Shown here: in pieces, positions 1 through 64,000 of the stretch
Position numbering within the stretch: position 1 is the first letter of the stretch
Layout: each line of letters begins with the position of its first letter
Assembly (NCBI RefSeq): GCF_003570905.1
Contig: NZ_QXJM01000039.1
Location: 372,001 to 436,000, forward strand
DNA from: Cohnella faecalis
GTDB lineage: Bacteria; Bacillota; Bacilli; Paenibacillales; Paenibacillaceae
Direction: 5' to 3'
DNA: 64,000 nucleotides
The notes under the pieces: model-generated
Told to the model about the DNA's origin: nothing
Databases searched by the model: none
Seen by the model: only the letters and a program-made list of their open reading frames with translations
Position numbers and translations under genes: made by a program

Positions 1-1
1 C

Positions 2-1201
2 AGTCAGGATTGGAGCGGTACCTTTCACCAGCGACAAGATGAGGATTGGGCAGTCGTTACGCTTCCGAAGGAAGGGACGCTTCGTCTTGCAGTGACGACG
101 GATACGACGAGGATTGATCCTTCCTTGTGGGTACAGCCCGCTGGAGGAACCGCGACAATGGCCGACGAGAACGGCGACGGCGAAGCCGAGGAGCTTATTT
201 TGCGGCAGGCGAGGGCTGGAAAGTACTACATCCGAATCCGCAACGAGTCGTCCGAGAACCCGGAGCCAGTAATCGGGACGTATACGGTCTCGCTGGAATA
301 TATTACGAAATATGAAGATCCCAACGAGCGGAACGACGATGCTCTGACCGCCACGCCGCTTGCTACGGGCAAAATTTACAACGGGTTAATAGATACAAGC
401 AAAGACAATGATTGGTTTCGTTTTACAATAGACGGTAAGCGGGAAATGAACATCAGCATGAGCAACATCGAGAGAACGGCTGCCGTCTCCATCGCATTGA
501 AGAACCAAAAATTGCAAACGATACACACATGGAAAAACGCGGCGGGAAAGCAGGAGCTGTCCGGATTGACGGTTCTTGAACCCGGGACGTATTACTTATC
601 GATAACGGCGAATAGTCCGATGTCCAACGGTTTGTACGCTTTGAAGCTTACCGAGCGGTCCGCGGAAGAGCCGTTATGGGACATAGCCGGCCACTGGGCG
701 GAAAAACCCATTCGAGCTATCGTGAAGCAAGGCTGGGCAGCGGGATTCGCCGATGGACGCTTTAGACCGGACAGAGAGCTGACTCGCGCGGAAGCGGTTG
801 CCTTTGTCGTTCGGTCCGTTGATGAGAGGGAAACCTTGGGATTGCCGGCGAAAACCCGGTTTCAGGACCTATCTTCGAAGCACTGGGCATACGGATCTAT
901 CTCGAAAGCGGAGAAGGCCGGCTGGCTAGCCATGTACGGCTCGTCTTCGATGTTCCAGCCCGATCGCCCGATGACGAGAGGAGAGATCGCCATCTTGCTG
1001 GCCGCCGCCGGTTCCGTCGAGACGGGGAGGCCGACAGGGCAGCGTTTCCGGGATGTGCCTGCAAGCCATCCGGCCGCTGCCGCTATCGAAGCGCTTGAAC
1101 GAAAAGGGTGGCTGGCCGGTTATCGGGATGGCAGGTTTCAGCCAGACGAGCCGCTAACGCGTGCGGAATGCGCAGTAATTCTCGCTCACTTGATTCATTG
1201 A
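2..1201 (+). CDS. SLH-domain surface protein with PPC-like domains, 5' truncated by the window
   Basis: The frame is open from the first bases, so the start lies outside the window. The visible part begins with two beta-rich segments that look like bacterial pre-peptidase C-terminal (PPC) domains; the second contains NDWFRFTID and ends in GTYYLSITAN. Three SLH repeats follow, at about 660-830, 840-1010 and 1030-1200 (motifs GHWAEKPI, FADGRFRPDRELTRAEA, YRDGRFQPDEPLTRAE). SLH domains bind pyruvylated secondary cell wall polymer, so this is a wall-bound exported protein. Whatever catalytic domain it carries lies upstream and cannot be seen. The DUF1146 gene follows after 22 bases. Confidence 0.85.
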   Translation, partial: SQDWSGTFHQRQDEDWAVVTLPKEGTLRLAVTTDTTRIDPSLWVQPAGGTATMADENGDGEAEELILRQARAGKYYIRIRNESSENPEPVIGTYTVSLEYITKYEDPNERNDDALTATPLATGKIYNGLIDTSKDNDWFRFTIDGKREMNISMSNIERTAAVSIALKNQKLQTIHTWKNAAGKQELSGLTVLEPGTYYLSITANSPMSNGLYALKLTERSAEEPLWDIAGHWAEKPIRAIVKQGWAAGFADGRFRPDRELTRAEAVAFVVRSVDERETLGLPAKTRFQDLSSKHWAYGSISKAEKAGWLAMYGSSSMFQPDRPMTRGEIAILLAAAGSVETGRPTGQRFRDVPASHPAAAAIEALERKGWLAGYRDGRFQPDEPLTRAECAVILAHLIH

Positions 1202-1223
1202 TAAGTAAGGAGGGGAAATAACG

Positions 1224-1484
1224 TTGGGCAGCGATTCGGGATTATATACCACAATGGGGCTCAATGGACTATTTGCCATTTTCGTTACTTTGGGCTGTAT
1301 TGCTCTTGCCTGGATACTGCTTCAAGAAGTGAAATGGGATGCGTTTGTCCGCAACCCGCGCAGCCCTCGCGCCCGGATGATTCAGGTCGTGCTTGCCGTT
1401 ATCGTCGGACATCTTATGTCCCGCTTTTTTCTCGATTATTGGGAATGGGCTGGCGCAATGAAATGGTTGTTCCAATCCGGATAA
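1224..1484 (+). CDS. ywzB: DUF1146 family small membrane protein (YwzB-like)
   Basis: This 86-residue protein starts at TTG behind a strong AAGGAGG site. It has two hydrophobic segments, roughly residues 11-31 and 52-70, separated by a basic stretch with RNPRSPRARM, as expected for a two-pass membrane protein of the DUF1146 family. B. subtilis carries a member of this family close to murAA, and here murA is the next gene. The function is unknown. I recognise it from size, topology and neighbourhood, and the gene symbol is by analogy. Confidence 0.75.
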   Translation: MGSDSGLYTTMGLNGLFAIFVTLGCIALAWILLQEVKWDAFVRNPRSPRARMIQVVLAVIVGHLMSRFFLDYWEWAGAMKWLFQSG

Positions 1485-1612
1485 GGCCCGCATAAGGTTA
1501 GGGTCGAATGAAGACAATGGGTAATACGGAGCAGTAGGATCGACATGCAAGGGTTGAAAGTCGCTAATGGAAAAACCTCAATTCGAGGGAAAAATCCGGA
1601 ATAACTTGGCGC

Positions 1613-1642
1613 TTGTGCCGGTCAAGGTTACGATGGTATGAT
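1613..1642 (+). promoter_or_regulatory. Candidate sigma-A promoter for murA
   Basis: TTGTGC at 1613-1618 and TATGAT at 1637-1642 are separated by 18 bases and lie about 80 bases upstream of the murA start, in the only sizeable gap before the gene. The call rests on sequence match alone. Confidence 0.45.
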
Positions 1643-1722
1643 GTAATTTGGATTTTTCGGGGGTAGGCTGAATTAGTTGGCTGCTCCGGAATGATTATCT
1701 ACACGCGCGGAGGGAACCACCC

Positions 1723-3111
1723 ATGAGCAAAATCATCGTCCGCGGCGGCCGTCCCCTATCGGGAGCTGTCCGTGTGCACGGAGCCAAAAATTCCGTCCTT
1801 CCGATTCTGGCGGCCGCATTGCTTGCGGAAGAAGGAGCCTGCGTCATTCATGACGTGCCCGCCCTAGACGATGTGACGAATATTCTGCAAGTGCTCGCGG
1901 CTTTGGGGGTTCACTCGCAGCAAAGCGACGACTGTGTCAGATTGAACGCGGATTCGCTCGTTTCGTATGACGCTCCTTATGAATTAGTGAGAAAAATGCG
2001 GGCTTCGTTTTTGGTTATGGGACCGCTGTTGGCGCGTCTTGGCAAAGTGAGAATATCGCTGCCGGGCGGCTGCGCCATCGGTACTCGCCCCATTGACCAG
2101 CATCTCAAAGGGTTCGAAGCGATGGGAGCCGAAATCGGCTTCGGTCAAGGATCGATTGAAGCCAGCGTGAGCGGCAAGCTCCGCGGGGCAAAAATTTACC
2201 TCGACGTCGCAAGCGTCGGCGCCACCGAGAATATTATGATGGCGGCATCGACGGCAGACGGAACGACAGTAATCGAAAATGCGGCCAAAGAACCGGAAAT
2301 CGTCGACCTGGCCAATTTCCTTAATGCGATGGGAGCCAAAGTCCGCGGAGCGGGCACCGGAGTCATCCGTATCGAAGGAGTCGAGCGGCTGAAGGGCGTG
2401 GTTCACCATGTCATTCCCGACCGGGTCGAAGCCGGAACCTATATGATTGCAGCCGCCATTACCGGCGGTGACGTGTATGTCGAAGGAGCGATTCGGGACC
2501 ATCTCGGTCCGGTCGTGGCAAAGCTGGAGGAAATGGGCGCCGTCGTCGATTGCGACGAGAACGGAATTCGTGTTCGCACGGAAAAGCCTTTGCGCGCGGT
2601 AGACGTCAAGACGCTTCCATATCCGGGTTTTCCGACCGACATGCAAGCTCAGATGATGGCTCTTCTGCTTCGATCCGAAGGAACGAGCATCGTGACGGAG
2701 ACGGTGTTCGAGAACCGGTTCATGCACGTCGACGAAATGATCAAGATGGGCGCGGAGATCAAAGTGGACGGCCGCACAGCGATTATTACCGGAGGTTTGA
2801 ATTTGTCCGGAGCTGCGGTGTGCGCTACCGATCTGCGTGCCGGAGCCGCGCTTATTTGCGCAGGCTTGGTCGCTGACGGAGTAACGGAAGTAAGCGGCGT
2901 TCATCATATCGATCGCGGCTACATGGACATTGTAGGCAAGCTTCGCGCTCTAGGAGCCGACATTCTTCGCGCTCCGTCGCCGGAAGAGCTGCTTGAGGAA
3001 GCGGAGCAGCGTTCGCTTCAGCCTGCCGTCCTGCTTGCTGGCATTGCGCAACCCGAGCGTGAAGAAGCTGCGGCCGTTCGTCTGTTGAACGTTCAGCCGA
3101 CATTGGCGTAG
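1723..3111 (+). CDS. murA: UDP-N-acetylglucosamine 1-carboxyvinyltransferase MurA
   Basis: MurA transfers enolpyruvate from phosphoenolpyruvate to UDP-GlcNAc, the first committed step of cytoplasmic peptidoglycan synthesis. Lys22-Asn23 ([10 protein letters not shown]) and the catalytic cysteine loop (GGCAIGTRP, Cys117) are present, so a fosfomycin-sensitive type of active site is expected. The ATG has a GGAGGG site upstream. At 462 residues it is about 30-40 longer than usual; the excess is a C-terminal tail rich in Glu and Ala after the conserved RGYMD region. In B. subtilis murAA is followed directly by spoIID; here about 3.6 kb of repeats and an insertion sequence lie between them. Confidence 0.96.
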
Positions 3112-3221
3112 CGATCGATTTGGCGGACATTCATTAGGCTGGATTCATTGGTGATCGGATGCAGCAAGCTGGTGAAGCGATCGGAGTAAGCAACATTGAA
3201 GTAATGATCAGGTCGGATTGA

Positions 3222-3244
3222 GATCGGATCGGATCGGATCGGAT
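3222..3244. repeat. Short GATCG tandem repeat
   Basis: Four to five head-to-tail copies of GATCG lie in the gap after murA. This is a simple-sequence repeat with no evident function. Confidence 0.7.
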
Positions 3245-3322
3245 TAAGCAACAGGTGGCAAGGGCATGAAGCGGCTTAGCCGTGGCGCGTTTTCCGTACT
3301 TATTCCATAAGCTGTTCGTCAA

Positions 3323-3347
3323 AGACGCCCTTCGGGGCGTCTTTTTT
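3323..3347 (+). terminator. Rho-independent terminator after murA
   Basis: AGACGCCC, loop TTCG, GGGCGTCT, then six T residues: a perfect 8-bp stem with a UUCG loop. It closes the murA transcript just before the repeat array. Confidence 0.9.
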
Positions 3348-3391
3348 CTGCATTCCTTTGCTGGGTTGTCCTCGTCAGATTGCTGATACGC

Positions 3392-4112
3392 CACACGCCC
3401 ACCCGACCGCCGGAAATAGTAACTGTAGGTGCCTTAGTTCCTCTAATGCCCGCCCGACCGCTGGAAATAGTAACTGTGGGTGCCTTATTTCCTCTAATGC
3501 CCGCCCGACCGCCGGAAATAGTAACTGTAGGTGCCTTATTTCCTCGAATGCCCACCTGAATGTCGGAAATAGTAACTGTGGGTGCCTTATTTCCTCGAAC
3601 GCCCACCCGACCGCCGGAAATAGTAACTGAGGGTGCCTTATTTCTGCGATTGCCCACCCGACCGCCGGAAATAGTAACTGAGGGTGCCTTATTTCCTCGA
3701 ACGCCCACCCGACCGCCGGAAATAGTAACTGAGGGTGCCTTATTTCCTCGAACGCCCACCCGACCGCCGAAAATAGTAACTGAGGGTGCCTTATTTCCTC
3801 TAATGCCCGCCCGACCGCCGGAAATAGTAACTGTAGGTGCCTTATTTCCTCGAATGCCCACCCGACCGCCGGAAATAGTAACTGAGGGTGCCTTATTTCC
3901 CGAATGCCCGCCCGACCATCGGAAATAGTAACTGAGGGTGCCTTATTTCCTCGAATGCTCACCCGACTGTCGGAAATAGTAACTGTGAGTGTCTTATTTC
4001 CTCGAATTCCCATCAGACCGTCGGAAATAGTAACTGAGAGTGTCTTATTTCTGCGATTGCTCACCCGACCGCCGGAAATAGTAACTGTAGGTGCCTTATT
4101 TCCGCGCCTGCC
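3392..4112. repeat. 51-bp palindromic tandem repeat array, left part (14 copies)
   Basis: Fourteen copies begin (at GGAAATAG) at 3412, 3463, 3514, 3565, 3616, 3667, 3718, 3769, 3820, 3871, 3921, 3972, 4023 and 4074. The spacing is 51 bases except for one 50-base step at 3871-3921. Each unit is a 30-base core that begins GGAAATAGTAACTG and ends GGTGCCTTATTTCC, so the ends form a 7-bp inverted repeat (GGAAATA/TATTTCC). A 21-base linker rich in C follows. Three linker types recur (TCGAAYG, TGCGATTG, GCGCCTG). Because 51 is a multiple of three, long open frames appear on both strands; none has a convincing start site, so I do not call genes here. Confidence 0.95.
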
Positions 4113-5528
4113 GATGACGTAAAATTGTTTGTGTACCATGTTTTGGAGTCTTACCAAAACAAAAAAAAGTAGGGTATTCTCGGGGTTACGACGCCACCAA
4201 GAAGGAGCCCTACTCGATGACTACTATACCCGAAAACATGCTTAACGATCTATTTGAAAATCTTGTCACACAGTTTGTGAAACAGAACATTGAGACGATC
4301 ATGCGAGCTGAAATCAAACACATGTTGGAGGAGCAGGAAGAACATCAGCGTAATAGCCGGAACGGTTATTACACGCGCACCCTCCACACGAAGTATGGTC
4401 ACATTGAAGATCTCCAGGTACCACGTGACCGTAATGGCCAATTCCAAACCAGCGTATTCGAGCCGTATCAGCGCCGAGATGGTTGGCTAGAGGAAGCTGT
4501 TATTCAGATGTACAAAAGCGGTATGGGCACACGAGACGTCGCCCGTTTCATTGAAAGCATGTTTGGTAGCCAATATTCGCCTACGACCGTCAGTAATATT
4601 ACAGCGACAGTGTTGGAGGACATTCAAATCTGGTTGCAGCGCCCGCTAAAGAAACGTTACTCGGTTATTTATCTCGACGGTCTTTACGTCAAACTCAAAC
4701 GCGGCACCGTAAGTGGCGAAGTCGTTTACTTTGCGATGGGGATCGACGAAGATGGTCACCGGCAAATCCTTGGCTTCTACATTGGCGGCCAAGAGAGTTC
4801 AAATGGCTGGCGGGAAGTACTCAAAGATCTTTATAAACGCGGGGCGACAGACGTGCTGCTCGGCGTGTTTGACGGCCTGACAGGGCTTGAAGTAGCCTTC
4901 CGCGAGACTTACCCGAAAGCCGACGTGCAGCATTGTGTGGTGCACAAAGTCCGTGCTACTTTCCCAAAAATCCGGGTGCAACATCGAACGGAAGTTATCG
5001 AGGATATCAAAACGGTTTACACGGCTGAGGACAAAGATCTTGCATTAGCAGCCTTCGACACGGTTTACGCAAAGTGGGGCAAATTGTATCCAAAAGAGAT
5101 GGAACTTTGGAAGGAGCAACTGCCTACGTTGCTGACCTTTTACAAATTTCCCAGCCTCATCAAGGAAGCCATTTACACTTCCAACCCAATCGAGCGGATG
5201 AATAAGGAAATCCGCAAGAGACTCAAGCCGATGAATAGTTTAACGAACATGGATGCGGCAGAGAAGATCGTTTACTTGCAGGCAATCGACTACAACGAAC
5301 GTAACGAAAGTCGCGCCATACGTGGGTTTGCAGATCCTGAAGTGAAGAAGAAGTTAACCGAGATGTTTGAGGCACGATATTCGGACAAGATAACATCCGA
5401 GGAGTAGCGCCACAAAAACCAATCTCCCGCGCCTTCGCTTGAGCTGCGCTCTCCGCCAACTCTAAAACCTAAAATCATGTCCATCATCCCGATGGAAAAA
5501 CCTACTACACAAACTTCTTGACGCTACC
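4113..5528 (+). mobile_element. IS256-family insertion sequence, complete, 1416 bp
   Basis: One transposase gene is flanked by imperfect terminal inverted repeats at 4113-4144 and 5497-5528, which share the core TTTGTGTA and both begin with G.T..CGT. The flanking direct repeat CGCCTGCC is at 4105-4112 and 5529-5536, an 8-bp target duplication typical of the family. Removing the element and one target copy restores the 51-bp register of the surrounding array exactly (4074 to an equivalent 4125). Insertion into the array is therefore certain, and the intact ends suggest it is recent. Confidence 0.95.
4217..5407 (+). CDS. IS256-family transposase (Mutator/MULE type DDE)
   Basis: This 396-residue protein catalyses cut or copy transposition of the element at 4113-5528. 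The DDE triad is visible as Asp154 (VIYLDGLYVK), Asp219 (LGVFDGLTGL) and Glu331 in the family signature IERMNKEIRKRLK. The conserved QHCVVHKVR block lies between the second Asp and the Glu. The ATG has an AAGGAG site, and the length matches the family (about 390-410). The frame is intact, so the enzyme is probably active. It runs in the plus direction, independently of its neighbours. Confidence 0.96.
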   Translation: MTTIPENMLNDLFENLVTQFVKQNIETIMRAEIKHMLEEQEEHQRNSRNGYYTRTLHTKYGHIEDLQVPRDRNGQFQTSVFEPYQRRDGWLEEAVIQMYKSGMGTRDVARFIESMFGSQYSPTTVSNITATVLEDIQIWLQRPLKKRYSVIYLDGLYVKLKRGTVSGEVVYFAMGIDEDGHRQILGFYIGGQESSNGWREVLKDLYKRGATDVLLGVFDGLTGLEVAFRETYPKADVQHCVVHKVRATFPKIRVQHRTEVIEDIKTVYTAEDKDLALAAFDTVYAKWGKLYPKEMELWKEQLPTLLTFYKFPSLIKEAIYTSNPIERMNKEIRKRLKPMNSLTNMDAAEKIVYLQAIDYNERNESRAIRGFADPEVKKKLTEMFEARYSDKITSEE

Positions 5529-5803
5529 CGCCTGCCCACCCGACCGCCGGAAATAGTAACTGTAGGTGCCTTATTTCCACGCCTGCCCACCCGACCGTCG
5601 GAAATAGTAACTGAGAGTGTCTTATTTCTGCGATTGCTCACCCGACCGCCGGAAATAGTAACTGTAGGTGCTTATTTCCTCGAATGCCCGCCCGACCGCC
5701 GGAAATAGTAACTGAGGGTGCCTTATTTCTGCGATTGCCCGCCCGACCGCCGGAAATAGTAACTGTAGGTGTCTTATTTCCGCGTCTGCCCACCCGACCG
5801 CCG
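5529..5803. repeat. 51-bp palindromic tandem repeat array, right part (5 copies)
   Basis: Copies begin at 5549, 5600, 5651, 5701 and 5752, again 51 bases apart with one 50-base step. They continue the array interrupted by the insertion sequence, giving 19 copies in all. The last linker ends at 5803, 13 bases before the stop codon of the convergent nuclease-like gene. The gap from the transposase stop to this array (5408-5528) holds only the right end of the element. Confidence 0.95.
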
Positions 5804-5815
5804 AGCATTACCCTG

Positions 5816-6510
5816 CTAGAGGTTATCCGTACTAAGAACATAGCTCCGAATCCGAGTTTTACAGAGACTAGCGGAGAGAACGTGTCCTTCCCTAAGAAGC
5901 TTTTTGAGATGTACCGCGATTGTTTTCCGGTGCCAGTGGAGTCCTCTGGCGATTTGGATCGGCGTAAGGGGCCCTTTGTTCGTTCTCATATAAGCGACGA
6001 TGGCCCGGTCGATGGGATCCGTCATCGTAGCGGAGTCGATGGAGCCATCCCCCACTTCCCGATAGCTTGCTGAAGCAACTGTTGGCAGAGCCGGGGATGT
6101 CTCTGGATGTGATCCAAGGAAAAACGAAGAATCCTCCAATCGTCAAGAACCAGATGGTCATGACGGATTAGGTTGTCGTTATATTTCCATCGATCGATAT
6201 CTCGTTTGTGGGTGCCGTAGGGATCGATTTCGATACAAATGTGCAGCCCCCCGAGCAAGAGTGCAAAGTCTAGATAGCGGTACCCGTCTTTGAAATCTCT
6301 TACTTCATACTCGGGATGCAGATTATCAAATTGGCCAAAGGCGGGCCACCATATTCGAGCTAGAAACTGCAACTCGGCATAATTTCCACCTTTTGGAAGT
6401 GATAGCCTCCTTCGTCGTTCCCCTCTGGCCGATTTGCGCTGCTTCTCCATCCAATTCGTATGGGCAGTCTCGAATTGGGGATCCAGATTCTCCTCCACAG
6501 AACGTCTCAT
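5816..6510 (-). CDS. Vsr/DUF559-like nuclease-fold protein with C-terminal winged helix, frameshifted as given
   Basis: Two minus-strand frames join into one 231-residue protein if one G is added to the run at 6049-6053 (C5 on the plus strand). The N-terminal part reads like a PD-(D/E)XK nuclease of the Vsr/DUF559 group: a conserved Glu (YAELQFLARIWWP), then YLDFALL, then CIEIDPYG, and a terminal GWRILRFS-like strand (DDWRILRFSLD). The C-terminal part, about 70 residues, resembles a winged helix (PLTPIQIARGLHWHRKTIAV). I know of similar Paenibacillaceae proteins but no proven function. The gene points towards the repeat array and ends 13 bases from it. The start at 6510 lacks a well-spaced ribosome site, so the N-terminus is uncertain. 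Confidence 0.7.
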
Positions 6511-6708
6511 CCTCTCGGAAAATAAAATAGCCGCTCATCCGGAACGAAAGTTCCGAACGAACGGCGTATGCTTTACGACCGACCGCAGTATGCGTAGTAA
6601 CGAGACAAGCTTACATGACTTTTCGCCGATTGGCAAGTCTATCGAACGGGTTCTAGCACGAGCTGAAAACGCATAGTTTGAAAGAAGTCCAAGCTATGAG
6701 GGGGTACC

Positions 6709-7959
6709 ATGATACGAAGCTGGAAAATAGAATGGGCTGCGTTCGCCGGAGGGACGCTCGCAGCCGGTATATTGTGGTTATTCGTTCATGCACCGGGATT
6801 TGAGGGGCAGTTATCGACGACAATAGGGAACGAGAGTCCGAAGAGCGAAGCTCAATCGCAAGTCCAATCGCAAGCTCAATCGCAAGTCCAATCGCAAGCC
6901 AAGAGGCTGTCGGACGGGCCCGCGAGCGAGAGATTACAGGGAGGATCTCCTTCATCGGAAAATCCGGACCCCGGAAAGTCCGATTCCGTATCCGGTTCCT
7001 TGCCCGTGACCCAAGGCCTTTCGCCTTTGACCCAAGGCCTTACGCCCTTGGAACCCAATTCCCGCTACCCCGAACCGTTCGTGAGAGTTTACTTGTCGGA
7101 AAGCAAAACCGTAGAGACGGTCAGCCTGGAAACTTACGTACGCGGAGTGGTGGCGGCCGAGATGCCGCTTGATTTCGAGCCGGCGGCGCTGGAAGCGCAG
7201 GCGCTTGCCGCTCGCACTTATATCCTCCGGCGTCTGATGAACGATGATCGCACAGGCATGCCGGTACAGAACGCCGACGTCACAGACACGCAGACGCACC
7301 AGGCATACCGGTCGATTAGTCGGATGAGCAAGCTGCTCGTTCAAGATCGGGAGGGCTGGATGAAAGCCGACCAAGCGTGCCGAAATACGCGAGGCCTCAT
7401 CATCGCCTACGAGGGACAGCCGATCGATGCGCTCTATTTTTCCACGAGCAACGGCTACACGGAAAATTCGGAGGATGTGTTCCCGTTCAAGCTTCCTTAT
7501 TTGCGATCGGTAGAAAGTCCGTGGGATAAAGAGGGGGCGCCTCGTTCGAAGGAAACGGTAGAGATGCCGCTCAAGAGGTTTTACGAATTGCTTGGAGCGA
7601 AGTCGGCGCAGGCCATGGGACCGATAGTTGCGGGTGCGGGGGGAGGCAAGCTGCCTATTCGAGTGACCGAACGGTCGGAAGGACAACGAGTAAAAATGTT
7701 GGCTGTCGGTACGCTCAAGCTGCCGGGAACCGAAGTCCGCAGCATGCTCGGCTTGCGGTCCTCATCGTTCGAATGGGTAATCAAGGGCTCCAAAATCTTC
7801 ATTACCACATACGGAAGCGGGCATGGCGTCGGTATGAGCCAGTGGGGAGCGGAGGGGATGGCGAAGGCAGGGAGTACGTCGCGCGAAATCGTGGAACACT
7901 ACTATCCGGGAGTAAACCTGATGGAAGTATCGAAGCTTCCGAATGGCAGCACGCTATAA
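6709..7959 (+). CDS. spoIID: Stage II sporulation protein D, peptidoglycan lytic transglycosylase
   Basis: SpoIID cuts septal glycan strands during engulfment of the forespore, together with SpoIIM and SpoIIP, from the mother-cell membrane. This 416-residue protein starts at ATG behind GAGGGGG. It has an N-terminal membrane anchor (residues 11-27), then a Gln/Ser-rich linker made of a short repeated QSQ unit, then the SpoIID/LytB domain. The catalytic Glu is Glu151 (RGVVAAEMP); CRNTRGLI and the late GSGHGVGMSQWGAEGMA block are also present. It is longer than the B. subtilis protein because of the linker. Its position before spoIIQ is conserved. Confidence 0.95.
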   Translation: MIRSWKIEWAAFAGGTLAAGILWLFVHAPGFEGQLSTTIGNESPKSEAQSQVQSQAQSQVQSQAKRLSDGPASERLQGGSPSSENPDPGKSDSVSGSLPVTQGLSPLTQGLTPLEPNSRYPEPFVRVYLSESKTVETVSLETYVRGVVAAEMPLDFEPAALEAQALAARTYILRRLMNDDRTGMPVQNADVTDTQTHQAYRSISRMSKLLVQDREGWMKADQACRNTRGLIIAYEGQPIDALYFSTSNGYTENSEDVFPFKLPYLRSVESPWDKEGAPRSKETVEMPLKRFYELLGAKSAQAMGPIVAGAGGGKLPIRVTERSEGQRVKMLAVGTLKLPGTEVRSMLGLRSSSFEWVIKGSKIFITTYGSGHGVGMSQWGAEGMAKAGSTSREIVEHYYPGVNLMEVSKLPNGSTL

Positions 7960-7985
7960 AAATGGTAATCTTCTAATCCGGACAG

Positions 7986-8014
7986 GTATAAAACCCCATC
8001 ACCTGGTAACAATG
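7986..8014 (+). promoter_or_regulatory. Candidate sigma-F promoter for spoIIQ
   Basis: GTATA at 7986-7990, then 14 bases, then GGTAACAATG at 8005-8014 fits the forespore sigma-F pattern (GYATA and GGNNANANTN). It lies 20 bases before the spoIIQ start. spoIIQ is a known sigma-F gene in B. subtilis. Confidence 0.55.
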
Positions 8015-8034
8015 GCTTACTGAGGTGATAAAAA

Positions 8035-8763
8035 ATGATCAATGACAACAACAAGCCTACTCGCAAGCTCGAAGACTCTCAAAAGTCGGTTACGGGATCG
8101 CACTCCGCCGCCAAGCCTTCCGGTTGGAAAAAACTACTTTCCAAGCGCTGGGTGTTTCCTGCAGCTTACATGGCCGCGGCTGCAATCATCGTAACCATCC
8201 TCTGGATGAACTCGGACACGGACAAGGCGGATAAGACATCGCCTGCCGTATCGAGCGTCTCCAGCGAACAGACGGATGGCGCTTCAAGTCCGGACGCCGC
8301 GCCTGCGGTCGCCAATGGGGAGGCTCTCCAATGGCCGGTGGCAAAGATGGACGACATGAAGACACTCATCCCGTTCTACGATGCCGCCGCATCGGAGGAA
8401 GAACGCGTAGCCGCTATGGTAGAGTATCCTAACAACACGTTCGCGCCGCACATGGCCATCGATTTGGCTCGCAAAGACGCTCAGTCGTTCGACGTTCAAG
8501 CCGCTCTCGGAGGCGAAGTAACGGTTGCCGAGCAGACGGCGAAAAATGGCTACGAGGTGCACATCAAGCATGCCAACGGGCTCGAAACCGTCTACCAAAG
8601 CTTGACCGATCTCAAAGTGAAGTCGGGAGACAAGGTCGAGCAGGGCGACGTCATCGCGAAAGCCGCTCAAAGCGAGAGCGAGCCGGGCGAAGGCATTCAC
8701 GTCCATTTCGAGGTTCGCAATAACGGCCAGTCTGTCAATCCGACGTCGCTCATCGCCAAGTAA
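8035..8763 (+). CDS. spoIIQ: SpoIIQ-like LytM/M23 domain protein
   Basis: SpoIIQ sits in the forespore membrane and, with SpoIIIAH from the mother cell, forms the channel that keeps the forespore active. This 242-residue protein has one membrane segment (about 39-58), a Ser/Asp/Ala-rich linker and a C-terminal M23 domain. B. subtilis SpoIIQ lacks one zinc ligand. Here all positions of an active LytM site seem present: His139 and Asp143 (APHMAIDLA), and His222 and His224 (GIHVHFEV). The ATG has a GAGGTGAT site. It follows spoIID as in B. subtilis and ends at a strong terminator. Confidence 0.92.
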   Translation: MINDNNKPTRKLEDSQKSVTGSHSAAKPSGWKKLLSKRWVFPAAYMAAAAIIVTILWMNSDTDKADKTSPAVSSVSSEQTDGASSPDAAPAVANGEALQWPVAKMDDMKTLIPFYDAAASEEERVAAMVEYPNNTFAPHMAIDLARKDAQSFDVQAALGGEVTVAEQTAKNGYEVHIKHANGLETVYQSLTDLKVKSGDKVEQGDVIAKAAQSESEPGEGIHVHFEVRNNGQSVNPTSLIAK

Positions 8764-8805
8764 TAGTAGAAGCATCGATTGCCTGCCATCGGGCGATCGA
8801 GCAGG

Positions 8806-8855
8806 AAGCCGGGAATCCCGCCGTCGCCGACAAGGCGGGCGGCCCGGCTTTTTTT
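8806..8855 (+). terminator. Terminator after spoIIQ
   Basis: An outer stem AAGCCGGG/CCCGGCTT encloses an inner CCCGCC/GGCGGG stem and is followed by a run of T residues. Confidence 0.88.
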
Positions 8856-8934
8856 GTTGGACGTATCGACAAGAATCGATTCATTATGTCATAATTTTCA
8901 ATATCTATTCAAAAAAGTACGGGATGGCGACCGG

Positions 8935-9891
8935 ATGAGAGAAGTATACGTATCGCATTTGGAGCCCGGCGATGTGTTGGACAAGCCGGTGTTCGCGAGG
9001 AACGGCGTGGTTATGCTGGAGGAAGGAACGGTGCTTACCGAGCCTTACATTCAGAGCTTGAAGAGGATTGGAATTGACAGGGTCAGGCTGAGGAGCCGGA
9101 AGCCGGGGGTCGCATGGCCAGAGGACGCGAACGACCGCAGCGGCGAAACGGAATCGGAATACCGGCTTCCTGATATCAGTGCGTTAAAAAGCGACGTTCG
9201 AGCAAGGGAGGACGCCGTTCGGTTAGCGACCGCTTTTGCCGACTCCGATTTGGGGCTCGGACGAATGTCAATGCCTTTTCCGGTAGAAGTCTTTCGCAAG
9301 CAGTTTCGCGAGATCGTCATGGGAATCGTATCCCAGCCGGCGTTCGCCGAGGAGCTCGGCGTTCTTTATTTGACGGACAGGCAGCTGTTCGAGCATTCGC
9401 TGCAGGTCGCTCTATGCTCGGACATCATTGGAACGATTAGGAATTTCGACGCTTCCCGCCGCTACGCGCTTACGCTGGGGGCCATGTTCAGCGATATCGG
9501 AATGACGAGGCTCCCGACCGAGCTTCTCAAGCTCCCGCGAGAACTCAAGGATCCCGAACGCGCAATCATCAAGCGGCATACGACCGACGGTTATCGTCTG
9601 CTGACACGAATGAAGGAAATGCCGGCCGAGTCGGCGAAGTGCGCTTTGCTCCACCATGAACGCTATCAGGGCGGAGGCTATCCGCTTGCGTTGAAGAACT
9701 CCGACATTCCCGAGTATGCGCAAATCGTCGGCCTGGCCGACGTATACAACGCTCTGCTCTCTCCCCGCCATCACCGGCAGCCTTATGCTCGGGAAGAAGC
9801 CCTCGAATATTTATACGCGGCAGGTAACTGGGAGTTCGAGGCCCAATTGATCCGATTGTTTTTGAATAGTGTGAAGGGGAGTTCGTCGTAA
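8935..9891 (+). CDS. HD-GYP domain protein with altered HD motif
   Basis: HD-GYP proteins usually hydrolyse cyclic-di-GMP. I take the ATG at 8935 (318 residues) because the longer frame runs back through the spoIIQ terminator. The N-terminal 60 residues (MREVYVSHLEPGDVLDKPVF) are the partner domain often found ahead of HD-GYP. The GYP signature is intact (HHERYQGGGYPLAL, starting at residue 240). The HD motif, however, reads FSDIGMTRLP with Ser186 in place of the metal-binding His; Asp187 is kept. Activity is thus doubtful, and a binding or regulatory role is possible. It stands alone between two terminators. Confidence 0.82.
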   Translation: MREVYVSHLEPGDVLDKPVFARNGVVMLEEGTVLTEPYIQSLKRIGIDRVRLRSRKPGVAWPEDANDRSGETESEYRLPDISALKSDVRAREDAVRLATAFADSDLGLGRMSMPFPVEVFRKQFREIVMGIVSQPAFAEELGVLYLTDRQLFEHSLQVALCSDIIGTIRNFDASRRYALTLGAMFSDIGMTRLPTELLKLPRELKDPERAIIKRHTTDGYRLLTRMKEMPAESAKCALLHHERYQGGGYPLALKNSDIPEYAQIVGLADVYNALLSPRHHRQPYAREEALEYLYAAGNWEFEAQLIRLFLNSVKGSSS

Positions 9892-9915
9892 GACGGAAGC
9901 CTGGACCAGCAATCG

Positions 9916-9947
9916 AAAGACGGAAGGGCTGCGGCTCTCCGTCTTTT
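9916..9947 (+). terminator. Terminator after the HD-GYP gene
   Basis: AAAGACGGA and TCCGTCTTT form a 9-bp stem around a 13-base loop, followed by TTA. Confidence 0.8.
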
Positions 9948-10058
9948 ACTGCTTTATTGCAGTGCGGCGATAAGCCTAAAGACCCATCGTTCGGACGAGT
10001 AGACCTATCTTTTCCCCGGTTTTTGGGACTTTCCCGGCTTGTCGGCAGGTATAACAAA

Positions 10059-10086
10059 GAATAAGTGCCCATCCCCCTCATATACT
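10059..10086 (+). promoter_or_regulatory. Candidate sigma-E promoter for spoIIID
   Basis: GAATAAG, 13 bases, then CATATACT is close to the mother-cell sigma-E consensus (KMATAWW and CATACAMT). It lies 34 bases upstream of the spoIIID start. spoIIID is sigma-E dependent in B. subtilis. Confidence 0.5.
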
Positions 10087-10119
10087 GTACCAATTCTATT
10101 TCAGCAGGGAGGCGGGAGC

Positions 10120-10407
10120 GTGCACGACTACATCAAAGAACGGACCATCAAGATTGGCCGGTGCATTGTGGAAACGCGAAATACGGTGCGAACGATTGCC
10201 AAAGAATTCGGCGTCTCCAAGAGCACGGTGCATAAAGATCTTACCGAGCGTCTGCCGGAAATCAACCCGGATTTGGCGGATCAGGTTAAGCACATTCTGG
10301 AATATCACAAGTCGATCCGGCACCTGAGAGGGGGGGAAGCGACCAAGATCAAGTACAAAAAGACGACCGTCAAAAAACGGGAAGTTCTGACAGCGGGAAA
10401 AGCGTGA
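10120..10407 (+). CDS. spoIIID: Sporulation transcription factor SpoIIID
   Basis: SpoIIID is the small DNA-binding regulator that adjusts the sigma-E regulon in the mother cell and helps switch on sigK. The 95-residue protein starts at GTG behind GGGAGGCGGG. It begins HDYIKERTIKIGR and contains the helix-turn-helix EFGVSKSTVHKDLTERLP and the basic segment HKSIRHLRGGEATKIKYKK, nearly identical to the B. subtilis protein. The longer open frame upstream has no ribosome site and is not used. mbl follows after 94 bases, as in B. subtilis. Confidence 0.97.
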   Translation: MHDYIKERTIKIGRCIVETRNTVRTIAKEFGVSKSTVHKDLTERLPEINPDLADQVKHILEYHKSIRHLRGGEATKIKYKKTTVKKREVLTAGKA

Positions 10408-10501
10408 AATTACGGAATTTGTCGATACGAAAGAAGGATTTGGAGATCCTGCGGCGAATAAGACACTATACATCTTCGATACGGTGAGGGATCTGACGTT
10501 C

Positions 10502-11497
10502 ATGTTTAGCAAAGATATCGGCATCGACCTCGGCACGGCCAACGTGTCCATTCATGTGAAAGGCAAGGGAGTGGTTCTCGACGAGCCGTCCGTCGTTGCC
10601 ATCGAGAGCGACACGCGGAAGGTGCTGGCGGTCGGCGAGGAAGCTCGCCGGATGGTCGGCCGCACTCCCGGCAACATCATCGCGATTCGTCCGCTCAGGG
10701 ACGGGGTCATCGCCGATTTCGAAGTGACTGACATGATGCTTAAGAAGTTCATAGAACGCGTAGGCGGACGCGGCATGTTCAGCCGTCCCCGCATTCTGAT
10801 CTGCGCGCCGACCAATATTACGTCGGTCGAGCAGAAGGCCATTCGCGAAGCGGCGATTCGCTGCGGCGCCAAAGAGGTGTTCCTCGAGGAGGAACCGAAA
10901 GCTGCGGCGATCGGAGCCGGCATGGACATCTTTCAACCGAGCGGCAATATGGTAGTCGATATCGGCGGAGGTACGACGGATGTTGCCGTTCTTTCCATGG
11001 GCGACGTCGTAACCGCCTCTTCTCTTAAAGTCGCGGGGGACAAGTTCGACGCCGCGATCATGAAGTACATAAAGAACAAATATAAGCTGTTGATCGGCGA
11101 ACGCACGAGCGAGGACGTCAAGGTCAAGATCGGCACCGTTCATCTCCACGGCCGCAGGGAAGAAATCGACATCCGCGGCCGGGATATGGTGTCGGGCTTG
11201 CCGCAGACGGTGACGATTTACTCCGACGAGGTGCGCGAGGCGCTGTGGGAGCCGGTGATGTCAATCGTCGCGGCGGCGAAGACGGTGCTGGAGCGGACGC
11301 CGCCGGAGCTGTCTGCGGACATTATCGATCGCGGAGTCATCCTGACCGGTGGGGGAGCGCTGCTGGACGGTCTTGACTCTTTGCTTGCGGACGAGCTTAA
11401 AGTTCCGGTTCTTGTCGCCGAAGACCCTATGCATTGCGTCGTGAAAGGTACCGGAATTTTGCTCGATCATCTGGATAAAATAGCCCGGAGAAATTAA
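10502..11497 (+). CDS. mbl: MreB-like actin homologue Mbl, cell-shape protein
   Basis: Mbl forms membrane-bound filaments that direct lateral-wall synthesis. The 331-residue protein has the actin-fold ATPase signatures DIGIDLGTANVSIHVKGKG (phosphate 1), VVDIGGGTTDVAVLSMGD (phosphate 2) and GVILTGGGALLDGLD (adenosine). I chose the ATG at 10502 because it matches the usual N-terminus MF..DIGIDLGTAN; a GTG 18 bases earlier is the alternative. Position between spoIIID and flhO identifies it as Mbl rather than MreB or MreBH. Confidence 0.95.
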   Translation: MFSKDIGIDLGTANVSIHVKGKGVVLDEPSVVAIESDTRKVLAVGEEARRMVGRTPGNIIAIRPLRDGVIADFEVTDMMLKKFIERVGGRGMFSRPRILICAPTNITSVEQKAIREAAIRCGAKEVFLEEEPKAAAIGAGMDIFQPSGNMVVDIGGGTTDVAVLSMGDVVTASSLKVAGDKFDAAIMKYIKNKYKLLIGERTSEDVKVKIGTVHLHGRREEIDIRGRDMVSGLPQTVTIYSDEVREALWEPVMSIVAAAKTVLERTPPELSADIIDRGVILTGGGALLDGLDSLLADELKVPVLVAEDPMHCVVKGTGILLDHLDKIARRN

Positions 11498-11518
11498 GCG
11501 GCGAGGAGAGCGGCATTC

Positions 11519-12397
11519 ATGCTAAGAGGACTGTATACAGCATCTTCGGCCATGGTAGCGCAACAGCGCCGACACGATGCGGTCACGAACAACATCGCTA
11601 ACTTGAATACGCCCGGCTATAAGGAATCGGGCGCGGTTACCCGGTCTTTTCCCGACATGCTCATTTCCGCTTTGGGCGGAGACATTGGGTCGGACAACAA
11701 GGTAGGCAAGCTTTCCACAGGGGTGTTCGCAGAGGAAAACCTGCTGAGAATGAGCCAAGGAGATTTGCAAGAGACGTATCGCCCGAGCGATATGGCGATC
11801 GTCTCAGACATATTGGTCGACGGAGTGGCGTTCGATGCCTCCGGCAAGTACGTCGATCCGGAAAGCGGCGAGGTTACGTATCAGCCGCAAGCCTTCTTCA
11901 CCGTCGAAGGAGCGAACGGCGAACCGCTTTATACGCGGGACGGAAGCTTTAAGACGGCGGTGGACGGAACGCTGGTAACCTCTTCCGGCAATCCGGTTCT
12001 CGGAGCCGACGGACAACCTATCGTTGTGACCGGCGCTTGGGAGCAAGTGTCGATAACGGCCGACGGTCGGCTGGTGAGCACCGCGACAGGACTGCCGTTG
12101 GCCGGTGAGCCGAGGCTGATGCTGACCCGGGTGGATAATCCGAACCTGCTCGTACGTCAGGGGGACGGAACCTTCCAATACAAGGGTGAAGCGGGAGACA
12201 TCCGGCAGGTCGATCCGGCCGATGTGAATACGCGAGTCCAGATTCGCCAAGGCTTCCTTGAGCGCTCCAATGTAGACTCCGCACAATCAATGGTCGATAT
12301 TATGTCGGCGCTGCGCAGCTACGAGGCGAACCAGAAGGTCATTCAATTCTACGATCGCAGTCTTGATAAAGCCGTGAACGAAATCGGCAGAGTATAA
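11519..12397 (+). CDS. flhO: Flagellar basal-body rod/hook family protein FlhO
   Basis: FlhO belongs to the FlgF/FlgG family of distal rod proteins. The N-terminus MLRGLYTASSAMVAQQRRHD, with NNIANLNTPGYK, is the conserved Flg_bb_rod segment, and the C-terminus (SMVDIMSALRSYEANQKVIQ) is the matching helix. The start ATG has a GAGGAGAG site and lies 21 bases after mbl, so the genes are probably co-transcribed. Together with flhP it makes the rod pair that B. subtilis also keeps next to mbl, away from the main fla/che operon. Confidence 0.93.
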   Translation: MLRGLYTASSAMVAQQRRHDAVTNNIANLNTPGYKESGAVTRSFPDMLISALGGDIGSDNKVGKLSTGVFAEENLLRMSQGDLQETYRPSDMAIVSDILVDGVAFDASGKYVDPESGEVTYQPQAFFTVEGANGEPLYTRDGSFKTAVDGTLVTSSGNPVLGADGQPIVVTGAWEQVSITADGRLVSTATGLPLAGEPRLMLTRVDNPNLLVRQGDGTFQYKGEAGDIRQVDPADVNTRVQIRQGFLERSNVDSAQSMVDIMSALRSYEANQKVIQFYDRSLDKAVNEIGRV

Positions 12398-12417
12398 AGG
12401 ACGGGGGACCTCGCGAT

Positions 12418-13233
12418 ATGAACAACTCCATTATTTCCGCATCCGTGTCCATGGGCGCGCTTCAGAAGAGGCTCGATATACTCGCCGATAACATCGCGAA
12501 CGTAGATACGGTCGGGTACAAGCGCAAGAGCGCGGTTTTCGAGGATATTATGACGAGCTTGCAGTCGCAGCAAGAGGATTTTCGTCTGGACGGACGGCGT
12601 TCTCCGCTGGGCTACACGCACGGCTGGGGCTCTCGAATCGCCTCCATTCAACTCGACATGACGCAGGGGTCGTTGAAGGATACCGGCAATCCGACGGACG
12701 TCGCTATCGAAGGCAACGCTCTATTCGAAGTGCGGACGACGGACGGAGCGAGCGCTTATACGAGGCACGGAGCGTTCCAGCTTATTGCGCAACCGGATGG
12801 AGATCGGGTACTATTAACCGATACGGGACTGCCTGTCTTGAACAGCAACGGAGCGGAAATCCGGGTGCCTAACGGATACGAGCTCAAGATCGAAGAGAAC
12901 GGAACGCTAACGGCGAACGGGCCTCAAGGCTCGCAGCCGATCGATTTGGGCAAGCTGAGCTTGGTGCAAGTGACGAAGCCGGAGTTTCTGGTTTCGGTCG
13001 GAGACAATTTGTATGGCGTGCCTGCGGATGTGAACGTGGATGACGTCCTTCAAAACCTGATCGAGCTTCCTCAGGGAGTAGCCGTTCGTCAAGGCTTCGC
13101 GGAACAGTCCAACGTTTCTTGGGGCGACGAAATGTCCGACCTCTTGCTCGTGCAGAGGGCTTATCAATTGAGCGCCCGCGCGCTTTCCTCCAGCGAGCAG
13201 ATGATGGGCATGGCGAACAATTTGCGGGCATAA
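12418..13233 (+). CDS. flhP: Flagellar basal-body rod family protein FlhP
   Basis: This 271-residue FlgG/FlgF paralogue follows flhO after 20 bases. It has the N-terminal helix with DNIANVDTVGYKRK, a central beta domain (IAIEGNALFEVR-like, VAIEGNALFEV) and the C-terminal helix (EMSDLLLVQRAYQLSARAL). FlhO and FlhP are needed to complete the rod before hook assembly in B. subtilis. Confidence 0.93.
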   Translation: MNNSIISASVSMGALQKRLDILADNIANVDTVGYKRKSAVFEDIMTSLQSQQEDFRLDGRRSPLGYTHGWGSRIASIQLDMTQGSLKDTGNPTDVAIEGNALFEVRTTDGASAYTRHGAFQLIAQPDGDRVLLTDTGLPVLNSNGAEIRVPNGYELKIEENGTLTANGPQGSQPIDLGKLSLVQVTKPEFLVSVGDNLYGVPADVNVDDVLQNLIELPQGVAVRQGFAEQSNVSWGDEMSDLLLVQRAYQLSARALSSSEQMMGMANNLRA

Positions 13234-13245
13234 TTAGAACACGTG

Positions 13246-13275
13246 TTGCGGCAGGCATTCGATTTTCGCTATACT
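13246..13275 (+). promoter_or_regulatory. Candidate sigma-A promoter for the EpuA-like gene
   Basis: TTGCGG and TATACT are 18 bases apart, about 80 bases upstream of the small membrane protein gene. A GC-rich hairpin (CCGCCGT/ACGGCGG, about 13306-13325) lies between promoter and gene. Confidence 0.45.
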
Positions 13276-13353
13276 TGTCCGCAGGCGTCATCGATAAACG
13301 GATACCGCCGTCCAGAACGGCGGCAGTCGTTGTGCTTGGAAGGAGAATTACGA

Positions 13354-13590
13354 ATGACAGCAATGACCCGATCGTCGGAGCCGAGCGGTCAACACTCCAC
13401 CGGACGGGTGGCGCTCCGAATTATATGGACCACCGTCAAAATTTTCATCATTCCCGTTCTTTGCGTGGTCGCGATTATTTTCGGACTTGCGGTCGGGTAC
13501 TCCGTACTCGGAAAGCAGCCGTTATCTGATGTTTTCGATCTGAATACGTGGAAGCATATGTACGATTTGGTGTTCTCCCGAGAGGGTTAA
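13354..13590 (+). CDS. EpuA family small membrane protein
   Basis: The 78-residue product starts at ATG behind GGAAGGAG. A single strong hydrophobic segment (about residues 25-52, TVKIFIIPVLCVVAIIFGLA) is followed by a short outer segment ending WKHMYDLVFSREG. The pattern fits the EpuA family, often mislabelled as an RNA polymerase beta subunit; there is no polymerase domain. The role is unknown. A terminator follows. Confidence 0.75.
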   Translation: MTAMTRSSEPSGQHSTGRVALRIIWTTVKIFIIPVLCVVAIIFGLAVGYSVLGKQPLSDVFDLNTWKHMYDLVFSREG

Positions 13591-13623
13591 TCGCCTTTAT
13601 CGATCTTCATGTGCGGCTGTTTC

Positions 13624-13650
13624 GACTCCTCGGCTCTTGCGGGGAGTTTT
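13624..13650 (+). terminator. Terminator after the EpuA-like gene
   Basis: ACTCCTCG and CGGGGAGT pair around a 7-base loop and are followed by TTT. A TATAAT at 13670-13675 just downstream may be the -10 box of the next gene; its -35 box is weak. Confidence 0.65.
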
Positions 13651-13710
13651 CATTTGCTCATACGAGCGTTATAATAGTGGGGAACTTGAGAGAAATGGGG
13701 GAAATTGGGG

Positions 13711-14217
13711 ATGAACTTGCCTAATCTGCTGACGATGTCCCGATTTGCTCTAATTCCCCTGTTTTTGGCGTTATATTGGAACGATCATCCGGTGGCGGCG
13801 CTGTTGATCGTGCTGCTTGCGGGGTTAACGGATATTTTGGACGGCTATATCGCACGTCGAAGAGGGCAAATTACGGTAACCGGCAGCATGCTCGATCCTC
13901 TTGCGGACAAGACGATGATGTTGACCGTCGTTCTGTCGCTGCTGTTCAACGAGAAAATTTCCTGGTCTGTCGGAGCGGTGATGGCGTTCCGGGAAATCGG
14001 CATGATCGCGAGCTCGGCGTTTTTTTATTTCAGGGGAATGAAGACGGTTCCGGCCAATATGATGGGGAAAGCGACGACGGTCGTTTACTATGTAGCCATC
14101 GTGCTTCTTTTCCTGGATCAGCCGGGCGGTTCAGAGGTGTTGTGGTGCGGCATCGCGTTGTCTTTCGTTACTTCGGGTATATACTTCATGAAATTCCGCA
14201 ACCTGAACAGAGCGTAA
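13711..14217 (+). CDS. CDP-alcohol phosphatidyltransferase family membrane protein (PgsA-like)
   Basis: Members move a phosphatidyl group from CDP-diacylglycerol to an alcohol such as glycerol-3-phosphate, making phospholipid in the membrane. The family signature DG..AR....G...D...D is complete ([10 protein letters not shown], then [10 protein letters not shown]). Four to five hydrophobic helices are evident in 168 residues. ATG 13711 is preferred over TTG 13705 because GGGGGA is better spaced. It could be PgsA or a paralogue; a second copy elsewhere cannot be excluded. Confidence 0.85.
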
Positions 14218-14383
14218 GACAAAAGAGACGGCCGCCGCGACGGACGAGAGGGACGTTGCGGCGGCAAGCTCTCTTATAGTCAACCTCGGCGGCTGCAGTC
14301 CCGCGCAAGGGATGACAATAGTATTCACAGGCAATAGCATGGTTATGCGAATGAACAATAATCCTATTCGGGAGGCAATGCAC

Positions 14384-14821
14384 ATGCTCGATATCACGCA
14401 AATTCAAGAAATCATTCCCCATCGTCCGCCATTTTTACTCATAGACCGTATTACAGAGCTGGAACCGGGCAAGCGCGCTGTCGGCATTAAGAACGTTACG
14501 ATGAACGAGCCGCATTTTGTCGGGCATTTTCCGGGCTATCCGGTTATGCCGGGCGTGCTGATCGTCGAAGCGCTCGCTCAGGTAGGCTCGGTCGCGATAC
14601 TCGCTCTTGAAGAGAATAAGGGCAAGCTGGGCTTTTTTGCAGGAATCGATCAATTTCGCTTCCGCGGACAAGTGAAGCCGGGCGACACGCTCGTGCTTGA
14701 ATTGGAGATTACAAGGCTCAAAGGACCGATAGGCAAAGGCCGCGCGGTGGCCAAGGTTGGAGATGCGGTGGTCGCGGAGGGCGAGCTAATGTTCGCTTTA
14801 TCCGATCCAAATAAAGGTTAA
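14384..14821 (+). CDS. fabZ: 3-hydroxyacyl-ACP dehydratase FabZ
   Basis: FabZ removes water from 3-hydroxyacyl-ACP in type II fatty-acid synthesis. The 145-residue hot-dog protein keeps the catalytic His48 ([14 protein letters not shown]) and Glu62 (IVEALAQ). It starts at the second of two close ATGs because GGGAGG is 8 bases before it; the first ATG is only two bases from that site. The gap in front contains a GC-rich inverted repeat (GCCGCCGC/GCGGCGGC) without a T run. Confidence 0.95.
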
Positions 14822-14863
14822 TTTAGAGAGAAGAGATCTATTAATGGGAAGGAAGAGGAATCG

Positions 14864-16567
14864 ATGCCGAAAACTCCGCAACAACTATTCGAGGCTTGGC
14901 TCCAGGATCCTACTATCGATGACGAAACAAAAGTTGAATTAACCGGCATAACCGGACAGGACAAAGAGATCGAAGACCGATTCTATCGGGATCTGGAGTT
15001 CGGAACGGGCGGATTGCGCGGCGTAATGGGAGCCGGAACGAACCGAATGAACCGGTATGTAATCGGCAAGGCGACTCAAGGGTTCGCTAATTATTTGAAG
15101 GGGCTGTCGTCCGAGCCTTCCGTCGTCATCGCTCATGATTCCCGTCGCAACTCGGATACGTTTTCGGTGGAATCCGCTTGCGTGCTGGCCGCCAATGGAA
15201 TCAAAACCTACTTATACCGCTCTCTTCGTCCGACCCCCCAGCTCTCGTTCGCCGTTCGCGATTTGAAAGCGACGGGAGGGATCGTCATAACGGCGAGCCA
15301 TAATCCGCCCGAGTACAACGGATACAAAGTCTATAACGCCGATGGCTGCCAGCTTGTCCCTCACGAAGCGGAGCAGGTGATCGCAAGCATTCGCGCGGTT
15401 GAATCCTTCGATGAGGTCAAGCGGCTGACGCAAGCCGAAGCGGAATCGGCCGGACTGCTCGTCTGGCTAGGAGAAGCGGAAGATCAGCGTTTCATCGATG
15501 CAGTGGCCGCCAGCGCGGTTCAGCCGGAATGGCTTCGCAGCGGAGCGGGCGCCGGAATATCGATCGTATTCACGCCATTGCATGGAGCGGGCAATCTTCC
15601 CGTTCGTCGCGTATTGGCGCAAGCCGGATTTACGAACGTGCATGTGGTGGAAGCTCAGGAGCTTCCCGACGGACAATTCCCGACCGTGAAGTCTCCGAAT
15701 CCGGAGGAGCACGAAGCGTTCACATTGGCTATGAAGCTGGCCGATGAGACAGACGCCGATTTGATTATCGGAACGGACCCGGACTGCGATCGCATGGGGG
15801 CCGTTGTGAAGAACGATGCCGGAAAGTATGTCGTGCTGACCGGTAACCAGTCCGGAGCATTGATGGTCTACTATTTGTTGTCGCGTCTGAAAGAGCAAGG
15901 CAAGCTGCCTGCGAACGGCGCCGTCGTGAAGACGATCGTAACGAGCGAGATGGGCGCGGATATCGCCGCATCGTTCGGCTGCGAAGTGTTCAATACGCTG
16001 ACGGGGTTCAAGTACATCGGGGAAAAAATAAAGCAGTTCGAGCAGACGGGCTCCCACGTTTATTTGTTCGGTTACGAGGAAAGCTACGGCTATTTGACGG
16101 GTACATACGCTCGCGACAAGGATGCGGTAGTCGCCTCGCTATTGATAAGCGAAGCGGCAGCGTACTACAAGTCTCAAGGGAAGACGCTGTACTCCGTCCT
16201 GTTGGATCTGTATGCCCAGTATGGCGCATACCTTGAGAGGCTGGAGTCGCGCACGCTGAAAGGAAAAGACGGACTCGAGAAAATCGGCGCCATCATGAAC
16301 GATTGGCGGTCGAATCCTCCGCAGGAGGTTGCGGGCGTTAGAGTGGAGAAGGTGCTCGATTACGAAAAAGGGCTGGACGGCCTGCCGTCCGAGAACGTGC
16401 TGAAGTTTCTGTTAACCGACGGGTCCTGGTTCTGCTTGAGACCGTCGGGCACGGAGCCGAAAATCAAATTGTACTTCGCCGTGCGGGGAGAAAGTCTGGA
16501 CGGAGCGGAAGCTTCGCTTAACCGGCTTATATCCGTCGTCATGGAGCGCGTCGATTCGCTGGCATAA
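14864..16567 (+). CDS. pgcA: Phospho-sugar mutase (alpha-phosphoglucomutase, PgcA-like)
   Basis: The enzyme interconverts glucose-6-phosphate and glucose-1-phosphate, feeding UDP-glucose and wall glycolipid synthesis. The four domains of the alpha-D-phosphohexomutase family are in order: the phospho-serine loop TASHNPPEYNGYK (Ser145), the metal loop GTDPDCDRMG, the sugar-binding loop GYEESYGYL and the phosphate loop RPSGTEPKIK. At 567 residues it matches firmicute PgcA. A strong terminator follows. Confidence 0.93.
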   Translation: MPKTPQQLFEAWLQDPTIDDETKVELTGITGQDKEIEDRFYRDLEFGTGGLRGVMGAGTNRMNRYVIGKATQGFANYLKGLSSEPSVVIAHDSRRNSDTFSVESACVLAANGIKTYLYRSLRPTPQLSFAVRDLKATGGIVITASHNPPEYNGYKVYNADGCQLVPHEAEQVIASIRAVESFDEVKRLTQAEAESAGLLVWLGEAEDQRFIDAVAASAVQPEWLRSGAGAGISIVFTPLHGAGNLPVRRVLAQAGFTNVHVVEAQELPDGQFPTVKSPNPEEHEAFTLAMKLADETDADLIIGTDPDCDRMGAVVKNDAGKYVVLTGNQSGALMVYYLLSRLKEQGKLPANGAVVKTIVTSEMGADIAASFGCEVFNTLTGFKYIGEKIKQFEQTGSHVYLFGYEESYGYLTGTYARDKDAVVASLLISEAAAYYKSQGKTLYSVLLDLYAQYGAYLERLESRTLKGKDGLEKIGAIMNDWRSNPPQEVAGVRVEKVLDYEKGLDGLPSENVLKFLLTDGSWFCLRPSGTEPKIKLYFAVRGESLDGAEASLNRLISVVMERVDSLA

Positions 16568-16602
16568 TCGTCCGAAGAAGACTAAAATATATGAAGAAAA
16601 CC

Positions 16603-16631
16603 AAGTGGCGGCCGAAAAGCCGCTACTTTTG
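16603..16631 (+). terminator. Terminator after pgcA
   Basis: AAGTGGCGGC and GCCGCTACTT form a 10-bp stem with one G-U pair around a 6-base loop, followed by TT and mixed bases. Confidence 0.75.
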
Positions 16632-16738
16632 CGAGGCATGCTAGTCCTAAGGGCCAGCCTCATCAATCCGTCGAACCGGCATCTTATATCGCATCGTACA
16701 GAACAGATTATTTTATTTACACGGTAGGAGTGACGGCT

Positions 16739-18846
16739 GTGCCTCAGTGGCTGAACGTATGGAATCGCAGGTTGTCCATTGGTTATGGTGGATCGTGCTC
16801 GTCGGCGTCGTCGCCGCATTGCCGGTCATGTACGCGAGAGCGCAGACGGAATCGTCGGCGAATAAGGTGGCCGTCGTTGTCGATTACCGGGATTTGCTCC
16901 AGGTTTCTTCTACGAAGGGGGAACCCGAGGCATTTCTGGACGAGCAGCTTGCCAAGCTGAAAGAGGCCGGCGTCAACGGCATGGCGGTGTTCGAAAGCAC
17001 GCTTCAAGAGCTAAGCTGGGCGGGCGAGGTAGAAGTATACACCGCGACAGAGGCGGCGCTGCTTGAAGGAAAGACGGCGGCAGATGCCGGAAATAACCGC
17101 ACCTATGTCATGTTTACGAAGCCGGGAGATGCCGATACAATCCGATCGATGATCGACTGGGCATTCAAAAAGCACGGGTTCGACGTAGCGGATTGGAGCT
17201 ACGAGGGCCAAAAAGGCGTGTCTATCGACATGGGCATCGACGATGCGATGATCCGTCCGATGCAGCCCAACCCGTTGGAAATGGACCGTTTGCACGCAGC
17301 TGGCTACCAGTTGTATCCGCGCTTGTCCGATCGCTTTTCTCCTTACGATCGGGATGAGATGAAACGATGGATAGAATCGTTCGAAAAATACGGCGTAACC
17401 CGCGTACTGTTCGACGGCGAAGGAGTGCCGGGCTTCAGCGAGCCCGCTAAAAATAAAGCGATAGAGAATCTTGCCGATTTGCTTAAAGAGCACGGCATGG
17501 GCATTGGCGCTTTCGAAAATATGAAAGCTCCGACCAAAGGTCTCTCGTCCTTAGCCAAAGACCTCGATTATAATGTCGTCAGAGCGCACAGCTTATCCGA
17601 TGGAGAGCTCGCGAAGCTTACGGTCGAGCAGCTTCAGGATCGGTTGTTCTTGGCGGTGAAGGATCGCGACATCAGGCTCATTTATTTACACACGCTCGCT
17701 CTCAGGGATTCCGTCAAAGGCAAGATGACCAATCCGTTGGAGATGATTGTCGATACCCTCATGGGTGCCGAGAAGTCGGACGATACGGACGATACGATCG
17801 ATACGTCGACCGTCTCTGAAGGAACGGTGGAAGCGACCGCTTTGGAACGCGAGGTTGGATTCATCGAGAAAATGTCGGACTTCGGCTTCGAGCTTGGCGT
17901 TCCTCAAGCGTTCGATGTACACCATGCTCCGGCAGAGAAGGCGCTTCGAGGGCTGGCGATGGCCGGAGCGATTGCGCTGGTTGCTTTGATGCTGGGCTTG
18001 TTCGCACCGGCATTATTGCTTCCGGTTACCGTCATCGGATACATAGGAGCTGCCGGCTTGTATGTGCTCGCTCCGACTTTGATGGTGCAGATGTTGGCGC
18101 TGTTCGCCGCCATTGCCGCTCCTACGGTAGCCGTCGTGCTCCTCGTTCGAAAAATCCGGGAGCGGCGAGACGCCGAGTTGTCCAATGGACGCAAGCTGGG
18201 AGCAGCGTTGCTGCTGTTCGTCAAGACCTCGGTGCTGTCGATTGCGGCCGTTCCGCTCGTAGTGGCGATGCTGAACCATATTACGTACAGTCTGGTGCTC
18301 CAGCAGTTCAGGGGCGTCAGTCTTCTGCACCTTGCTCCTATCGCATTGGTAGCGATCTATGTGTTTTTGTACGGTTCGGGCGATACGGTCATCGGCAACG
18401 CTCGACGCATCCTTATGATGCCGGTTACGTTTTTCTGGGTCGTTCTGATCGGCGTAGGCGCTGCAGCCGGCATGTACTATCTCACCCGCACCGGCAATGC
18501 CGGGCAAGTATCGGGTCTGGAGCTGGCTTTCCGCTCATTCCTGGAGAACACGTTCGGAGTAAGGCCGCGCACCAAAGAATTTTTGATAGGCCATCCCCTT
18601 ATGCTGGCTGGAATCTTCATCGCTCTCCGTTACCGTTGGGCTATGATTCTGCTGGCGATGGCTACGATCGCGCAGCTCTCCATGGTGGATACGTTCGCGC
18701 ACATTCATACGCCTCTGGCGATGTCGATCATTCGCGTCCTGCTAGGTCTGGGTATGGGGATCGTAATCGGCCTGATTGCCGTTGGCGTATGGAGGATCAT
18801 CGAGAAGACTTGGGGAAGAGTCGAGAAGTACGCTCTGGATAAGTAG
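16739..18846 (+). CDS. DUF5693 family multi-pass membrane protein, frameshifted near its start as given
   Basis: The main frame (from GTG 16747) codes a membrane protein with an N-terminal anchor, an exterior domain of about 350 residues (VVDYRDLLQVS to the VGFIEKMSDFGFELG segment) and eight or more hydrophobic helices from about 17930 on. No ribosome site serves GTG 16747. GTG 16739 has TAGGAG 8 bases before it but is in another frame, reading PQWLNVWNRR. Adding one G at 16770-16771 joins them into one 702-residue protein. The family has no proven function; it sits directly before csaB, and I infer a role in secondary wall polymer assembly or export. Confidence 0.75.
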
Positions 18847-19021
18847 CAAAGAATTATTAATGCGAGACAATTTCCGCAAAGATGCAGCTAATGACGCCGT
18901 TCTGTCCGGATTATGGGGGGAAGGCGCGTTAGATGCATTTTTTGCGGCTTGCGCGTGAAAATAAAGTCGAACAGGCAAAAATAAACGCAGTTATTGCGCG
19001 GGAAATGTCGGGTGATCGGGG

Positions 19022-20167
19022 ATGATGCAGTTGGCGGATCAGGGCGGTAACGGCCGGACGAGGAAATACGTGCTGTCAGGATATTACGGCTTTAAGAACA
19101 GCGGAGACGAAGCGGTGCTGAAAAGCATCTTGACCGCCTTGGAGCAGGAAGCTCTGGCGCGCGGTGAATCCGTGGAGCCTATCGTTCTATCCAGCGATCC
19201 CGAGTGGACGAAGAACCAGTATGGGGTTGACGCCGTTCACCGAATGAAGCTGGGAGAAATATGGTCGGCGCTGCGGAAGAGCGACGGCCTCATAAGCGGC
19301 GGCGGAAGCTTGCTGCAAGACGCGACGGGGCTGGGCTCTATTCCGTATTATCTCGGAATAATGGAGATGGCGCGGTGGTGCGGCAAACCGACGTTTGTAT
19401 ACGCGCAAGGGATCGGTCCGGTAAACCGGGGTGTCTACCGTTGGCCGATTTCGCGGGCTTTTCGCAAGGCGAAGTATGTGTCGGTGCGAGACGAGGAGTC
19501 GGCGGAGCTCTTGCGCCGGTTCGGCGTTCCCATGACCGGCATCGCAGTCGTGCCCGATCCGGTAATGGGCTTGCCGCTGGCTGGTTCGGCAGAAGTGCCG
19601 GAGGAGTCAGCCAAAGAAGCTCGTTCAACGGATGCGACGCCGATCGTAGGAGTATCGGTGCGCTTCTGGCGCGGGGACCGCGCAGACCTGGATCGTATCG
19701 CAGACGCTTTGGGCGCTCTGGCCGGTCTGCGCTCCGTGCGGCTGCGCTTCCTGCCGTTCCACCGCGGAGCGGATGACGATGCTTCGCGGTATGTAATGGA
19801 ACGTCTGGGCGGTGCGGCGCCGGTGGAGCTTGCTCCCGCTTACGAGGACCCGCAGCGGATGCTGCAGGAAGTGAGCCGATGCGATTTGCTCTTCGGCATG
19901 CGGCTGCACTCCCTTATTTACGCGGCGAACCGGGGCCTTCCGCTTCTCGGTCTTTCTTACGATCCGAAGATCGACCAATTTCTTCGCAGGCTCGGACAAA
20001 AAGCTGTCGGATCGACCGAAGCGCTCGATCCGAAGCGCTTTGCGGAGCAAGCGGCCAAGCTGCTGGACGACCCGGAGCGTTGGCGGCAATCGGCGGGATC
20101 GGCGATCGAGCGGTTGAAGCGCGAAGCCGTCGAGCCGGCGCAGCGTATTCTCGCTTACATTCGTTGA
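19022..20167 (+). CDS. csaB: Polysaccharide pyruvyl transferase CsaB
   Basis: CsaB adds ketal pyruvate to the secondary cell wall polymer, creating the ligand for SLH domains. The 381-residue protein opens with VLSGYYGFKNSGDEAVLKS and contains SGGGSLLQDATG, FVYAQGIGPV and the late FGMRLHSLIYAANRGLPLLGL block, all typical of the family. It lies between DUF5693 and tagA in a run of polymer-synthesis genes, upstream of several SLH clients. Confidence 0.93.
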   Translation: MMQLADQGGNGRTRKYVLSGYYGFKNSGDEAVLKSILTALEQEALARGESVEPIVLSSDPEWTKNQYGVDAVHRMKLGEIWSALRKSDGLISGGGSLLQDATGLGSIPYYLGIMEMARWCGKPTFVYAQGIGPVNRGVYRWPISRAFRKAKYVSVRDEESAELLRRFGVPMTGIAVVPDPVMGLPLAGSAEVPEESAKEARSTDATPIVGVSVRFWRGDRADLDRIADALGALAGLRSVRLRFLPFHRGADDDASRYVMERLGGAAPVELAPAYEDPQRMLQEVSRCDLLFGMRLHSLIYAANRGLPLLGLSYDPKIDQFLRRLGQKAVGSTEALDPKRFAEQAAKLLDDPERWRQSAGSAIERLKREAVEPAQRILAYIR

Positions 20168-20255
20168 ATGCAGGCTTGTCCGCTAAAAATCGTCAATCCG
20201 CAACAAATACCCAACTTCAAACGTATTACATTTGGAAAGCTGGAAGGTGAACAAT

Positions 20256-21017
20256 GTGGGCAAGTCCTATCCGACGGTATCGCTCTATGGCGTACTCTTT
20301 TCTCAAATGAATATGAAAGAAACGGTCGACTACCTCACCCAGGCTATTGCCGACCGCAAGTCTCACCGTATTGTTACCGGCAACCCGATTATGCTGATGG
20401 CTGGGCTCGAGAATCCGGCTTTCCATCGGGCGCTTAGAACCGCCGACCTTGTCGTTCCGGACGGAGCCGGAGTCGTGTGGGCGGCCCGCCATGTCGGCCA
20501 GCCGGTACAAGAAAGGGTGGCCGGGTTCGATCTTATGCACGAACTGCTTCGGGCAGGAGATCGGCGCGGGTGGAGCGTCTTTATGCTCGGAGCTTCGCCG
20601 GACGTTATCGTAACGGCGCGCGACAAGCTGCAAAGGCAATTTCCGGGCATCCGTTTCGCGGGCTGCCGCGACGGGTACTTCAAAGACAGCGACGATGAAG
20701 AGGTTGTTCGGGAAATTCGCGAGGCGAATCCGGACATCCTGCTGCTCGCGAGATCGTTGAACACGCAGGAGCCGTGGCTGGAAAAATACCAGGAAGCTCT
20801 GCAGGTTCCTGTCATGATGGGAGTGGGCGGCAGCTTCGATGTCGTAGCGGGCAAGCTGAAGAGGGCTCCGGCATTGTTCCGCAAGCTTGGGCTTGAATGG
20901 TTCTATCGGCTTCTGCAGGAGCCGTCGCGTTACAAAAGAATGCTGGTTTTACCCCGTTTTGCGTTAAAAGTGATCAAAGACGGAGATAAAGTGTTAAAAC
21001 CGGGCGATCCGTCGTGA
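20256..21017 (+). CDS. tagA: WecG/TagA/CpsF family N-acetylmannosaminyltransferase
   Basis: TagA-type enzymes move ManNAc from UDP-ManNAc onto lipid-linked GlcNAc, the second step of wall polymer synthesis at the inner membrane face. The 253-residue protein has the family blocks VTGNPIMLM, VVPDGAGVVWAAR and MGVGGSFDVVAGKLKRAP. I prefer GTG 20256, with GGAAGGTG six bases before it, to the TTG at 20232. It follows csaB by 88 bases and precedes tagO, its logical partner. Confidence 0.9.
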   Translation: MGKSYPTVSLYGVLFSQMNMKETVDYLTQAIADRKSHRIVTGNPIMLMAGLENPAFHRALRTADLVVPDGAGVVWAARHVGQPVQERVAGFDLMHELLRAGDRRGWSVFMLGASPDVIVTARDKLQRQFPGIRFAGCRDGYFKDSDDEEVVREIREANPDILLLARSLNTQEPWLEKYQEALQVPVMMGVGGSFDVVAGKLKRAPALFRKLGLEWFYRLLQEPSRYKRMLVLPRFALKVIKDGDKVLKPGDPS

Positions 21018-21077
21018 AAATTTCATGAAAACCATGAAAACAGCGAAAAATGCCGGAAAACGACATGAAAACAAGCC

Positions 21078-21107
21078 TTGTTGAATTTCCATAGTCGGGA
21101 GTATAAT
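21078..21107 (+). promoter_or_regulatory. Candidate sigma-A promoter for tagO
   Basis: TTGTTG (21078-21083, overlapped by TTGAAT at 21081) and a perfect TATAAT at 21102-21107 lie 32 bases before the tagO ATG. Confidence 0.6.
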
Positions 21108-21138
21108 CTTCCTCGGTAGAGATAAAGGGGAGTTGTAG

Positions 21139-22284
21139 ATGTCGACAGGTTGGTTAGTAGGTATCGGAATCGCAGGGTTTCTTGTGGCGCTTGCGCTTGC
21201 AATGATTTTGACGCCGCTCGTAAAAAAGTTCGCGATCCGCATCGGCGCCATCGACGTGCCGAATCAACGAAAAGTTCATACACGCATCATGCCGCGGATG
21301 GGCGGGCTGGCGATCTTCGCCTCGTTTACCGTCGTCATTCTAGCCTTATTGCCGTTCATCCCGAACAATATGATGCTCTCGCATAACCGCAACCTTATCG
21401 CCGCGATGCTGACGGGCGGTACGATCATCGTACTGCTGGGCGCTCTCGACGACAGGTTCGAGCTGTCCGCGAAGCTTAAGCTTCTCGTGCAGATCGCTGC
21501 CGCTTGCGTCGTCGTCTTCGGCTTCGACGTGAAGGTCAACATCTTGAACATTCCGTTCGGGTCGGCCATGCAGCCGTTGGGCGAATGGCTCTCGATTCCG
21601 CTGACGATCTTCTGGATCGTCGGGGTCACGAACGCGATTAATTTGATCGACGGATTGGACGGGCTGGCTGCCGGAGTGTCCGGAATCGCCATCACCTCCA
21701 TTCTGGTCATGGGTATTCTCACAGGCAACGGTACGGTTATCTTGCTGTCTGCAGTTCTGCTCGGCAGTATCGCCGGATTCCTTCATTTCAATTTCCACCC
21801 GGCGAAAATATTTATGGGAGACTCGGGCTCGCTGTTCCTGGGATTCAGCCTTGCGATGCTCTCCATGCTGGGGTTCAAGCAAATTACGGTCGTCTCGTTC
21901 GTTACGCCGCTCCTCATTATCGGAGTGCCGCTGTCCGATACGTTCTTCGCGATCATCCGCCGCTGGGTGAACAAGAAGCCGATCTTCGCTCCGGACAAAG
22001 GGCATTTGCATCACTGTCTGCAGCAGCTCGGCTTCAGTCATCGCACGACGGTATTGTTGATCTACGGTATCGCCGCATTTTTCGGCGCCTGCGCGGTGCT
22101 TCAGTCGTACTTGACGGAGACGGGGCTAGGCAACTGGGTGACGTTCATCGTCATCTGCGTCATGGTCTTCCTGCTCCAAATCGGCGCGGAGCTCATCGGA
22201 ATCGTCGACCGCTCACGCCGTCCGGTTCTCGACTTCCTAGCCCGCATGCGGATGAAGACGGAGACGAATAGCCGCTCGAAATAA
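21139..22284 (+). CDS. tagO: Undecaprenyl-phosphate GlcNAc-1-phosphate transferase (TagO/WecA family)
   Basis: The enzyme loads GlcNAc-1-phosphate onto the undecaprenyl-phosphate carrier and so begins synthesis of wall polymers. The 381-residue protein has about eleven hydrophobic helices. Family motifs are VPNQRKVHT, GALDDRFELS (the Asp-Asp pair), NAINLIDGLDGLAAG and MGDSGSLFLGF, then RWVNKKPIFAPDKGHLHH with the terminal histidines. ATG has an AAAGGGGAG site. It has its own promoter and terminator. Confidence 0.94.
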   Translation: MSTGWLVGIGIAGFLVALALAMILTPLVKKFAIRIGAIDVPNQRKVHTRIMPRMGGLAIFASFTVVILALLPFIPNNMMLSHNRNLIAAMLTGGTIIVLLGALDDRFELSAKLKLLVQIAAACVVVFGFDVKVNILNIPFGSAMQPLGEWLSIPLTIFWIVGVTNAINLIDGLDGLAAGVSGIAITSILVMGILTGNGTVILLSAVLLGSIAGFLHFNFHPAKIFMGDSGSLFLGFSLAMLSMLGFKQITVVSFVTPLLIIGVPLSDTFFAIIRRWVNKKPIFAPDKGHLHHCLQQLGFSHRTTVLLIYGIAAFFGACAVLQSYLTETGLGNWVTFIVICVMVFLLQIGAELIGIVDRSRRPVLDFLARMRMKTETNSRSK

Positions 22285-22316
22285 GACCCGGGACCCGATT
22301 CCGGGTCTTTTATTTT
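22283..22316 (+). terminator. Terminator after tagO
   Basis: AAGACCCGG and CCGGGTCTT pair around a 10-base loop and are followed by TTATTTT. The stem overlaps the last bases of the tagO stop codon. Confidence 0.9.
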
Positions 22317-22451
22317 GTTCATGCCCCACGAAAAGTTTATTAAACCTTCTTACAGAACTAAAATGTGGGTCAGACAATGCCGATACATAATCTATCTTGG
22401 TTGTTAAGCATCGCCAACACGTACTTTTTACAAAAAGGAGAGATTCGAATC

Positions 22452-25400
22452 ATGCAACGCATCAAACGACCGTTGGTGTGGTTGATGATGACGCTTCTGC
22501 TGGTTTCCTTGTTCCCTTCGGAACTTGCCCAGCGGGCAAACGCGGCATCGGCTGCTACTTACTTCATTCCCGACATCACACAAATCCGGCAATCTGCATT
22601 GTATACGATGGACTCCTCGGGGACGATCATTACTCGAGACAATGTGTACAAAACGACGAACGGAGCTCTAACGATAACCGGTACTTTTTCATATGTATCC
22701 AAAGATACGATGAAGGTCAAGGTTGAACAATTGAATTATCAGTCGAACAAATGGGTGCCGGATGCGACCCGTGTCGTGAATGCTGCGGTTCTTGCCCAGG
22801 ACGGCACGACGAACCGGTTTGCGGCCAACAATCTGGCTCTGTTTTCCGGGTTCAATCGAATTACGTTCTCCGGCATGCAAGGCGGCATCGAACGTTCCGA
22901 TACGTTCTTTGTGTTGTACGATAAGGTGCCGTTCCTCACCGCACTGAAGGTCGTCGGGGGCGGTCCTAGCGAAATTAACTTGAACGAGGGCTCGCAAGCT
23001 GTCGTTGAGAAGTCGACCGTTTCTCTTCAAGGTGTCGCTCAGAACGCTACCAAGGTAACCGTCGCCCTTAACGGCGGAACGGCTGCGATTACGTCGTTGC
23101 TTGAAGACGGCACGTTTTTTTCTCCGGCATTGAATTTGAGGTCCGGCGTCAACAGTCTGAATATTAATGTTCAGAACGGATCGGACTCCATTAACGTATT
23201 GCGTACGATTTATTACTTCGATAAAGACAACCCGTTAACGAAGCTGGAGATCGTGCATAGCAGCGGAGAGTATCCGGCTCTTGGGACGATCCCTACCATT
23301 ACAGAGTTCGGTTCAAGCTTTGCGTTAAAAGCGCAGCTGCTGGTGCCCTATGACGATGCTCCTTTTGACGGAACGGCTATTTATTCGTTCCAATTGAAGG
23401 GCGACAGCAGCGCCGATATAGTGACGGACACGGTCACTGTAGACGAGGCTGAAATTATCATTCCTGGCCCGGATGGAGTTACGCCTAAATACAGGCTCGT
23501 AACGTTCACGACCGCCGATCATCCGTACGACGACTCCGTCTTGAATCAAGAGGCGACTTTGAGCGTTACCTACGGAACCTTCGGAACGGCAAAAACGGCT
23601 AAGTTCAAATCGATGCCGGGCAACACGCTTATTTCGGCAATGTATTACTTGCCGGACTTTGACGAAAGTACGAATACGGACGTCAGCTCGCAAACGCAGG
23701 TTCCACTTAAGGGAGCTCAGGTCGGCAAATCCGATTTTTATATCCTGGTCAAAGCGGACAAAGCTCCGTCCACAGGGTTGGACGGCGTCTATCTGCCTCT
23801 CAGCACGACGGCCATTAACTTAACGCAAGTATCGGGCGCCACTGTCCCGGATCCGGTATATGAAGTTTACAAAATTAGCGGCTTCCTTAACGGACAGCAA
23901 AAAGTGCAATTTAGCTATAGCGCAGGCGCTAACTACATTGCGGATATCACCTATATCTCGCAGAACTATATTTACGTAGCCGACATTTATGACGGTCAGA
24001 CTTACGAATTCGATTCCCGCCTTGAAAGCTCGTTGAAAATCAGCGGCGAATTCATCGGGTTCGAGAATTTCACGAGCGATCCCGAATATTTCGTTAATGG
24101 AACGGTTCCTACCGATTCCCCCGATATCGATCTCACGGAAGATTTCGATCCTGCCGCTAACTCTTATAAGTTCCAGCTTGAACTAGACATCAAGCCGGAA
24201 GGTCCTCTCGTCTACGGCGAGAATCGAATCGTCTTTGTCGCCAGGACGGACGGCGGCTCCGGAGGAGTCGTGCGAGAGGTCCGCAAAGAAATCAAAATCT
24301 ATATTACGGACAAGAACGTATCGAAGATTGCGAAGTTTATGCCGGCCCCTGTGCCTGTCGATACTCGTCCTGAGTTCGTGCTTCAAGACTTCGCATCTCC
24401 GAGCACGGATGTGCTGTACAACGATCTCATCAGTAAGCTGTTTGCCGCATCTACGGACTTTGCGTTCAAGAACGACAAGTATGTGACCAGCAGGACGACT
24501 TACGATCTGGTCATTCGCGGCAGCGGCGCCAGCGTTCTTAATCTGAAGCTGGGATCCGAGACGATTCTTAATCTTTCGATTCCGAAGGAAGAGGATGAAG
24601 ACGGCGTTGGCGGAATAGAGAAGTTGATCAAGCTCCGCGAATTTACGATGAACGACAAAAAGTATTACTACGACTTCTCCGGGGACGAGAGGGACTTTAT
24701 CGTTAGGGTTCGCGATTTGGAATTCCCGGAGCCCGGCTCTCACGTCTACAACCTGGAACTGATTAACGGAACCGGCGCGCGCTCGACTCAACGCCTCGAA
24801 GTAGCTCGCGAGCTTTCTTCCTACCTTCTGCTGGCTCCGCAGCCGACCGTAGGCGATCAGATTATCGTGAATAAAAACTTCGTTCGCTTTGATATCGAGG
24901 CGGAAGGCGCTACGGCGGTTTTCATCGACAAATACCAAGCCGTTGAACAGCCGAACAGCCGGTTTACATTCGACTACTCCGACCTGAAGGCCAATAAGGT
25001 TACCGCCATTAAGATCAGAGTCGTAAGACCGAGTCAGACGATTAACGATACGGTGAGCGTCATGTACACGAATTCGATTCAGATCGATTCGCAGTATATG
25101 GAACCGCTGAAGACGAAACACAGCATTTTCAACAAACAGATAGAGCTTACGTTCCCTAAAGGCACCATCTTAAAATCCGCTTATCAGAACGGCAGCGGAA
25201 TAACGAAGTTCTATACGGAAACGAAGCTGTTGTTCGGCATCGCGGATCCGACAGACGGCGTCGTTGAACGCCGGAACGATTACGGTCATATCATTAATAA
25301 CGGAGTCTCAACCGTGACCATTCAGGATTACTTGGTATCCCGTTTCAGAAGCTCCGCCAACACCCAGAATTTCACGACTATCTCGAATATTTTTTGGATC

Positions 25401-26339
25401 AACGGCGGGGAAGGCGAGCTCGGGGATAAGGGAACAAGCGGCTATATTCCGGCTACGAACGGATTGGCCCCTTACTCAACGGAAGGGAATTTCACGGAAT
25501 TCCCGTTGGAACGCAAAGTCGTCCCCTCGAATCGCGGAGAACTGACACTCTCTTATAACAGCAATGTTGTAGATGAGATCGGCTATACGGTATCCGTGTT
25601 CCGCTACACGGATCGAGGAGTATGGGAGAACATCGGCGGCGAAGTAAATACGAAGAACCACACGATTACCGTGCCATTCGATGATTTTGGCTACTACATG
25701 GTCACCAAGCTTAAACGCGGGTATAACGATATCACGAACCATCCGTGGGCCCGCAACGTTCTTAACGCGCTTTATTCCAAAGGGATTATGAACAACCTGC
25801 GGTTCGACGAGTTCGGCGCCGACGATCAGACGACGCGCGGCGAGTTTGCGACCCTACTGGTTAAAGGACTCAATATCCCGTTGAACTACGATGACAAAAA
25901 CACGTTCTTCGACATCCTGCCGGGAACGAGCACAACGACCTGGAGCTACGAATATATCGAGACAGCTGCCAGGGCAGGGATTGTCATGGGTAAATCGGAA
26001 GGCTTCTTCAGCGCCGGAACTCGCGTCACCCGTCAAGAAGCGGCTGTAATGATCGCCAGAGCGCTCAAATTGAAGCTTTCGCTTAACGACAAGAAGCTTG
26101 AAGCTAAGCTGGCCAAGTCGTTCGTCGACTCTTCTCGGATCGACTTTTACGCTCGTCCGGCAGCGGAAGCCGTCAATAAGGCGAAAATTATGATGGGCTC
26201 GGAAGTAACCGTTGCCGGTCAGAAGAAGCCGGTGTACAACTTTAACGCCGAAGCCAATCTGACCCGCGCCGAGGCCGGTCAAATCGCCGTTAAAATGCTT
26301 CAACTGAAAACGAACATCTTCCCGAAAAACTTAGGTTAA
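22452..26339 (+). CDS. Large exported protein with three C-terminal SLH domains
   Basis: This 1295-residue protein starts at ATG behind AAAAAGGAGA. A signal peptide (KRPLVWLMMTLLLVSLFP, cut after ANA near residue 33) is followed by about 1080 residues of beta-rich, Ig-like sequence with no catalytic motif I can name. Three SLH repeats end the protein (DITNHPWARNVLNALYSKG, TFFDILPGTSTTTWSYEYI, and a third ending ANLTRAEAGQIAVKML). It is probably a structural or adhesive wall protein bound through pyruvylated polymer. Its place between tagO and the major S-layer gene suggests an S-layer accessory. Confidence 0.88.
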   Translation: MQRIKRPLVWLMMTLLLVSLFPSELAQRANAASAATYFIPDITQIRQSALYTMDSSGTIITRDNVYKTTNGALTITGTFSYVSKDTMKVKVEQLNYQSNKWVPDATRVVNAAVLAQDGTTNRFAANNLALFSGFNRITFSGMQGGIERSDTFFVLYDKVPFLTALKVVGGGPSEINLNEGSQAVVEKSTVSLQGVAQNATKVTVALNGGTAAITSLLEDGTFFSPALNLRSGVNSLNINVQNGSDSINVLRTIYYFDKDNPLTKLEIVHSSGEYPALGTIPTITEFGSSFALKAQLLVPYDDAPFDGTAIYSFQLKGDSSADIVTDTVTVDEAEIIIPGPDGVTPKYRLVTFTTADHPYDDSVLNQEATLSVTYGTFGTAKTAKFKSMPGNTLISAMYYLPDFDESTNTDVSSQTQVPLKGAQVGKSDFYILVKADKAPSTGLDGVYLPLSTTAINLTQVSGATVPDPVYEVYKISGFLNGQQKVQFSYSAGANYIADITYISQNYIYVADIYDGQTYEFDSRLESSLKISGEFIGFENFTSDPEYFVNGTVPTDSPDIDLTEDFDPAANSYKFQLELDIKPEGPLVYGENRIVFVARTDGGSGGVVREVRKEIKIYITDKNVSKIAKFMPAPVPVDTRPEFVLQDFASPSTDVLYNDLISKLFAASTDFAFKNDKYVTSRTTYDLVIRGSGASVLNLKLGSETILNLSIPKEEDEDGVGGIEKLIKLREFTMNDKKYYYDFSGDERDFIVRVRDLEFPEPGSHVYNLELINGTGARSTQRLEVARELSSYLLLAPQPTVGDQIIVNKNFVRFDIEAEGATAVFIDKYQAVEQPNSRFTFDYSDLKANKVTAIKIRVVRPSQTINDTVSVMYTNSIQIDSQYMEPLKTKHSIFNKQIELTFPKGTILKSAYQNGSGITKFYTETKLLFGIADPTDGVVERRNDYGHIINNGVSTVTIQDYLVSRFRSSANTQNFTTISNIFWINGGEGELGDKGTSGYIPATNGLAPYSTEGNFTEFPLERKVVPSNRGELTLSYNSNVVDEIGYTVSVFRYTDRGVWENIGGEVNTKNHTITVPFDDFGYYMVTKLKRGYNDITNHPWARNVLNALYSKGIMNNLRFDEFGADDQTTRGEFATLLVKGLNIPLNYDDKNTFFDILPGTSTTTWSYEYIETAARAGIVMGKSEGFFSAGTRVTRQEAAVMIARALKLKLSLNDKKLEAKLAKSFVDSSRIDFYARPAAEAVNKAKIMMGSEVTVAGQKKPVYNFNAEANLTRAEAGQIAVKMLQLKTNIFPKNLG

Positions 26340-26351
26340 CGGAAGAAGCTC

Positions 26352-26396
26352 AGAGTCCGACCTCGTTTAAGCTGCGGGGCGGACTCTTGCTCTCTT
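26352..26396 (+). terminator. Terminator after the large SLH gene
   Basis: AGAGTCCG and CGGACTCT form an 8-bp stem around a 20-base loop, followed by TGCTCTCTTT, a weak T run. Confidence 0.6.
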
Positions 26397-26904
26397 TCGT
26401 ATTCCATGGATCTCCATGGGTGGTTGATGGATACGAAGGAAAACTTTTATCAATGACGCAGCATAGCGGGCCGAGCTATACTAATGAAGCGAAGTCCCTA
26501 CATACATTAAGAGAAATCGATTGGGCCAAGCATTTGAAAAAAAAATAAAGCAATTGCGCAACTACCGCAACTTTTTCCGATCTCAAGCGTTTAACATTGT
26601 AAGACTTGCGAGAGGGACTTGAGCCCTACTCCCTAGCGTTATCGGCGAAAAATACTTTACGCTAGGCAAGGCTCTCATGTATAATGTTGAAAGTGGCATA
26701 ATTTACCCTGCCTATTTTGTGTTATTTTCGCGAGTTTACGAGTTTCTGCGACATGCATCTACTACATAGTTCATGCAGCAGACATCAATTATAGACAATG
26801 CTCTACTCCGGAGAGGGGGTGAAACGTCGATGAGAGATTCGAGCTCTAATTCTTCTAAAAAAACAAGTACACAGAAGTTTTCCCAAGGAGGAGAAAAAAA
26901 GGTT
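26397..26904 (+). promoter_or_regulatory. Long control region and leader of the S-layer gene
   Basis: This stretch of about 500 bases has no separate gene. It holds TATAAT at 26680-26685 with TTTACG at 26656-26661 as the best sigma-A promoter. An inverted repeat CCTAGCGT (26632-26639) / ACGCTAGG (26659-26666) has a right arm that overlaps the -35 box, a possible operator. The transcript would carry an untranslated leader of about 210 bases, as is common for S-layer genes. CCATGGA and CCATGG near 26404-26419 form a further short repeat. Confidence 0.55.
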
Positions 26905-29562
26905 ATGAAAAAAAGTTTACCGGTACTTCTTTCCGCAGCACTCGCAGTTAGCGCGTTCGCGTCCTTCGCATCCGCTGCTGAACTGACAGCTCAAGAGAAA
27001 TTCGATGCACTGAAAGCTAAAGGTATCTTCGCAGGTCTTGCAAATGGAGAAGCTGGTCTTGACCAAAACATGACTCGCGCGCAATTCGCTCGCGTAGCCG
27101 GCCTCTTGAAAGGTCTGAACGTCGACGCTCAGCCTTCGGTCCAAACGTATTCCGACGTTCCTGCTGCTCACTGGGCTTACCAAGAAGTTGAAGCTGCTAC
27201 GGCTGCTAAACTTTTCGAAGGCAAAGGCGACGGCACGTTCGGTCCTCAAGACAACATTTCGGTTCAACAACTCGCAGTAGTTCTTGCTAAAGCTCTGGGC
27301 CTGACTCCGGTTGAAGGAGCAACGGTTGAAGGCGCGGACGCTTGGGCTGCTGGTTACATCAAAGCGGTTCAAAACGCTGGTTTCGTTCTTCCGACCAACT
27401 ACACGGCAAACGCTACTCGCGGTCTGCTTGTAGAAGCTTCCTACACGGCTGTTGATATCCTTAACCCTTCTACAATCGCAGTCGCTAAAACGTCCCAAAC
27501 GGGCGCTAAAAAGATCACGGTTGAATTCAACCGCGCTCTGACTACCGCTGAAGAAACCGCTCTGAAAGTGGAAGTTAAAAACGGACTTGTTCCTTACAGC
27601 TTCACTACGGCTGTAGCGGCTGACAAAAAATCCGCCGTTCTGGAATTCTCGTTCCTTCCTGCTGCTGACTACTCCGTTAAAGTTAACGACTTCGATGCAG
27701 TAACGGTTAAAGTTGTAGACGAAACCGTATCGAAGCTGGAAATTGCAACGGGCAGCGTGCAAAAAGTTGCTAACCAAAAAATTGATGTCGTTGCAACGAA
27801 CCAATTCGGCGAAAAAGTCGAAAATGCTTCTCTGACGACAACTGTTGTCGGCAAAGGTTCTACGATCGCTCTTTCCGGCGGAGCTTATGACCTTTCCGCA
27901 CTTGCTAAGGACGATGTGGTAATCGTTACGGCTACTCACCCTGCAACGGGTATTACCGCTACGAAAACTTTCAAAATTACTGACGCGTCCCAAGTAACGC
28001 AATTGTCGCTTGGACCGGTAGTTCCTTTGAAAGACAAAACTCGCATCACTTCGAAAGACGAAGGCCTCGTTCTTCCGTACTCCTTCAAAGATGCAGCTGG
28101 CAATGCATATAAGCTGCCTGCTGGCGAAGGTGAATACGAAGAGGGTTCCAACACTGTAAAAATTGGTGACTATCAGTTCATCATCAGCAATATCAAAATC
28201 GTTAATCCGGATTCCTTCTCTGTAGATGACGATGGCGTATTGACATTTGATGCTGTTGCAGCGACCCCAGCTCAATCCGAAGCTGGAACGGTTGTTATTA
28301 CGGTACTGAACGCAGCAGCTGGCGCTACTGCTAACACGTCCGTAAAAGTTGAAGAAGCACAAAAGGTTAAAACCTTCCAGTTGAGCGCTCCGAGTTCCAT
28401 TGTAGCGAAAGAGGAAGGCGTTAAATTCGCATTCGTTGCTGCTGACAACTATGGCGCACCGATCGATTCGAAGGAATTCGCTAAATCCGATACGAATTCC
28501 CAAGTTACGTTCACGACTAACCGCGGCGAAGCTGTTGTCGTAAGCAAAGGCTACAACTACAAGGGTGAATTGACCCTTACGTTTACGGATGGTGTTGGAG
28601 CTGCGGTAACGGGCACCACTACTGTATATGCTTGGATTGGCGGCGCTATTGCTAGCCAAGTAACGGTTGATCTGAAAGCCAAAGCAGTACCGAACAAAGT
28701 TTCCGTTGTTAAAGATCTTGCTTCGGTTTACGGTATTGCAGGTTCTGATGTAGTTGAACTTAGCTCCGTTAAAGTAATCGACAACTATGGTCGCGAAATG
28801 TCCGATCTCGGAGATGCTGATCTTGTTGTTCAATTGAAATCCGGTGCTACTACGGGTATCGTATCTTCTGCTGAGCTTCTGAATAACAAAATTGTGGGTG
28901 TTGCTGCTGGTTCCACGAAGCTGGAAATCGGTCTTGACCTCGATGGAGGCACGACGATCAGCAGCGGAACTTCCATCGATGTATCCGTAACTGTTGTTGC
29001 TGACGACAAAGTGGCTTCCTTCGCAGTTGAAGATCCAGGTCTGTTCTTCGCTAACGCAGACAACGATGAAGAAACCAATGCGAAAACGCTGACTCTGGTC
29101 GGCAAAACAGCAGAAGGCAAGAAAATCGCGATCGACCAAGGTCGTTACTTCACGGCTGTAACTTCTTCCGACACGACGCTCTTCAACACCGACTATGAGA
29201 CGGTTTGGTCTATCGCTAAAGGCGAAGCGACGATTACTTTCTGGAAAGACGCTAGCAAACTGGCTGAAGTTAAAGTAACTTCTTCCGATGCTAAAAAAGC
29301 GGCTAAATCCATTAAGTTTAAGGAAGCTGAGTACACGTACGCTGAGGAAGCAACGATTGACGTCGCTAGCTTGCTCGAAATTAAAGATCAATATGGCGCT
29401 GACTTCGGACCAACAGTGTACTTCTCTTCTTCCGATGCTACAAAAGTAGCATATGCAGACGGAGCGTGGAGTGCAGTTGCAGTAGGTACTGCTACAATCA
29501 CAGCTGTTACGTCTAACGGTCTGGTAGCTACTACAACCATCATTGTTAATGATCCTACCTAA
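26905..29562 (+). CDS. Probable major S-layer protein with N-terminal SLH domains
   Basis: The 885-residue product starts at ATG behind AAGGAGGAG and has a classic signal peptide (KKSLPVLLSAALAVSAFASF, cut after ASA). Three SLH repeats follow at about residues 30-185 (MTRAQFARVAGLLKG, HWAYQEVEAATAAKLFEGKG, WAAGYIKAVQNAG). The rest is repeated Ig/Big2-like beta sequence rich in Ala, Thr, Val and Lys. Codon choice differs from its neighbours (many GCT, AAA, GAA, GTT), as in very highly expressed genes. A second ATG in frame at 26830, with its own AGAGGGGG site, would add 25 residues ahead of the signal peptide. The strong terminator and long leader also support high expression. Confidence 0.88.
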   Translation: MKKSLPVLLSAALAVSAFASFASAAELTAQEKFDALKAKGIFAGLANGEAGLDQNMTRAQFARVAGLLKGLNVDAQPSVQTYSDVPAAHWAYQEVEAATAAKLFEGKGDGTFGPQDNISVQQLAVVLAKALGLTPVEGATVEGADAWAAGYIKAVQNAGFVLPTNYTANATRGLLVEASYTAVDILNPSTIAVAKTSQTGAKKITVEFNRALTTAEETALKVEVKNGLVPYSFTTAVAADKKSAVLEFSFLPAADYSVKVNDFDAVTVKVVDETVSKLEIATGSVQKVANQKIDVVATNQFGEKVENASLTTTVVGKGSTIALSGGAYDLSALAKDDVVIVTATHPATGITATKTFKITDASQVTQLSLGPVVPLKDKTRITSKDEGLVLPYSFKDAAGNAYKLPAGEGEYEEGSNTVKIGDYQFIISNIKIVNPDSFSVDDDGVLTFDAVAATPAQSEAGTVVITVLNAAAGATANTSVKVEEAQKVKTFQLSAPSSIVAKEEGVKFAFVAADNYGAPIDSKEFAKSDTNSQVTFTTNRGEAVVVSKGYNYKGELTLTFTDGVGAAVTGTTTVYAWIGGAIASQVTVDLKAKAVPNKVSVVKDLASVYGIAGSDVVELSSVKVIDNYGREMSDLGDADLVVQLKSGATTGIVSSAELLNNKIVGVAAGSTKLEIGLDLDGGTTISSGTSIDVSVTVVADDKVASFAVEDPGLFFANADNDEETNAKTLTLVGKTAEGKKIAIDQGRYFTAVTSSDTTLFNTDYETVWSIAKGEATITFWKDASKLAEVKVTSSDAKKAAKSIKFKEAEYTYAEEATIDVASLLEIKDQYGADFGPTVYFSSSDATKVAYADGAWSAVAVGTATITAVTSNGLVATTTIIVNDPT

Positions 29563-29577
29563 TACTGAAGCGAAAGA

Positions 29578-29613
29578 ACTTCCCCAAGGAATCTCCTTGG
29601 GGAAGTTTTTTTA
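29578..29613 (+). terminator. Strong terminator after the S-layer gene
   Basis: AACTTCCCCAAGGA and TCCTTGGGGAAGTT form a near-perfect long stem with a very small loop, followed by a T run. Confidence 0.95.
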
Positions 29614-29722
29614 TACTCAGCATTACATTCAGATGGAATGTGATGAAAATTTTGCATATAGCGAAACTATTGGAGCCCTTTAAGCGTTTATTAGTTACCA
29701 ACGTTTTTAGGGAGGAACAAAG

Positions 29723-31831
29723 TTGAAACTTCAGCTAACGAAGAATTTGATAAAGGTCGGATTGGCTGGCACATTGGTGTTTGGTTCCGTTACAGTATCT
29801 GGGGTATCTTCGTCATTTGCAGCAACGGCAGTCAAATCAGCGATACCGGCACCTTTGACCATTGCTAAAAACGTAACTGCGCAAGTAAAAAATGTGGAGC
29901 TCTTTACGCAAGACAAGGGTCTGTATTTGGTATATACCATTAATTACGTTAATAACGGTGCAAGTACGCTGCAGCTTGATGACTATTGGGCAAAAATTAA
30001 AACAACGAGTGGAAAAAGCTTTTCCATTAAAGTCGTCGACAAGGATAAAAAAATCACAACGGTTGCACCTAAGTCTAATGCAAGCATTACATATTATGCA
30101 GCGATAGATGAAGGGCTAACCCTAAAGAACCTCCGAGTAAATTTAATTAAGTGGGATTTTAACGTTGCTGGCTATATGAAAAACATAGGTACCTTTGACC
30201 TTGCTAAAGGATATGCACCGGCAGTTGCAGCTTATGAACCCATTACAATTGCTGCAAAAGAAACAAAACTAAAAACATCAATAAAAACAGTTCAATCGTC
30301 CGTCGATGATGAAGATAGAGTTATTGATATCTCTTATGTGATTGAAAACTTGAACACACGTGAATATAAAGCAGCAACCACACAGTTCTACGTAATGACT
30401 CCAGACGGCTCCATTTACTCTGCGGTAAACAGCGATCTTAAGGATTTGGTCGTTAAGCCGAAAGAACGAAAAACTATTTCTTTGAAGGCAACGCTTCCTA
30501 TAGATGTAAAAGCAACAGGCTTAAAACTAATTACAGGATATCAGAGTGAAGCGGACGGGATATTCATTCCTACGGCAGCCTATCAGGTTCCGAAAGCATC
30601 GGAGGTAGTTACTAATGTTGTTACCAAAATGACATATGATAACTACAACATTGAGATCCTTGGCTATTCTAGATTACCATCGGGAAGTCAGGATGCGTTG
30701 CAAGCAAACATCAAAGTAACTAATATTTCGAATGATGAACAAAAAGTTCCGTCGCTTAAAGCATCTTGGAAAATAAACGGTGTCGCGCAAGAAACGAAAA
30801 CTCCTGCACTGATTGCGGTTGATTCAAAATTACAGTTGTCCAAAGGAGAAAGTATTCAACTTGCGGCGACAATATTTATACCTTATACACTAACGCTTAA
30901 AGATGTAAGTATTAATCTAAAAGAAGTTGTGGATGAAAAAACGGAAGAAACAATCGGAAGCTTCAGATCCGATAAATATAATGTTTATAAGACGGCAGTA
31001 GATTCGACGGCAGCATTTACGCGAGTTGGGAGTAAATCCAATGTTGAGCTGCTAAAAGTTAGATCCAAGGATGATGGAAAACAGGTTAACATTTTTGGCG
31101 ATCTAGCTGTAACAAATCTTGAGTATCGACCAAACAGTCTACAGAAATATGGCATTTATCTGAAAGGGAAAGACGGCCAAATCTATCCTCTTGCGGTAGG
31201 TGAATATGAAGGTCAAGTCATTTCTAGCGGCAGAATAATTGTTCCGTTCACAGGCAAGGTTCCCTTGGCTGCCAAAGATAATGTGATGGATCTATTAATT
31301 ACCGAGTTATTGCCTAATACGGGGGATGCTTCAAATAAAGACAACACTGTTTCCTCGGAAATTTATAGTGTGACTGCCGAATGGACAGACTCCGCACCAA
31401 GCACGAAGTTCCATAACTTAGCAATAGGGAAATATGATTTTACGTTCGATAAATTCTATGCCTACCTGGATATGAGCAACTATGTGAGTGCAAATGGATT
31501 GAAATTAGATTTTGAGTATACGATGGTAGAAGATTCGAATGTAGATGATATGGCTGGAACTTATAAGCTAAGATTCGAGTTAGAAGATCAAGAGTCTGCA
31601 AAAGTCACTTTCGTCAAAGAATTTGCACTAAACGGCAAAGATAAAACTGACGAATTTGCTTCAAGCGGAACGATTAAGAAAACCATTCAATTCAATGATC
31701 CGGCTATACTGGACAAAATTACAAACTTCCAGGAATACAAGCTGTCGATATACTACACTATCAATGATCAAAAAGTACTTTTGGCACAAAAAACAATACC
31801 GTATTTTTATATTCAATGGATGAATCTGTAA
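29723..31831 (+). CDS. Exported protein of unknown function, A+T-richer than its surroundings
   Basis: The 702-residue protein starts at TTG behind AGGGAGGAAC. A signal peptide (LIKVGLAGTLVFGSVTVSG, cut near SFA-ATA) leads to three or four similar beta domains. Each has a strand of the type LVYTINYVNNGASTLQLDDY and a segment on applying or scaling forces such as SPKERKTISLKA; these recall telokin- or DUF4352-like extracellular modules, but I cannot assign a family. There is no SLH domain or catalytic motif. Codon use favours A/T-ending codons more than the flanking genes do, a possible sign of transfer or relaxed selection. It lies alone between two terminators. Confidence 0.75.
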   Translation: MKLQLTKNLIKVGLAGTLVFGSVTVSGVSSSFAATAVKSAIPAPLTIAKNVTAQVKNVELFTQDKGLYLVYTINYVNNGASTLQLDDYWAKIKTTSGKSFSIKVVDKDKKITTVAPKSNASITYYAAIDEGLTLKNLRVNLIKWDFNVAGYMKNIGTFDLAKGYAPAVAAYEPITIAAKETKLKTSIKTVQSSVDDEDRVIDISYVIENLNTREYKAATTQFYVMTPDGSIYSAVNSDLKDLVVKPKERKTISLKATLPIDVKATGLKLITGYQSEADGIFIPTAAYQVPKASEVVTNVVTKMTYDNYNIEILGYSRLPSGSQDALQANIKVTNISNDEQKVPSLKASWKINGVAQETKTPALIAVDSKLQLSKGESIQLAATIFIPYTLTLKDVSINLKEVVDEKTEETIGSFRSDKYNVYKTAVDSTAAFTRVGSKSNVELLKVRSKDDGKQVNIFGDLAVTNLEYRPNSLQKYGIYLKGKDGQIYPLAVGEYEGQVISSGRIIVPFTGKVPLAAKDNVMDLLITELLPNTGDASNKDNTVSSEIYSVTAEWTDSAPSTKFHNLAIGKYDFTFDKFYAYLDMSNYVSANGLKLDFEYTMVEDSNVDDMAGTYKLRFELEDQESAKVTFVKEFALNGKDKTDEFASSGTIKKTIQFNDPAILDKITNFQEYKLSIYYTINDQKVLLAQKTIPYFYIQWMNL

Positions 31832-31841
31832 CTAGAAAAGG

Positions 31842-31872
31842 CGATCTGGTAAATCCAGATCGTCTTTTTTTT
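31842..31872 (+). terminator. Terminator after the unknown exported protein
   Basis: CGATCTGG and CCAGATCG around a 5-base loop are followed by TCTTTTTTTT. Confidence 0.9.
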
Positions 31873-31944
31873 GCAACTGCAGTAACTTTTTAAGAATAGT
31901 CACGTTAAAATAAGATAGGCAGAAGTTCAAAGGAGTGTCTAGCG

Positions 31945-32448
31945 TTGAATAAAATGAACAAAAAAATTCTCCTTATTTCTTGTTTGGTAGTTTTTGTCCT
32001 TGCAGGTACGTTCTACTTTAAGTCTGTCGCCGAGGCAGATGTGAACGAATCAACCCCAGGACTTGCAGACGATCCAATCGTTACAAAAAGCTACGTCGAC
32101 AAGAAGGTCGCCGAGCTAGTGGCGGCCGAATTGGAGAAAATCGGTGCAGGCGGAGGTCAAGGTACGGGCACGATGGCTCAGCTGGAAGTCGTTAATGTGG
32201 CGCTTGGACAGAAGTTGACCATTGCAGCGGGCGGAGAGCTGATTGTTCGCACGGGAAAAGCGATCGCATTCAGCTCCGACACCAACGGTCTGTCCGATAT
32301 GACGGACGGCTTGGACATTAAGCCCGGCGCTGTAGTGGGCAACAACCATCTAATTCTGTTTCCACGGGACGGTCGGGGAGTGCACCCGGATCCGAAAGGG
32401 AAAGTCGGATTGACTGTCTTAGTTCGCGGCGGTTATACGTTAAAGTAA
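31945..32448 (+). CDS. Small conserved exported protein (DPIVTKSYVD motif), function unknown
   Basis: The 167-residue protein starts at TTG behind AAAGGAGTG. It has an N-terminal membrane or signal segment (KKILLISCLVVFVLAGTFYF), then DDPIVTKSYVDKKVAELV, which is probably a short coiled coil, then a Gly-rich hinge. A C-terminal beta domain reads LEVVNVALGQKLTIAAGGE and ends NNHLILFPRDGRG and VLVRGGYTLK. Similar proteins occur in Bacillota, but I know of no defined role. It converges on the SGNH/MBOAT pair, sharing a terminator with it. Confidence 0.72.
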   Translation: MNKMNKKILLISCLVVFVLAGTFYFKSVAEADVNESTPGLADDPIVTKSYVDKKVAELVAAELEKIGAGGGQGTGTMAQLEVVNVALGQKLTIAAGGELIVRTGKAIAFSSDTNGLSDMTDGLDIKPGAVVGNNHLILFPRDGRGVHPDPKGKVGLTVLVRGGYTLK

Positions 32449-32490
32449 TGGAACGGCACTAATAATAGCTATTATCCCGGTACAAAAAGA

Positions 32491-32528
32491 GAAGCTGTCG
32501 AGGCGCCAAGAGCCCGACAGCTTCTTTC
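32491..32528. terminator. Bidirectional terminator between convergent genes
   Basis: GAAGCTGTCG and CGACAGCTTC form a 10-bp perfect stem with TTTCATT on the plus side and a T run on the minus side. It lies between the plus-strand exported protein gene and the minus-strand SGNH gene. Confidence 0.85.
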
Positions 32529-32535
32529 ATTTGCT

Positions 32536-33546
32536 TCACTTTAACCATAACTCGGCAACTGACTTGCTTACGATAGCCGCTCCCTTGGGATTAAGATGGT
32601 TTGTATCCCGGAAATAAGTCGATAGAGGAAGTCCTTCGTTAGACATCATGTGAAATTCGGCGTCGTATTTCGAGGCAATCGCAGAAATGGTACGTTCATA
32701 CTGACTTCGTTCCTCGGGATACAGCTTTCGAATGGCCGTTTCGAATTCGGCGGAACGCGGGATTTGAAGAACGACGATGCGAACGCCGCGGTTATGCAAA
32801 GCGCTAAGCAACGCTTCAAAGGAGTCGGTCTGCAAGCCTTCCGGATCGTACTCCTCAAACCAACGTTTGGCGGTATCTTCCGCATAGGCCGCGGTCATGT
32901 GCTCGGGGTCGACCATCGTAACGGCGGCAAGACCGCCGGCTTTCCATTTGAACGGCTTGGATAATGTTCCTTTCAAGTAGGGATCGACGATTTTGGAGGA
33001 CCATGTCGTTCGCAAATCGAAAGCTTTGGATACCCACCCAAGCATCAACTCGCCATAATTATGACGGTCCATGACGGCGAGCCGATCATTAAAGCCCGCA
33101 TAGTACCGGAACATGTCCCCTTTGTCGATGCGATAAGAGTTGATTTGGTGCTCGTTAACTACGACGATCGCTTCTTGAAGACCGGTAAGCTTGCTTTCGT
33201 ACTTTAGATAGGTGTGATAGATATCGAAGGCTTTGCCGCCGCTCACGCTGAAGTTAAAAATCGTACCCGGGTCGCGGCCGCCGGCGGAACCCATAAGCTC
33301 GGGTCTAAGCGCGTCAATGCTTTGCGAATCGCCGAATACGGCCGTCGTAATGCGGCTGGTCTCCGCGTGCTTGAAGGATTGGTCCAATACGTCCAATTGA
33401 CCGATAAAGCTGTAGGGAGCCTTCCCGTAAAAGTCCAAATTCCGAAACACTCCAATTTCCGCGACCGCCCCAAGAACGACCAACCCGATCAAGCCCCAAC
33501 TAAGCCGTTTTCGCAGCTTTTTAGAATTGGAAATAAATGAACTCAT
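32536..33546 (-). CDS. SGNH-hydrolase-fold O-acyltransferase partner (AlgJ/DltD/PatB-like)
   Basis: The 336-residue protein has one N-terminal membrane helix (residues 15-33) and an exterior SGNH-type domain. The nucleophile block is GDSQSIDALRP (Ser74), and the Asp/His pair is in RDTNHLNPKGA near the C-terminus. Such proteins take an acyl group handed over by an MBOAT partner and put it on a wall polymer. Its start lies 26 bases inside the upstream MBOAT gene, so translation is coupled. In Bacillus anthracis PatA/PatB-type pairs acetylate the secondary wall polymer and help S-layer assembly; I infer the same here from the SLH-rich context. Confidence 0.85.
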   Translation of the reverse strand: MSSFISNSKKLRKRLSWGLIGLVVLGAVAEIGVFRNLDFYGKAPYSFIGQLDVLDQSFKHAETSRITTAVFGDSQSIDALRPELMGSAGGRDPGTIFNFSVSGGKAFDIYHTYLKYESKLTGLQEAIVVVNEHQINSYRIDKGDMFRYYAGFNDRLAVMDRHNYGELMLGWVSKAFDLRTTWSSKIVDPYLKGTLSKPFKWKAGGLAAVTMVDPEHMTAAYAEDTAKRWFEEYDPEGLQTDSFEALLSALHNRGVRIVVLQIPRSAEFETAIRKLYPEERSQYERTISAIASKYDAEFHMMSNEGLPLSTYFRDTNHLNPKGAAIVSKSVAELWLK

Positions 33547-34933
33547 ATTTATCTCCTTTGGAGTAGTAGATAAGGGCGAGAACTATCGCCAAATAGACAG
33601 CGCTGCGCAAAGGGAAAGGAACAAAGCGCCAAGCGCGTCCGACCGCTCCTTCGTATTTGCGAAGCAGAAATTCAGCTACGTGAATCGCGAACAATCCGAC
33701 AATGAGCAGAAACGTAGGATGAGCGACGACGTTGTCAGCATGTGCGTGAAGCATTTTCCAGGTCATATCCAGCGCCATTTCGATACTCGGAGCATGGAAG
33801 AACACCCAGGTCCACGTAATGATATGGAAAAAGACGAATACGGCGATAACCCGATATAAGCGACTTTTGCGAACGGCTGCTATCCAGCTAATGCGATTAA
33901 GACCAAGAGACATTCGATGCACAACTTGCAAGAGCCCGTGTATGCCTCCCCATGCCACGTAAGTCCACATTGCCCCATGCCATAATCCGCTGACAAGCAT
34001 AGCTCCAAAGAGGTTCAAGTAAGTGCGGACAGCCCCTTTGCGGTTGCCGCCTAGGCCGATGTAGACGTAGTCTCTTATCCAACGGGACAAGGTAATATGC
34101 CATCTGCGCCAGAACTCGCTCGGATCGCCGCTAAGGTAGGGGGACTTGAAATTGTCGGCGAATCGGACGCCGAGCATAATGCCGAGCCCGATAGCCATAT
34201 CCGTATACGCCGAGAAATCGTTATAGATGAAGAAGCTGAACGTATAGGAAGCAATCCAGGATTCGGTGCCGGTAAGGGCAGATCCTTTGTCGAAATATTC
34301 TTTTACGATAGGGGATAACTGATCGGCGATAACGAGCTTTTTGATGATTCCTAGCGTGAAGAGATATACACCGTATTTCATATCCGACCAGGAAATGCGG
34401 CGTTCAGGCAGTTTGTCCAATTGGGGGAACAGCTCATCGCCGCGCATAATCGGTCCTGCGATCAAGTGCGGGAACATCGAGACGAACACCCAGAACTTGA
34501 AGAACGACCGGGTCGGCTTTGAGTCCCCGCGCCTCACGTCGACTAAATAAGAAATAAACTCGAATGTGTAGAAGGATATGCCCAACGGCAGCACGATCGA
34601 TTCGGCGAAGGAGTCGGTCCAAGCGGTTTGGAAGCCGACGAGCTTCAGGTTATCAAGCGCAAACAGCGTGTATTTGAACAAAACCAGATTTAGCACGTTC
34701 GCGATGATTCCTACCCAGAACAACCATCTCCAACGAGGACGGGTCATAAGGTGAACGATGCCGAACGTCAATAGACACATCCCGAGGAACAGCACGATAA
34801 ACCCTTCGGGATGCGCGGCATAGAACAGGGCATTGGCTGCAGCTAACAAGAACAAACGCTGTCTTTTGAATATGAAGTACGGAATAAGCAGGGCGATCAT
34901 GAATACGATGAAATTCGGCGAATAAAAAAACAT
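33521..34933 (-). CDS. MBOAT family O-acyltransferase (AlgI/PatA-like)
   Basis: The 470-residue integral membrane protein passes acyl groups across the membrane. It has about ten hydrophobic helices, the FWRRWHITLSRWIRDYVYI block (His279) and the invariant His319 in SGLWHGAMWTYVAWGGIHG. Together with the overlapping SGNH gene it forms an acetylation pair. The family also includes AlgI (alginate) and DltB (D-alanine); no dltA or dltC is near, so teichoic acid alanylation is unlikely. Confidence 0.92.
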   Translation of the reverse strand: MFFYSPNFIVFMIALLIPYFIFKRQRLFLLAAANALFYAAHPEGFIVLFLGMCLLTFGIVHLMTRPRWRWLFWVGIIANVLNLVLFKYTLFALDNLKLVGFQTAWTDSFAESIVLPLGISFYTFEFISYLVDVRRGDSKPTRSFFKFWVFVSMFPHLIAGPIMRGDELFPQLDKLPERRISWSDMKYGVYLFTLGIIKKLVIADQLSPIVKEYFDKGSALTGTESWIASYTFSFFIYNDFSAYTDMAIGLGIMLGVRFADNFKSPYLSGDPSEFWRRWHITLSRWIRDYVYIGLGGNRKGAVRTYLNLFGAMLVSGLWHGAMWTYVAWGGIHGLLQVVHRMSLGLNRISWIAAVRKSRLYRVIAVFVFFHIITWTWVFFHAPSIEMALDMTWKMLHAHADNVVAHPTFLLIVGLFAIHVAEFLLRKYEGAVGRAWRFVPFPLRSAVYLAIVLALIYYSKGDKYEFIYFQF

Positions 34934-35150
34934 GTGAGCACCTCGGCAACGCTTCGATCGATTAGATGGCTTGCATGAGTATTATAGCGAATTTAGCCGA
35001 ATTTTCCTAAACCCGACCGATCTTAGGGAAATCTTTAGCTAGCAATTTCAAACTCTCTGTATATACAATACTTGGAAGATGGTATAGTTGAAGCGTTTAA
35101 TAGATTTACTTGGTTCTAGTATGAATTTATGGTTCGGAGGAGAAGTGCAA

Positions 35151-38100
35151 ATGAAGAGGAAGTTCATTAGCGTACTACTGGTATTGGTCATGCTCGTAAG
35201 CGGAGCGAGCGGCGTTTTGGCTGCAGATCTCGAAAGCGGTATGCCGCCCGCTGCGGTACCCAAAAACAACTATGAGCCTTCTCCAAATACGAAGTTCAAG
35301 ATGGGAAAGCTGTCGGAGCCGTTGAAGGATCAGGCATCGATTATATCGTTTGCTCTTTCCCAATCCAAATCGAACGCACTGAAAGGCATAAAGCCAGCGT
35401 ATTCGTTCAAGATCGAAAAATCGAAATACGACGAAGCCGGCCGACAACATGTTGTGCTGCAACAAACTCAGAACGGGGTTCCGATTTACGGCCATTATTA
35501 CCAAGTTAGTCTTGACGGCAATCAACAGGTCTATGCAGTGCAGGACAAGTCGGAATTGGATCTGAGCGCGGTTCAGACGACAAAGCCGAGCATTACCGGG
35601 GAGCAAGCGACAAACCGGTTGAAGTCCGCTTTGGAGGCGTTCTACGGACAACCTGTCGAGCTGGAGTCGGATTATAAGCTCTTCAAATATCCGAAGCCGA
35701 CCGCAGAGTTGCTTATCTATCCTTACGAAGGTAAAACGTATTTGGCGTATGAAGTACAAATGAGCTTTTTGAAGCCCGCTCATGGCAACTGGATCGGCTA
35801 TGTAGATGCCACAACGGGCGAAGTAATCGAAAAATATAATAAAATACAAAACGCTACGGCTGCGTCGGGAACAGGCTACGGTTATAACGGAGCTGCCAAG
35901 ACTATTAATATTACGAGAGACGAAGGGTACTATTTTTTATTCGACCAATCTCACTCGGGAGCGATTGTTTCTTCTAGTTATAATTATGATGTCGATGATG
36001 AAGGCTACATATATGCTTCGTGGAGCAGGAGTAGCACATTCAAGGATTCCGGTTCGCTTCGCAGATATCGCGATGTCGTCGACGCCCATTATAATGCGGA
36101 TATCGTCTACGATTATTACTTGAATACCTTTGGAAGAAACAGCGTGGACGGCAATGGAGCCCGCATATTGTCCATCGCTAATCTTCCGGATGAGGACGGA
36201 TATCCGCTAGATAACGCAGCTTGGGACGATTCGCTGAATGCTATGTTTTATGGCGACGGATCGGGAGTCCGCAACGGAGGAATGAACTGTACGGCTTGCT
36301 CGTTAGACATTGTCGCTCACGAAATTACTCATGGCGTTACCTCCCACACGGCAGACTTGGAATATCGCTATCAGTCCGGTGCGCTTAATGAGTCGATATC
36401 CGATATTATGGCTTCGGTGATCGATTCGGCGGATTGGACGATCGGAGAAGATACAGGCATGATCGGGCGGAGCATGCAAAATCCAAATCTCTACGATCAG
36501 CCAAAAACGATGAGCGAATATGAATATTTGACGATCGATCAAGATAATGGCGGAGTTCACGTGAACAGCGGAATTCCGAATTATGCGGCCTACTTGATGG
36601 CAACCAAGATCAATTCGTTGGGGCTGAACGGAAAAACGATATTGGGCAAGCTGACTTACAACGCGCTTTCCTATCATTTGACGGCAACTTCCGACTTTGT
36701 AGATGCCAAGAACAGCTATTTGCTGGCGGCAGGGGAAATTTCCAGCTTAACGGAGCAACAGCGAAAAGCGGTTCGGTTGAAAATCATCGATGCATGGGGA
36801 GAAGTAGGGATTCCTACGGTTGTCGCCGACTTTTCCGTTACGGGGCACACCCCGGCCTCGGTTACATTCTCTTGGACGGCGGGAAGCGGAGCTTCCAACG
36901 TTATTATTCAACAGTCCGCGGATAATGGAGCGAACTGGACGACGGCATCGACGGGAGTCATTTCGACTTCGGCAGCGACTGCCACGGCAAGCAACCTTCT
37001 CCCCGCGACGAATTATCTATTCCGGCTGGTCATTAACGGCGGCAATAGCGCGGGCACGTCGAACTTGGCGGCGTGGACGACCGAGGCGAGGACGATTTCC
37101 GATTTTGCCATTAAGGAAAAAGGCAGCCGATTTGCGCTCTTTACTTGGAGCAAAGCGATCGGGGCCACTAAAGTAAAAATTCATAAATCTGAGAATGAAG
37201 GACAGACATGGGAATTTGTAGAATTGCCGGTAGAGTCCACTCAAGTGATGGATGCGGGACTCATTCCTAACAAAAATTATCGATTTTATTTATCTGTGAC
37301 AGGCGGGGGTTACCAAGGGAAGTCCAATGAAGTGCGATTCACTACCAATGCGGAGCCTCTCGTCCTGAATCTGGTAGAGGCTGTTGCCGGATCTGCCAAG
37401 TTCCAGTGGGAGGCTCCGAAGGGCGCGACTGGGATTGTCCTGCAGCAAACGACGAACGGAACAACATGGACAACTGCCAATACCGGCGCATTGGGGCTGA
37501 GTGCCGCGGGAGCGACGGTAACGGGCTTGCAAGCGGCAACTTCCTACAAGTTCCGATTGTCGGTATCGGGCGGGCAGAACAACGGGTTTTCCAACGAGAA
37601 GTCGATAACGACGGCTTCATTCCCGATTGAAACGCTGGCCGTAAGCGGCAAAACAACGAGCACAGCATCATTGGCTTGGCCGGCTTTATTAAAGCCAACC
37701 AGCCTGATTGTCCAGCAGAAGACGGAAGGAACGGGGTGGACGATCGCGAAAACGGGCACGTTGTCGACTTCGTCGAAGAGCGCAACGGTAAGCGGACTGG
37801 CTGCGAATACAGCTTATCAGTTCCGCCTTGTTGTGACAGGCGGAGGCAATGCGGGAGAATCGAATATCGTTGATGCAAAAACAGACGCGGTCAAAATTAC
37901 GAGCTTTGCGAAAAACGGAAACGCTACGGTGTCCGCCGTGCCATTCAAATGGACGGCTGCGTTAGGCGCGACGAGCGTTGCGATCGAGCAATCGACGGAT
38001 GGAGCGACGTGGACGTTGTCGGCAACGGGATCGCTGGCCGCGAATGCCTCTGCAGCAACCGTGAGCGGACTTCGGCCTAACAAGACGTATCAATTCCGCT

Positions 38101-40627
38101 TGAAGGTAACGGGCGGGCAAAACGAGGGTTCGTCGAACAGCGTGAGTGCGACGACGGTGGCGGCTCCTCTGACGGACTTGGCGTCCGGAGAAATAACGGG
38201 CAGTACGGCGGAGCTGAATTGGACGGCTGCAGTCGGAGCTTCGAGCGTGAAGGCGGAGTTGTCGTCGAACGGCGGCAGCTCGTGGACGGCCGCAATGGTT
38301 GAGACGGCGGTGGGCGCGAATGCAAGTACCGCCAAGGTAACGGGTTTGTTAGCGGGTACGGATTACAAGCTGCGCCTCAACGTAACGAGCGGCGAGAACA
38401 ACGGGCTGTCCAATGTGATTTCGATAAAAACGGCTATTGTGCCGGTTAGTACACTAACGTCAAGCGGGAAAACGACGAGCTCCATAACGCTGTCTTGGCC
38501 GGCACTGGTGAAACCGACCAGCCTGATCGTCCAGCAGAAGACGGAAGGAACGGGATGGACGACGGCGAAAACGGGTACGCTGTCGACTTCGGCGAAGGGC
38601 GCGACGGTGAGCGGATTGACTGCGAACACGGCTTACCAGTTCCGACTTGTCGTGACGGGCGGAGGCAATGCGGGAGAATCGAACATCGTTGACGCAAAGA
38701 CGGATGCAATTAAGATTACAAGCTTCGCAAAAAACGGGAACGCTACGGTATCATCAGCATCGTTCAAGTGGACGGCAGCGATAGGCGCGACAGGCATTGC
38801 AATCGAGCAATCGACGGATGGCGCGACGTGGACGTTGTCGGATACGGGATCGTTGGCGGCGAATACCTCAGCGGCCACAGTGAACGGGCTTAGACCTAAC
38901 AAGACGTATCAATTCCGTTTGAAAGTAACGGGCGGTCAGAACGAGGGCTCGTCAAACAGCGTGAGCGCGACGACGGTAGCGGCTCCGCTGACGAGCTTAG
39001 TGTCCGGAGAAGTAACGGGAAGTACGGTGGAGTTGGTCTGGACGGCTGCTGTTGGAGCTTCGAGCGTGAAGGCGGAGTTGTCGTCGAACGGCGGCAGCTC
39101 GTGGGCGGCCGCGACGGTAGAAACGGCAGTAAGCGCTAATGGAACTACCGCCAAGGTGACAGGTTTGCTGGCGGGTACGGATTACAAGCTGCGCCTCAAC
39201 GTAACGAGCGGCGAGAACAACGGGCTGTCCAATGTGATTTCGATAAAAACGGTTATTGTGCCGGTTAGTACACTAACGTCAAGCGGGAAAACGACGAGCT
39301 CCATAACGCTGTCTTGGCCGGCACTGGTGAAACCGACCAGCCTGATCGTCCAGCAGAAGACGGAAGGAACGGGATGGACGACGGCGAAAACGGGTACGCT
39401 GTCGACGACTTCGGCAAAGGTCGCGACGGTGAGTGGATTGACTGCGAACACGGCTTACCAGTTCCGACTTGTCGTGACGGGCGGAGGCAATGCAGGAGAA
39501 TCGAACATCGTTGACGCAAAGACGGATGCAATTAAGATTACAAGCTTCGCAAAAAACGGGAACGCTACGGTATCAACAGCATCGTTCAAGTGGACGGCAG
39601 CGATAGGCGCGACAGGCATTGCAATCGAGCAATCGACGGATGGCGCGACGTGGACGTTGTCGGATACGGGATCGTTGGCGGCGAATGGCTCTGCTGCAAC
39701 CGTGACGGGGCTTCGACCTAACAAAATGTATCAATTCCGTTTGAAAGTAACGGGCGGTCAGAATGAGGGCCCTCGAACGGCGTGAGCGCGACGACGGTGG
39801 CGGCTCCGCTGACGGATCTAGCGTCTGGAGCTATAACGGGCAGTACGGTGGAACTGAGTTGGACAGCTGCCGTCGGCGCTTCGAGCGTGACGGTAGAGGT
39901 TTCGACGAACGGCGGCAGCTCGTGGAAGCCTGCGACAGTTGAAACGGCAATAAGCGCAAATGCAAGCACCGCTAAGGTAACAGGGTTGCTGGCGGGCACC
40001 GATTACAAGCTCCGTCTGAACGTTACGGGCGGAGAGAACAATGGTTTGTCCAATGTACTTGCAATCAAGACTGCCAACGAAGTGGTTACTTCCTTGGCAG
40101 TAACCGGCAAGAGTGCGAACACGGTTGCATTATCCTGGTCCTCGCTTATTAGAGCTTCATCGGTTTCCGTCGAATTCCGTACAACAGGCGGCGAATGGCA
40201 GCCGGCCAGCGCCGGCGCGTTGTCATCGTCTTCCAAGACCGCGACGGTGAGAGGGCTGCAGGCCAATACGGAGTATGAAATTCGCCTGAAGGTAGTCGGA
40301 GGGGCTAACGAAGGAGCTTCTTATCCGGTAAGCGTAAAGACCGACGCATTGAAGCTAACGTCGCTGTCGAACACCGGAAAAACGTCCTCAAGCGTGACTC
40401 TTAAATGGACAGTGCCTGCCCGAGCCGCTTCCTTCGGCATTCTGATTTCAACGAATGGCGGGGTGTCTTGGGGTGTCGTCGAATACCCGGAATTGGGATT
40501 GGATTCCACTAGCGCCACAATTACGGGATTGAGCGCCTATACAAGCTATAAATTCAAGCTAGCCATCTCAGGCGGGGATTATGAAGGAGAGTCCAACGAA
40601 ATCACCGTTAGGACAACGCGGGCGTAG
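35151..40627 (+). CDS. Exported M4 (thermolysin-like) metalloprotease with 14 FN3-like domains, frameshifted as given
   Basis: ATG 35151 follows CGGAGGAGA, and a signal peptide (RKFISVLLVLVMLVSGASG) leads the protein. An FTP/PepSY propeptide covers about residues 40-230. The M4 catalytic domain carries His390-Glu391-x-x-His394 (VAHEITHGV) and the third zinc ligand Glu414 (ALNESISDI), the exact 20-residue gap of thermolysin. Fourteen repeats of about 90 residues, each ending in a TYQFRLKVTGG-like strand, make up the rest and look like fibronectin type III. The frame breaks at 39770-39772; adding one C there gives a 1825-residue protein, matching the sister repeats. There is no SLH domain, so the protein is secreted or held by its repeats. 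Confidence 0.9.
37614..40072 (+). repeat. Three-fold 819-bp repeat of an FN3 triplet
   Basis: Units run 37614-38432, 38433-39251 and 39252-40072. Each codes three different FN3-like domains in the same order. Units 2 and 3 are almost identical over long stretches, and unit 1 is more diverged. Unit 3 has a 3-base insertion (an extra Thr codon near 39407) and a 1-base deletion at 39770-39772, which together account for its length of 821. Confidence 0.92.
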
Positions 40628-40769
40628 CGGGGCAAGCTTATCTATTGTCCGCGTTTGGCCGGCGAATGCGCTAGAACATTTTACCCAATTGTCCAGCAAC
40701 TCATACGCCTTGGAGACCATGAACCCGAGCATACTAGGATCGTCAAAATCCAAGGAGGTGCATCGAGTC

Positions 40770-41042
40770 ATGGCAGGTCGAAATAAAAAGCTCGTTCCGG
40801 AATGCCAAGCGGCCCTTAATCAATTGAAGTACGAGGTCGCATCCGAGCTTGGGGTGGCGTTCGGCGGAGGCTCGTATGGGGGGACGGGGGAAGATACCGA
40901 ATTCGCCGGAGATCTTGGCAGCATAGCATCCTCGGGATCTGGGAAGGCTTACCTAGGGAGCTTGTCTTCCCGCGAGGCCGGATCCGTCGGGGGAGAAATA
41001 ACGAAAAGGTTGATTCGTTCCGCTCAGCAAACGGTTCTTTAA
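40770..41042 (+). CDS. Small acid-soluble spore protein, alpha/beta type, with an internal insertion
   Basis: SASPs coat and protect spore DNA and are degraded by GPR at germination. The 90-residue protein starts at ATG behind CAAGGAGGTG. It has the two conserved blocks, QLKYEVASELGV with the GPR cut site, and SVGGEITKRLIRSAQQ. The segment between them is about 30 residues longer than normal and rich in Gly and Ser. CATACTA at 40730-40736 fits a sigma-G -10 box, but I see no good -35 box. Confidence 0.9.
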   Translation: MAGRNKKLVPECQAALNQLKYEVASELGVAFGGGSYGGTGEDTEFAGDLGSIASSGSGKAYLGSLSSREAGSVGGEITKRLIRSAQQTVL

Positions 41043-41066
41043 CGAGCTGGGCGGAACATTCCAGCA

Positions 41067-41095
41067 TTGACACTCCTCGACATTTCAGGTATCAT
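41067..41095 (+). promoter_or_regulatory. Sigma-A promoter of metK
   Basis: A perfect TTGACA and TATCAT are 17 bases apart, about 75 bases before the metK start. Confidence 0.75.
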
Positions 41096-41119
41096 TATTT
41101 TTCGAAGGTCTGTCGTAAC

Positions 41120-41149
41120 AACCTTTTCCTAGCGGAAAAGGTTTATTTT
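41120..41149 (+). promoter_or_regulatory. Terminator-like hairpin in the metK leader
   Basis: AACCTTTTCC and GGAAAAGGTT form a 10-bp perfect stem with loop TAGC, followed by TATTTTATA. It lies between the metK promoter and its ribosome site (TGGAGG, 41155-41160). It may act as an attenuator. The leader is too short for a SAM-I riboswitch and shows no such motif. Confidence 0.5.
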
Positions 41150-41169
41150 ATATGTGGAGGTCGAAGACA

Positions 41170-42372
41170 TTGTCGATTAAAGGACGGCATCTCTTCACAT
41201 CCGAGTCGGTCACTGAAGGCCACCCGGATAAAATTTGCGATCAAATCTCTGACGCGGTACTTGACGCGTTCCTCGAAGTGGATCCTTACGCTCGCGTAGC
41301 GTGCGAAGTATCCGTAGCAACCGGCCTTGTTCTCGTAATTGGCGAGATCAGCTCCAAAGCGGACTTTGTTGATATTTCTTCCATCGTTCGTCGCACTATC
41401 AAGGAAATCGGCTACACTCGCGCCAAATACGGTTTCGATTCCAGCACTTGCGCCGTATTGACGTCGTTGAACGAACAATCCGCCGACATCGCGCAAGGCG
41501 TTAACGCCGCTCTAGAGAGCCGCGACGGCAAAGACATCAAGCAAGAGAACGAAGACATCGGTGCAGGCGACCAAGGTCTCATGTTCGGCTTCGCCTCGAA
41601 CGAGACGCCTGAATATATGCCGCTTCCGATCGCCCTGGCTCACCGTCTGTCCCGCCGTCTTTCGGAAGTGCGCAAGAACGGCACTCTCGACTACCTTCGT
41701 CCGGATGGCAAGACGCAAGTTACGATCCAATACGAAGACGGCAAGCCCGTACGCGTCGACACGATCGTCATTTCCACTCAGCATGACGAGAAGATCACGT
41801 CCGAGCAAATCGACAGCGATATTCGCAAGCACGTTATCGCAGAAGTCGTTCCGACCGAATGGCTCGATGCCGAAACCAAATATTTCATTAACCCGACGGG
41901 CCGTTTCGTAATCGGCGGTCCTCAAGGCGACGCCGGTCTGACCGGACGCAAAATCATCGTCGATACTTACGGCGGCTACGCTCGCCACGGCGGCGGGGCT
42001 TTCTCGGGCAAAGATCCGACGAAAGTCGACCGTTCCGCCGCTTACGCGGCTCGTTATGTGGCGAAGAATATCGTCGCAGCCGGACTCGCCGACAAATGCG
42101 AAATTCAGCTCGCCTACGCTATCGGCGTTGCGCGTCCTGTATCCGTTAACGTCGACACTTACGGCACAGGCAAAGTGGACGAAGAGAAGCTCGTCGAGCT
42201 GATCGACGCGAACTTCGATCTCCGTCCTGCAGGCATCATCAAGATGCTTGACTTGCGTCGTCCGATCTACCGCCAGACAGCGGCTTACGGTCACTTCGGC
42301 CGCACGGATCTCGACGTTCCGTGGGAGCGTCTCGATAAAGTCGAAGCTCTGAAAAAGGGCGCCCTGGAATAA
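41170..42372 (+). CDS. metK: S-adenosylmethionine synthetase
   Basis: MetK makes S-adenosylmethionine from ATP and methionine in the cytoplasm. The 400-residue protein has [20 protein letters not shown], the [12 protein letters not shown] loop, [15 protein letters not shown] and [19 protein letters not shown], all family signatures. TTG 41170 is chosen because GGAGG is 9 bases before it and it gives the normal N-terminus; an in-frame ATG at 41152 would include the ribosome site itself. A strong terminator follows. Confidence 0.97.
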
Positions 42373-42389
42373 CACTGCTTATTTCACCG

Positions 42390-42420
42390 AAAGACCTCCT
42401 CAAGTGCGGAGGTCTTTTTT
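42390..42420 (+). terminator. Terminator after metK
   Basis: AAAGACCTCC and GGAGGTCTTT around a 9-base loop, ending in a T run. Confidence 0.92.
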
Positions 42421-42519
42421 GTGTCCGGGATGCGAAATAAGTCGTTTGTCCCTAAAATTCTCCATACTCGCAGCCGAAATATAAGGTACAAGACTGTTCA
42501 TTTTCAGGAGGACTTCTTC

Positions 42520-45500
42520 ATGACCCGTTTTCGCGCAATATCCTTGTTCCTAATTGTCGCCATATTGCTTCAGATGGGCGCCGTGACGGTTAGTCCTAAG
42601 AGCGCTGCCGCCGCAAGCGCAGGGCCCATCCTCAAGAGCCAGTCGCCGGCTAACGGTTCCTTCATTACGCCGGACCGCGGAATTCGAATTACTTTTGACG
42701 AGAACGTGCGAAAGGGATCGGGCAACATCATATTCGGGTCGGAAGTGTACCCGGTCGCGACAGATGACGTTCACATTCAATGGGAAACGACAAAAACCAT
42801 TCTTATCAAACCGACGGACTTGGCGGTCGGCCAGGATTATTCGGTTATCCTCGAAGCGGGAGCTTTCATCGGGGTAACTTCGGGGCTGCCTTCGGCCGAG
42901 TACGATCTGGGAACCTTTTCAGTTCGGTCTTTGGGAGTATTGGACGTTTTCGACGAGACGGTTGCTTCTCCCTACTACCCTGAGAATGGCGCCGTAGACA
43001 TCGATGCGGACAAGTCGGTAGCTCTCAAGCTGTATTTCAATCAGAGCGGGATGAAAATCGGCACGGGCAACGTCTACATCAAAAAATATACCGACAACAC
43101 TATCGCTCAAACGATCAAAACGAGCACGACGGCTACTAAAATATCAAACGCAACGGTTGGAGAAGTACCCGTCTCTTTCACCTCCATTCCGATGTCCAAG
43201 CTGGCTAACAGTACCAAGTACTACGTTATGATCGATCCCGGAGCTTTCGTCGACGAGTACGGCAATCCTTTTCCGGGAATTACGAACAAGGAAGAATGGA
43301 CGTTCACGACGGAGGAATTGTTCGATACGGTAGCTCCTACCGCAAGCAATTTCGTGTTTATTTCCTCGGGAGCGTCGATTCCGCGGGCGGATTGAACGGC
43401 GTTCTGTCCGTCACCTTCAGCGAAAAAGTGTACACGGGGAGCGGAGCGATCGAGATCCGTAAATCCGATAACACCACGTACTGCTCCATTCCGGTTGGAG
43501 CCGGCGCAGTTACTTTGGACAGTGCGGGCAAGGTCGTGACGATCTCGCCAAGCGTGTATGCTTGCCCGAAGTTCGTTAACGGCAGCACCTATAAGCTCGT
43601 TATCGGCAATCAAGCTTTTCGCGACGGCAACGGGAACTATTACGCAGGGCAAAGCGGCTGGTCGTTCAAAGCTTCGGTCGACAACACGCTTCCTTCCGTG
43701 TCGATCTACTCGCCTGCCGTATCCGCCAAGGCCGTATCCGTCAACACTACAACTTTGACGTTGACTTTCAACAAGGCGGTCAAGCAAGTCGGAGAGGATG
43801 TCGTCACGGCTGTCGCATTTCCCCAAAGCAAGCCTAGTACGGCAAGCGAGCGGATCAATTGGACGGTTTCATTCGATTCGACGGATAACAAGAAGATTAT
43901 TCTGACCAAAGACGACGGGGAAAAGGACTTCAACCCCAACACCAAGTATGTCGTCAATATTCCGGCCGGGGTCATTTCCGATTTGGCCGGCAATCTATAT
44001 CCCGGCATGTTGAATCTTTATCAGTGGACGTTCGATACGGGAGCTGCCGGGGAGTTCCAACTTTGCAAAAAGCGGAAATGGACGGAGCCTCTATCGTCCT
44101 GACCTACAATGAGACGCTTAACCCCGACACGGTTCCCTATGCCGATAATTACTATGCTACGGTTAGCGGCTCGTTCCGCCAGGTGACGGGGGTGTCGGTC
44201 AGCGGCACTCAGGTGAGGCTGGCGTTGCAGCAAGGCGTTGTCGTTGGGCAGAGCGTGAAATTATCGTATACGCCGCAATTGAACGATGCGTCCAGACACA
44301 TTCAAACTTTGCTGGGCAAGGAAGCGGCAGCCTTCACGAACCGCGACGTGACGAACACGACGAGCACGACGCTGCCGCGTCCGGTCAGCGGATCGCTATC
44401 GGGGCGCTCGTTACATTGAATTTCAATAGAGAGCTCGCGGCGCTGCCTTCCAATGCGAACAGCCTCTTCTATGTAACGGCGGGGAGCAGCCGGATAAGCG
44501 TCAGCTCGGCTACGCTAAGCGGATCGATGCTATTGCTGCTTCTTCCTAGCCAGCCAAGCGTCTCGGGAGCTATTACCGTTTCTTATACGCCGGGTTCGAT
44601 TCCGATCCGCGATTTGGCGGGGAACACGTTGGCGGCCTTCGCCGGTTTTGCCCTAACCAATCCGAACGATACGACAGCGCCTGTCTTCCTAACAGGTGTC
44701 GCGAACGGCAAGAAGATCGTGCTGAATTACGACGAAGCGTTGAGGACAAGTCCCGTTCCTGCGATTTCGAGCTACTCGATTCTCTCGGGCGGCAAAGTCG
44801 TATCGATAAGCTCTGTAGCCATTAATGGAAATTCAGTCGAATTGACGCTATCCCAAAGCTTGGCGGATGGCGCCGGCGTTACCTTGACTTATTATCCCGG
44901 CAATTCATACGTCGCGGATATTGCCGGCAATCCGGCCCCTTTCATTAGCGGCTATTCGATGACTGCGTCTGGAGGGAGTACGGCTCGTCTCGCTTCTGCC
45001 GTCATTAACGGGAATGTGCTGTCGCTGACGTACTCGACACCGCTGAATACGTTAAGCTCCAGCATACCTAATGTGAGCCAATATACGGTTAAAGCAAACG
45101 GTGTAACAATCGCGGTCCGAAGCGTGTATATTTCTGGACAGCAGGTTACTCTCAGCCTGATGAGCGACGTTCAATCCGGGCAGCAGGTGCTCATAAGCTA
45201 CACGAATACCGGAAATCCGTTGAAGGATACGTTGGGCCAAACGGTCGAGACGTTCTCGAACTATTCGGTTACGAATCAGACGACCGGCACCGGAGTCGTT
45301 CTGCCGGAATTTCTGGAGCCAGACGGCAACGGCGGGATCAGGCTTGTGAATTCGAAGGCTGTCGTCACTTCTTCCGGCGTGACGTTGTCCGGGAAAATCG
45401 CAAACAAATATTCGATCGACGGCGACAAGCTCTATAACGGCTTCAATACGATCAAGCAAGGGAATGCCACGCAGCCGGTTCTCGTGGCGCAAATTCCCGA

Positions 45501-46580
45501 GACGGAAGCGGGCGCGATCGTAAGCGTAAACGTTCGAAGCTTGATTAACGCGGCGGCTCTCGTCTCGAACGGAATTCTTAAAGTGAACTACGGGATACTT
45601 CCTTCTCCTTGCCGCTTAAGGCCGTTAATTATACCGAGCAGCTGCAGGGCTCCGGTTACGATACGAACTCCGTCCAATTGGTAGTGCGAATCGAGAAGTC
45701 ATCTACGACGAGCCTGGCAACTGCATTAACCAAGAAAGGCGGAACGTTGGTCGGGAATGCCTATGATTTTTCCGTGTCTTTGCTTTTGGGCAATGTAGAG
45801 CGTACTGTCAGTGAATTCGATTCTTACGTCGAACGCTCCATATCTGTCAATTCGTCGGGATTGACCGCCAGCGAGTTGACCGTGGTCAGACTCGATGCGG
45901 AGTCGGGCGATGCGACGTACGTCCCGACGTCTACGGAAACGGCAAGCGGGAAAATCAAAGTCAAGTTTTCCAGAAAAGGGAACAGCGTGTATGCGGTCAT
46001 GCGCAAAGCTCCGCTGGTTTACTCGGATATGACCAAGCATTGGGCGAAAGCCGATGTTTCCAAGCTCGCCGCCAAATTTATCGTTAGCGGCATTAACTCC
46101 ACTCAGTACAAGCCGGAACAGGCGATTACGCGCGCGGAATTCGCCGAATATATTGCAAGAGGTCTTGGATTGACGGGAGACAAGAGCGTCGTGACTTCCA
46201 AGTACAAGGACGTTCCGGCAACAGGCGCAAGCGCCGCCTTTATCGGAGCGGCAAGCAAAGCGGGTATCGTGTCGGGAGGCACGGACGGGAAATTCCGGCC
46301 GAACGCTTCCATTACTCGGGAAGAGATGGCGTCAATGCTCGTGCGTGCGATGAAATATGCGGGTGTATCGACGACCGCTTCTTCCACGGCTTTGAATAAA
46401 TTTACGGACAGGGCTAAGGTCGGAAGCTGGGCGAAGGACGGCGTTGCGGCCTGCGTACAAGCGGGAATTATTAGCGGCGTTACGCCAACGACGATCAAGC
46501 CGCAAAATAACGCGAAAAGGTCGGAGGCGGCCTCGATGATTACGCGGTTCCTGAAATACGTGGACTTGTTGGAAGCATGA
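42520..46580 (+). CDS. SLH surface protein with Big_5 and SWM-like repeats, four frameshifts as given
   Basis: ATG 42520 follows CAGGAGGA, with signal peptide RAISLFLIVAILLQMGAVTV. Five overlapping frames (to 43395, 44102, 44419, 45684 and 46580) join into one 1354-residue protein if a G is added at 43368-43370, 44049-44052 and 44401-44404, and a C at 45609-45610. The N-terminal 500 residues look like Big_5 Ig-like domains (TPDRGIRITFDENV, TKYYVMIDPGAFVDEYGNP). Then come at least four SwmB-type repeats (AVINGNVLSLTYSTPLNTL, VTLTYYPGNSYVADIAGN), and three SLH domains end it (YSDMTKHWAKADVSKLAAK, ITRAEFAEYIARGLGL, ITREEMASMLVRAM). It is a wall-bound, probably adhesive or structural protein. The YjbR gene overlaps its stop. 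Confidence 0.85.
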
Positions 46581-46933
46581 TGAACCACGAAACTTTGATT
46601 GCCTATGGGCTGAAGCTGCCGGGTTCGTCGTTGAAGTACCCATTCGAGCCGGATCTTCCCGTTTTGTATGTCGGAGGCAAAATGTTTGCGCTGTTCGGAT
46701 CGAACGGAGCTCGGCAAAGCGTGAACTTGAAGGCGGACCCTGAGGAAGCTTGGCTGATGAGGCAACAGTATCCCGAATCCGTCCTTCCCGGCTATCATAT
46801 GAACAAGCGTCACTGGAACACCGTCGTGCTGGACGGTACGGTTCCGGACGAGGAAGTGACGGAAATGTTGGACCAGTCCTATCGTCTCGTATTCGGCAAG
46901 CTGCCAAAGAGGATTCGACAGGAGTGGGAATAG
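46577..46933 (+). CDS. MmcQ/YjbR family protein
   Basis: This 118-residue cytoplasmic protein has the CyaY-like YjbR fold (YPFEPDLPVLYVGGKMFAL, then LPGYHMNKRHWNTVVLDG). Its ATG overlaps the stop of the SLH gene (ATGA), so the two are translationally coupled. Members are thought to bind DNA or nucleotides, but no clear function is proven. A perfect terminator follows. Confidence 0.85.
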   Translation: MMNHETLIAYGLKLPGSSLKYPFEPDLPVLYVGGKMFALFGSNGARQSVNLKADPEEAWLMRQQYPESVLPGYHMNKRHWNTVVLDGTVPDEEVTEMLDQSYRLVFGKLPKRIRQEWE

Positions 46934-46943
46934 CGGTGTGAGT

Positions 46944-46977
46944 AACCCTCGGACGCAGTGCGTCCGAGGGTTTTTTT
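46944..46977 (+). terminator. Terminator after the YjbR gene
   Basis: ACCCTCGGACGCA and TGCGTCCGAGGGT form a near-perfect stem with a tiny loop and seven T residues. Confidence 0.95.
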
Positions 46978-47215
46978 ATGCGTTAGGGCGGAGCGTTGGG
47001 CGTAAAGGAGCGAGGGTGAAGGTGCGGGGGAGCGACGAGAAAAAGACGTCAATATATGAAGTGTTGAAAGAGGATAACGCCGTATGTCGACATAATGAGC
47101 CGATTTTAATTGTTGAGGAGTGTAACTTTTCGCCCTTCCGGGAGTCTATTAAATTAGGAGTTTCTAGGAGACTAGTCTCTTGTCCTAAATTTGAATGCAT
47201 TCATAGGAGAACATC

Positions 47216-50028
47216 ATGCGCAATTATTCGTCTCACCCGCTGCGTTATTCGTATCAAGACGCGGCGGAGTTCGTCGCAACGTCATCCGGCGCCGGGCAGG
47301 CCGGCAAGTCGCCTCATCTCCCTTATTCCCGTAATTATGCCCATACTCGCACTCGTATTTCGAAAATCGTCATCCCCTTCATGCTGGCGGAATACTCGCA
47401 ACATCCGTTCCGCTGAACGCAGGCTGGCTCGCCGTGCCTGTCGCCCATGCGGCCGACGCCAAAGCGGCAACGGTAACCTACAAGCTGGTCAAGCAATCCG
47501 AAGCAATCGTCACCTCCGGCGTGAAACAAATCAATTACGCATGGACGCCTTCTGTCGCCGCCAAGACGACCGAGATGCTTCACGTGCTTCAGATCGACTT
47601 AACTAACAAGTACGTCAATCTGAACGCAATGGCCGGGAAAGCAGGCAGCGTGACGACGGGGCAGTCCGTTACCGCCATGGCGAAGGAGACGGGCGCCGTC
47701 GCCGGAGTGAACGGAGACGTATTCAATACGGCTACCGAAGGCGCTCCGATGGGGGCGCAGATCGAGTCCGGCAAGCTGGTCGTCAGCACATCCCAACTGA
47801 AAGGGATGTATGCCTTCGCGCTGACGAAGGACAAGAAGCCGGTGATCGATCTGTTCACGTTCCAAGGCACCGTCACTGCTGCGGGCGGAGCGACTTTCGC
47901 ACTCGCGGGCATGAACAAGTCGGCCTACAAGACCGAGCCGGACAAGGCTTACAGTCACGTAGACGCGCTTTACATGTACACGAGCGATTGGACGGCGTCG
48001 GAACGGCCGACCGCCAGCGCGACGAAAGCGACGGAGGCGCTCGTTGTGAACGGCGTCGTCACGGAGGTATCCGCTTCCGGAACGCCGATCGCGACGCCGA
48101 TTCCGGAGAACGGATACATATTGCGCGGACACGGCAAGGCCGCGGCCTTCATTACCGGAAGCCTCAAAGCGGGCGACAAAGTAACTTCGACCTACACCCT
48201 GAAATCGCAGACGACCGGCGAATCCTATAAGGAGTCGGATTTTCAGATGATGGTCGGCGGGCATACGATTCTTCTCGACCAAGGGAAAGCGGCTGCGTTC
48301 TCCCGGGACATTAACGGCGTCAGCGGCTCGGCCGATCGGGCGCGGACGGCCGTCGGCTACTCGAAGGACGGCAAGACCGCATATCTTGTCACGGTCGAGG
48401 AGAATGGAGGCCGCGAAGGAGTGACGCTCAAGGAGCTTCAGCAGATGCTCCTGCAGCTTGGCGTCTGGAAGGCGGTCAATCTCGATGGCGGAGGATCGAC
48501 GACGATGGTAAGCCGTCCTCTAGGAGAGTATACGGCTTCCTTGACTCACCCGACATCGTACGGAACGACGCAGCGGCTCGTTTCGAACGGAATCGGCGTC
48601 TACACGACCGCGCCGAAGGGGACGATCAAAGGGATTACCGCCACCAGCGGCGCTACTACGTTGTTTATCGGACAACAGACCACGTTTCAAGTGAAAGCGT
48701 ACGACAGCTACTATAATCCGGTCGACAAGCTCGGATTTGAGGCGACATGGAAAATAAGCGGCGGAATCGGCACGTTCAAGGATGGCGTACTGACCGCCGC
48801 CAAAGCCGGCAAGGCGACCGTGTCCGTCAAAGCGGGGACCGCCAGCAGCGAAGTCGGCGTCGAAGTCATCGGCGCAAGTCAAATCGAGCGGCTTACCGTC
48901 GACTCCGGTTCGGTCATTCTTCGCCCCGGGGCGGTTATCTCCGTGCCGGTCAAAGCCCGCTTGAAGGACGGCAGGGAAATTTCCGTCCCCGCAAGCTCGT
49001 TGCAATGGGAGTTCAAAGGGTTTGAAGCCAAAGCAAGCGGCGGCAAGCTGACCGTTACGAGCGTAGAGCCGGGCATTACGGCGGGCTACGCTATTGCCCG
49101 GTACGACGGGCTCGGAACGGCAGCCATTCTGGCTCCGGGCTCCGAGAAGGTGTTGGCGGACTTCGAGGATGCCGCTACTCCCGTCAGCTTTAGCGCCTTG
49201 CCTGCGGAGACGACCGGCACAGCTTCTATCATCGGCGGCGTTCCCGGACGCGAGACTTCGAACGTACTCAGCCTCTATTATGACTTTACTTACGGCAAGG
49301 GCAGCCGCTTCGCCTATGCGAACCTGCTCGGCGCGGACGGCAAAGGCATCGCGATCGACGGCAATCCGAGCGCTCTTACTCTCGATGTTCTGGGAGACAG
49401 CAGCTTTAACTGGATTCGCGGGGAATTCGTCGATTCGAAGGGCAAGCAAGTGCTCGTCGACATTGCCCGGACGATCGATTGGTCGGGATGGAAGTCGATC
49501 AAGGTCGATCTTACGAAAGCGAGCTTGACTACTCCGGCACGGCTTACGAAGCTGTACGTCGTTAATTTGGAGCAGGACCAGGACGAGCGGGCCCTCCAAG
49601 GAGAGCTAGCCTTCGACAATGTCGCGATTCAGTACCCTCCCGCCGCATACGTGCCGGTGAAGCCGACCATCGTTCTCGGCGTCGGCAAGAAGCAAGCAAC
49701 TTTGAACGGCAAGACGATTGAGCTGACGACGGCCCCTTTTACAGTCAACGGTGTCAACTACTTGCCGCTTAGATTCGTCGCCGACGCATTGGGTGCCCAA
49801 GTGTTCTGGGACAATGCGGCCAGAAGGGTGACCGTGCTTCGCGAGGACTCGATCATCGAGCTGTGGGTCGGCAATTCGGAGATAACGGCGAACGGGGTCC
49901 GCAAGAAAGTAATCGCCGCTCCTATCAACAAGAACGGCAGCGTTTATGTGCCGGTTCGCGTCATTTCCGAGCAGCTCGGCCAAACCGTCGGGTGGGAGCC
50001 GAAGACCAAAACGATAACAATTCGTTAA
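47216..50028 (+). CDS. Phosphodiester glycosidase (NAGPA-like) with copper-amine-oxidase N-terminal-like domain, frameshifted as given
   Basis: ATG 47216 has ATAGGAGA before it. The first frame stops at 47416; the main frame takes over if one G is added at 47389-47390. This restores a signal peptide ending AVPVAHA-ADAK and a 937-residue protein. The NAGPA/DUF2233 domain has VAGVNGDVFNTATEGAPMG and the hallmark KAVNLDGGGSTTMVSRPLG. A Big2-like domain and a carbohydrate-binding-like region (VLADFEDAATPVSF) follow. Two C-terminal stalk units (NGVNYLPLRFVADALGAQVF, GSVYVPVRVISEQLGQTVG) are of the kind that often attach Paenibacillus proteins to the wall. The enzyme probably removes sugar phosphodiesters from wall polymers; the substrate is unknown. 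Confidence 0.85.
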
Positions 50029-50109
50029 TCTTTCCCTCAAAATCTCTGCTTCGACTCGACGGAAGTAAGAAATATGATATGATGGGAACATGATCTAAAT
50101 CGGCCGCAA

Positions 50110-50140
50110 GGCCTGTCCATACTAGGATGAAGGACAGGCC
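50110..50140 (+). promoter_or_regulatory. Hairpin in the degS leader
   Basis: GGCCTGTCC and GGACAGGCC form a 9-bp perfect stem around a 13-base loop, without a T run, about 50 bases before degS. TATGAT at about 50078 could be the -10 box. The hairpin may stabilise or control the degSU message. Confidence 0.4.
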
Positions 50141-50189
50141 CGACCGGTGCGGAAGCTGGTCTTCCGTCATGCAAGAGGGAGTCGTTGGC

Positions 50190-51368
50190 ATGGAATATCA
50201 CGTGGATCAAATCGATCGAGTCATCCAGAACGCTATCAGCGTTATGGAAGACAGCAAGGTGCAGGTATTCGAAATTTGCGAATCCGCCCGCAGGGAGCTG
50301 CAGACTCTTAGTCAAGATCTCGAAGAGGTGCTGCGCGAAACTTCCGAAGCGATCGATAAGGTCGATTTACTGGAGCGGAATTACCGGCTCGCCCGTATCC
50401 GCCTGACGGAGGTAAGCCGCGATTTCGTTCGCTACACCGAACAAGACATCAAATCCGCTTATGAAAAAGCGACTCAATTGCAGCTAGACTTGATGGTTTT
50501 TCGCGAGAAAGAAACGTATTTGAGAGCCCGGCGCGACGAACTGCAGGCAAGGGTCAAAAATTCCGAATTATCGATCGAGCGCGCGGAGACGATCGGTTCT
50601 CAGATGAACGTCGTGCTCGATTATTTATCAGGCGATTTGACTCAGGTGACCCGCATACTCGAATCCGCCAAAAACCGCCAGCTGATCGGTCTCAAGATTA
50701 TTCTCGCCCAAGAGGACGAGCGCAAACGGATAGCCCGGGAGATCCACGACGGGCCCGCCCAGTCGCTCGCCAATCTGGTCATGAGAACGGAAATTGCGGA
50801 AAGAATGCTGGAAACCCGCGATTTGGAGGCCATTCGGGCGGAGCTTATCGATTTGAAATCGCAAATCCGGCTGGGACTGGGGGAAATTCGCAAAATCATT
50901 TTCAATCTCCGGCCGATGGCTCTTGACGATCTGGGGCTCGTTCCGACGCTCCGCAAGTTCGCTCATGACTTCGAGGAGAAGACGAGCATTCGATCGACGT
51001 TCGAGACTTATGGCAAGGAAACCCGAATGTCATCCGCTATGGAAGCGGCCATGTACCGACTCGTTCAAGAGGCGTTCAATAACGCTCTCAAGCATGCCCA
51101 CCCTACGTTCGTTAAGCTGGAAATGGGGTTTTTGGGCGATATCGCGTATATGGAAATCGAGGATAACGGCGTCGGCTTTCATGTCGATCTGATCGAATCC
51201 CGTGCGAAGGTACACTCTCATTTCGGTCTTATGGGCATGAGAGAACGAGTGGAATTATTGCAAGGAATCATAGAGATTTCATCCGTTGTCGATCAAGGTA
51301 CCAAAATTCGGATCGAAGTCCCGATAAAAGCGGAGCCAGGAAAGGAGCTTGGAGTACATGGAGAGTAA
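50190..51368 (+). CDS. degS: Sensor histidine kinase DegS
   Basis: DegS is a cytoplasmic kinase that phosphorylates DegU to control exoenzymes, competence and motility. The 392-residue protein has a long N-terminal sensor coiled coil (about 20-165), the HisKA_3 block with His186 (REIHDGPAQSLANLVMR), the LRPMALDDLGLVPTLRKF segment and a HATPase domain (EAFNNALKHA, DNGVGF, FGLMGMRERVELL). No membrane helix is present. The ATG is behind AGAGGGAG. degU overlaps its end. Confidence 0.96.
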   Translation: MEYHVDQIDRVIQNAISVMEDSKVQVFEICESARRELQTLSQDLEEVLRETSEAIDKVDLLERNYRLARIRLTEVSRDFVRYTEQDIKSAYEKATQLQLDLMVFREKETYLRARRDELQARVKNSELSIERAETIGSQMNVVLDYLSGDLTQVTRILESAKNRQLIGLKIILAQEDERKRIAREIHDGPAQSLANLVMRTEIAERMLETRDLEAIRAELIDLKSQIRLGLGEIRKIIFNLRPMALDDLGLVPTLRKFAHDFEEKTSIRSTFETYGKETRMSSAMEAAMYRLVQEAFNNALKHAHPTFVKLEMGFLGDIAYMEIEDNGVGFHVDLIESRAKVHSHFGLMGMRERVELLQGIIEISSVVDQGTKIRIEVPIKAEPGKELGVHGE

Positions 51369-52080
51369 GGCGCCAATCGCGAAAATCAAAGTTCTGCTCG
51401 CCGACGACCACCAGTTGTTCCGGGAAGGCCTGAAGCGAATTTTGAACATGGAGAACGACCTGGAAGTTATCGGCGAGTGTGGAGACGGTATTCAGGTTCT
51501 CGAATTTTGCAACCGTTTCAAGCCTGACGTCGTGCTGTTGGACATTAACATGCCTGTGGAAAACGGCGTGGTGGCAACGGAGCGGCTTCGCGACATTTTT
51601 CCGGAGATTAAGGTTATCATTCTATCGATTCATGACGACGAAAGCTACGTGTTCGAGACGCTTCGCAAAGGGGCTACCGGCTACCTGTTGAAGGACATGG
51701 AGGCGGAATCGCTTATCAACGCCATTCGTACCGTAGCCGAAGGCCATGCGTACATTCATCCGAAGGTAACGGGCAAGCTGATCAACCAGCTTCGCCGCAT
51801 GACGTATCTCGACGAGATCGGCGCCACTTCGGGGGCGGCGGCCAGCCGGGAGACGGTTACCAAGTTCATCCCGCGCGGCAACAATCCGCTTACCCGCCGC
51901 GAGGCGGAAGTACTGCGGCTCATGGCGGAGGGAAAGAGCAACAAGACGATCGGCGAGCATCTGTTCATAAGCGAAAAAACGGTCAAGAACCATGTCAGCA
52001 GCATTCTGCAGAAGATGGAAGTCGACGACCGTACGCAAGCCGTTATCAATTCTATCAAATGCGGCTGGGTTACACTCTAA
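51358..52080 (+). CDS. degU: Response regulator DegU
   Basis: The 240-residue NarL-type regulator has the acidic pair ADD, the phosphorylation site Asp62 (VVLLDINMP), the conserved Lys in YLLKDMEAE and a LuxR helix-turn-helix ([19 protein letters not shown]). The ATG has AAGGAG 11 bases before it and lies 11 bases inside degS. In B. subtilis DegU controls degradative enzymes and acts on comK and flagellar genes; here it lies upstream of comFA and the flgM operon as well. Confidence 0.96.
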
Positions 52081-52245
52081 GAGGCATTCTACATAAAGCA
52101 ATAAGGTTCGCGGTTTCCGGTCGCATATTGGCGGCTTCGGGGATCGCGAATTTTTTTTATAGAAAAGTGCAGGGTTCGGCGGTATCGGCGTCGTCTATTA
52201 ATTGGAGAGGAGGGGAAGACGATCGATTCGGCATGGATTACGCGC

Positions 52246-52791
52246 GTGCAAGACGGCGATACGGAAGCGTTCCGCATTATCGTGGAGCACTATCGAGATC
52301 CGTTGCTCAGGCTGTTACTGCCCATTGTGGGGGACGCCAAGGAAGCCGAAGACGTGCTGCAAGAGACGTTCGTCCGCATCTTCCTCTCCCTCCGCGAATA
52401 CAGGGGCGAAGGATTCGTTACCTGGATTTCCCGCATCGCGGTTCGTCAAGCAATCGATTGGCGGAGAAAAAAGGGGCGAAGGCGCGAGACGCCGGAAGCC
52501 GACGTAGAGCTTCGCGCGGAGATGGTCGGAGCCGCCGCGGGCATAGGGCTCGCAGCGGCGGCGGAGTCCCCGGACGAACGGTTGTTGGAGCGAGAACGAG
52601 TCGATAGATTCGCCGATCGGCTCGGAAGGCTGCCGTCTCGCTACCGGGATGTGGTGCAGGCCTATTACGTGGAAGAAAAAAGCTACCAGGAAATTGCCGA
52701 TCGGGAGGGCATTGCCGCCAAAACGGTGGAATCGCGGCTGTACCGGGCCAGGCGTTGGATGAGAGATCACTGGAAGGAGGAACCGGAATGA
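52246..52791 (+). CDS. ECF-type RNA polymerase sigma factor
   Basis: The protein has sigma region 2 (DPLLRLLLPIVGDAKEAEDV, then FVRIFLSLREYRGEGFVTW) and region 4 (LPSRYRDVVQAYYVEEKSYQ, then AAKTVESRLYRARRWMRDHW), and no region 3, as in ECF factors. The start is unclear. GTG 52246 has no ribosome site. A perfect AGGAGGGG (52208-52215) sits before an in-frame ATC at 52222 that would give IDSAWITRVQDGD, the normal family N-terminus. So either a rare start codon is used or the sequence has an error. Its stop overlaps the anti-sigma ATG. Confidence 0.88.
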   Translation: MQDGDTEAFRIIVEHYRDPLLRLLLPIVGDAKEAEDVLQETFVRIFLSLREYRGEGFVTWISRIAVRQAIDWRRKKGRRRETPEADVELRAEMVGAAAGIGLAAAAESPDERLLERERVDRFADRLGRLPSRYRDVVQAYYVEEKSYQEIADREGIAAKTVESRLYRARRWMRDHWKEEPE

Positions 52792-53417
52792 ACGGGGGAA
52801 GCGGCTGTGCGGCATGCGGATACATCGGAGATTGGCAAAGGTACATAGCGGGAGAGGGAGAAACGTCGGAGCGGGAAGCGGCGGAAGAACGGCTTGAGCA
52901 GTGCGAGGGCTGCATGGACGCTTATATCTCTGCGGTTGAATGGCTGGAGACAGCCGAAGCGGAGAGCAGTCGGCCGTATGGCCTGCTTGACCAAGCTTGG
53001 GTAGACCGGACGATGGCAGCCGTGCGGCATGCGGGTGCCGGTGCAGGCGACGACACGGTCGCTGCCATTGTGCTGGAAACGACCGCGGTTGGTCATGCGC
53101 CATCGGATGCGACGCAGCCGACATTGACAGCTGAACGGCGGGCTGCGGCTCGCGGCGGTTCTTCCTTCCGGGAGCCTTGGCGGCGCAGAGCGGCGATTCA
53201 TTACGCGGTGGCGGTCGGCTTGACGCTTGTCCTATTGCTGACGGGGGGATTTCATCAATTGACCGGCGGCTTAAGCAAGCCGGTGGCCGAGCAAGGGGTG
53301 CTGCGACCGGAGCAAAATCAAGGCGGAAAGCAGAGTCCTGGCGGCGAACCGGAAGCTTCATGGTCGGACCGAATGGTAGACCGGACAGTCGCCTGGCTGG
53401 ATAAGCTTCAAAAATAG
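52788..53417 (+). CDS. Probable membrane anti-sigma factor (zf-HC2-like)
   Basis: The 209-residue protein overlaps the sigma gene (ATGA), a standard sigma/anti-sigma layout. The N-terminal part has CAACG and the pair CEGC in ERLEQCEGCMDAY, similar to the zinc anti-sigma motif H-x3-C-x2-C, but Arg stands where His is expected. One membrane helix follows (residues 139-156, AVAVGLTLVLLLTGGF), with a short outer tail. I infer it holds the ECF sigma at the membrane. Confidence 0.78.
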   Translation: MNGGSGCAACGYIGDWQRYIAGEGETSEREAAEERLEQCEGCMDAYISAVEWLETAEAESSRPYGLLDQAWVDRTMAAVRHAGAGAGDDTVAAIVLETTAVGHAPSDATQPTLTAERRAAARGGSSFREPWRRRAAIHYAVAVGLTLVLLLTGGFHQLTGGLSKPVAEQGVLRPEQNQGGKQSPGGEPEASWSDRMVDRTVAWLDKLQK

Positions 53418-53434
53418 ACGGGGAGGACCGCGAC

Positions 53435-54541
53435 ATGCAACAAAGAGTTCTATTAAGTATTATGCTGGGATGGATTCCAGGGCTCGGCCATCTTCTGCTC
53501 GGAAGAATCGGTCGGGGGATTTTGTATCCTGCTGGCTTTGTAGGTACGTTGTTTCTTGGCGTCGTGGCAACGGATGACGCGCAATCCATCGGCCCTTTTG
53601 TTTTATCGGTGATCTTTGCCGGAGGGCTGTGGATCGTCAATATGGTCGATTTGTGGAAATACGTTTTTCGGCGGGGAGGCTCTCCGTCGCTTGGGAGGGA
53701 TGCACAGTCCGTGCAGGGTGCGACTTCGATTACGGCAGCGAACCCGGACAACGAGCTAAGCAACGAGCGGTTCGCTACGGCGCTGCTGTCGGTTATTCCG
53801 GGGCTCGGCCATTTCCATATGGGGCTGATGACACGCGGCCTGACGCTGCTGCTATCCTTCGTGGGCTGGATCGTCATGACGTTTTTTATCGCGATTTTTA
53901 CGGAGCAGGAAGGGTTCTTCGTCTTTTTGGGCGCGCTGCCGATCCTATGGCTGTACAACATTTTCGATGCGATGAGGCTGATCAATTTGAAGCAGAGCGG
54001 GGAGAAGCTGGAGGACCGGTCGCTGTTCGAGGACTGGGAGCAGGTTAGGGAGGACGGCCGGCGCAGCAAAATGGTGGCGATGCTCCTGTCGCTTTTTCCG
54101 GGCGCGGGTCATCTGTACTTGGGCTTGCAGCGGCGGGGAATCCAACTGATGGGGGCGTTTCTCTTCTCGATTTATATACTGGATTCACTGCGATTGAATT
54201 TGTTCTTCTTCCTGATTCCTCTGCTCTGGTGTTTCGCGTTTTTCGACGCTCTGCAGCTGGCTTCGCGTTGGCAGCGCAATCCGGAGGAAGTGCGCGACGT
54301 TCCGTTGGTGGATAAAGTGTTGAACCATCAAAGATGGCTCGGATTGGCGCTGCTGGCGCTCGGTCTGTACTACTTGGCGGACCGCTTTCTGGTCGACTGG
54401 CTGGAGAGGGAATTTCCGAAGGCGGCGGTAGGCTATTATTTCCGCGAATATACGCAGACGGCCGTCGTTGCGGTGCTCTTAATAGGCGGTGGAGTTCGGC
54501 TCCTGTTCGGAAGCAAAAAGGAAAGGGGCGAAGCCGCTTGA
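53435..54541 (+). CDS. Multi-pass membrane protein with three PGxGH repeats
   Basis: The 368-residue protein is third in the ECF operon, 17 bases after the anti-sigma. It contains three copies of a motif PG(L/A)GHxxxGxxxRGxxL, at the start (WIPGLGHLLLGRIGRGI), in the middle (VIPGLGHFHMGLMTRGL) and later (LFPGAGHLYLGLQRRGI), each opening a pair of hydrophobic helices. This recalls TM2-type domains. The function is unknown, but linkage suggests envelope stress. The stop shares a base with the next ATG. Confidence 0.78.
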   Translation: MQQRVLLSIMLGWIPGLGHLLLGRIGRGILYPAGFVGTLFLGVVATDDAQSIGPFVLSVIFAGGLWIVNMVDLWKYVFRRGGSPSLGRDAQSVQGATSITAANPDNELSNERFATALLSVIPGLGHFHMGLMTRGLTLLLSFVGWIVMTFFIAIFTEQEGFFVFLGALPILWLYNIFDAMRLINLKQSGEKLEDRSLFEDWEQVREDGRRSKMVAMLLSLFPGAGHLYLGLQRRGIQLMGAFLFSIYILDSLRLNLFFFLIPLLWCFAFFDALQLASRWQRNPEEVRDVPLVDKVLNHQRWLGLALLALGLYYLADRFLVDWLEREFPKAAVGYYFREYTQTAVVAVLLIGGGVRLLFGSKKERGEAA

Positions 54542-55322
54542 TGAAGCAAAATGCCGAAGGAGGTACGTTGGCGACGGCGGGAGGAAGCTTGTCCGGCGCG
54601 GCTAACGGGGCGGAGCGCCAATGGCGGGTGGGAACCTGGTCGATGGGAATCGCGCTGCTGGCCGCTGGGTGCTCGTTGTTGGCGCAGTCGCTGGGGGCGG
54701 ACAAGGACGCCTGGCTTTCATTGTCGCTTTGGTGGCCGGTGCTTTTCATCGTCTTGGGTGGTGAAATATTGGTGTTCCTGGCTTTGCAAAAGCAGCAAGC
54801 CCCTTGTTGAAGTTCGACGGACTGAGCATTCTGCTGATCGGACTGATTGGGACGGTCGGCCTCGGATTGGCTGCATTCGAGCAGAGCGGGGCGCTGGATG
54901 AATTTCGGCATTTTTTGCGGTCGGAGGAACGGCTGCTTGAGGCGCCGGCGCTGCAGCGGGAAGTCGGGCCCGACGTACAGCGGATCGTGATTCGGACTGA
55001 CGGGGGCGGATATTGGCCTATATACGCCGATGCGGTGGACGCTCGCGAGTTGAGCGTGTCGGCTTTCGTCAGAGCATCGTTCTTGCCGGGGGAACGGGAT
55101 CCGTCGTGGCTTGCCTCGCTTTTGTCGGAGGAGCGGGTCGGGGATACGCTGTACGTAACGGTGAGACGGCCGCCCGCTTCGAACGGGCTGGACGAGGCGC
55201 CTTCCCGGTTCGACGTGAGAGTCGTTGCGCCAAAGGACGTTAAAGTCGAATTTCATACATTGGCGCATGAGCTGGAGCTGCGGAATAAGCCTGAAAAATG
55301 GGAGGTTCCTACGGAACGGTAG
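54541..55322 (+). CDS. Membrane protein of the ECF operon, frameshifted as given
   Basis: ATG 54541 overlaps the preceding stop (TGATG). The first frame ends at 54810 and the second runs 54804-55322. Adding one C to the run at 54800-54803 joins them into a 260-residue protein. Three hydrophobic helices come first (WSMGIALLAAGCSLLA, LWWPVLFIVLGGEILVFLAL, DGLSILLIGLIGTVGLGLAA), with an outer or DUF4097-like beta domain behind (VQRIVIRTDGGGYWPIYADA). This layout, helices then beta domain, recalls LiaI/LiaF-like or adhesin-like envelope proteins. I cannot name the function. Confidence 0.72.
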
Positions 55323-55517
55323 CTGTTCCGGTACGCATAATCCGACGCTTGGGCGCTAACCGGAACTCTCGCCTCCTTTGCGGCATATGATGCTGAAAAG
55401 CGCGATTGAACGAGCGACGCAATGCGTCTCGCTTTTCGGTCGCCTAACGTGCGGCCGATGCGCGGGGCGTTTTGCGTTCTTCGCGTGAAGGCCAGCCTAG
55501 CAAAGGAGGTGGCCGCC

Positions 55518-56042
55518 GTGATTCCCGAGCTGTTGTGGATAATCGGCTTTTACGCAGCGGCCGCGGCTTTGACTCATAGCGTTTTTCGGCGTCATTCGGG
55601 CGGAGACCGACGTCACTATGTGCTGGTCGCGGGCAACCACCAAATGCAGATCGAATGGTACGTCAGGTCTTTGCAGCAATTTTCCCGCCGGACGGGAATG
55701 GATATCGGCATTACGGTCGTGCTTGACAATTCGTCGGACGACACGGGCAAAATTATGGAACGGTTCGCTCGCCGGGGGGATGGAGTCGGATTGATTCGGG
55801 CCGAGGAAGTGAAGTCCAGCGCAGAGTGGGAGCGCTTACGCTTGGGGGAAGCCTCGGGGCCGGAAGAGCATTCGGAGCATCGGGGAAGCGCCGCGGAAGG
55901 GGCGGGGGGCTCGGAAGCCGGCGCTGGGCGCAAGCAGGTGCTTAGCGAGCGTCTCGCGGCATTGGGAGCGCTGCAAGCGTCTCCCCAGCAGGTATGGGTA
56001 GAGCTTGCTTGTGAGGACGATGTGGCACGATTGCCGCGGTAG
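55518..56042 (+). CDS. Hypothetical membrane-anchored protein
   Basis: GTG 55518 follows AAAGGAGGTGG; the longer frame upstream has no such site. The 174-residue product has one N-terminal helix (LLWIIGFYAAAAALTH) and then HYVLVAGNHQMQIEWYVRSL and ITVVLDNSSDDTGKIMERFA. These look like the beginning of a family-2 glycosyltransferase fold, but the catalytic part is missing. The last 70 residues are low-complexity Glu/Gly/Ala. Function unknown. Confidence 0.6.
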   Translation: MIPELLWIIGFYAAAAALTHSVFRRHSGGDRRHYVLVAGNHQMQIEWYVRSLQQFSRRTGMDIGITVVLDNSSDDTGKIMERFARRGDGVGLIRAEEVKSSAEWERLRLGEASGPEEHSEHRGSAAEGAGGSEAGAGRKQVLSERLAALGALQASPQQVWVELACEDDVARLPR

Positions 56043-56136
56043 GGGCTGGAGGATAGGCTTTTTAGCAAGAGCGAGGTTGCCGGATGATGAGGCAAGGTGT
56101 ACAATCGTTTTACAAGTTTTCGAATGAACTCGGGTG

Positions 56137-56192
56137 AAGCACGCTCGCGGTTCGTCTGTCTACACAGGCGGCTGCAGAGCGTGCTTTTTTTT
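56137..56192 (+). terminator. Terminator before comFA
   Basis: AAGCACGCTC and GAGCGTGCTT form a 10-bp perfect stem around a 30-base loop that may itself fold, followed by eight T residues. Confidence 0.85.
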
Positions 56193-56230
56193 GTTCGAGT
56201 CGGAGAGGAACAAGGAGGAGGCATTGGGCG

Positions 56231-58503
56231 ATGAGGGCGGTGTTATATGCGGTGCTCACGGAAGAGGGGTGGGTTCCCGGATGGTCGGTTGCATGGGAGG
56301 TGGATTTGGGGTATTGGCTGGAGGAGGAGTTTCGGGCCGGAGTCCGTTCGGAGGGGACGGGGTTCGCTGGCGCGGGAATAAAGGGGAGGGCGATGGCGAG
56401 GCTTAAGGAGCCGATACCGCTAGGGCTTGCGGAAGCGGCCTCCGATTGGCTGGCAGAACGATTTGAGGTTCATGGAAGGAAGCGGGACAAGAGCCAAAAA
56501 GGTATTCGAGATGGATCGCTAGAGGGATTAAGGAAAGAAGAGAGGCGCAGCTTGGAGGAAAACGGCGATCGGGCATATTCGGAGAATGTGGAGGAATTGC
56601 TGCAAGAGGCTCTTCGCGCGGCTTATTTCGCGGAATCCGGGGGAAGTGCCGGGCTGACGACCGAGCGGAGCAGCAGCAAAGCGGACGTATTCGGGAACTT
56701 GTCGATGGCGATGGAAACAATGCTTTGCTCAGCCGGAGGTAATGGAAGCCGCGAGGGGATGTTCGAGGAGGGGCGAACGCTTGCGAAGTTCGCCCGCATG
56801 GCCTCGGAGCGCTTGCAGGGCCGCTCGCTCCTGCAGGAAGAAGCGGCCCCGCTGCTGGCGCAGGCGTTGCCCGCGGGCGGCGGCTTCGCCGCGGCGAAGC
56901 GCGCGCTGCAGCTCGCCGCGCTTCTAGGCGCCGTGCGGCTGACAGCCGCCGTGGCGCCGCAGCCCTTGCAGGCCCCCGGCCGGGGCCGCTGCGACGCGCC
57001 TTCGGCGCGTTTTTCGCCTGCGCGGCTGGCGGCCGCGGGGCCGTGTCTTTGCGCTGCCGCCGTTGCGGCGGCGGCTCAGCGCAGCTGCGGCGCACATGGT
57101 GCGCCGCTTGCGGGCGGCGATGCGCTTACTGCGAAGCGTGCCTTACGATGGGGAGGAGCCGCGAATGCGGGCTGCTCGTAATAGGCACGCTTGAACGGGA
57201 GCGCAGCGTCTCCCGCCCTGCTGCCGCGAATGCGGGCGAGCTCGCCGCGCGTTGGGGGCTTAGCCCGGCACAGGCGGAGGCCGCCGCCGCGGCTCTCAAC
57301 TTCCTCGCCAGTCCCGGCCGCTGGCTTCCGCCTTTCAGCCCTGACGCGAGCGTACTTTCCTCCCTCGCTGGTCCCGGCTACAGCCAGCTTCGGCCTTCCA
57401 GCTTTACGCTGCAATCGCTAGTTGCGAAGCGGCTTGCCAATCTTCTTTCGTCGACATTCGGTCGTCGGAATGAACGATCCCGACTCTCCGGCCGGACTTT
57501 TCTCCTCTGGGCGGTAACGGGCGCGGGCAAGACAGAGATGATTTTTCCGCTCATCGATTCCGTTCTGGCCTCGGGAGGCCGAGTGTTAATCGCCACACCC
57601 CGGCGCGATGTCGTGCTTGAACTCGCTCCCCGATTAAGCAAAGCCTTTCCAGACGCAAAAAGAGCCGTTCTGTACGGAGGGAGCGCCGATAAATTCGCAA
57701 ATGCCGAATTGACCTTGGCGACGACGCATCAATTGCTCCGGTTTCAAGGCGCGTTTGATCTTGTGTTGATCGACGAATTGGACGCGTATCCCTATCATAA
57801 CAATCCTATGCTGCACTATGCGGCGGCCAAGGCAGGCAAGAAGGCCGGAGCGACTGTGCTGCTTAGCGCCACTCCGCCGGCTGAATTGAAGCGGCAAGCC
57901 GTTCGCGGGAAGCTCCCTCATGCGAGAGTACCTGTCAGGCATCACGGCTTCCCTTTGCCGGTACCGAGGCGCTTGCCCGTTCCGGGCGCAGCCCGATGGC
58001 TGCAGGCTGCCAAGCCTCCGCACAGGCTGTTGAAGGCGCTTGCCCAATCTTTGGATCGAGGCGCCCAGGTTTTTCTGTTTGTGCCGGTTATTCGATTCGT
58101 GGAGCCGCTCGTCGAATTGCTTCGTCTTCATCTGAGAATTCGTCCCGACTCCATCCAGGGAACGTCCTCCGAAGATGAAGCCAGAACGGATAAAGTAGAT
58201 TTATTTCGGGAGAAGAGAATACGCCTTCTCGTGACGACCACGATTTTGGAGCGGGGAGTGACGATTCCGAAAAGCGACGTATTCGTATTGGATGCGGATA
58301 AGCCGTTGTTCGACGCGGCTGCGCTTGAGCAGATGGCGGGACGCGCCGGAAGATCCCGCGACGATCCGGCAGGCCGGGTTTATTTTGCCGCTTCTTCCTG
58401 GACAAGCGCCCAACGCAAAGCTTGCCGCGAAATTCGGGGGATGAATCGGGAGGCGGTACGCAAAGGGTATCTTTCTGCAAATGGGAGGAGAGGCGAATGC
58501 TAG
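56231..58503 (+). CDS. comFA: Late competence helicase ComFA with long N-terminal extension, frameshifted as given
   Basis: ComFA is the ATPase that helps pull transforming DNA through the membrane. ATG 56231 is behind AAGGAGGAGG. The first frame stops at 57181; adding one G at 57037-57040 joins it to the main frame, giving 757 residues. The join lies just before the zinc finger (CRRCGGG, CAACG, CAYCEAC). Helicase motifs follow: Walker A (GAGKTE), LIDELDAYP, LLSATPP, TTTILERGVTIPKSDVFVLD and MAGRAGRS. B. subtilis ComFA is about 460 residues; the extra N-terminal 270 are low-complexity and alanine-rich. comFC overlaps by 7 bases. Confidence 0.9.
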
Positions 58504-59309
58504 GGTGGGTTCATATCGGCAAGTGGTTTCGTCCGGCTGCCGAACCTTGTCTGCTGTGCGGCCAATGGCTCCGTTCAAGCCCGTCCGAACGCCGTTCCGT
58601 CCCTGTGCGTATGGAACAGCCTCGGCGAGTGCTTATGCAGTTATGCGACGCTTGCATGGCTTCGATTCCATGGATTCGGCGACCGATATGCTTAACTTGC
58701 GGCCGTGCCGAAGCTTGCGGAGATTGCGCGAGGAGAAGAGAGACGCATTTCGTTCGAAGCCGAAGCGCCGTTCGTTACGACGCCTCCATGAAGGCTTGGC
58801 TCGCGCTCTACAAATATCGAGGGCATGAAAGACTTGAGCTCCTCTTGTCCGCTATGCTCGCCTTTGCTTTCGAGCGAATGTGTCTTGAACGGGGAGTCTC
58901 GGTCCGTCAAGCAAGTTCTTATTTTCATGCCGTCGTGTCTGTACCCCTAGCGGATGAACGGTTGGAGGAACGCGGATTCAATCAAGCCGACCGAATGGCT
59001 TCGGCGTTGGCGCGTTGGTACGGTTTGAAGCACGAGCATTTGCTGAGCCGGCTTCATCACACCGAGAAGCAGAGCCTCAAGTCTCGGCGAAGCCGGATGC
59101 TGGACATGCAAGGGAATTTCGCGCTCTCCGCTTCGAGCGGGAGACTCGCAGTCCTCCGCTCGTCCGAGCTGCGCCGCATTGTGCTGATCGACGACATTTT
59201 TACGACGGGCAGCACGATGAACGAATGCGCTCGCGTTCTGCGAATGGCCCGCCCGTCTTTCGCAGAGTCGGATATACAGGTGTACGGAGTGCTATGGGCA
59301 CGGTCTTGA
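58497..59309 (+). CDS. comFC: ComFC family phosphoribosyltransferase-like competence protein
   Basis: The 270-residue protein starts at ATG 58497 (GGAGGAGAGG before it), inside the end of comFA. The N-terminal part has four CxxC pairs (CLLCG, CDAC, CLTCG, CGDC), probably binding zinc. The C-terminal part is a type I PRTase fold with VSVPLADERLEERGFNQAD and the PRPP loop VLIDDIFTTGSTMNECA. ComFC works with ComFA in DNA uptake. Confidence 0.93.
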   Translation: MLGWVHIGKWFRPAAEPCLLCGQWLRSSPSERRSVPVRMEQPRRVLMQLCDACMASIPWIRRPICLTCGRAEACGDCARRRETHFVRSRSAVRYDASMKAWLALYKYRGHERLELLLSAMLAFAFERMCLERGVSVRQASSYFHAVVSVPLADERLEERGFNQADRMASALARWYGLKHEHLLSRLHHTEKQSLKSRRSRMLDMQGNFALSASSGRLAVLRSSELRRIVLIDDIFTTGSTMNECARVLRMARPSFAESDIQVYGVLWARS

Positions 59310-59358
59310 TTCCGGGATTGAGGACGGAAGTCGCAGGATGAATCGCATGAGACATGTC

Positions 59359-59376
59359 AAAAATGCATGCATTTTT
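59359..59376. promoter_or_regulatory. 18-bp perfect palindrome upstream of yvyF
   Basis: AAAAATGCATGCATTTTT is fully self-complementary and lies between comFC and yvyF. It may be an operator or a weak terminator of the comF genes. Confidence 0.45.
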
Positions 59377-59442
59377 CTTCTACATCTAGTACAATTATCA
59401 TAACGAAGCTCGAACAATGTCAGAGATAGGAGGGAATTCGTT

Positions 59443-59864
59443 ATGGATTTGGCTAACTGCCCCGCTGCGGCAAGCTGTTTGCCCGCCATTTTCGCGATGT
59501 TTGTCCCGACTGCTTGAAAAGGCTGGAGAAGGAATACGAGGCCTGCGTAGACTACTTGCGAGATCACAAGGGCGCAACTATAAACGAACTGTCGGAAGAA
59601 ACGGAAGTTACCATCAAGCAAATTACCCGTTTCATTCGGGAAGGACGCATTTCTTTGGTCGGGGCGCCGAATTTGTCCTACCCTTGCGAAGTGTGCGGAA
59701 TCCTTATTCGAGACGGCACTATGTGCGATTCCTGTCGCGGGCGATTGAATCGCGATGTCAAGAATGCGACCTCCAACGATAATCCGAAGGCTTCTTCGGC
59801 GGCCCAAGATTACCGTTCCGGCGGCGCGTACCGGATTGGCGATAGGCTCCGAGACAGAGATTAA
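59443..59864 (+). CDS. yvyF: Flagellar-operon protein YvyF (TIGR03826 family), frameshifted as given
   Basis: ATG 59443 has ATAGGAGG before it. Adding one C to the run at 59460-59463 gives a 140-residue protein beginning MDLANCPRCGKLFARHF. It has N-terminal CPRCG and CPDC pairs, a central helix-turn-helix-like part (TINELSEETEVTIKQITRFI) and C-terminal CEVCG and CDSC. Two zinc ribbons around a DNA-binding segment suggest a regulator. B. subtilis yvyF also sits between comFC and flgM. Confidence 0.87.
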
Positions 59865-59875
59865 CGTTTTCTCTC

Positions 59876-59903
59876 TAAATAATTTTATAAACCTGACCGA
59901 TAA
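59876..59903 (+). promoter_or_regulatory. Sigma-D (flagellar sigma) promoter of flgM
   Basis: TAAA at 59876-59879 and ACCGATAA at 59896-59903 (consensus GCCGATAA, seven of eight) are 16 bases apart, matching the sigma-D pattern. Transcription would begin near 59910, about 40 bases before flgM. In B. subtilis flgM is under sigma-D control. Confidence 0.7.
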
Positions 59904-59930
59904 TATAATTATAGATTATCGGTCTTTTTT
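59895..59930 (+). terminator. Terminator after yvyF, overlapping the flgM promoter
   Basis: GACCGATAAT and ATTATCGGTC form a 10-bp perfect stem with a 10-base loop and six T residues. The left arm contains the sigma-D -10 element. Only RNA coming from upstream contains both arms. Confidence 0.85.
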
Positions 59931-59950
59931 ATTTGTCGAGGTGATATGCC

Positions 59951-60214
59951 ATGAAAATTAACGAAACAAGGCGCGTAGGAGCAATCAATCCTTATCAAGC
60001 GAACAACGGACAACGGACGGAGTCGAGCGGTCGCAAGCGTCAGACGGACAACGTCCAATTCTCGTCCGAGGCGATGGAGATGCTGGCTCAAACCCGGTTG
60101 AACGGCCCTGAAAGAACGCAAAAGCTCGAGGAACTCAAGCAATCCGTTGCGACCGGCAGCTACCATGTCGACGCGGGTAAGCTTGCGGAAAAGCTGCTCC
60201 CTTTTTTCAAATAA
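59951..60214 (+). CDS. flgM: Anti-sigma-D factor FlgM
   Basis: FlgM holds sigma-D inactive until the hook is complete. The 87-residue protein starts at ATG behind GAGGTGAT. It has a disordered, polar N-terminal half and the C-terminal sigma-binding part (NVQFSSEAMEMLAQTRL, RTQKLEELKQSVATGSYHVD, AGKLAEKLLPFF), as in the family. Confidence 0.94.
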   Translation: MKINETRRVGAINPYQANNGQRTESSGRKRQTDNVQFSSEAMEMLAQTRLNGPERTQKLEELKQSVATGSYHVDAGKLAEKLLPFFK

Positions 60215-60238
60215 AGAGCGGACGGATGTGACTGCATA

Positions 60239-60733
60239 ATGATTCGAGAATTGATCGACATCCTAGATACGTTGCAGTTGCAGCACGAGCAGCTTATCGA
60301 TCTGGCCGAAGCGAAGAAGGAAGCGGTCATGGGCAATCAGCTGGATAAGCTGACCGAAGTGACGTCGAGAGAATCCCGGCTAGTGAAGCAGATCGGGGAG
60401 ACCGAGCAGCGCAGAGTACTGGCGACGGCCTCGATTTTGCGCAAGATGGGGCTTAAGGCTACCGCTCGGACGACTTTGTCGGATCTGATCGTGTACGTAA
60501 CGACCGCTTCCGACAAAGAGAAGCTGACGGAGGCTGCTCGGAAGCTGTCCGCCCGGGTTCAAACTCTTAAGCGGCTCAACGATCAAAACATGGCGCTTAT
60601 CCAGCAAGCGAAGGATTTCAATGATTTTTCGCTGGATTTGCTGACGGGCGGCAACGAGCCGGATTACATCTACGCCAAACCGTCCGTTCCGGGCAACAGG
60701 CCGAAGCCCAATTTGTTCGATTCAAGAGCGTGA
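60239..60733 (+). CDS. flgN: Flagellar chaperone FlgN
   Basis: FlgN binds the hook-filament junction proteins FlgK and FlgL before export. The 164-residue, almost wholly helical protein (IDILDTLQLQHEQLIDLAEA, then KKEAVMGNQLDKLTEVTSRE) fits the family and lies between flgM and flgK, as yvyG does in B. subtilis. It follows flgM by 24 bases. Confidence 0.9.
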   Translation: MIRELIDILDTLQLQHEQLIDLAEAKKEAVMGNQLDKLTEVTSRESRLVKQIGETEQRRVLATASILRKMGLKATARTTLSDLIVYVTTASDKEKLTEAARKLSARVQTLKRLNDQNMALIQQAKDFNDFSLDLLTGGNEPDYIYAKPSVPGNRPKPNLFDSRA

Positions 60734-60775
60734 TTGCCAATATGATCTATTAAGGATAGAAACGGGGAATCGCAG

Positions 60776-62334
60776 ATGAGATCGACCTTTCACGGGCTGG
60801 AGACGGCCAGGCGCAGTCTGTTCACGCAGCAAGCCGCGCTCCAGACGACAGGACATAACGTTGCCAATGCCAATACGGCGGGTTATTCGCGCCAGACGGT
60901 CAACATGGTGGCCACGAGGCCGATCGAAGCGATCGGATTGACTCACTCAACGATACCGGGGCAGCTCGGCACCGGCGTGGAGTTCAACTCTATTACACGG
61001 ATACGCGAAAGCTTCTTGGATAACCAATTCCGCAACGAGAGCCAGAACAACGGGAACTGGTCCGTTCGGTTAGATACTTTGCAGAAGCTGGAGACGATCG
61101 TGAACGAGCCGTCCGACTCGGGTCTGCGGTCCATTCTGGACAAGTTTTGGAGCTCCTGGCACGATCTCAGCGAAAGTCCGGAAGATTTGACGGCACGGAA
61201 GCTCGTTCGGGAAACGGCCAACGCGTTAACGGACGCATTCAATCAAACCAGCAGGCAGCTGGAGGAATTGCGCGCCGATCTTTCGGAGAATATCGAGGTT
61301 AAGGCGTCGCAAATGAATACGGCCGTTCAGACGATTGCGGAGCTGACGAATCAAATTCGCCGTATTGAAGGTTTCGGGGACAATGCCAATGATCTCCGCG
61401 ATCAACGAGATGTGTTGGTCGACGAGCTGTCGAAGATGGCTAACATAACCGTCCGGGAAACTTCCGACGGCTATCAGGTTTCGTTGGGGTCTCAGGTTCT
61501 CGTCGAGAACGGAGAAGCTAATCCCGTAACGGCGGACGGCTTGACGGGCAGCTTCGGGGCGATCTGACCGGCGGTGAAATCTATGGAATGATCATGTCGC
61601 GGGATCAATACGTGACGGATTATCAGGCTCAGTTGAACACCATGGTGAACGGATTGGTCAACGGCGATATCGAGATTACCATTCCCGCGGGATCTGTGCT
61701 GCCGGAAGGCACCGTGCTGAATGGTATCACCTATAACGGCAATAATCGCACGCTTGCCGCCGATCTTACGGTCACCGTCAAAGGGCTGAATGGGCTGCAC
61801 CAGCTCGGCTATACCGCTCAAGATCCGCTGAAGGCGGGAGGGGCGTTCTTCGTCTCCAAGGACGGCGGACCTTTGACGGCAGGCAATATTCAAATTAGCT
61901 CAGACATCTCGGCCGACGCTTCTAATATCGCCTCTTCTATGCGCACCGTTACGAGCGGCGGGACTGAATCGGTCGTGAAGGGAAACAAAGATTTGGCTAT
62001 GCTTATTTCCCAATTCAACGATACGAAGATCAACTTCGGCACGGTGAACGCAGGCGCTCTTACAGGGAAGGGCACTGTCAACGATTTTTTTCGCTCCATC
62101 GTCGGCCAGCTCGGTATCACGACGCAGGAAGCGCAGCGCCAATCCGACAATTCGAAGATTGTCGTGGACCAGGTCGATTCCCGCCGGCAATCGGTCAGCG
62201 GGGTTTCGCTCGACGAAGAGATGGCGAATATGATCAAGTTCCAGCATGCTTATAACGCTGCTGCGAGATTTATGACGACGATTGACGAGACGTTGGACAA
62301 GATTATTAATAGCATGGGAACGGTAGGCAGGTAA
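60776..62334 (+). CDS. flgK: Hook-filament junction protein FlgK (HAP1), frameshifted as given
   Basis: FlgK caps the hook and joins it to the filament. The N-terminal Flg_bb_rod segment (TTGHNVANANTAGYSRQTV) and the C-terminal helix (GVSLDEEMANMIKFQHAYNA) are both present. The first frame stops at 61567 and the second opens at 61588. Adding one G to the run at 61556-61559 gives a continuous 519-residue protein (GSFGGDLTGGEIYG across the join), the normal family length. Confidence 0.93.
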
Positions 62335-62364
62335 GAGCTTGATTAGGGAGCGAGGTAAACCAAT

Positions 62365-63303
62365 ATGATGGGTCGCGTCACGCAAGGCACCATAACGTCG
62401 CAACTGCTTCGCAATATTAATAAGAATTTAAGTCAGTCCGCCGGTCTTCAGGAGAAGCTGTCAACCGGCCGCAATATTAATCGGCCGTCCGACGATCCCG
62501 TCGGAATCACCTACGCACTGCGCTATCGGAGCGACCTGTCCATTAACGAGAGGTTCCAGTCCAACGTAGATTCCGCAACATCGTGGCTTTCTTTTAACGA
62601 TACAATGCTTTCTCAGGTAACCGACGTTCTCCAGCGGGTCAAGGATCTTGCGGTTCAGGGCTCCAACGACACGAACCCTGATGTGGCCTTGAACAACATC
62701 GCCGATGAGATTACCCAATTGAAGGAGCAATTGGTCGATATCGCCAATAGTCAGTTCAAAGGGAAATACGTATTTAACGGCCAATTTACGGACAAGCTTC
62801 CCTATGATCCGTCCGGAACCGCGGAGAACGTCTTAACCGATACCGGCAAGATCGACTACATTGTTAATACGGGTGTTCAACTGACGGTCAACTTGAGCGG
62901 CAATGCCGTCTTCGGTTTTCCGCCTGCTTCGTCCGGGGTCGCCGTTGCGCCGCCGAATTCGAATGAAGACGACAATGTGTTTCACGTGCTGGATCAGATG
63001 ATAACAAGCCTTCGCTCCGCCAATACGACGGGCGTATCGGCACAGTTGGGGCCGCTTGAATCCCGTTTGAACAAGGTGCTTACCCAACGCGCCGAAGTGG
63101 GAGCCCGAATAAATCGAGTCGAATTGATGGAAGCCCGGCTCAAAGACTTGAATCTGAATCTGGAGACGCTTCAGTCGAAGACGGAAGATGCGGATCTGGA
63201 AGACTTGATCATTAGATCCAAGGTGAACGAGAATGTCTATCAAGCTTCCTTGTCCGTCGGCTCGAAAATCATTCAGCCGACGCTGGTGGATTTCTTGAGG
63301 TAG
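62365..63303 (+). CDS. flgL: Hook-filament junction protein FlgL (HAP3)
   Basis: The 312-residue flagellin-like protein has the N-terminal helix (GRVTQGTITSQLLRNINKNL, then KLSTGRNINRPSDDPVG) and the C-terminal helix (RINRVELMEARLKDLNLNLE, with the end region SKIIQPTLVDFLR). It bridges FlgK and the filament. It follows flgK by 30 bases and is frame-intact. Confidence 0.95.
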   Translation: MMGRVTQGTITSQLLRNINKNLSQSAGLQEKLSTGRNINRPSDDPVGITYALRYRSDLSINERFQSNVDSATSWLSFNDTMLSQVTDVLQRVKDLAVQGSNDTNPDVALNNIADEITQLKEQLVDIANSQFKGKYVFNGQFTDKLPYDPSGTAENVLTDTGKIDYIVNTGVQLTVNLSGNAVFGFPPASSGVAVAPPNSNEDDNVFHVLDQMITSLRSANTTGVSAQLGPLESRLNKVLTQRAEVGARINRVELMEARLKDLNLNLETLQSKTEDADLEDLIIRSKVNENVYQASLSVGSKIIQPTLVDFLR

Positions 63304-63344
63304 TTCTGAAGCTGCTATTTCAGTGATACGGAGGTGGATGGAGC

Positions 63345-63911
63345 TTGAACGACTTGCGGTTGTCTATTCGTCAGACGAATGCCCAGATAGGGATCAACAC
63401 CCAGTGGGCCAGTCAGGACAGGCAAGCCCCTTTGGGCGAGCAATCCATCCGACAGCCGATGGCCAAGATGGACATTCGACAGCCCATGGGAGAGCTGACC
63501 ATCGACTCGACGGCTGCTTATATCGGATTGGGCCAAGGGCCGCATCTTCAATTTATGAACTCCATATACAGTCAATCGGAGAGCGTACTCCTGCAAGCGA
63601 TAGCAAAAATCGTGGCAGACGGCAACCGAATGGCGCAAATCACCAATCCGAACAACGCGTTTGCGGAAATAGCGAGTCGGGCCATCCCGACTTCAAGTCC
63701 CTACCAATATCTTGGAGATGCCTCGTGTCTGAACGTGAAGATAAATTACAAGGCGAATGCTCCGATAATTAATATCGAGGCGCAGAGCCCTCAAATAGAG
63801 TACACGCCGCGCTCTCCGGAAGTTCAGTACAACCCGGGCTCGGTGGAAATTTATTTGAAGCAGAGGAATTCCATCGATATTCAAGTTACCCAGTACGATC
63901 TATATCAATAA
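63345..63911 (+). CDS. yviE: DUF6470 family protein (YviE-like)
   Basis: The 188-residue protein starts at TTG behind GGAGGTGG. It begins LRLSIRQTNAQIGINTQ and ends in repeated short strands (IEAQSPQIEYTPRSPEVQYN). It occupies the position of yviE between flgL and fliW in B. subtilis. No molecular role is known. Confidence 0.83.
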   Translation: MNDLRLSIRQTNAQIGINTQWASQDRQAPLGEQSIRQPMAKMDIRQPMGELTIDSTAAYIGLGQGPHLQFMNSIYSQSESVLLQAIAKIVADGNRMAQITNPNNAFAEIASRAIPTSSPYQYLGDASCLNVKINYKANAPIINIEAQSPQIEYTPRSPEVQYNPGSVEIYLKQRNSIDIQVTQYDLYQ

Positions 63912-63919
63912 TCAAAACG

Positions 63920-63945
63920 AATGCTATAGCGGATGCTATAGCATT
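63920..63945 (+). promoter_or_regulatory. Hairpin with GGAT loop upstream of the last gene
   Basis: AATGCTATAGC and GCTATAGCATT form an 11-bp perfect stem closing a GGAT loop, 9 bases before the ribosome site AGGAGAG at 63955-63961. There is no T run. GGA in a hairpin loop is the recognition form of CsrA. Confidence 0.5.
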
Positions 63946-63969
63946 ATGTGTTTAGGAGAGGGTCGATTC

Positions 63970-64000
63970 ATGATACAGCTGCTGCACGAAAGGGTTGTGC
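63970..64000 (+). CDS. Start of a gene cut by the window end, possibly fliW
   Basis: ATG 63970 is behind AGGAGAGGG. Only ten codons are visible (MIQLLHERVV). B. subtilis has fliW at this position, but the visible residues do not settle the identity. Confidence 0.45.
   Translation, partial: MIQLLHERVV

Follow-up and report, generated by a model that had tools for sequence, protein, structure and literature searches.

The gene breaks in a stretch of the Cohnella faecalis genome (assembly GCF_003570905.1, contig NZ_QXJM01000039.1, positions 372,001 to 436,000 of the forward strand; 64,000 nucleotides, the whole of which is called the window here) are almost certainly sequencing mistakes and not real gene damage. 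The frame breaks are, almost certainly, a property of the deposited sequence and not of the organism. The best explanation, to which we give a probability of about 0.94, is a consensus or base-calling defect that drops single bases, mostly from short G/C runs, with the genes intact in the organism. The reads or the consensus would under-call the run length, a single G or C would be lost, and the reading frame would shift. The pattern found is that of homopolymer under-calling: the one-base indels are mostly one-directional and scattered across unrelated genes.

Frame breaks in the window

The original prediction placed twelve one-base frameshifts in nine genes, each a loss and never a gain, and each in or next to a G/C run. 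Open frames of relatives were searched against the window by tblastn, and the signal sought was a pair of neighbouring, collinear pieces that differ in frame. At 11 of the 12 sites, comparison with the same genes in relatives showed a shift of frame that corresponds to the loss of one base (modulo 3), and the twelfth site, 47389, was moderately supported by alignment; all twelve go in the direction of loss. A loss of one base equals a gain of two modulo 3, and the alignment scores favour loss. The number of affected genes was correct, and they are listed below with their supporting tblastn loci, counts which take in some genomes twice.

5816..6510, minus strand: gene with one break (6051, 16 loci), localised to 6023-6054 with a C5 run at 6049-6053 inside; open frames of relatives are mostly 220-330 aa, and one 285-aa relative (L236) matches an IclR-type HTH
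16727..18846, plus strand: DUF5693 protein (PF18949), near-N-terminal break (16770, 22 loci; nine of nine aligned references)
35088..40627, plus strand: thermolysin-type (M4) peptidase with fibronectin III repeats, break (39771, 6 loci) at about 39765-39772; the gain in frameshift-aware alignment was just 0-15 points with eight references and 77 in another run
42421..46580, plus strand: surface protein with Big_5, SWM and SLH domains, four breaks in this single gene (43369, 6 loci, loss in eight of ten references in frameshift-aware alignment; 44050, 14 loci, 44040-44056 in most references; 44402, 18 loci, 44399-44415; 45609, 28 loci)
47216..50028 (start approximate), plus strand: phosphodiester glycosidase (NAGPA)/Cu amine oxidase N-terminal-domain protein, less certain N-terminal break at 47372-47391; relatives are open across about 900 aa
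54547..55322 (start approximate), plus strand: gene with a relative (L023) bearing a LiaI-LiaF-like transmembrane region, break (54801, 7 loci) at 54796-54806 with a C4 run; two references were uninformative in frameshift-aware alignment, and another run gained 75 points
56231..58503, plus strand: DEAD/Helicase_C protein, break (57038, 2 loci) with a G4 run at 57037-57040; loss in nine of ten references, but at positions spread over 56966-57048
59417..59864, plus strand: small gene ahead of the flgK region, break (59461, 6 loci, -1) near 59460-59463 with a C4 run; zero references in frameshift-aware alignment
60776..62334, plus strand: FlgK, flagellar hook-associated protein (TIGR02492), break (61557, 86 loci, gain 112) at 61538-61560 with a G4 run at 61556-61559

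For 47389, tblastn of relatives' frames gave no adjacent frame-changed pair. Frameshift-aware alignment preferred a one-base loss at 47372-47391 in eight of ten references, by 22-30 points in six and 8 points in two. The remaining two favoured, by a weak 10 points, a gain at another place; the ten references include at least one genome twice.

Three of the predicted positions needed correction. The break at 16770 moves to 16775-16779, where the G/C runs are at most 2 bases, so that contact with a G/C run is a feature of most sites and not of all. The break at 45609 moves to 45592-45602, which contains GGG and CC instead of the TT at the position first given, and that at 43369 was localised no better than 43345-43403. 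The names ComFA for 56231..58503, where our analysis shows DEAD/Helicase_C domains, and YvyF for 59417..59864 come from the original prediction. A 51-bp repeat resembling a broken coding repeat contains stop codons in each of the three forward frames, and we treat it as non-coding.

Losses along the contig and in control genomes

A single pipeline, run on the window and a further 400 kb of its contig, revealed 27 one-base losses versus five apparent gains over 266 kb covered by homology. With the same pipeline, losses and gains numbered 4 and 3 in 244 kb of G010, 4 and 8 in 229 kb of G003, 8 and 3 in 250 kb of G014, and 0 and 2 in 54 kb of G036. These control counts are probably upper limits, because several of the events appear to sit at gene junctions. 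Breaks with at least three supporting loci comprised 14 losses and two gains in C. faecalis, and none were found in the examined stretches of the four relatives; events with fewer loci numbered 7, 12, 11 and 2 in G010, G003, G014 and G036, without a one-sided trend. The first controls held false breaks because two reference genomes, G034 and G012, are themselves error-rich, and both were excluded from the final controls and from the position and enrichment counts.

The claim of loss without gain was true for the twelve window sites and too strict for the contig. Among the five apparent gains, two lie in collagen-like repeats and a third at a gene junction; the fourth (L132:7746) is consistent with loss of two bases adjoining a C6 run in three of four pairs, and a one-base gain at L132:905 seems real, which counts against the artefact reading. 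Two further measures also weigh against it. A nucleotide-level indel census against relatives did not discriminate, with 28 G/C losses and 20 G/C gains in this genome, versus 11 and 11 in G010, 17 and 12 in G003, and 12 and 16 in G014, being too noisy at such divergence, and the run-length spectra showed no clear deficit of long G/C runs.

Sequence context of the lost bases

A G/C run of at least 3 bases was touched by 20 of 26 localised losses, with 6.3 expected (0 of 5000 draws), and A/T runs showed no excess (7 observed, 7.0 expected). The other six losses had no contact with such a run, one of them being the window site at 16775-16779, and this counts against under-calling. The localisation count dropped 16 of 48 clusters (twelve for stronger opposite-strand matches, three for scores below 40 and one for both), including window sites 43357 and 56952, and thus covers eight window sites. 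The G/C runs remaining at the 26 localised sites were at most 4 bases long.

The strongest 3-mer was CCC/GGG, found at 25 of 36 loss sites with 7.9 expected. Among 4-mers, CCCG/CGGG was found at 17 of the 36 sites versus 3.8 expected and CCGG at 7 versus 2.6, as might be seen if a base modification at a specific motif distorted the signal and made the sequencer skip a base. Were that so, some losses would mark modified sites in G/C-rich CGGG/CCCG contexts, and their positions would roughly outline where this Cohnella carries the modification. We consider this very unlikely. C is the commonest base before a G run anyway, CGGG making up 52% of CGGG, AGGG and TGGG together in null draws and 65% (17 of 26 counts) at the sites; the excess of CCGG (P 0.013) fails correction for the number of 4-mers; and the strongest 3-mer is the plain run itself.

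Broken genes outside the window

rpoB and rpoC, on another contig than the window, are essential genes. rpoB was detected at one place only (C8:1-1468), in seven pieces of which none was above the family cut-off, and comparison with three relatives revealed eight one-base losses in 1.47 kb and zero one-base gains. The gene is placed where its contig ends and coverage may be low, and this counts against the artefact reading. The frame of rpoC changed three times, with one base lacking (modulo 3) at each change, and two of the changes were placed at nucleotide level. A QoxB-type oxidase gene was broken twice, and an IS3-type transposase and a group II intron maturase had the same kind of break.

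The seven ordinary 23S rRNA copies contained five one-base losses within C4 or G6 runs and zero gains, and the runs hit were conserved in all six relative copies. A further copy on C30 (L332) was left out of this count for its divergent stretches, with 27 losses and 20 insertions versus the majority; many of its losses are in G runs, and an A run and a single T are also affected, once each. Column 1234, absent in L316, L320, L324 and L332, was also left out as it varies among relatives too. No viable cell would be expected with this sequence, because rpoB and rpoC are repeatedly broken and the 23S rRNA copies are short of bases. The original prediction had used flgK as an essential-type gene beside intact neighbours; that evidence is weak, since flgK is not essential, and rpoB and rpoC make the strong case.

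Slipped-strand phase variation, toggling surface and motility genes, had been judged weak, and we find it very improbable. Several of the broken genes are surface or flagellar, one SLH protein having four breaks, but rpoB, rpoC, the oxidase, the transposase, the maturase and the non-coding 23S rRNA have the same kind of break, and every window site is a loss. Slipped-strand contingency tracts are usually well over 6 bases, above the run lengths at the localised sites. True decay of the genes, or a strain deficient in mismatch repair and gathering indels, would account for numerous broken genes along the contig, but there is very little chance of it, as rpoB and rpoC are repeatedly hit, a mutator would be expected to yield gains as well, and it should strike A/T runs, which from length 5 upward are more than threefold as frequent in the window and show no excess. 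Under-calling of G/C runs in the assembly, as originally proposed, is supported by a like signature in the further 400 kb of contig, in the rpoB, rpoC and oxidase genes and in 23S rRNA, and by its absence, at three or more supporting loci, from the four relatives.

Assembly quality and consequences

The completeness of this assembly is 92.2, when 32 of 36 relatives of the same genus stand at 99 or 100; the low value may stem partly from broken marker genes. Its contamination is high at 6.9, but two of the 36 relatives are at 6 or 7. The contigs, up to 1.8 Mb long, suggest an assembly of long reads. We recognised no paper on this genome among those listed in literature searches.

The main value of the breaks is a warning on the quality of this draft assembly. 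They should not be taken for pseudogenes, phase-variable genes or lost functions. About one loss per 10 kb covered (27 in 266 kb), scaled up to the 6.43 Mb of the genome, gives several hundred artificial breaks, a rough figure that presumes an even spread of losses. Gene counts, completeness values and surveys of pseudogenes would be distorted by such breaks wherever this genome is included.

Comparison with known assembly errors

Gene-breaking indels in long-read bacterial assemblies are described in Kastor (PMC12007338) as false deletions for the most part, which follow runs two to eight bases long and are commonest at four to five. The C. faecalis genome is alike in its false deletions at short runs that break genes. 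The two differ in base, as in the Pseudomonas assembly of that source G/C runs had roughly half as many errors as A/T runs, whereas here the excess is at G/C runs only. For nanopore data, Homopolish (PMC8011154) and Sequencing DNA with nanopores (PMC8486125) describe residual consensus errors as mainly frame-shifting homopolymer indels, with run lengths tending toward underestimate and worse results at high GC content; this is a likeness of error pattern and not an identification of the platform used here.

Cohnella ginsengisoli DSM 18997 and C. rhizosphaerae DSM 28161 are given as nanopore-only assemblies in PMC10308117, and G012 and G034 are probably these two, respectively. They share with this genome the genus, a lowered completeness (94 and 91) and many one-base breaks in conserved genes, for which the same warning on pseudogenes, phase variation and lost functions holds. 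Their error is a mirror image: 17 gains and one loss in G012, and 19 gains and one loss in G034, mostly at long A, T, G or C runs, versus the predominance of losses at G/C runs in C. faecalis. The profile of this genome therefore does not match that recipe, if G012 and G034 are these two assemblies, and this is a further point against the artefact reading.

Frame breaks in the window and on the same contig

Open frames of relatives were translated and compared with the window by tblastn, and breaks were taken as protein-collinear match pairs with a change of DNA frame. At eleven of the twelve sites where the original prediction placed a one-base break, homologues showed a frame change that leaves the window short of a single base (mod 3). 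Each of these sites has between 2 and 86 supporting loci (some genomes counted twice), and frameshift-aware alignment localised most of the breaks. For the twelfth, site 47389 near the N-terminus of the phosphodiester-glycosidase-like protein, a loss was favoured by eight of ten references in that alignment, clearly by six. Three positions need a shift, to about 16775-16779, 45592-45602 and 43345-43403 (the finest placement reached for that site). The break listed first, at 6049, falls in a minus-strand gene. In the alignment used for 47389, site 39771 scored only 0-15 points, 59461 gave no result and 54801 no useful one; support for these three comes from the tblastn frame pairs and a separate alignment run.

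One pipeline was applied to 464 kb of contig C33, made up of the window and a further 400 kb, and to stretches of relatives.

Frame changes by the same pipeline (homologue-covered sequence in brackets)
C. faecalis, window + 400 kb: 27 losses, 5 apparent gains (266 kb)
G010, relative: 4 losses, 3 gains (244 kb)
G003, relative: 4 losses, 8 gains (229 kb)
G014, relative: 8 losses, 3 gains (250 kb)
G036, relative: 0 losses, 2 gains (54 kb)

With at least three supporting loci, before the strand filter, 14 losses and two gains were found in this genome and none in the stretches of these four relatives. Frame breaks are thus not special to the listed window genes. Of the five apparent gains, two lie in collagen-like repeats and one where two genes meet; a fourth fits a loss of two bases next to a C6 run, and the last, position 905 of locus L132, looks like a true one-base gain. 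The claim that a base is always lost and never gained therefore holds at the twelve listed sites but not strictly elsewhere on the contig. The two genes concerned, around 905 and 7746 of L132, lie 7 kb from each other on C33 and encode similar ATPases of the ABC-transporter type; the first has the apparent one-base gain and the second fits the two-base loss.

Sequence context of the losses

We localised 26 of the 27 losses to within 17 bases. Against random coding intervals of equal size (5000 draws), 20 touched a G/C run of at least three (6.3 expected; no draw reached 20) and eight a G/C run of at least four (1.5 expected, P 0.0002). A/T runs of at least three showed no excess at these losses (7 vs 7.0 expected); the window has more than three times as many A/T runs of at least five (171) as G/C ones (50). 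With ten rpoB and rpoC sites added (36 sites), CCC/GGG was the strongest 3-mer (25 vs 7.9 expected). Base modification possibly drives the error, but this reading is not needed, and the CGGG excess at the sites is near the level that G-runs of these genes have anyway.

rpoB, rpoC, quinol oxidase and 23S rRNA

In this genome rpoB was found nowhere but at the beginning of contig C8, where it is split into seven pieces, each of them failing to exceed the family cut-off; against three relatives, 1.47 kb contained eight one-base losses, one two-base gain and no one-base gain. Because this is a contig end, rpoC, further into C8 (C8:1705-5340), was also inspected. Its frame changes three times, in each case by one missing base (mod 3), and nucleotide alignment placed all of these changes except the middle one. 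In 40 kb of C8, compared with references G010 and G030, the frame of a further plus-strand gene shifts at about 6600-6609, where one base is missing, and two others match with a short additional piece, at 7488-7643 and at 28098-28139; the remaining G010 plus-strand frames matching there are in a single piece, paralogous hits aside. On C33, a QoxB-type quinol oxidase subunit I is broken twice; its relative reaches 970 bits, short of the 1015.5 that the family cut-off requires.

In the seven ordinary 23S rRNA copies a single base is lost at five places, four times from a C4 run and once from a G6 run; all these runs are kept in six of six relatives' copies, and there are no gains. This count leaves out a variable column as well as the eighth copy. 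The latter (L332, contig C30, 87915-90837) is divergent: it has numerous one-base losses in G runs as well as short insertions, and a stretch near its 3' end looks rearranged. Poor coverage of the contig, or a chimera, may account for this.

An organism with such damage to rpoB, rpoC, oxidase and rRNA could hardly survive. The frame breaks are almost certainly an assembly artefact and are of low biological interest. Slipped-strand phase variation and real gene decay both fail, since the same breaks occur in rpoB, rpoC and rRNA; with modification not needed either, the original prediction of under-called G/C runs stands, with positions corrected.

Comparison with known assembly errors

In PMC12007338, long-read assembly left false deletions after runs of 2-8 bases, mostly 4-5, with A/T runs dominant, whereas here losses are in excess at G/C and not at A/T. 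According to PMC8011154 and PMC8486125, nanopore data carry homopolymer indels that shift reading frames, and run lengths in them are underestimated, with poorer results where GC content is high. The relatives G012 and G034 are probably the C. ginsengisoli and C. rhizosphaerae assemblies, respectively, that PMC10308117 describes as made from nanopore reads alone. In them (L114-L117 and L106-L109) the insertion of a single base, most often in a long homopolymer, breaks a gene about once per 2.4-3.3 kb of covered sequence: 17 gains stand against 1 loss in 59 kb of G012, and 19 against 1 in 48 kb of G034. This is the mirror of the present genome, where losses predominate; the pipeline thus detects error-prone assemblies, and the profile here differs from that nanopore-only recipe.

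Genome and relatives

The draft genome is 6.43 Mb in 65 contigs, C33 being 1.81 Mb with the window at 372001-436000. Its completeness is 92.2 and contamination 6.9; among the 36 same-genus genomes of the 59 relatives searched, completeness is 99 or 100 in 32 and contamination at most 3 in 29. With the helicase (57043-58503) as query, most matching loci were from Cohnella and Paenibacillus, and the top eight all came from Cohnella.

Repeats and a low-G+C stretch

Two repeat arrays flank a transposase gene in the window:
3397-4103, 51-bp tandem repeat array, 13.9 copies, apparently non-coding
4217-5407, Mutator-family transposase gene, between the two arrays
5532-5803, 51-bp tandem repeat array, 5.4 copies, apparently non-coding

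Most units contain the inverted repeat GGAAATA/TATTTCC, its arms 16 bases apart. Pattern search with at most two mismatches revealed 41 copies in four arrays, all on the C33 forward strand, and none in the 59 relatives; there are hints of more divergent copies on contigs C22, C27 and C44. The stretch 26773-31831 is low in G+C (41.5% at 28001-32000) and contains two frames, one of 929 aa with an SLH domain, which a long antisense frame at 26917-29391 overlaps, and one of 702 aa.
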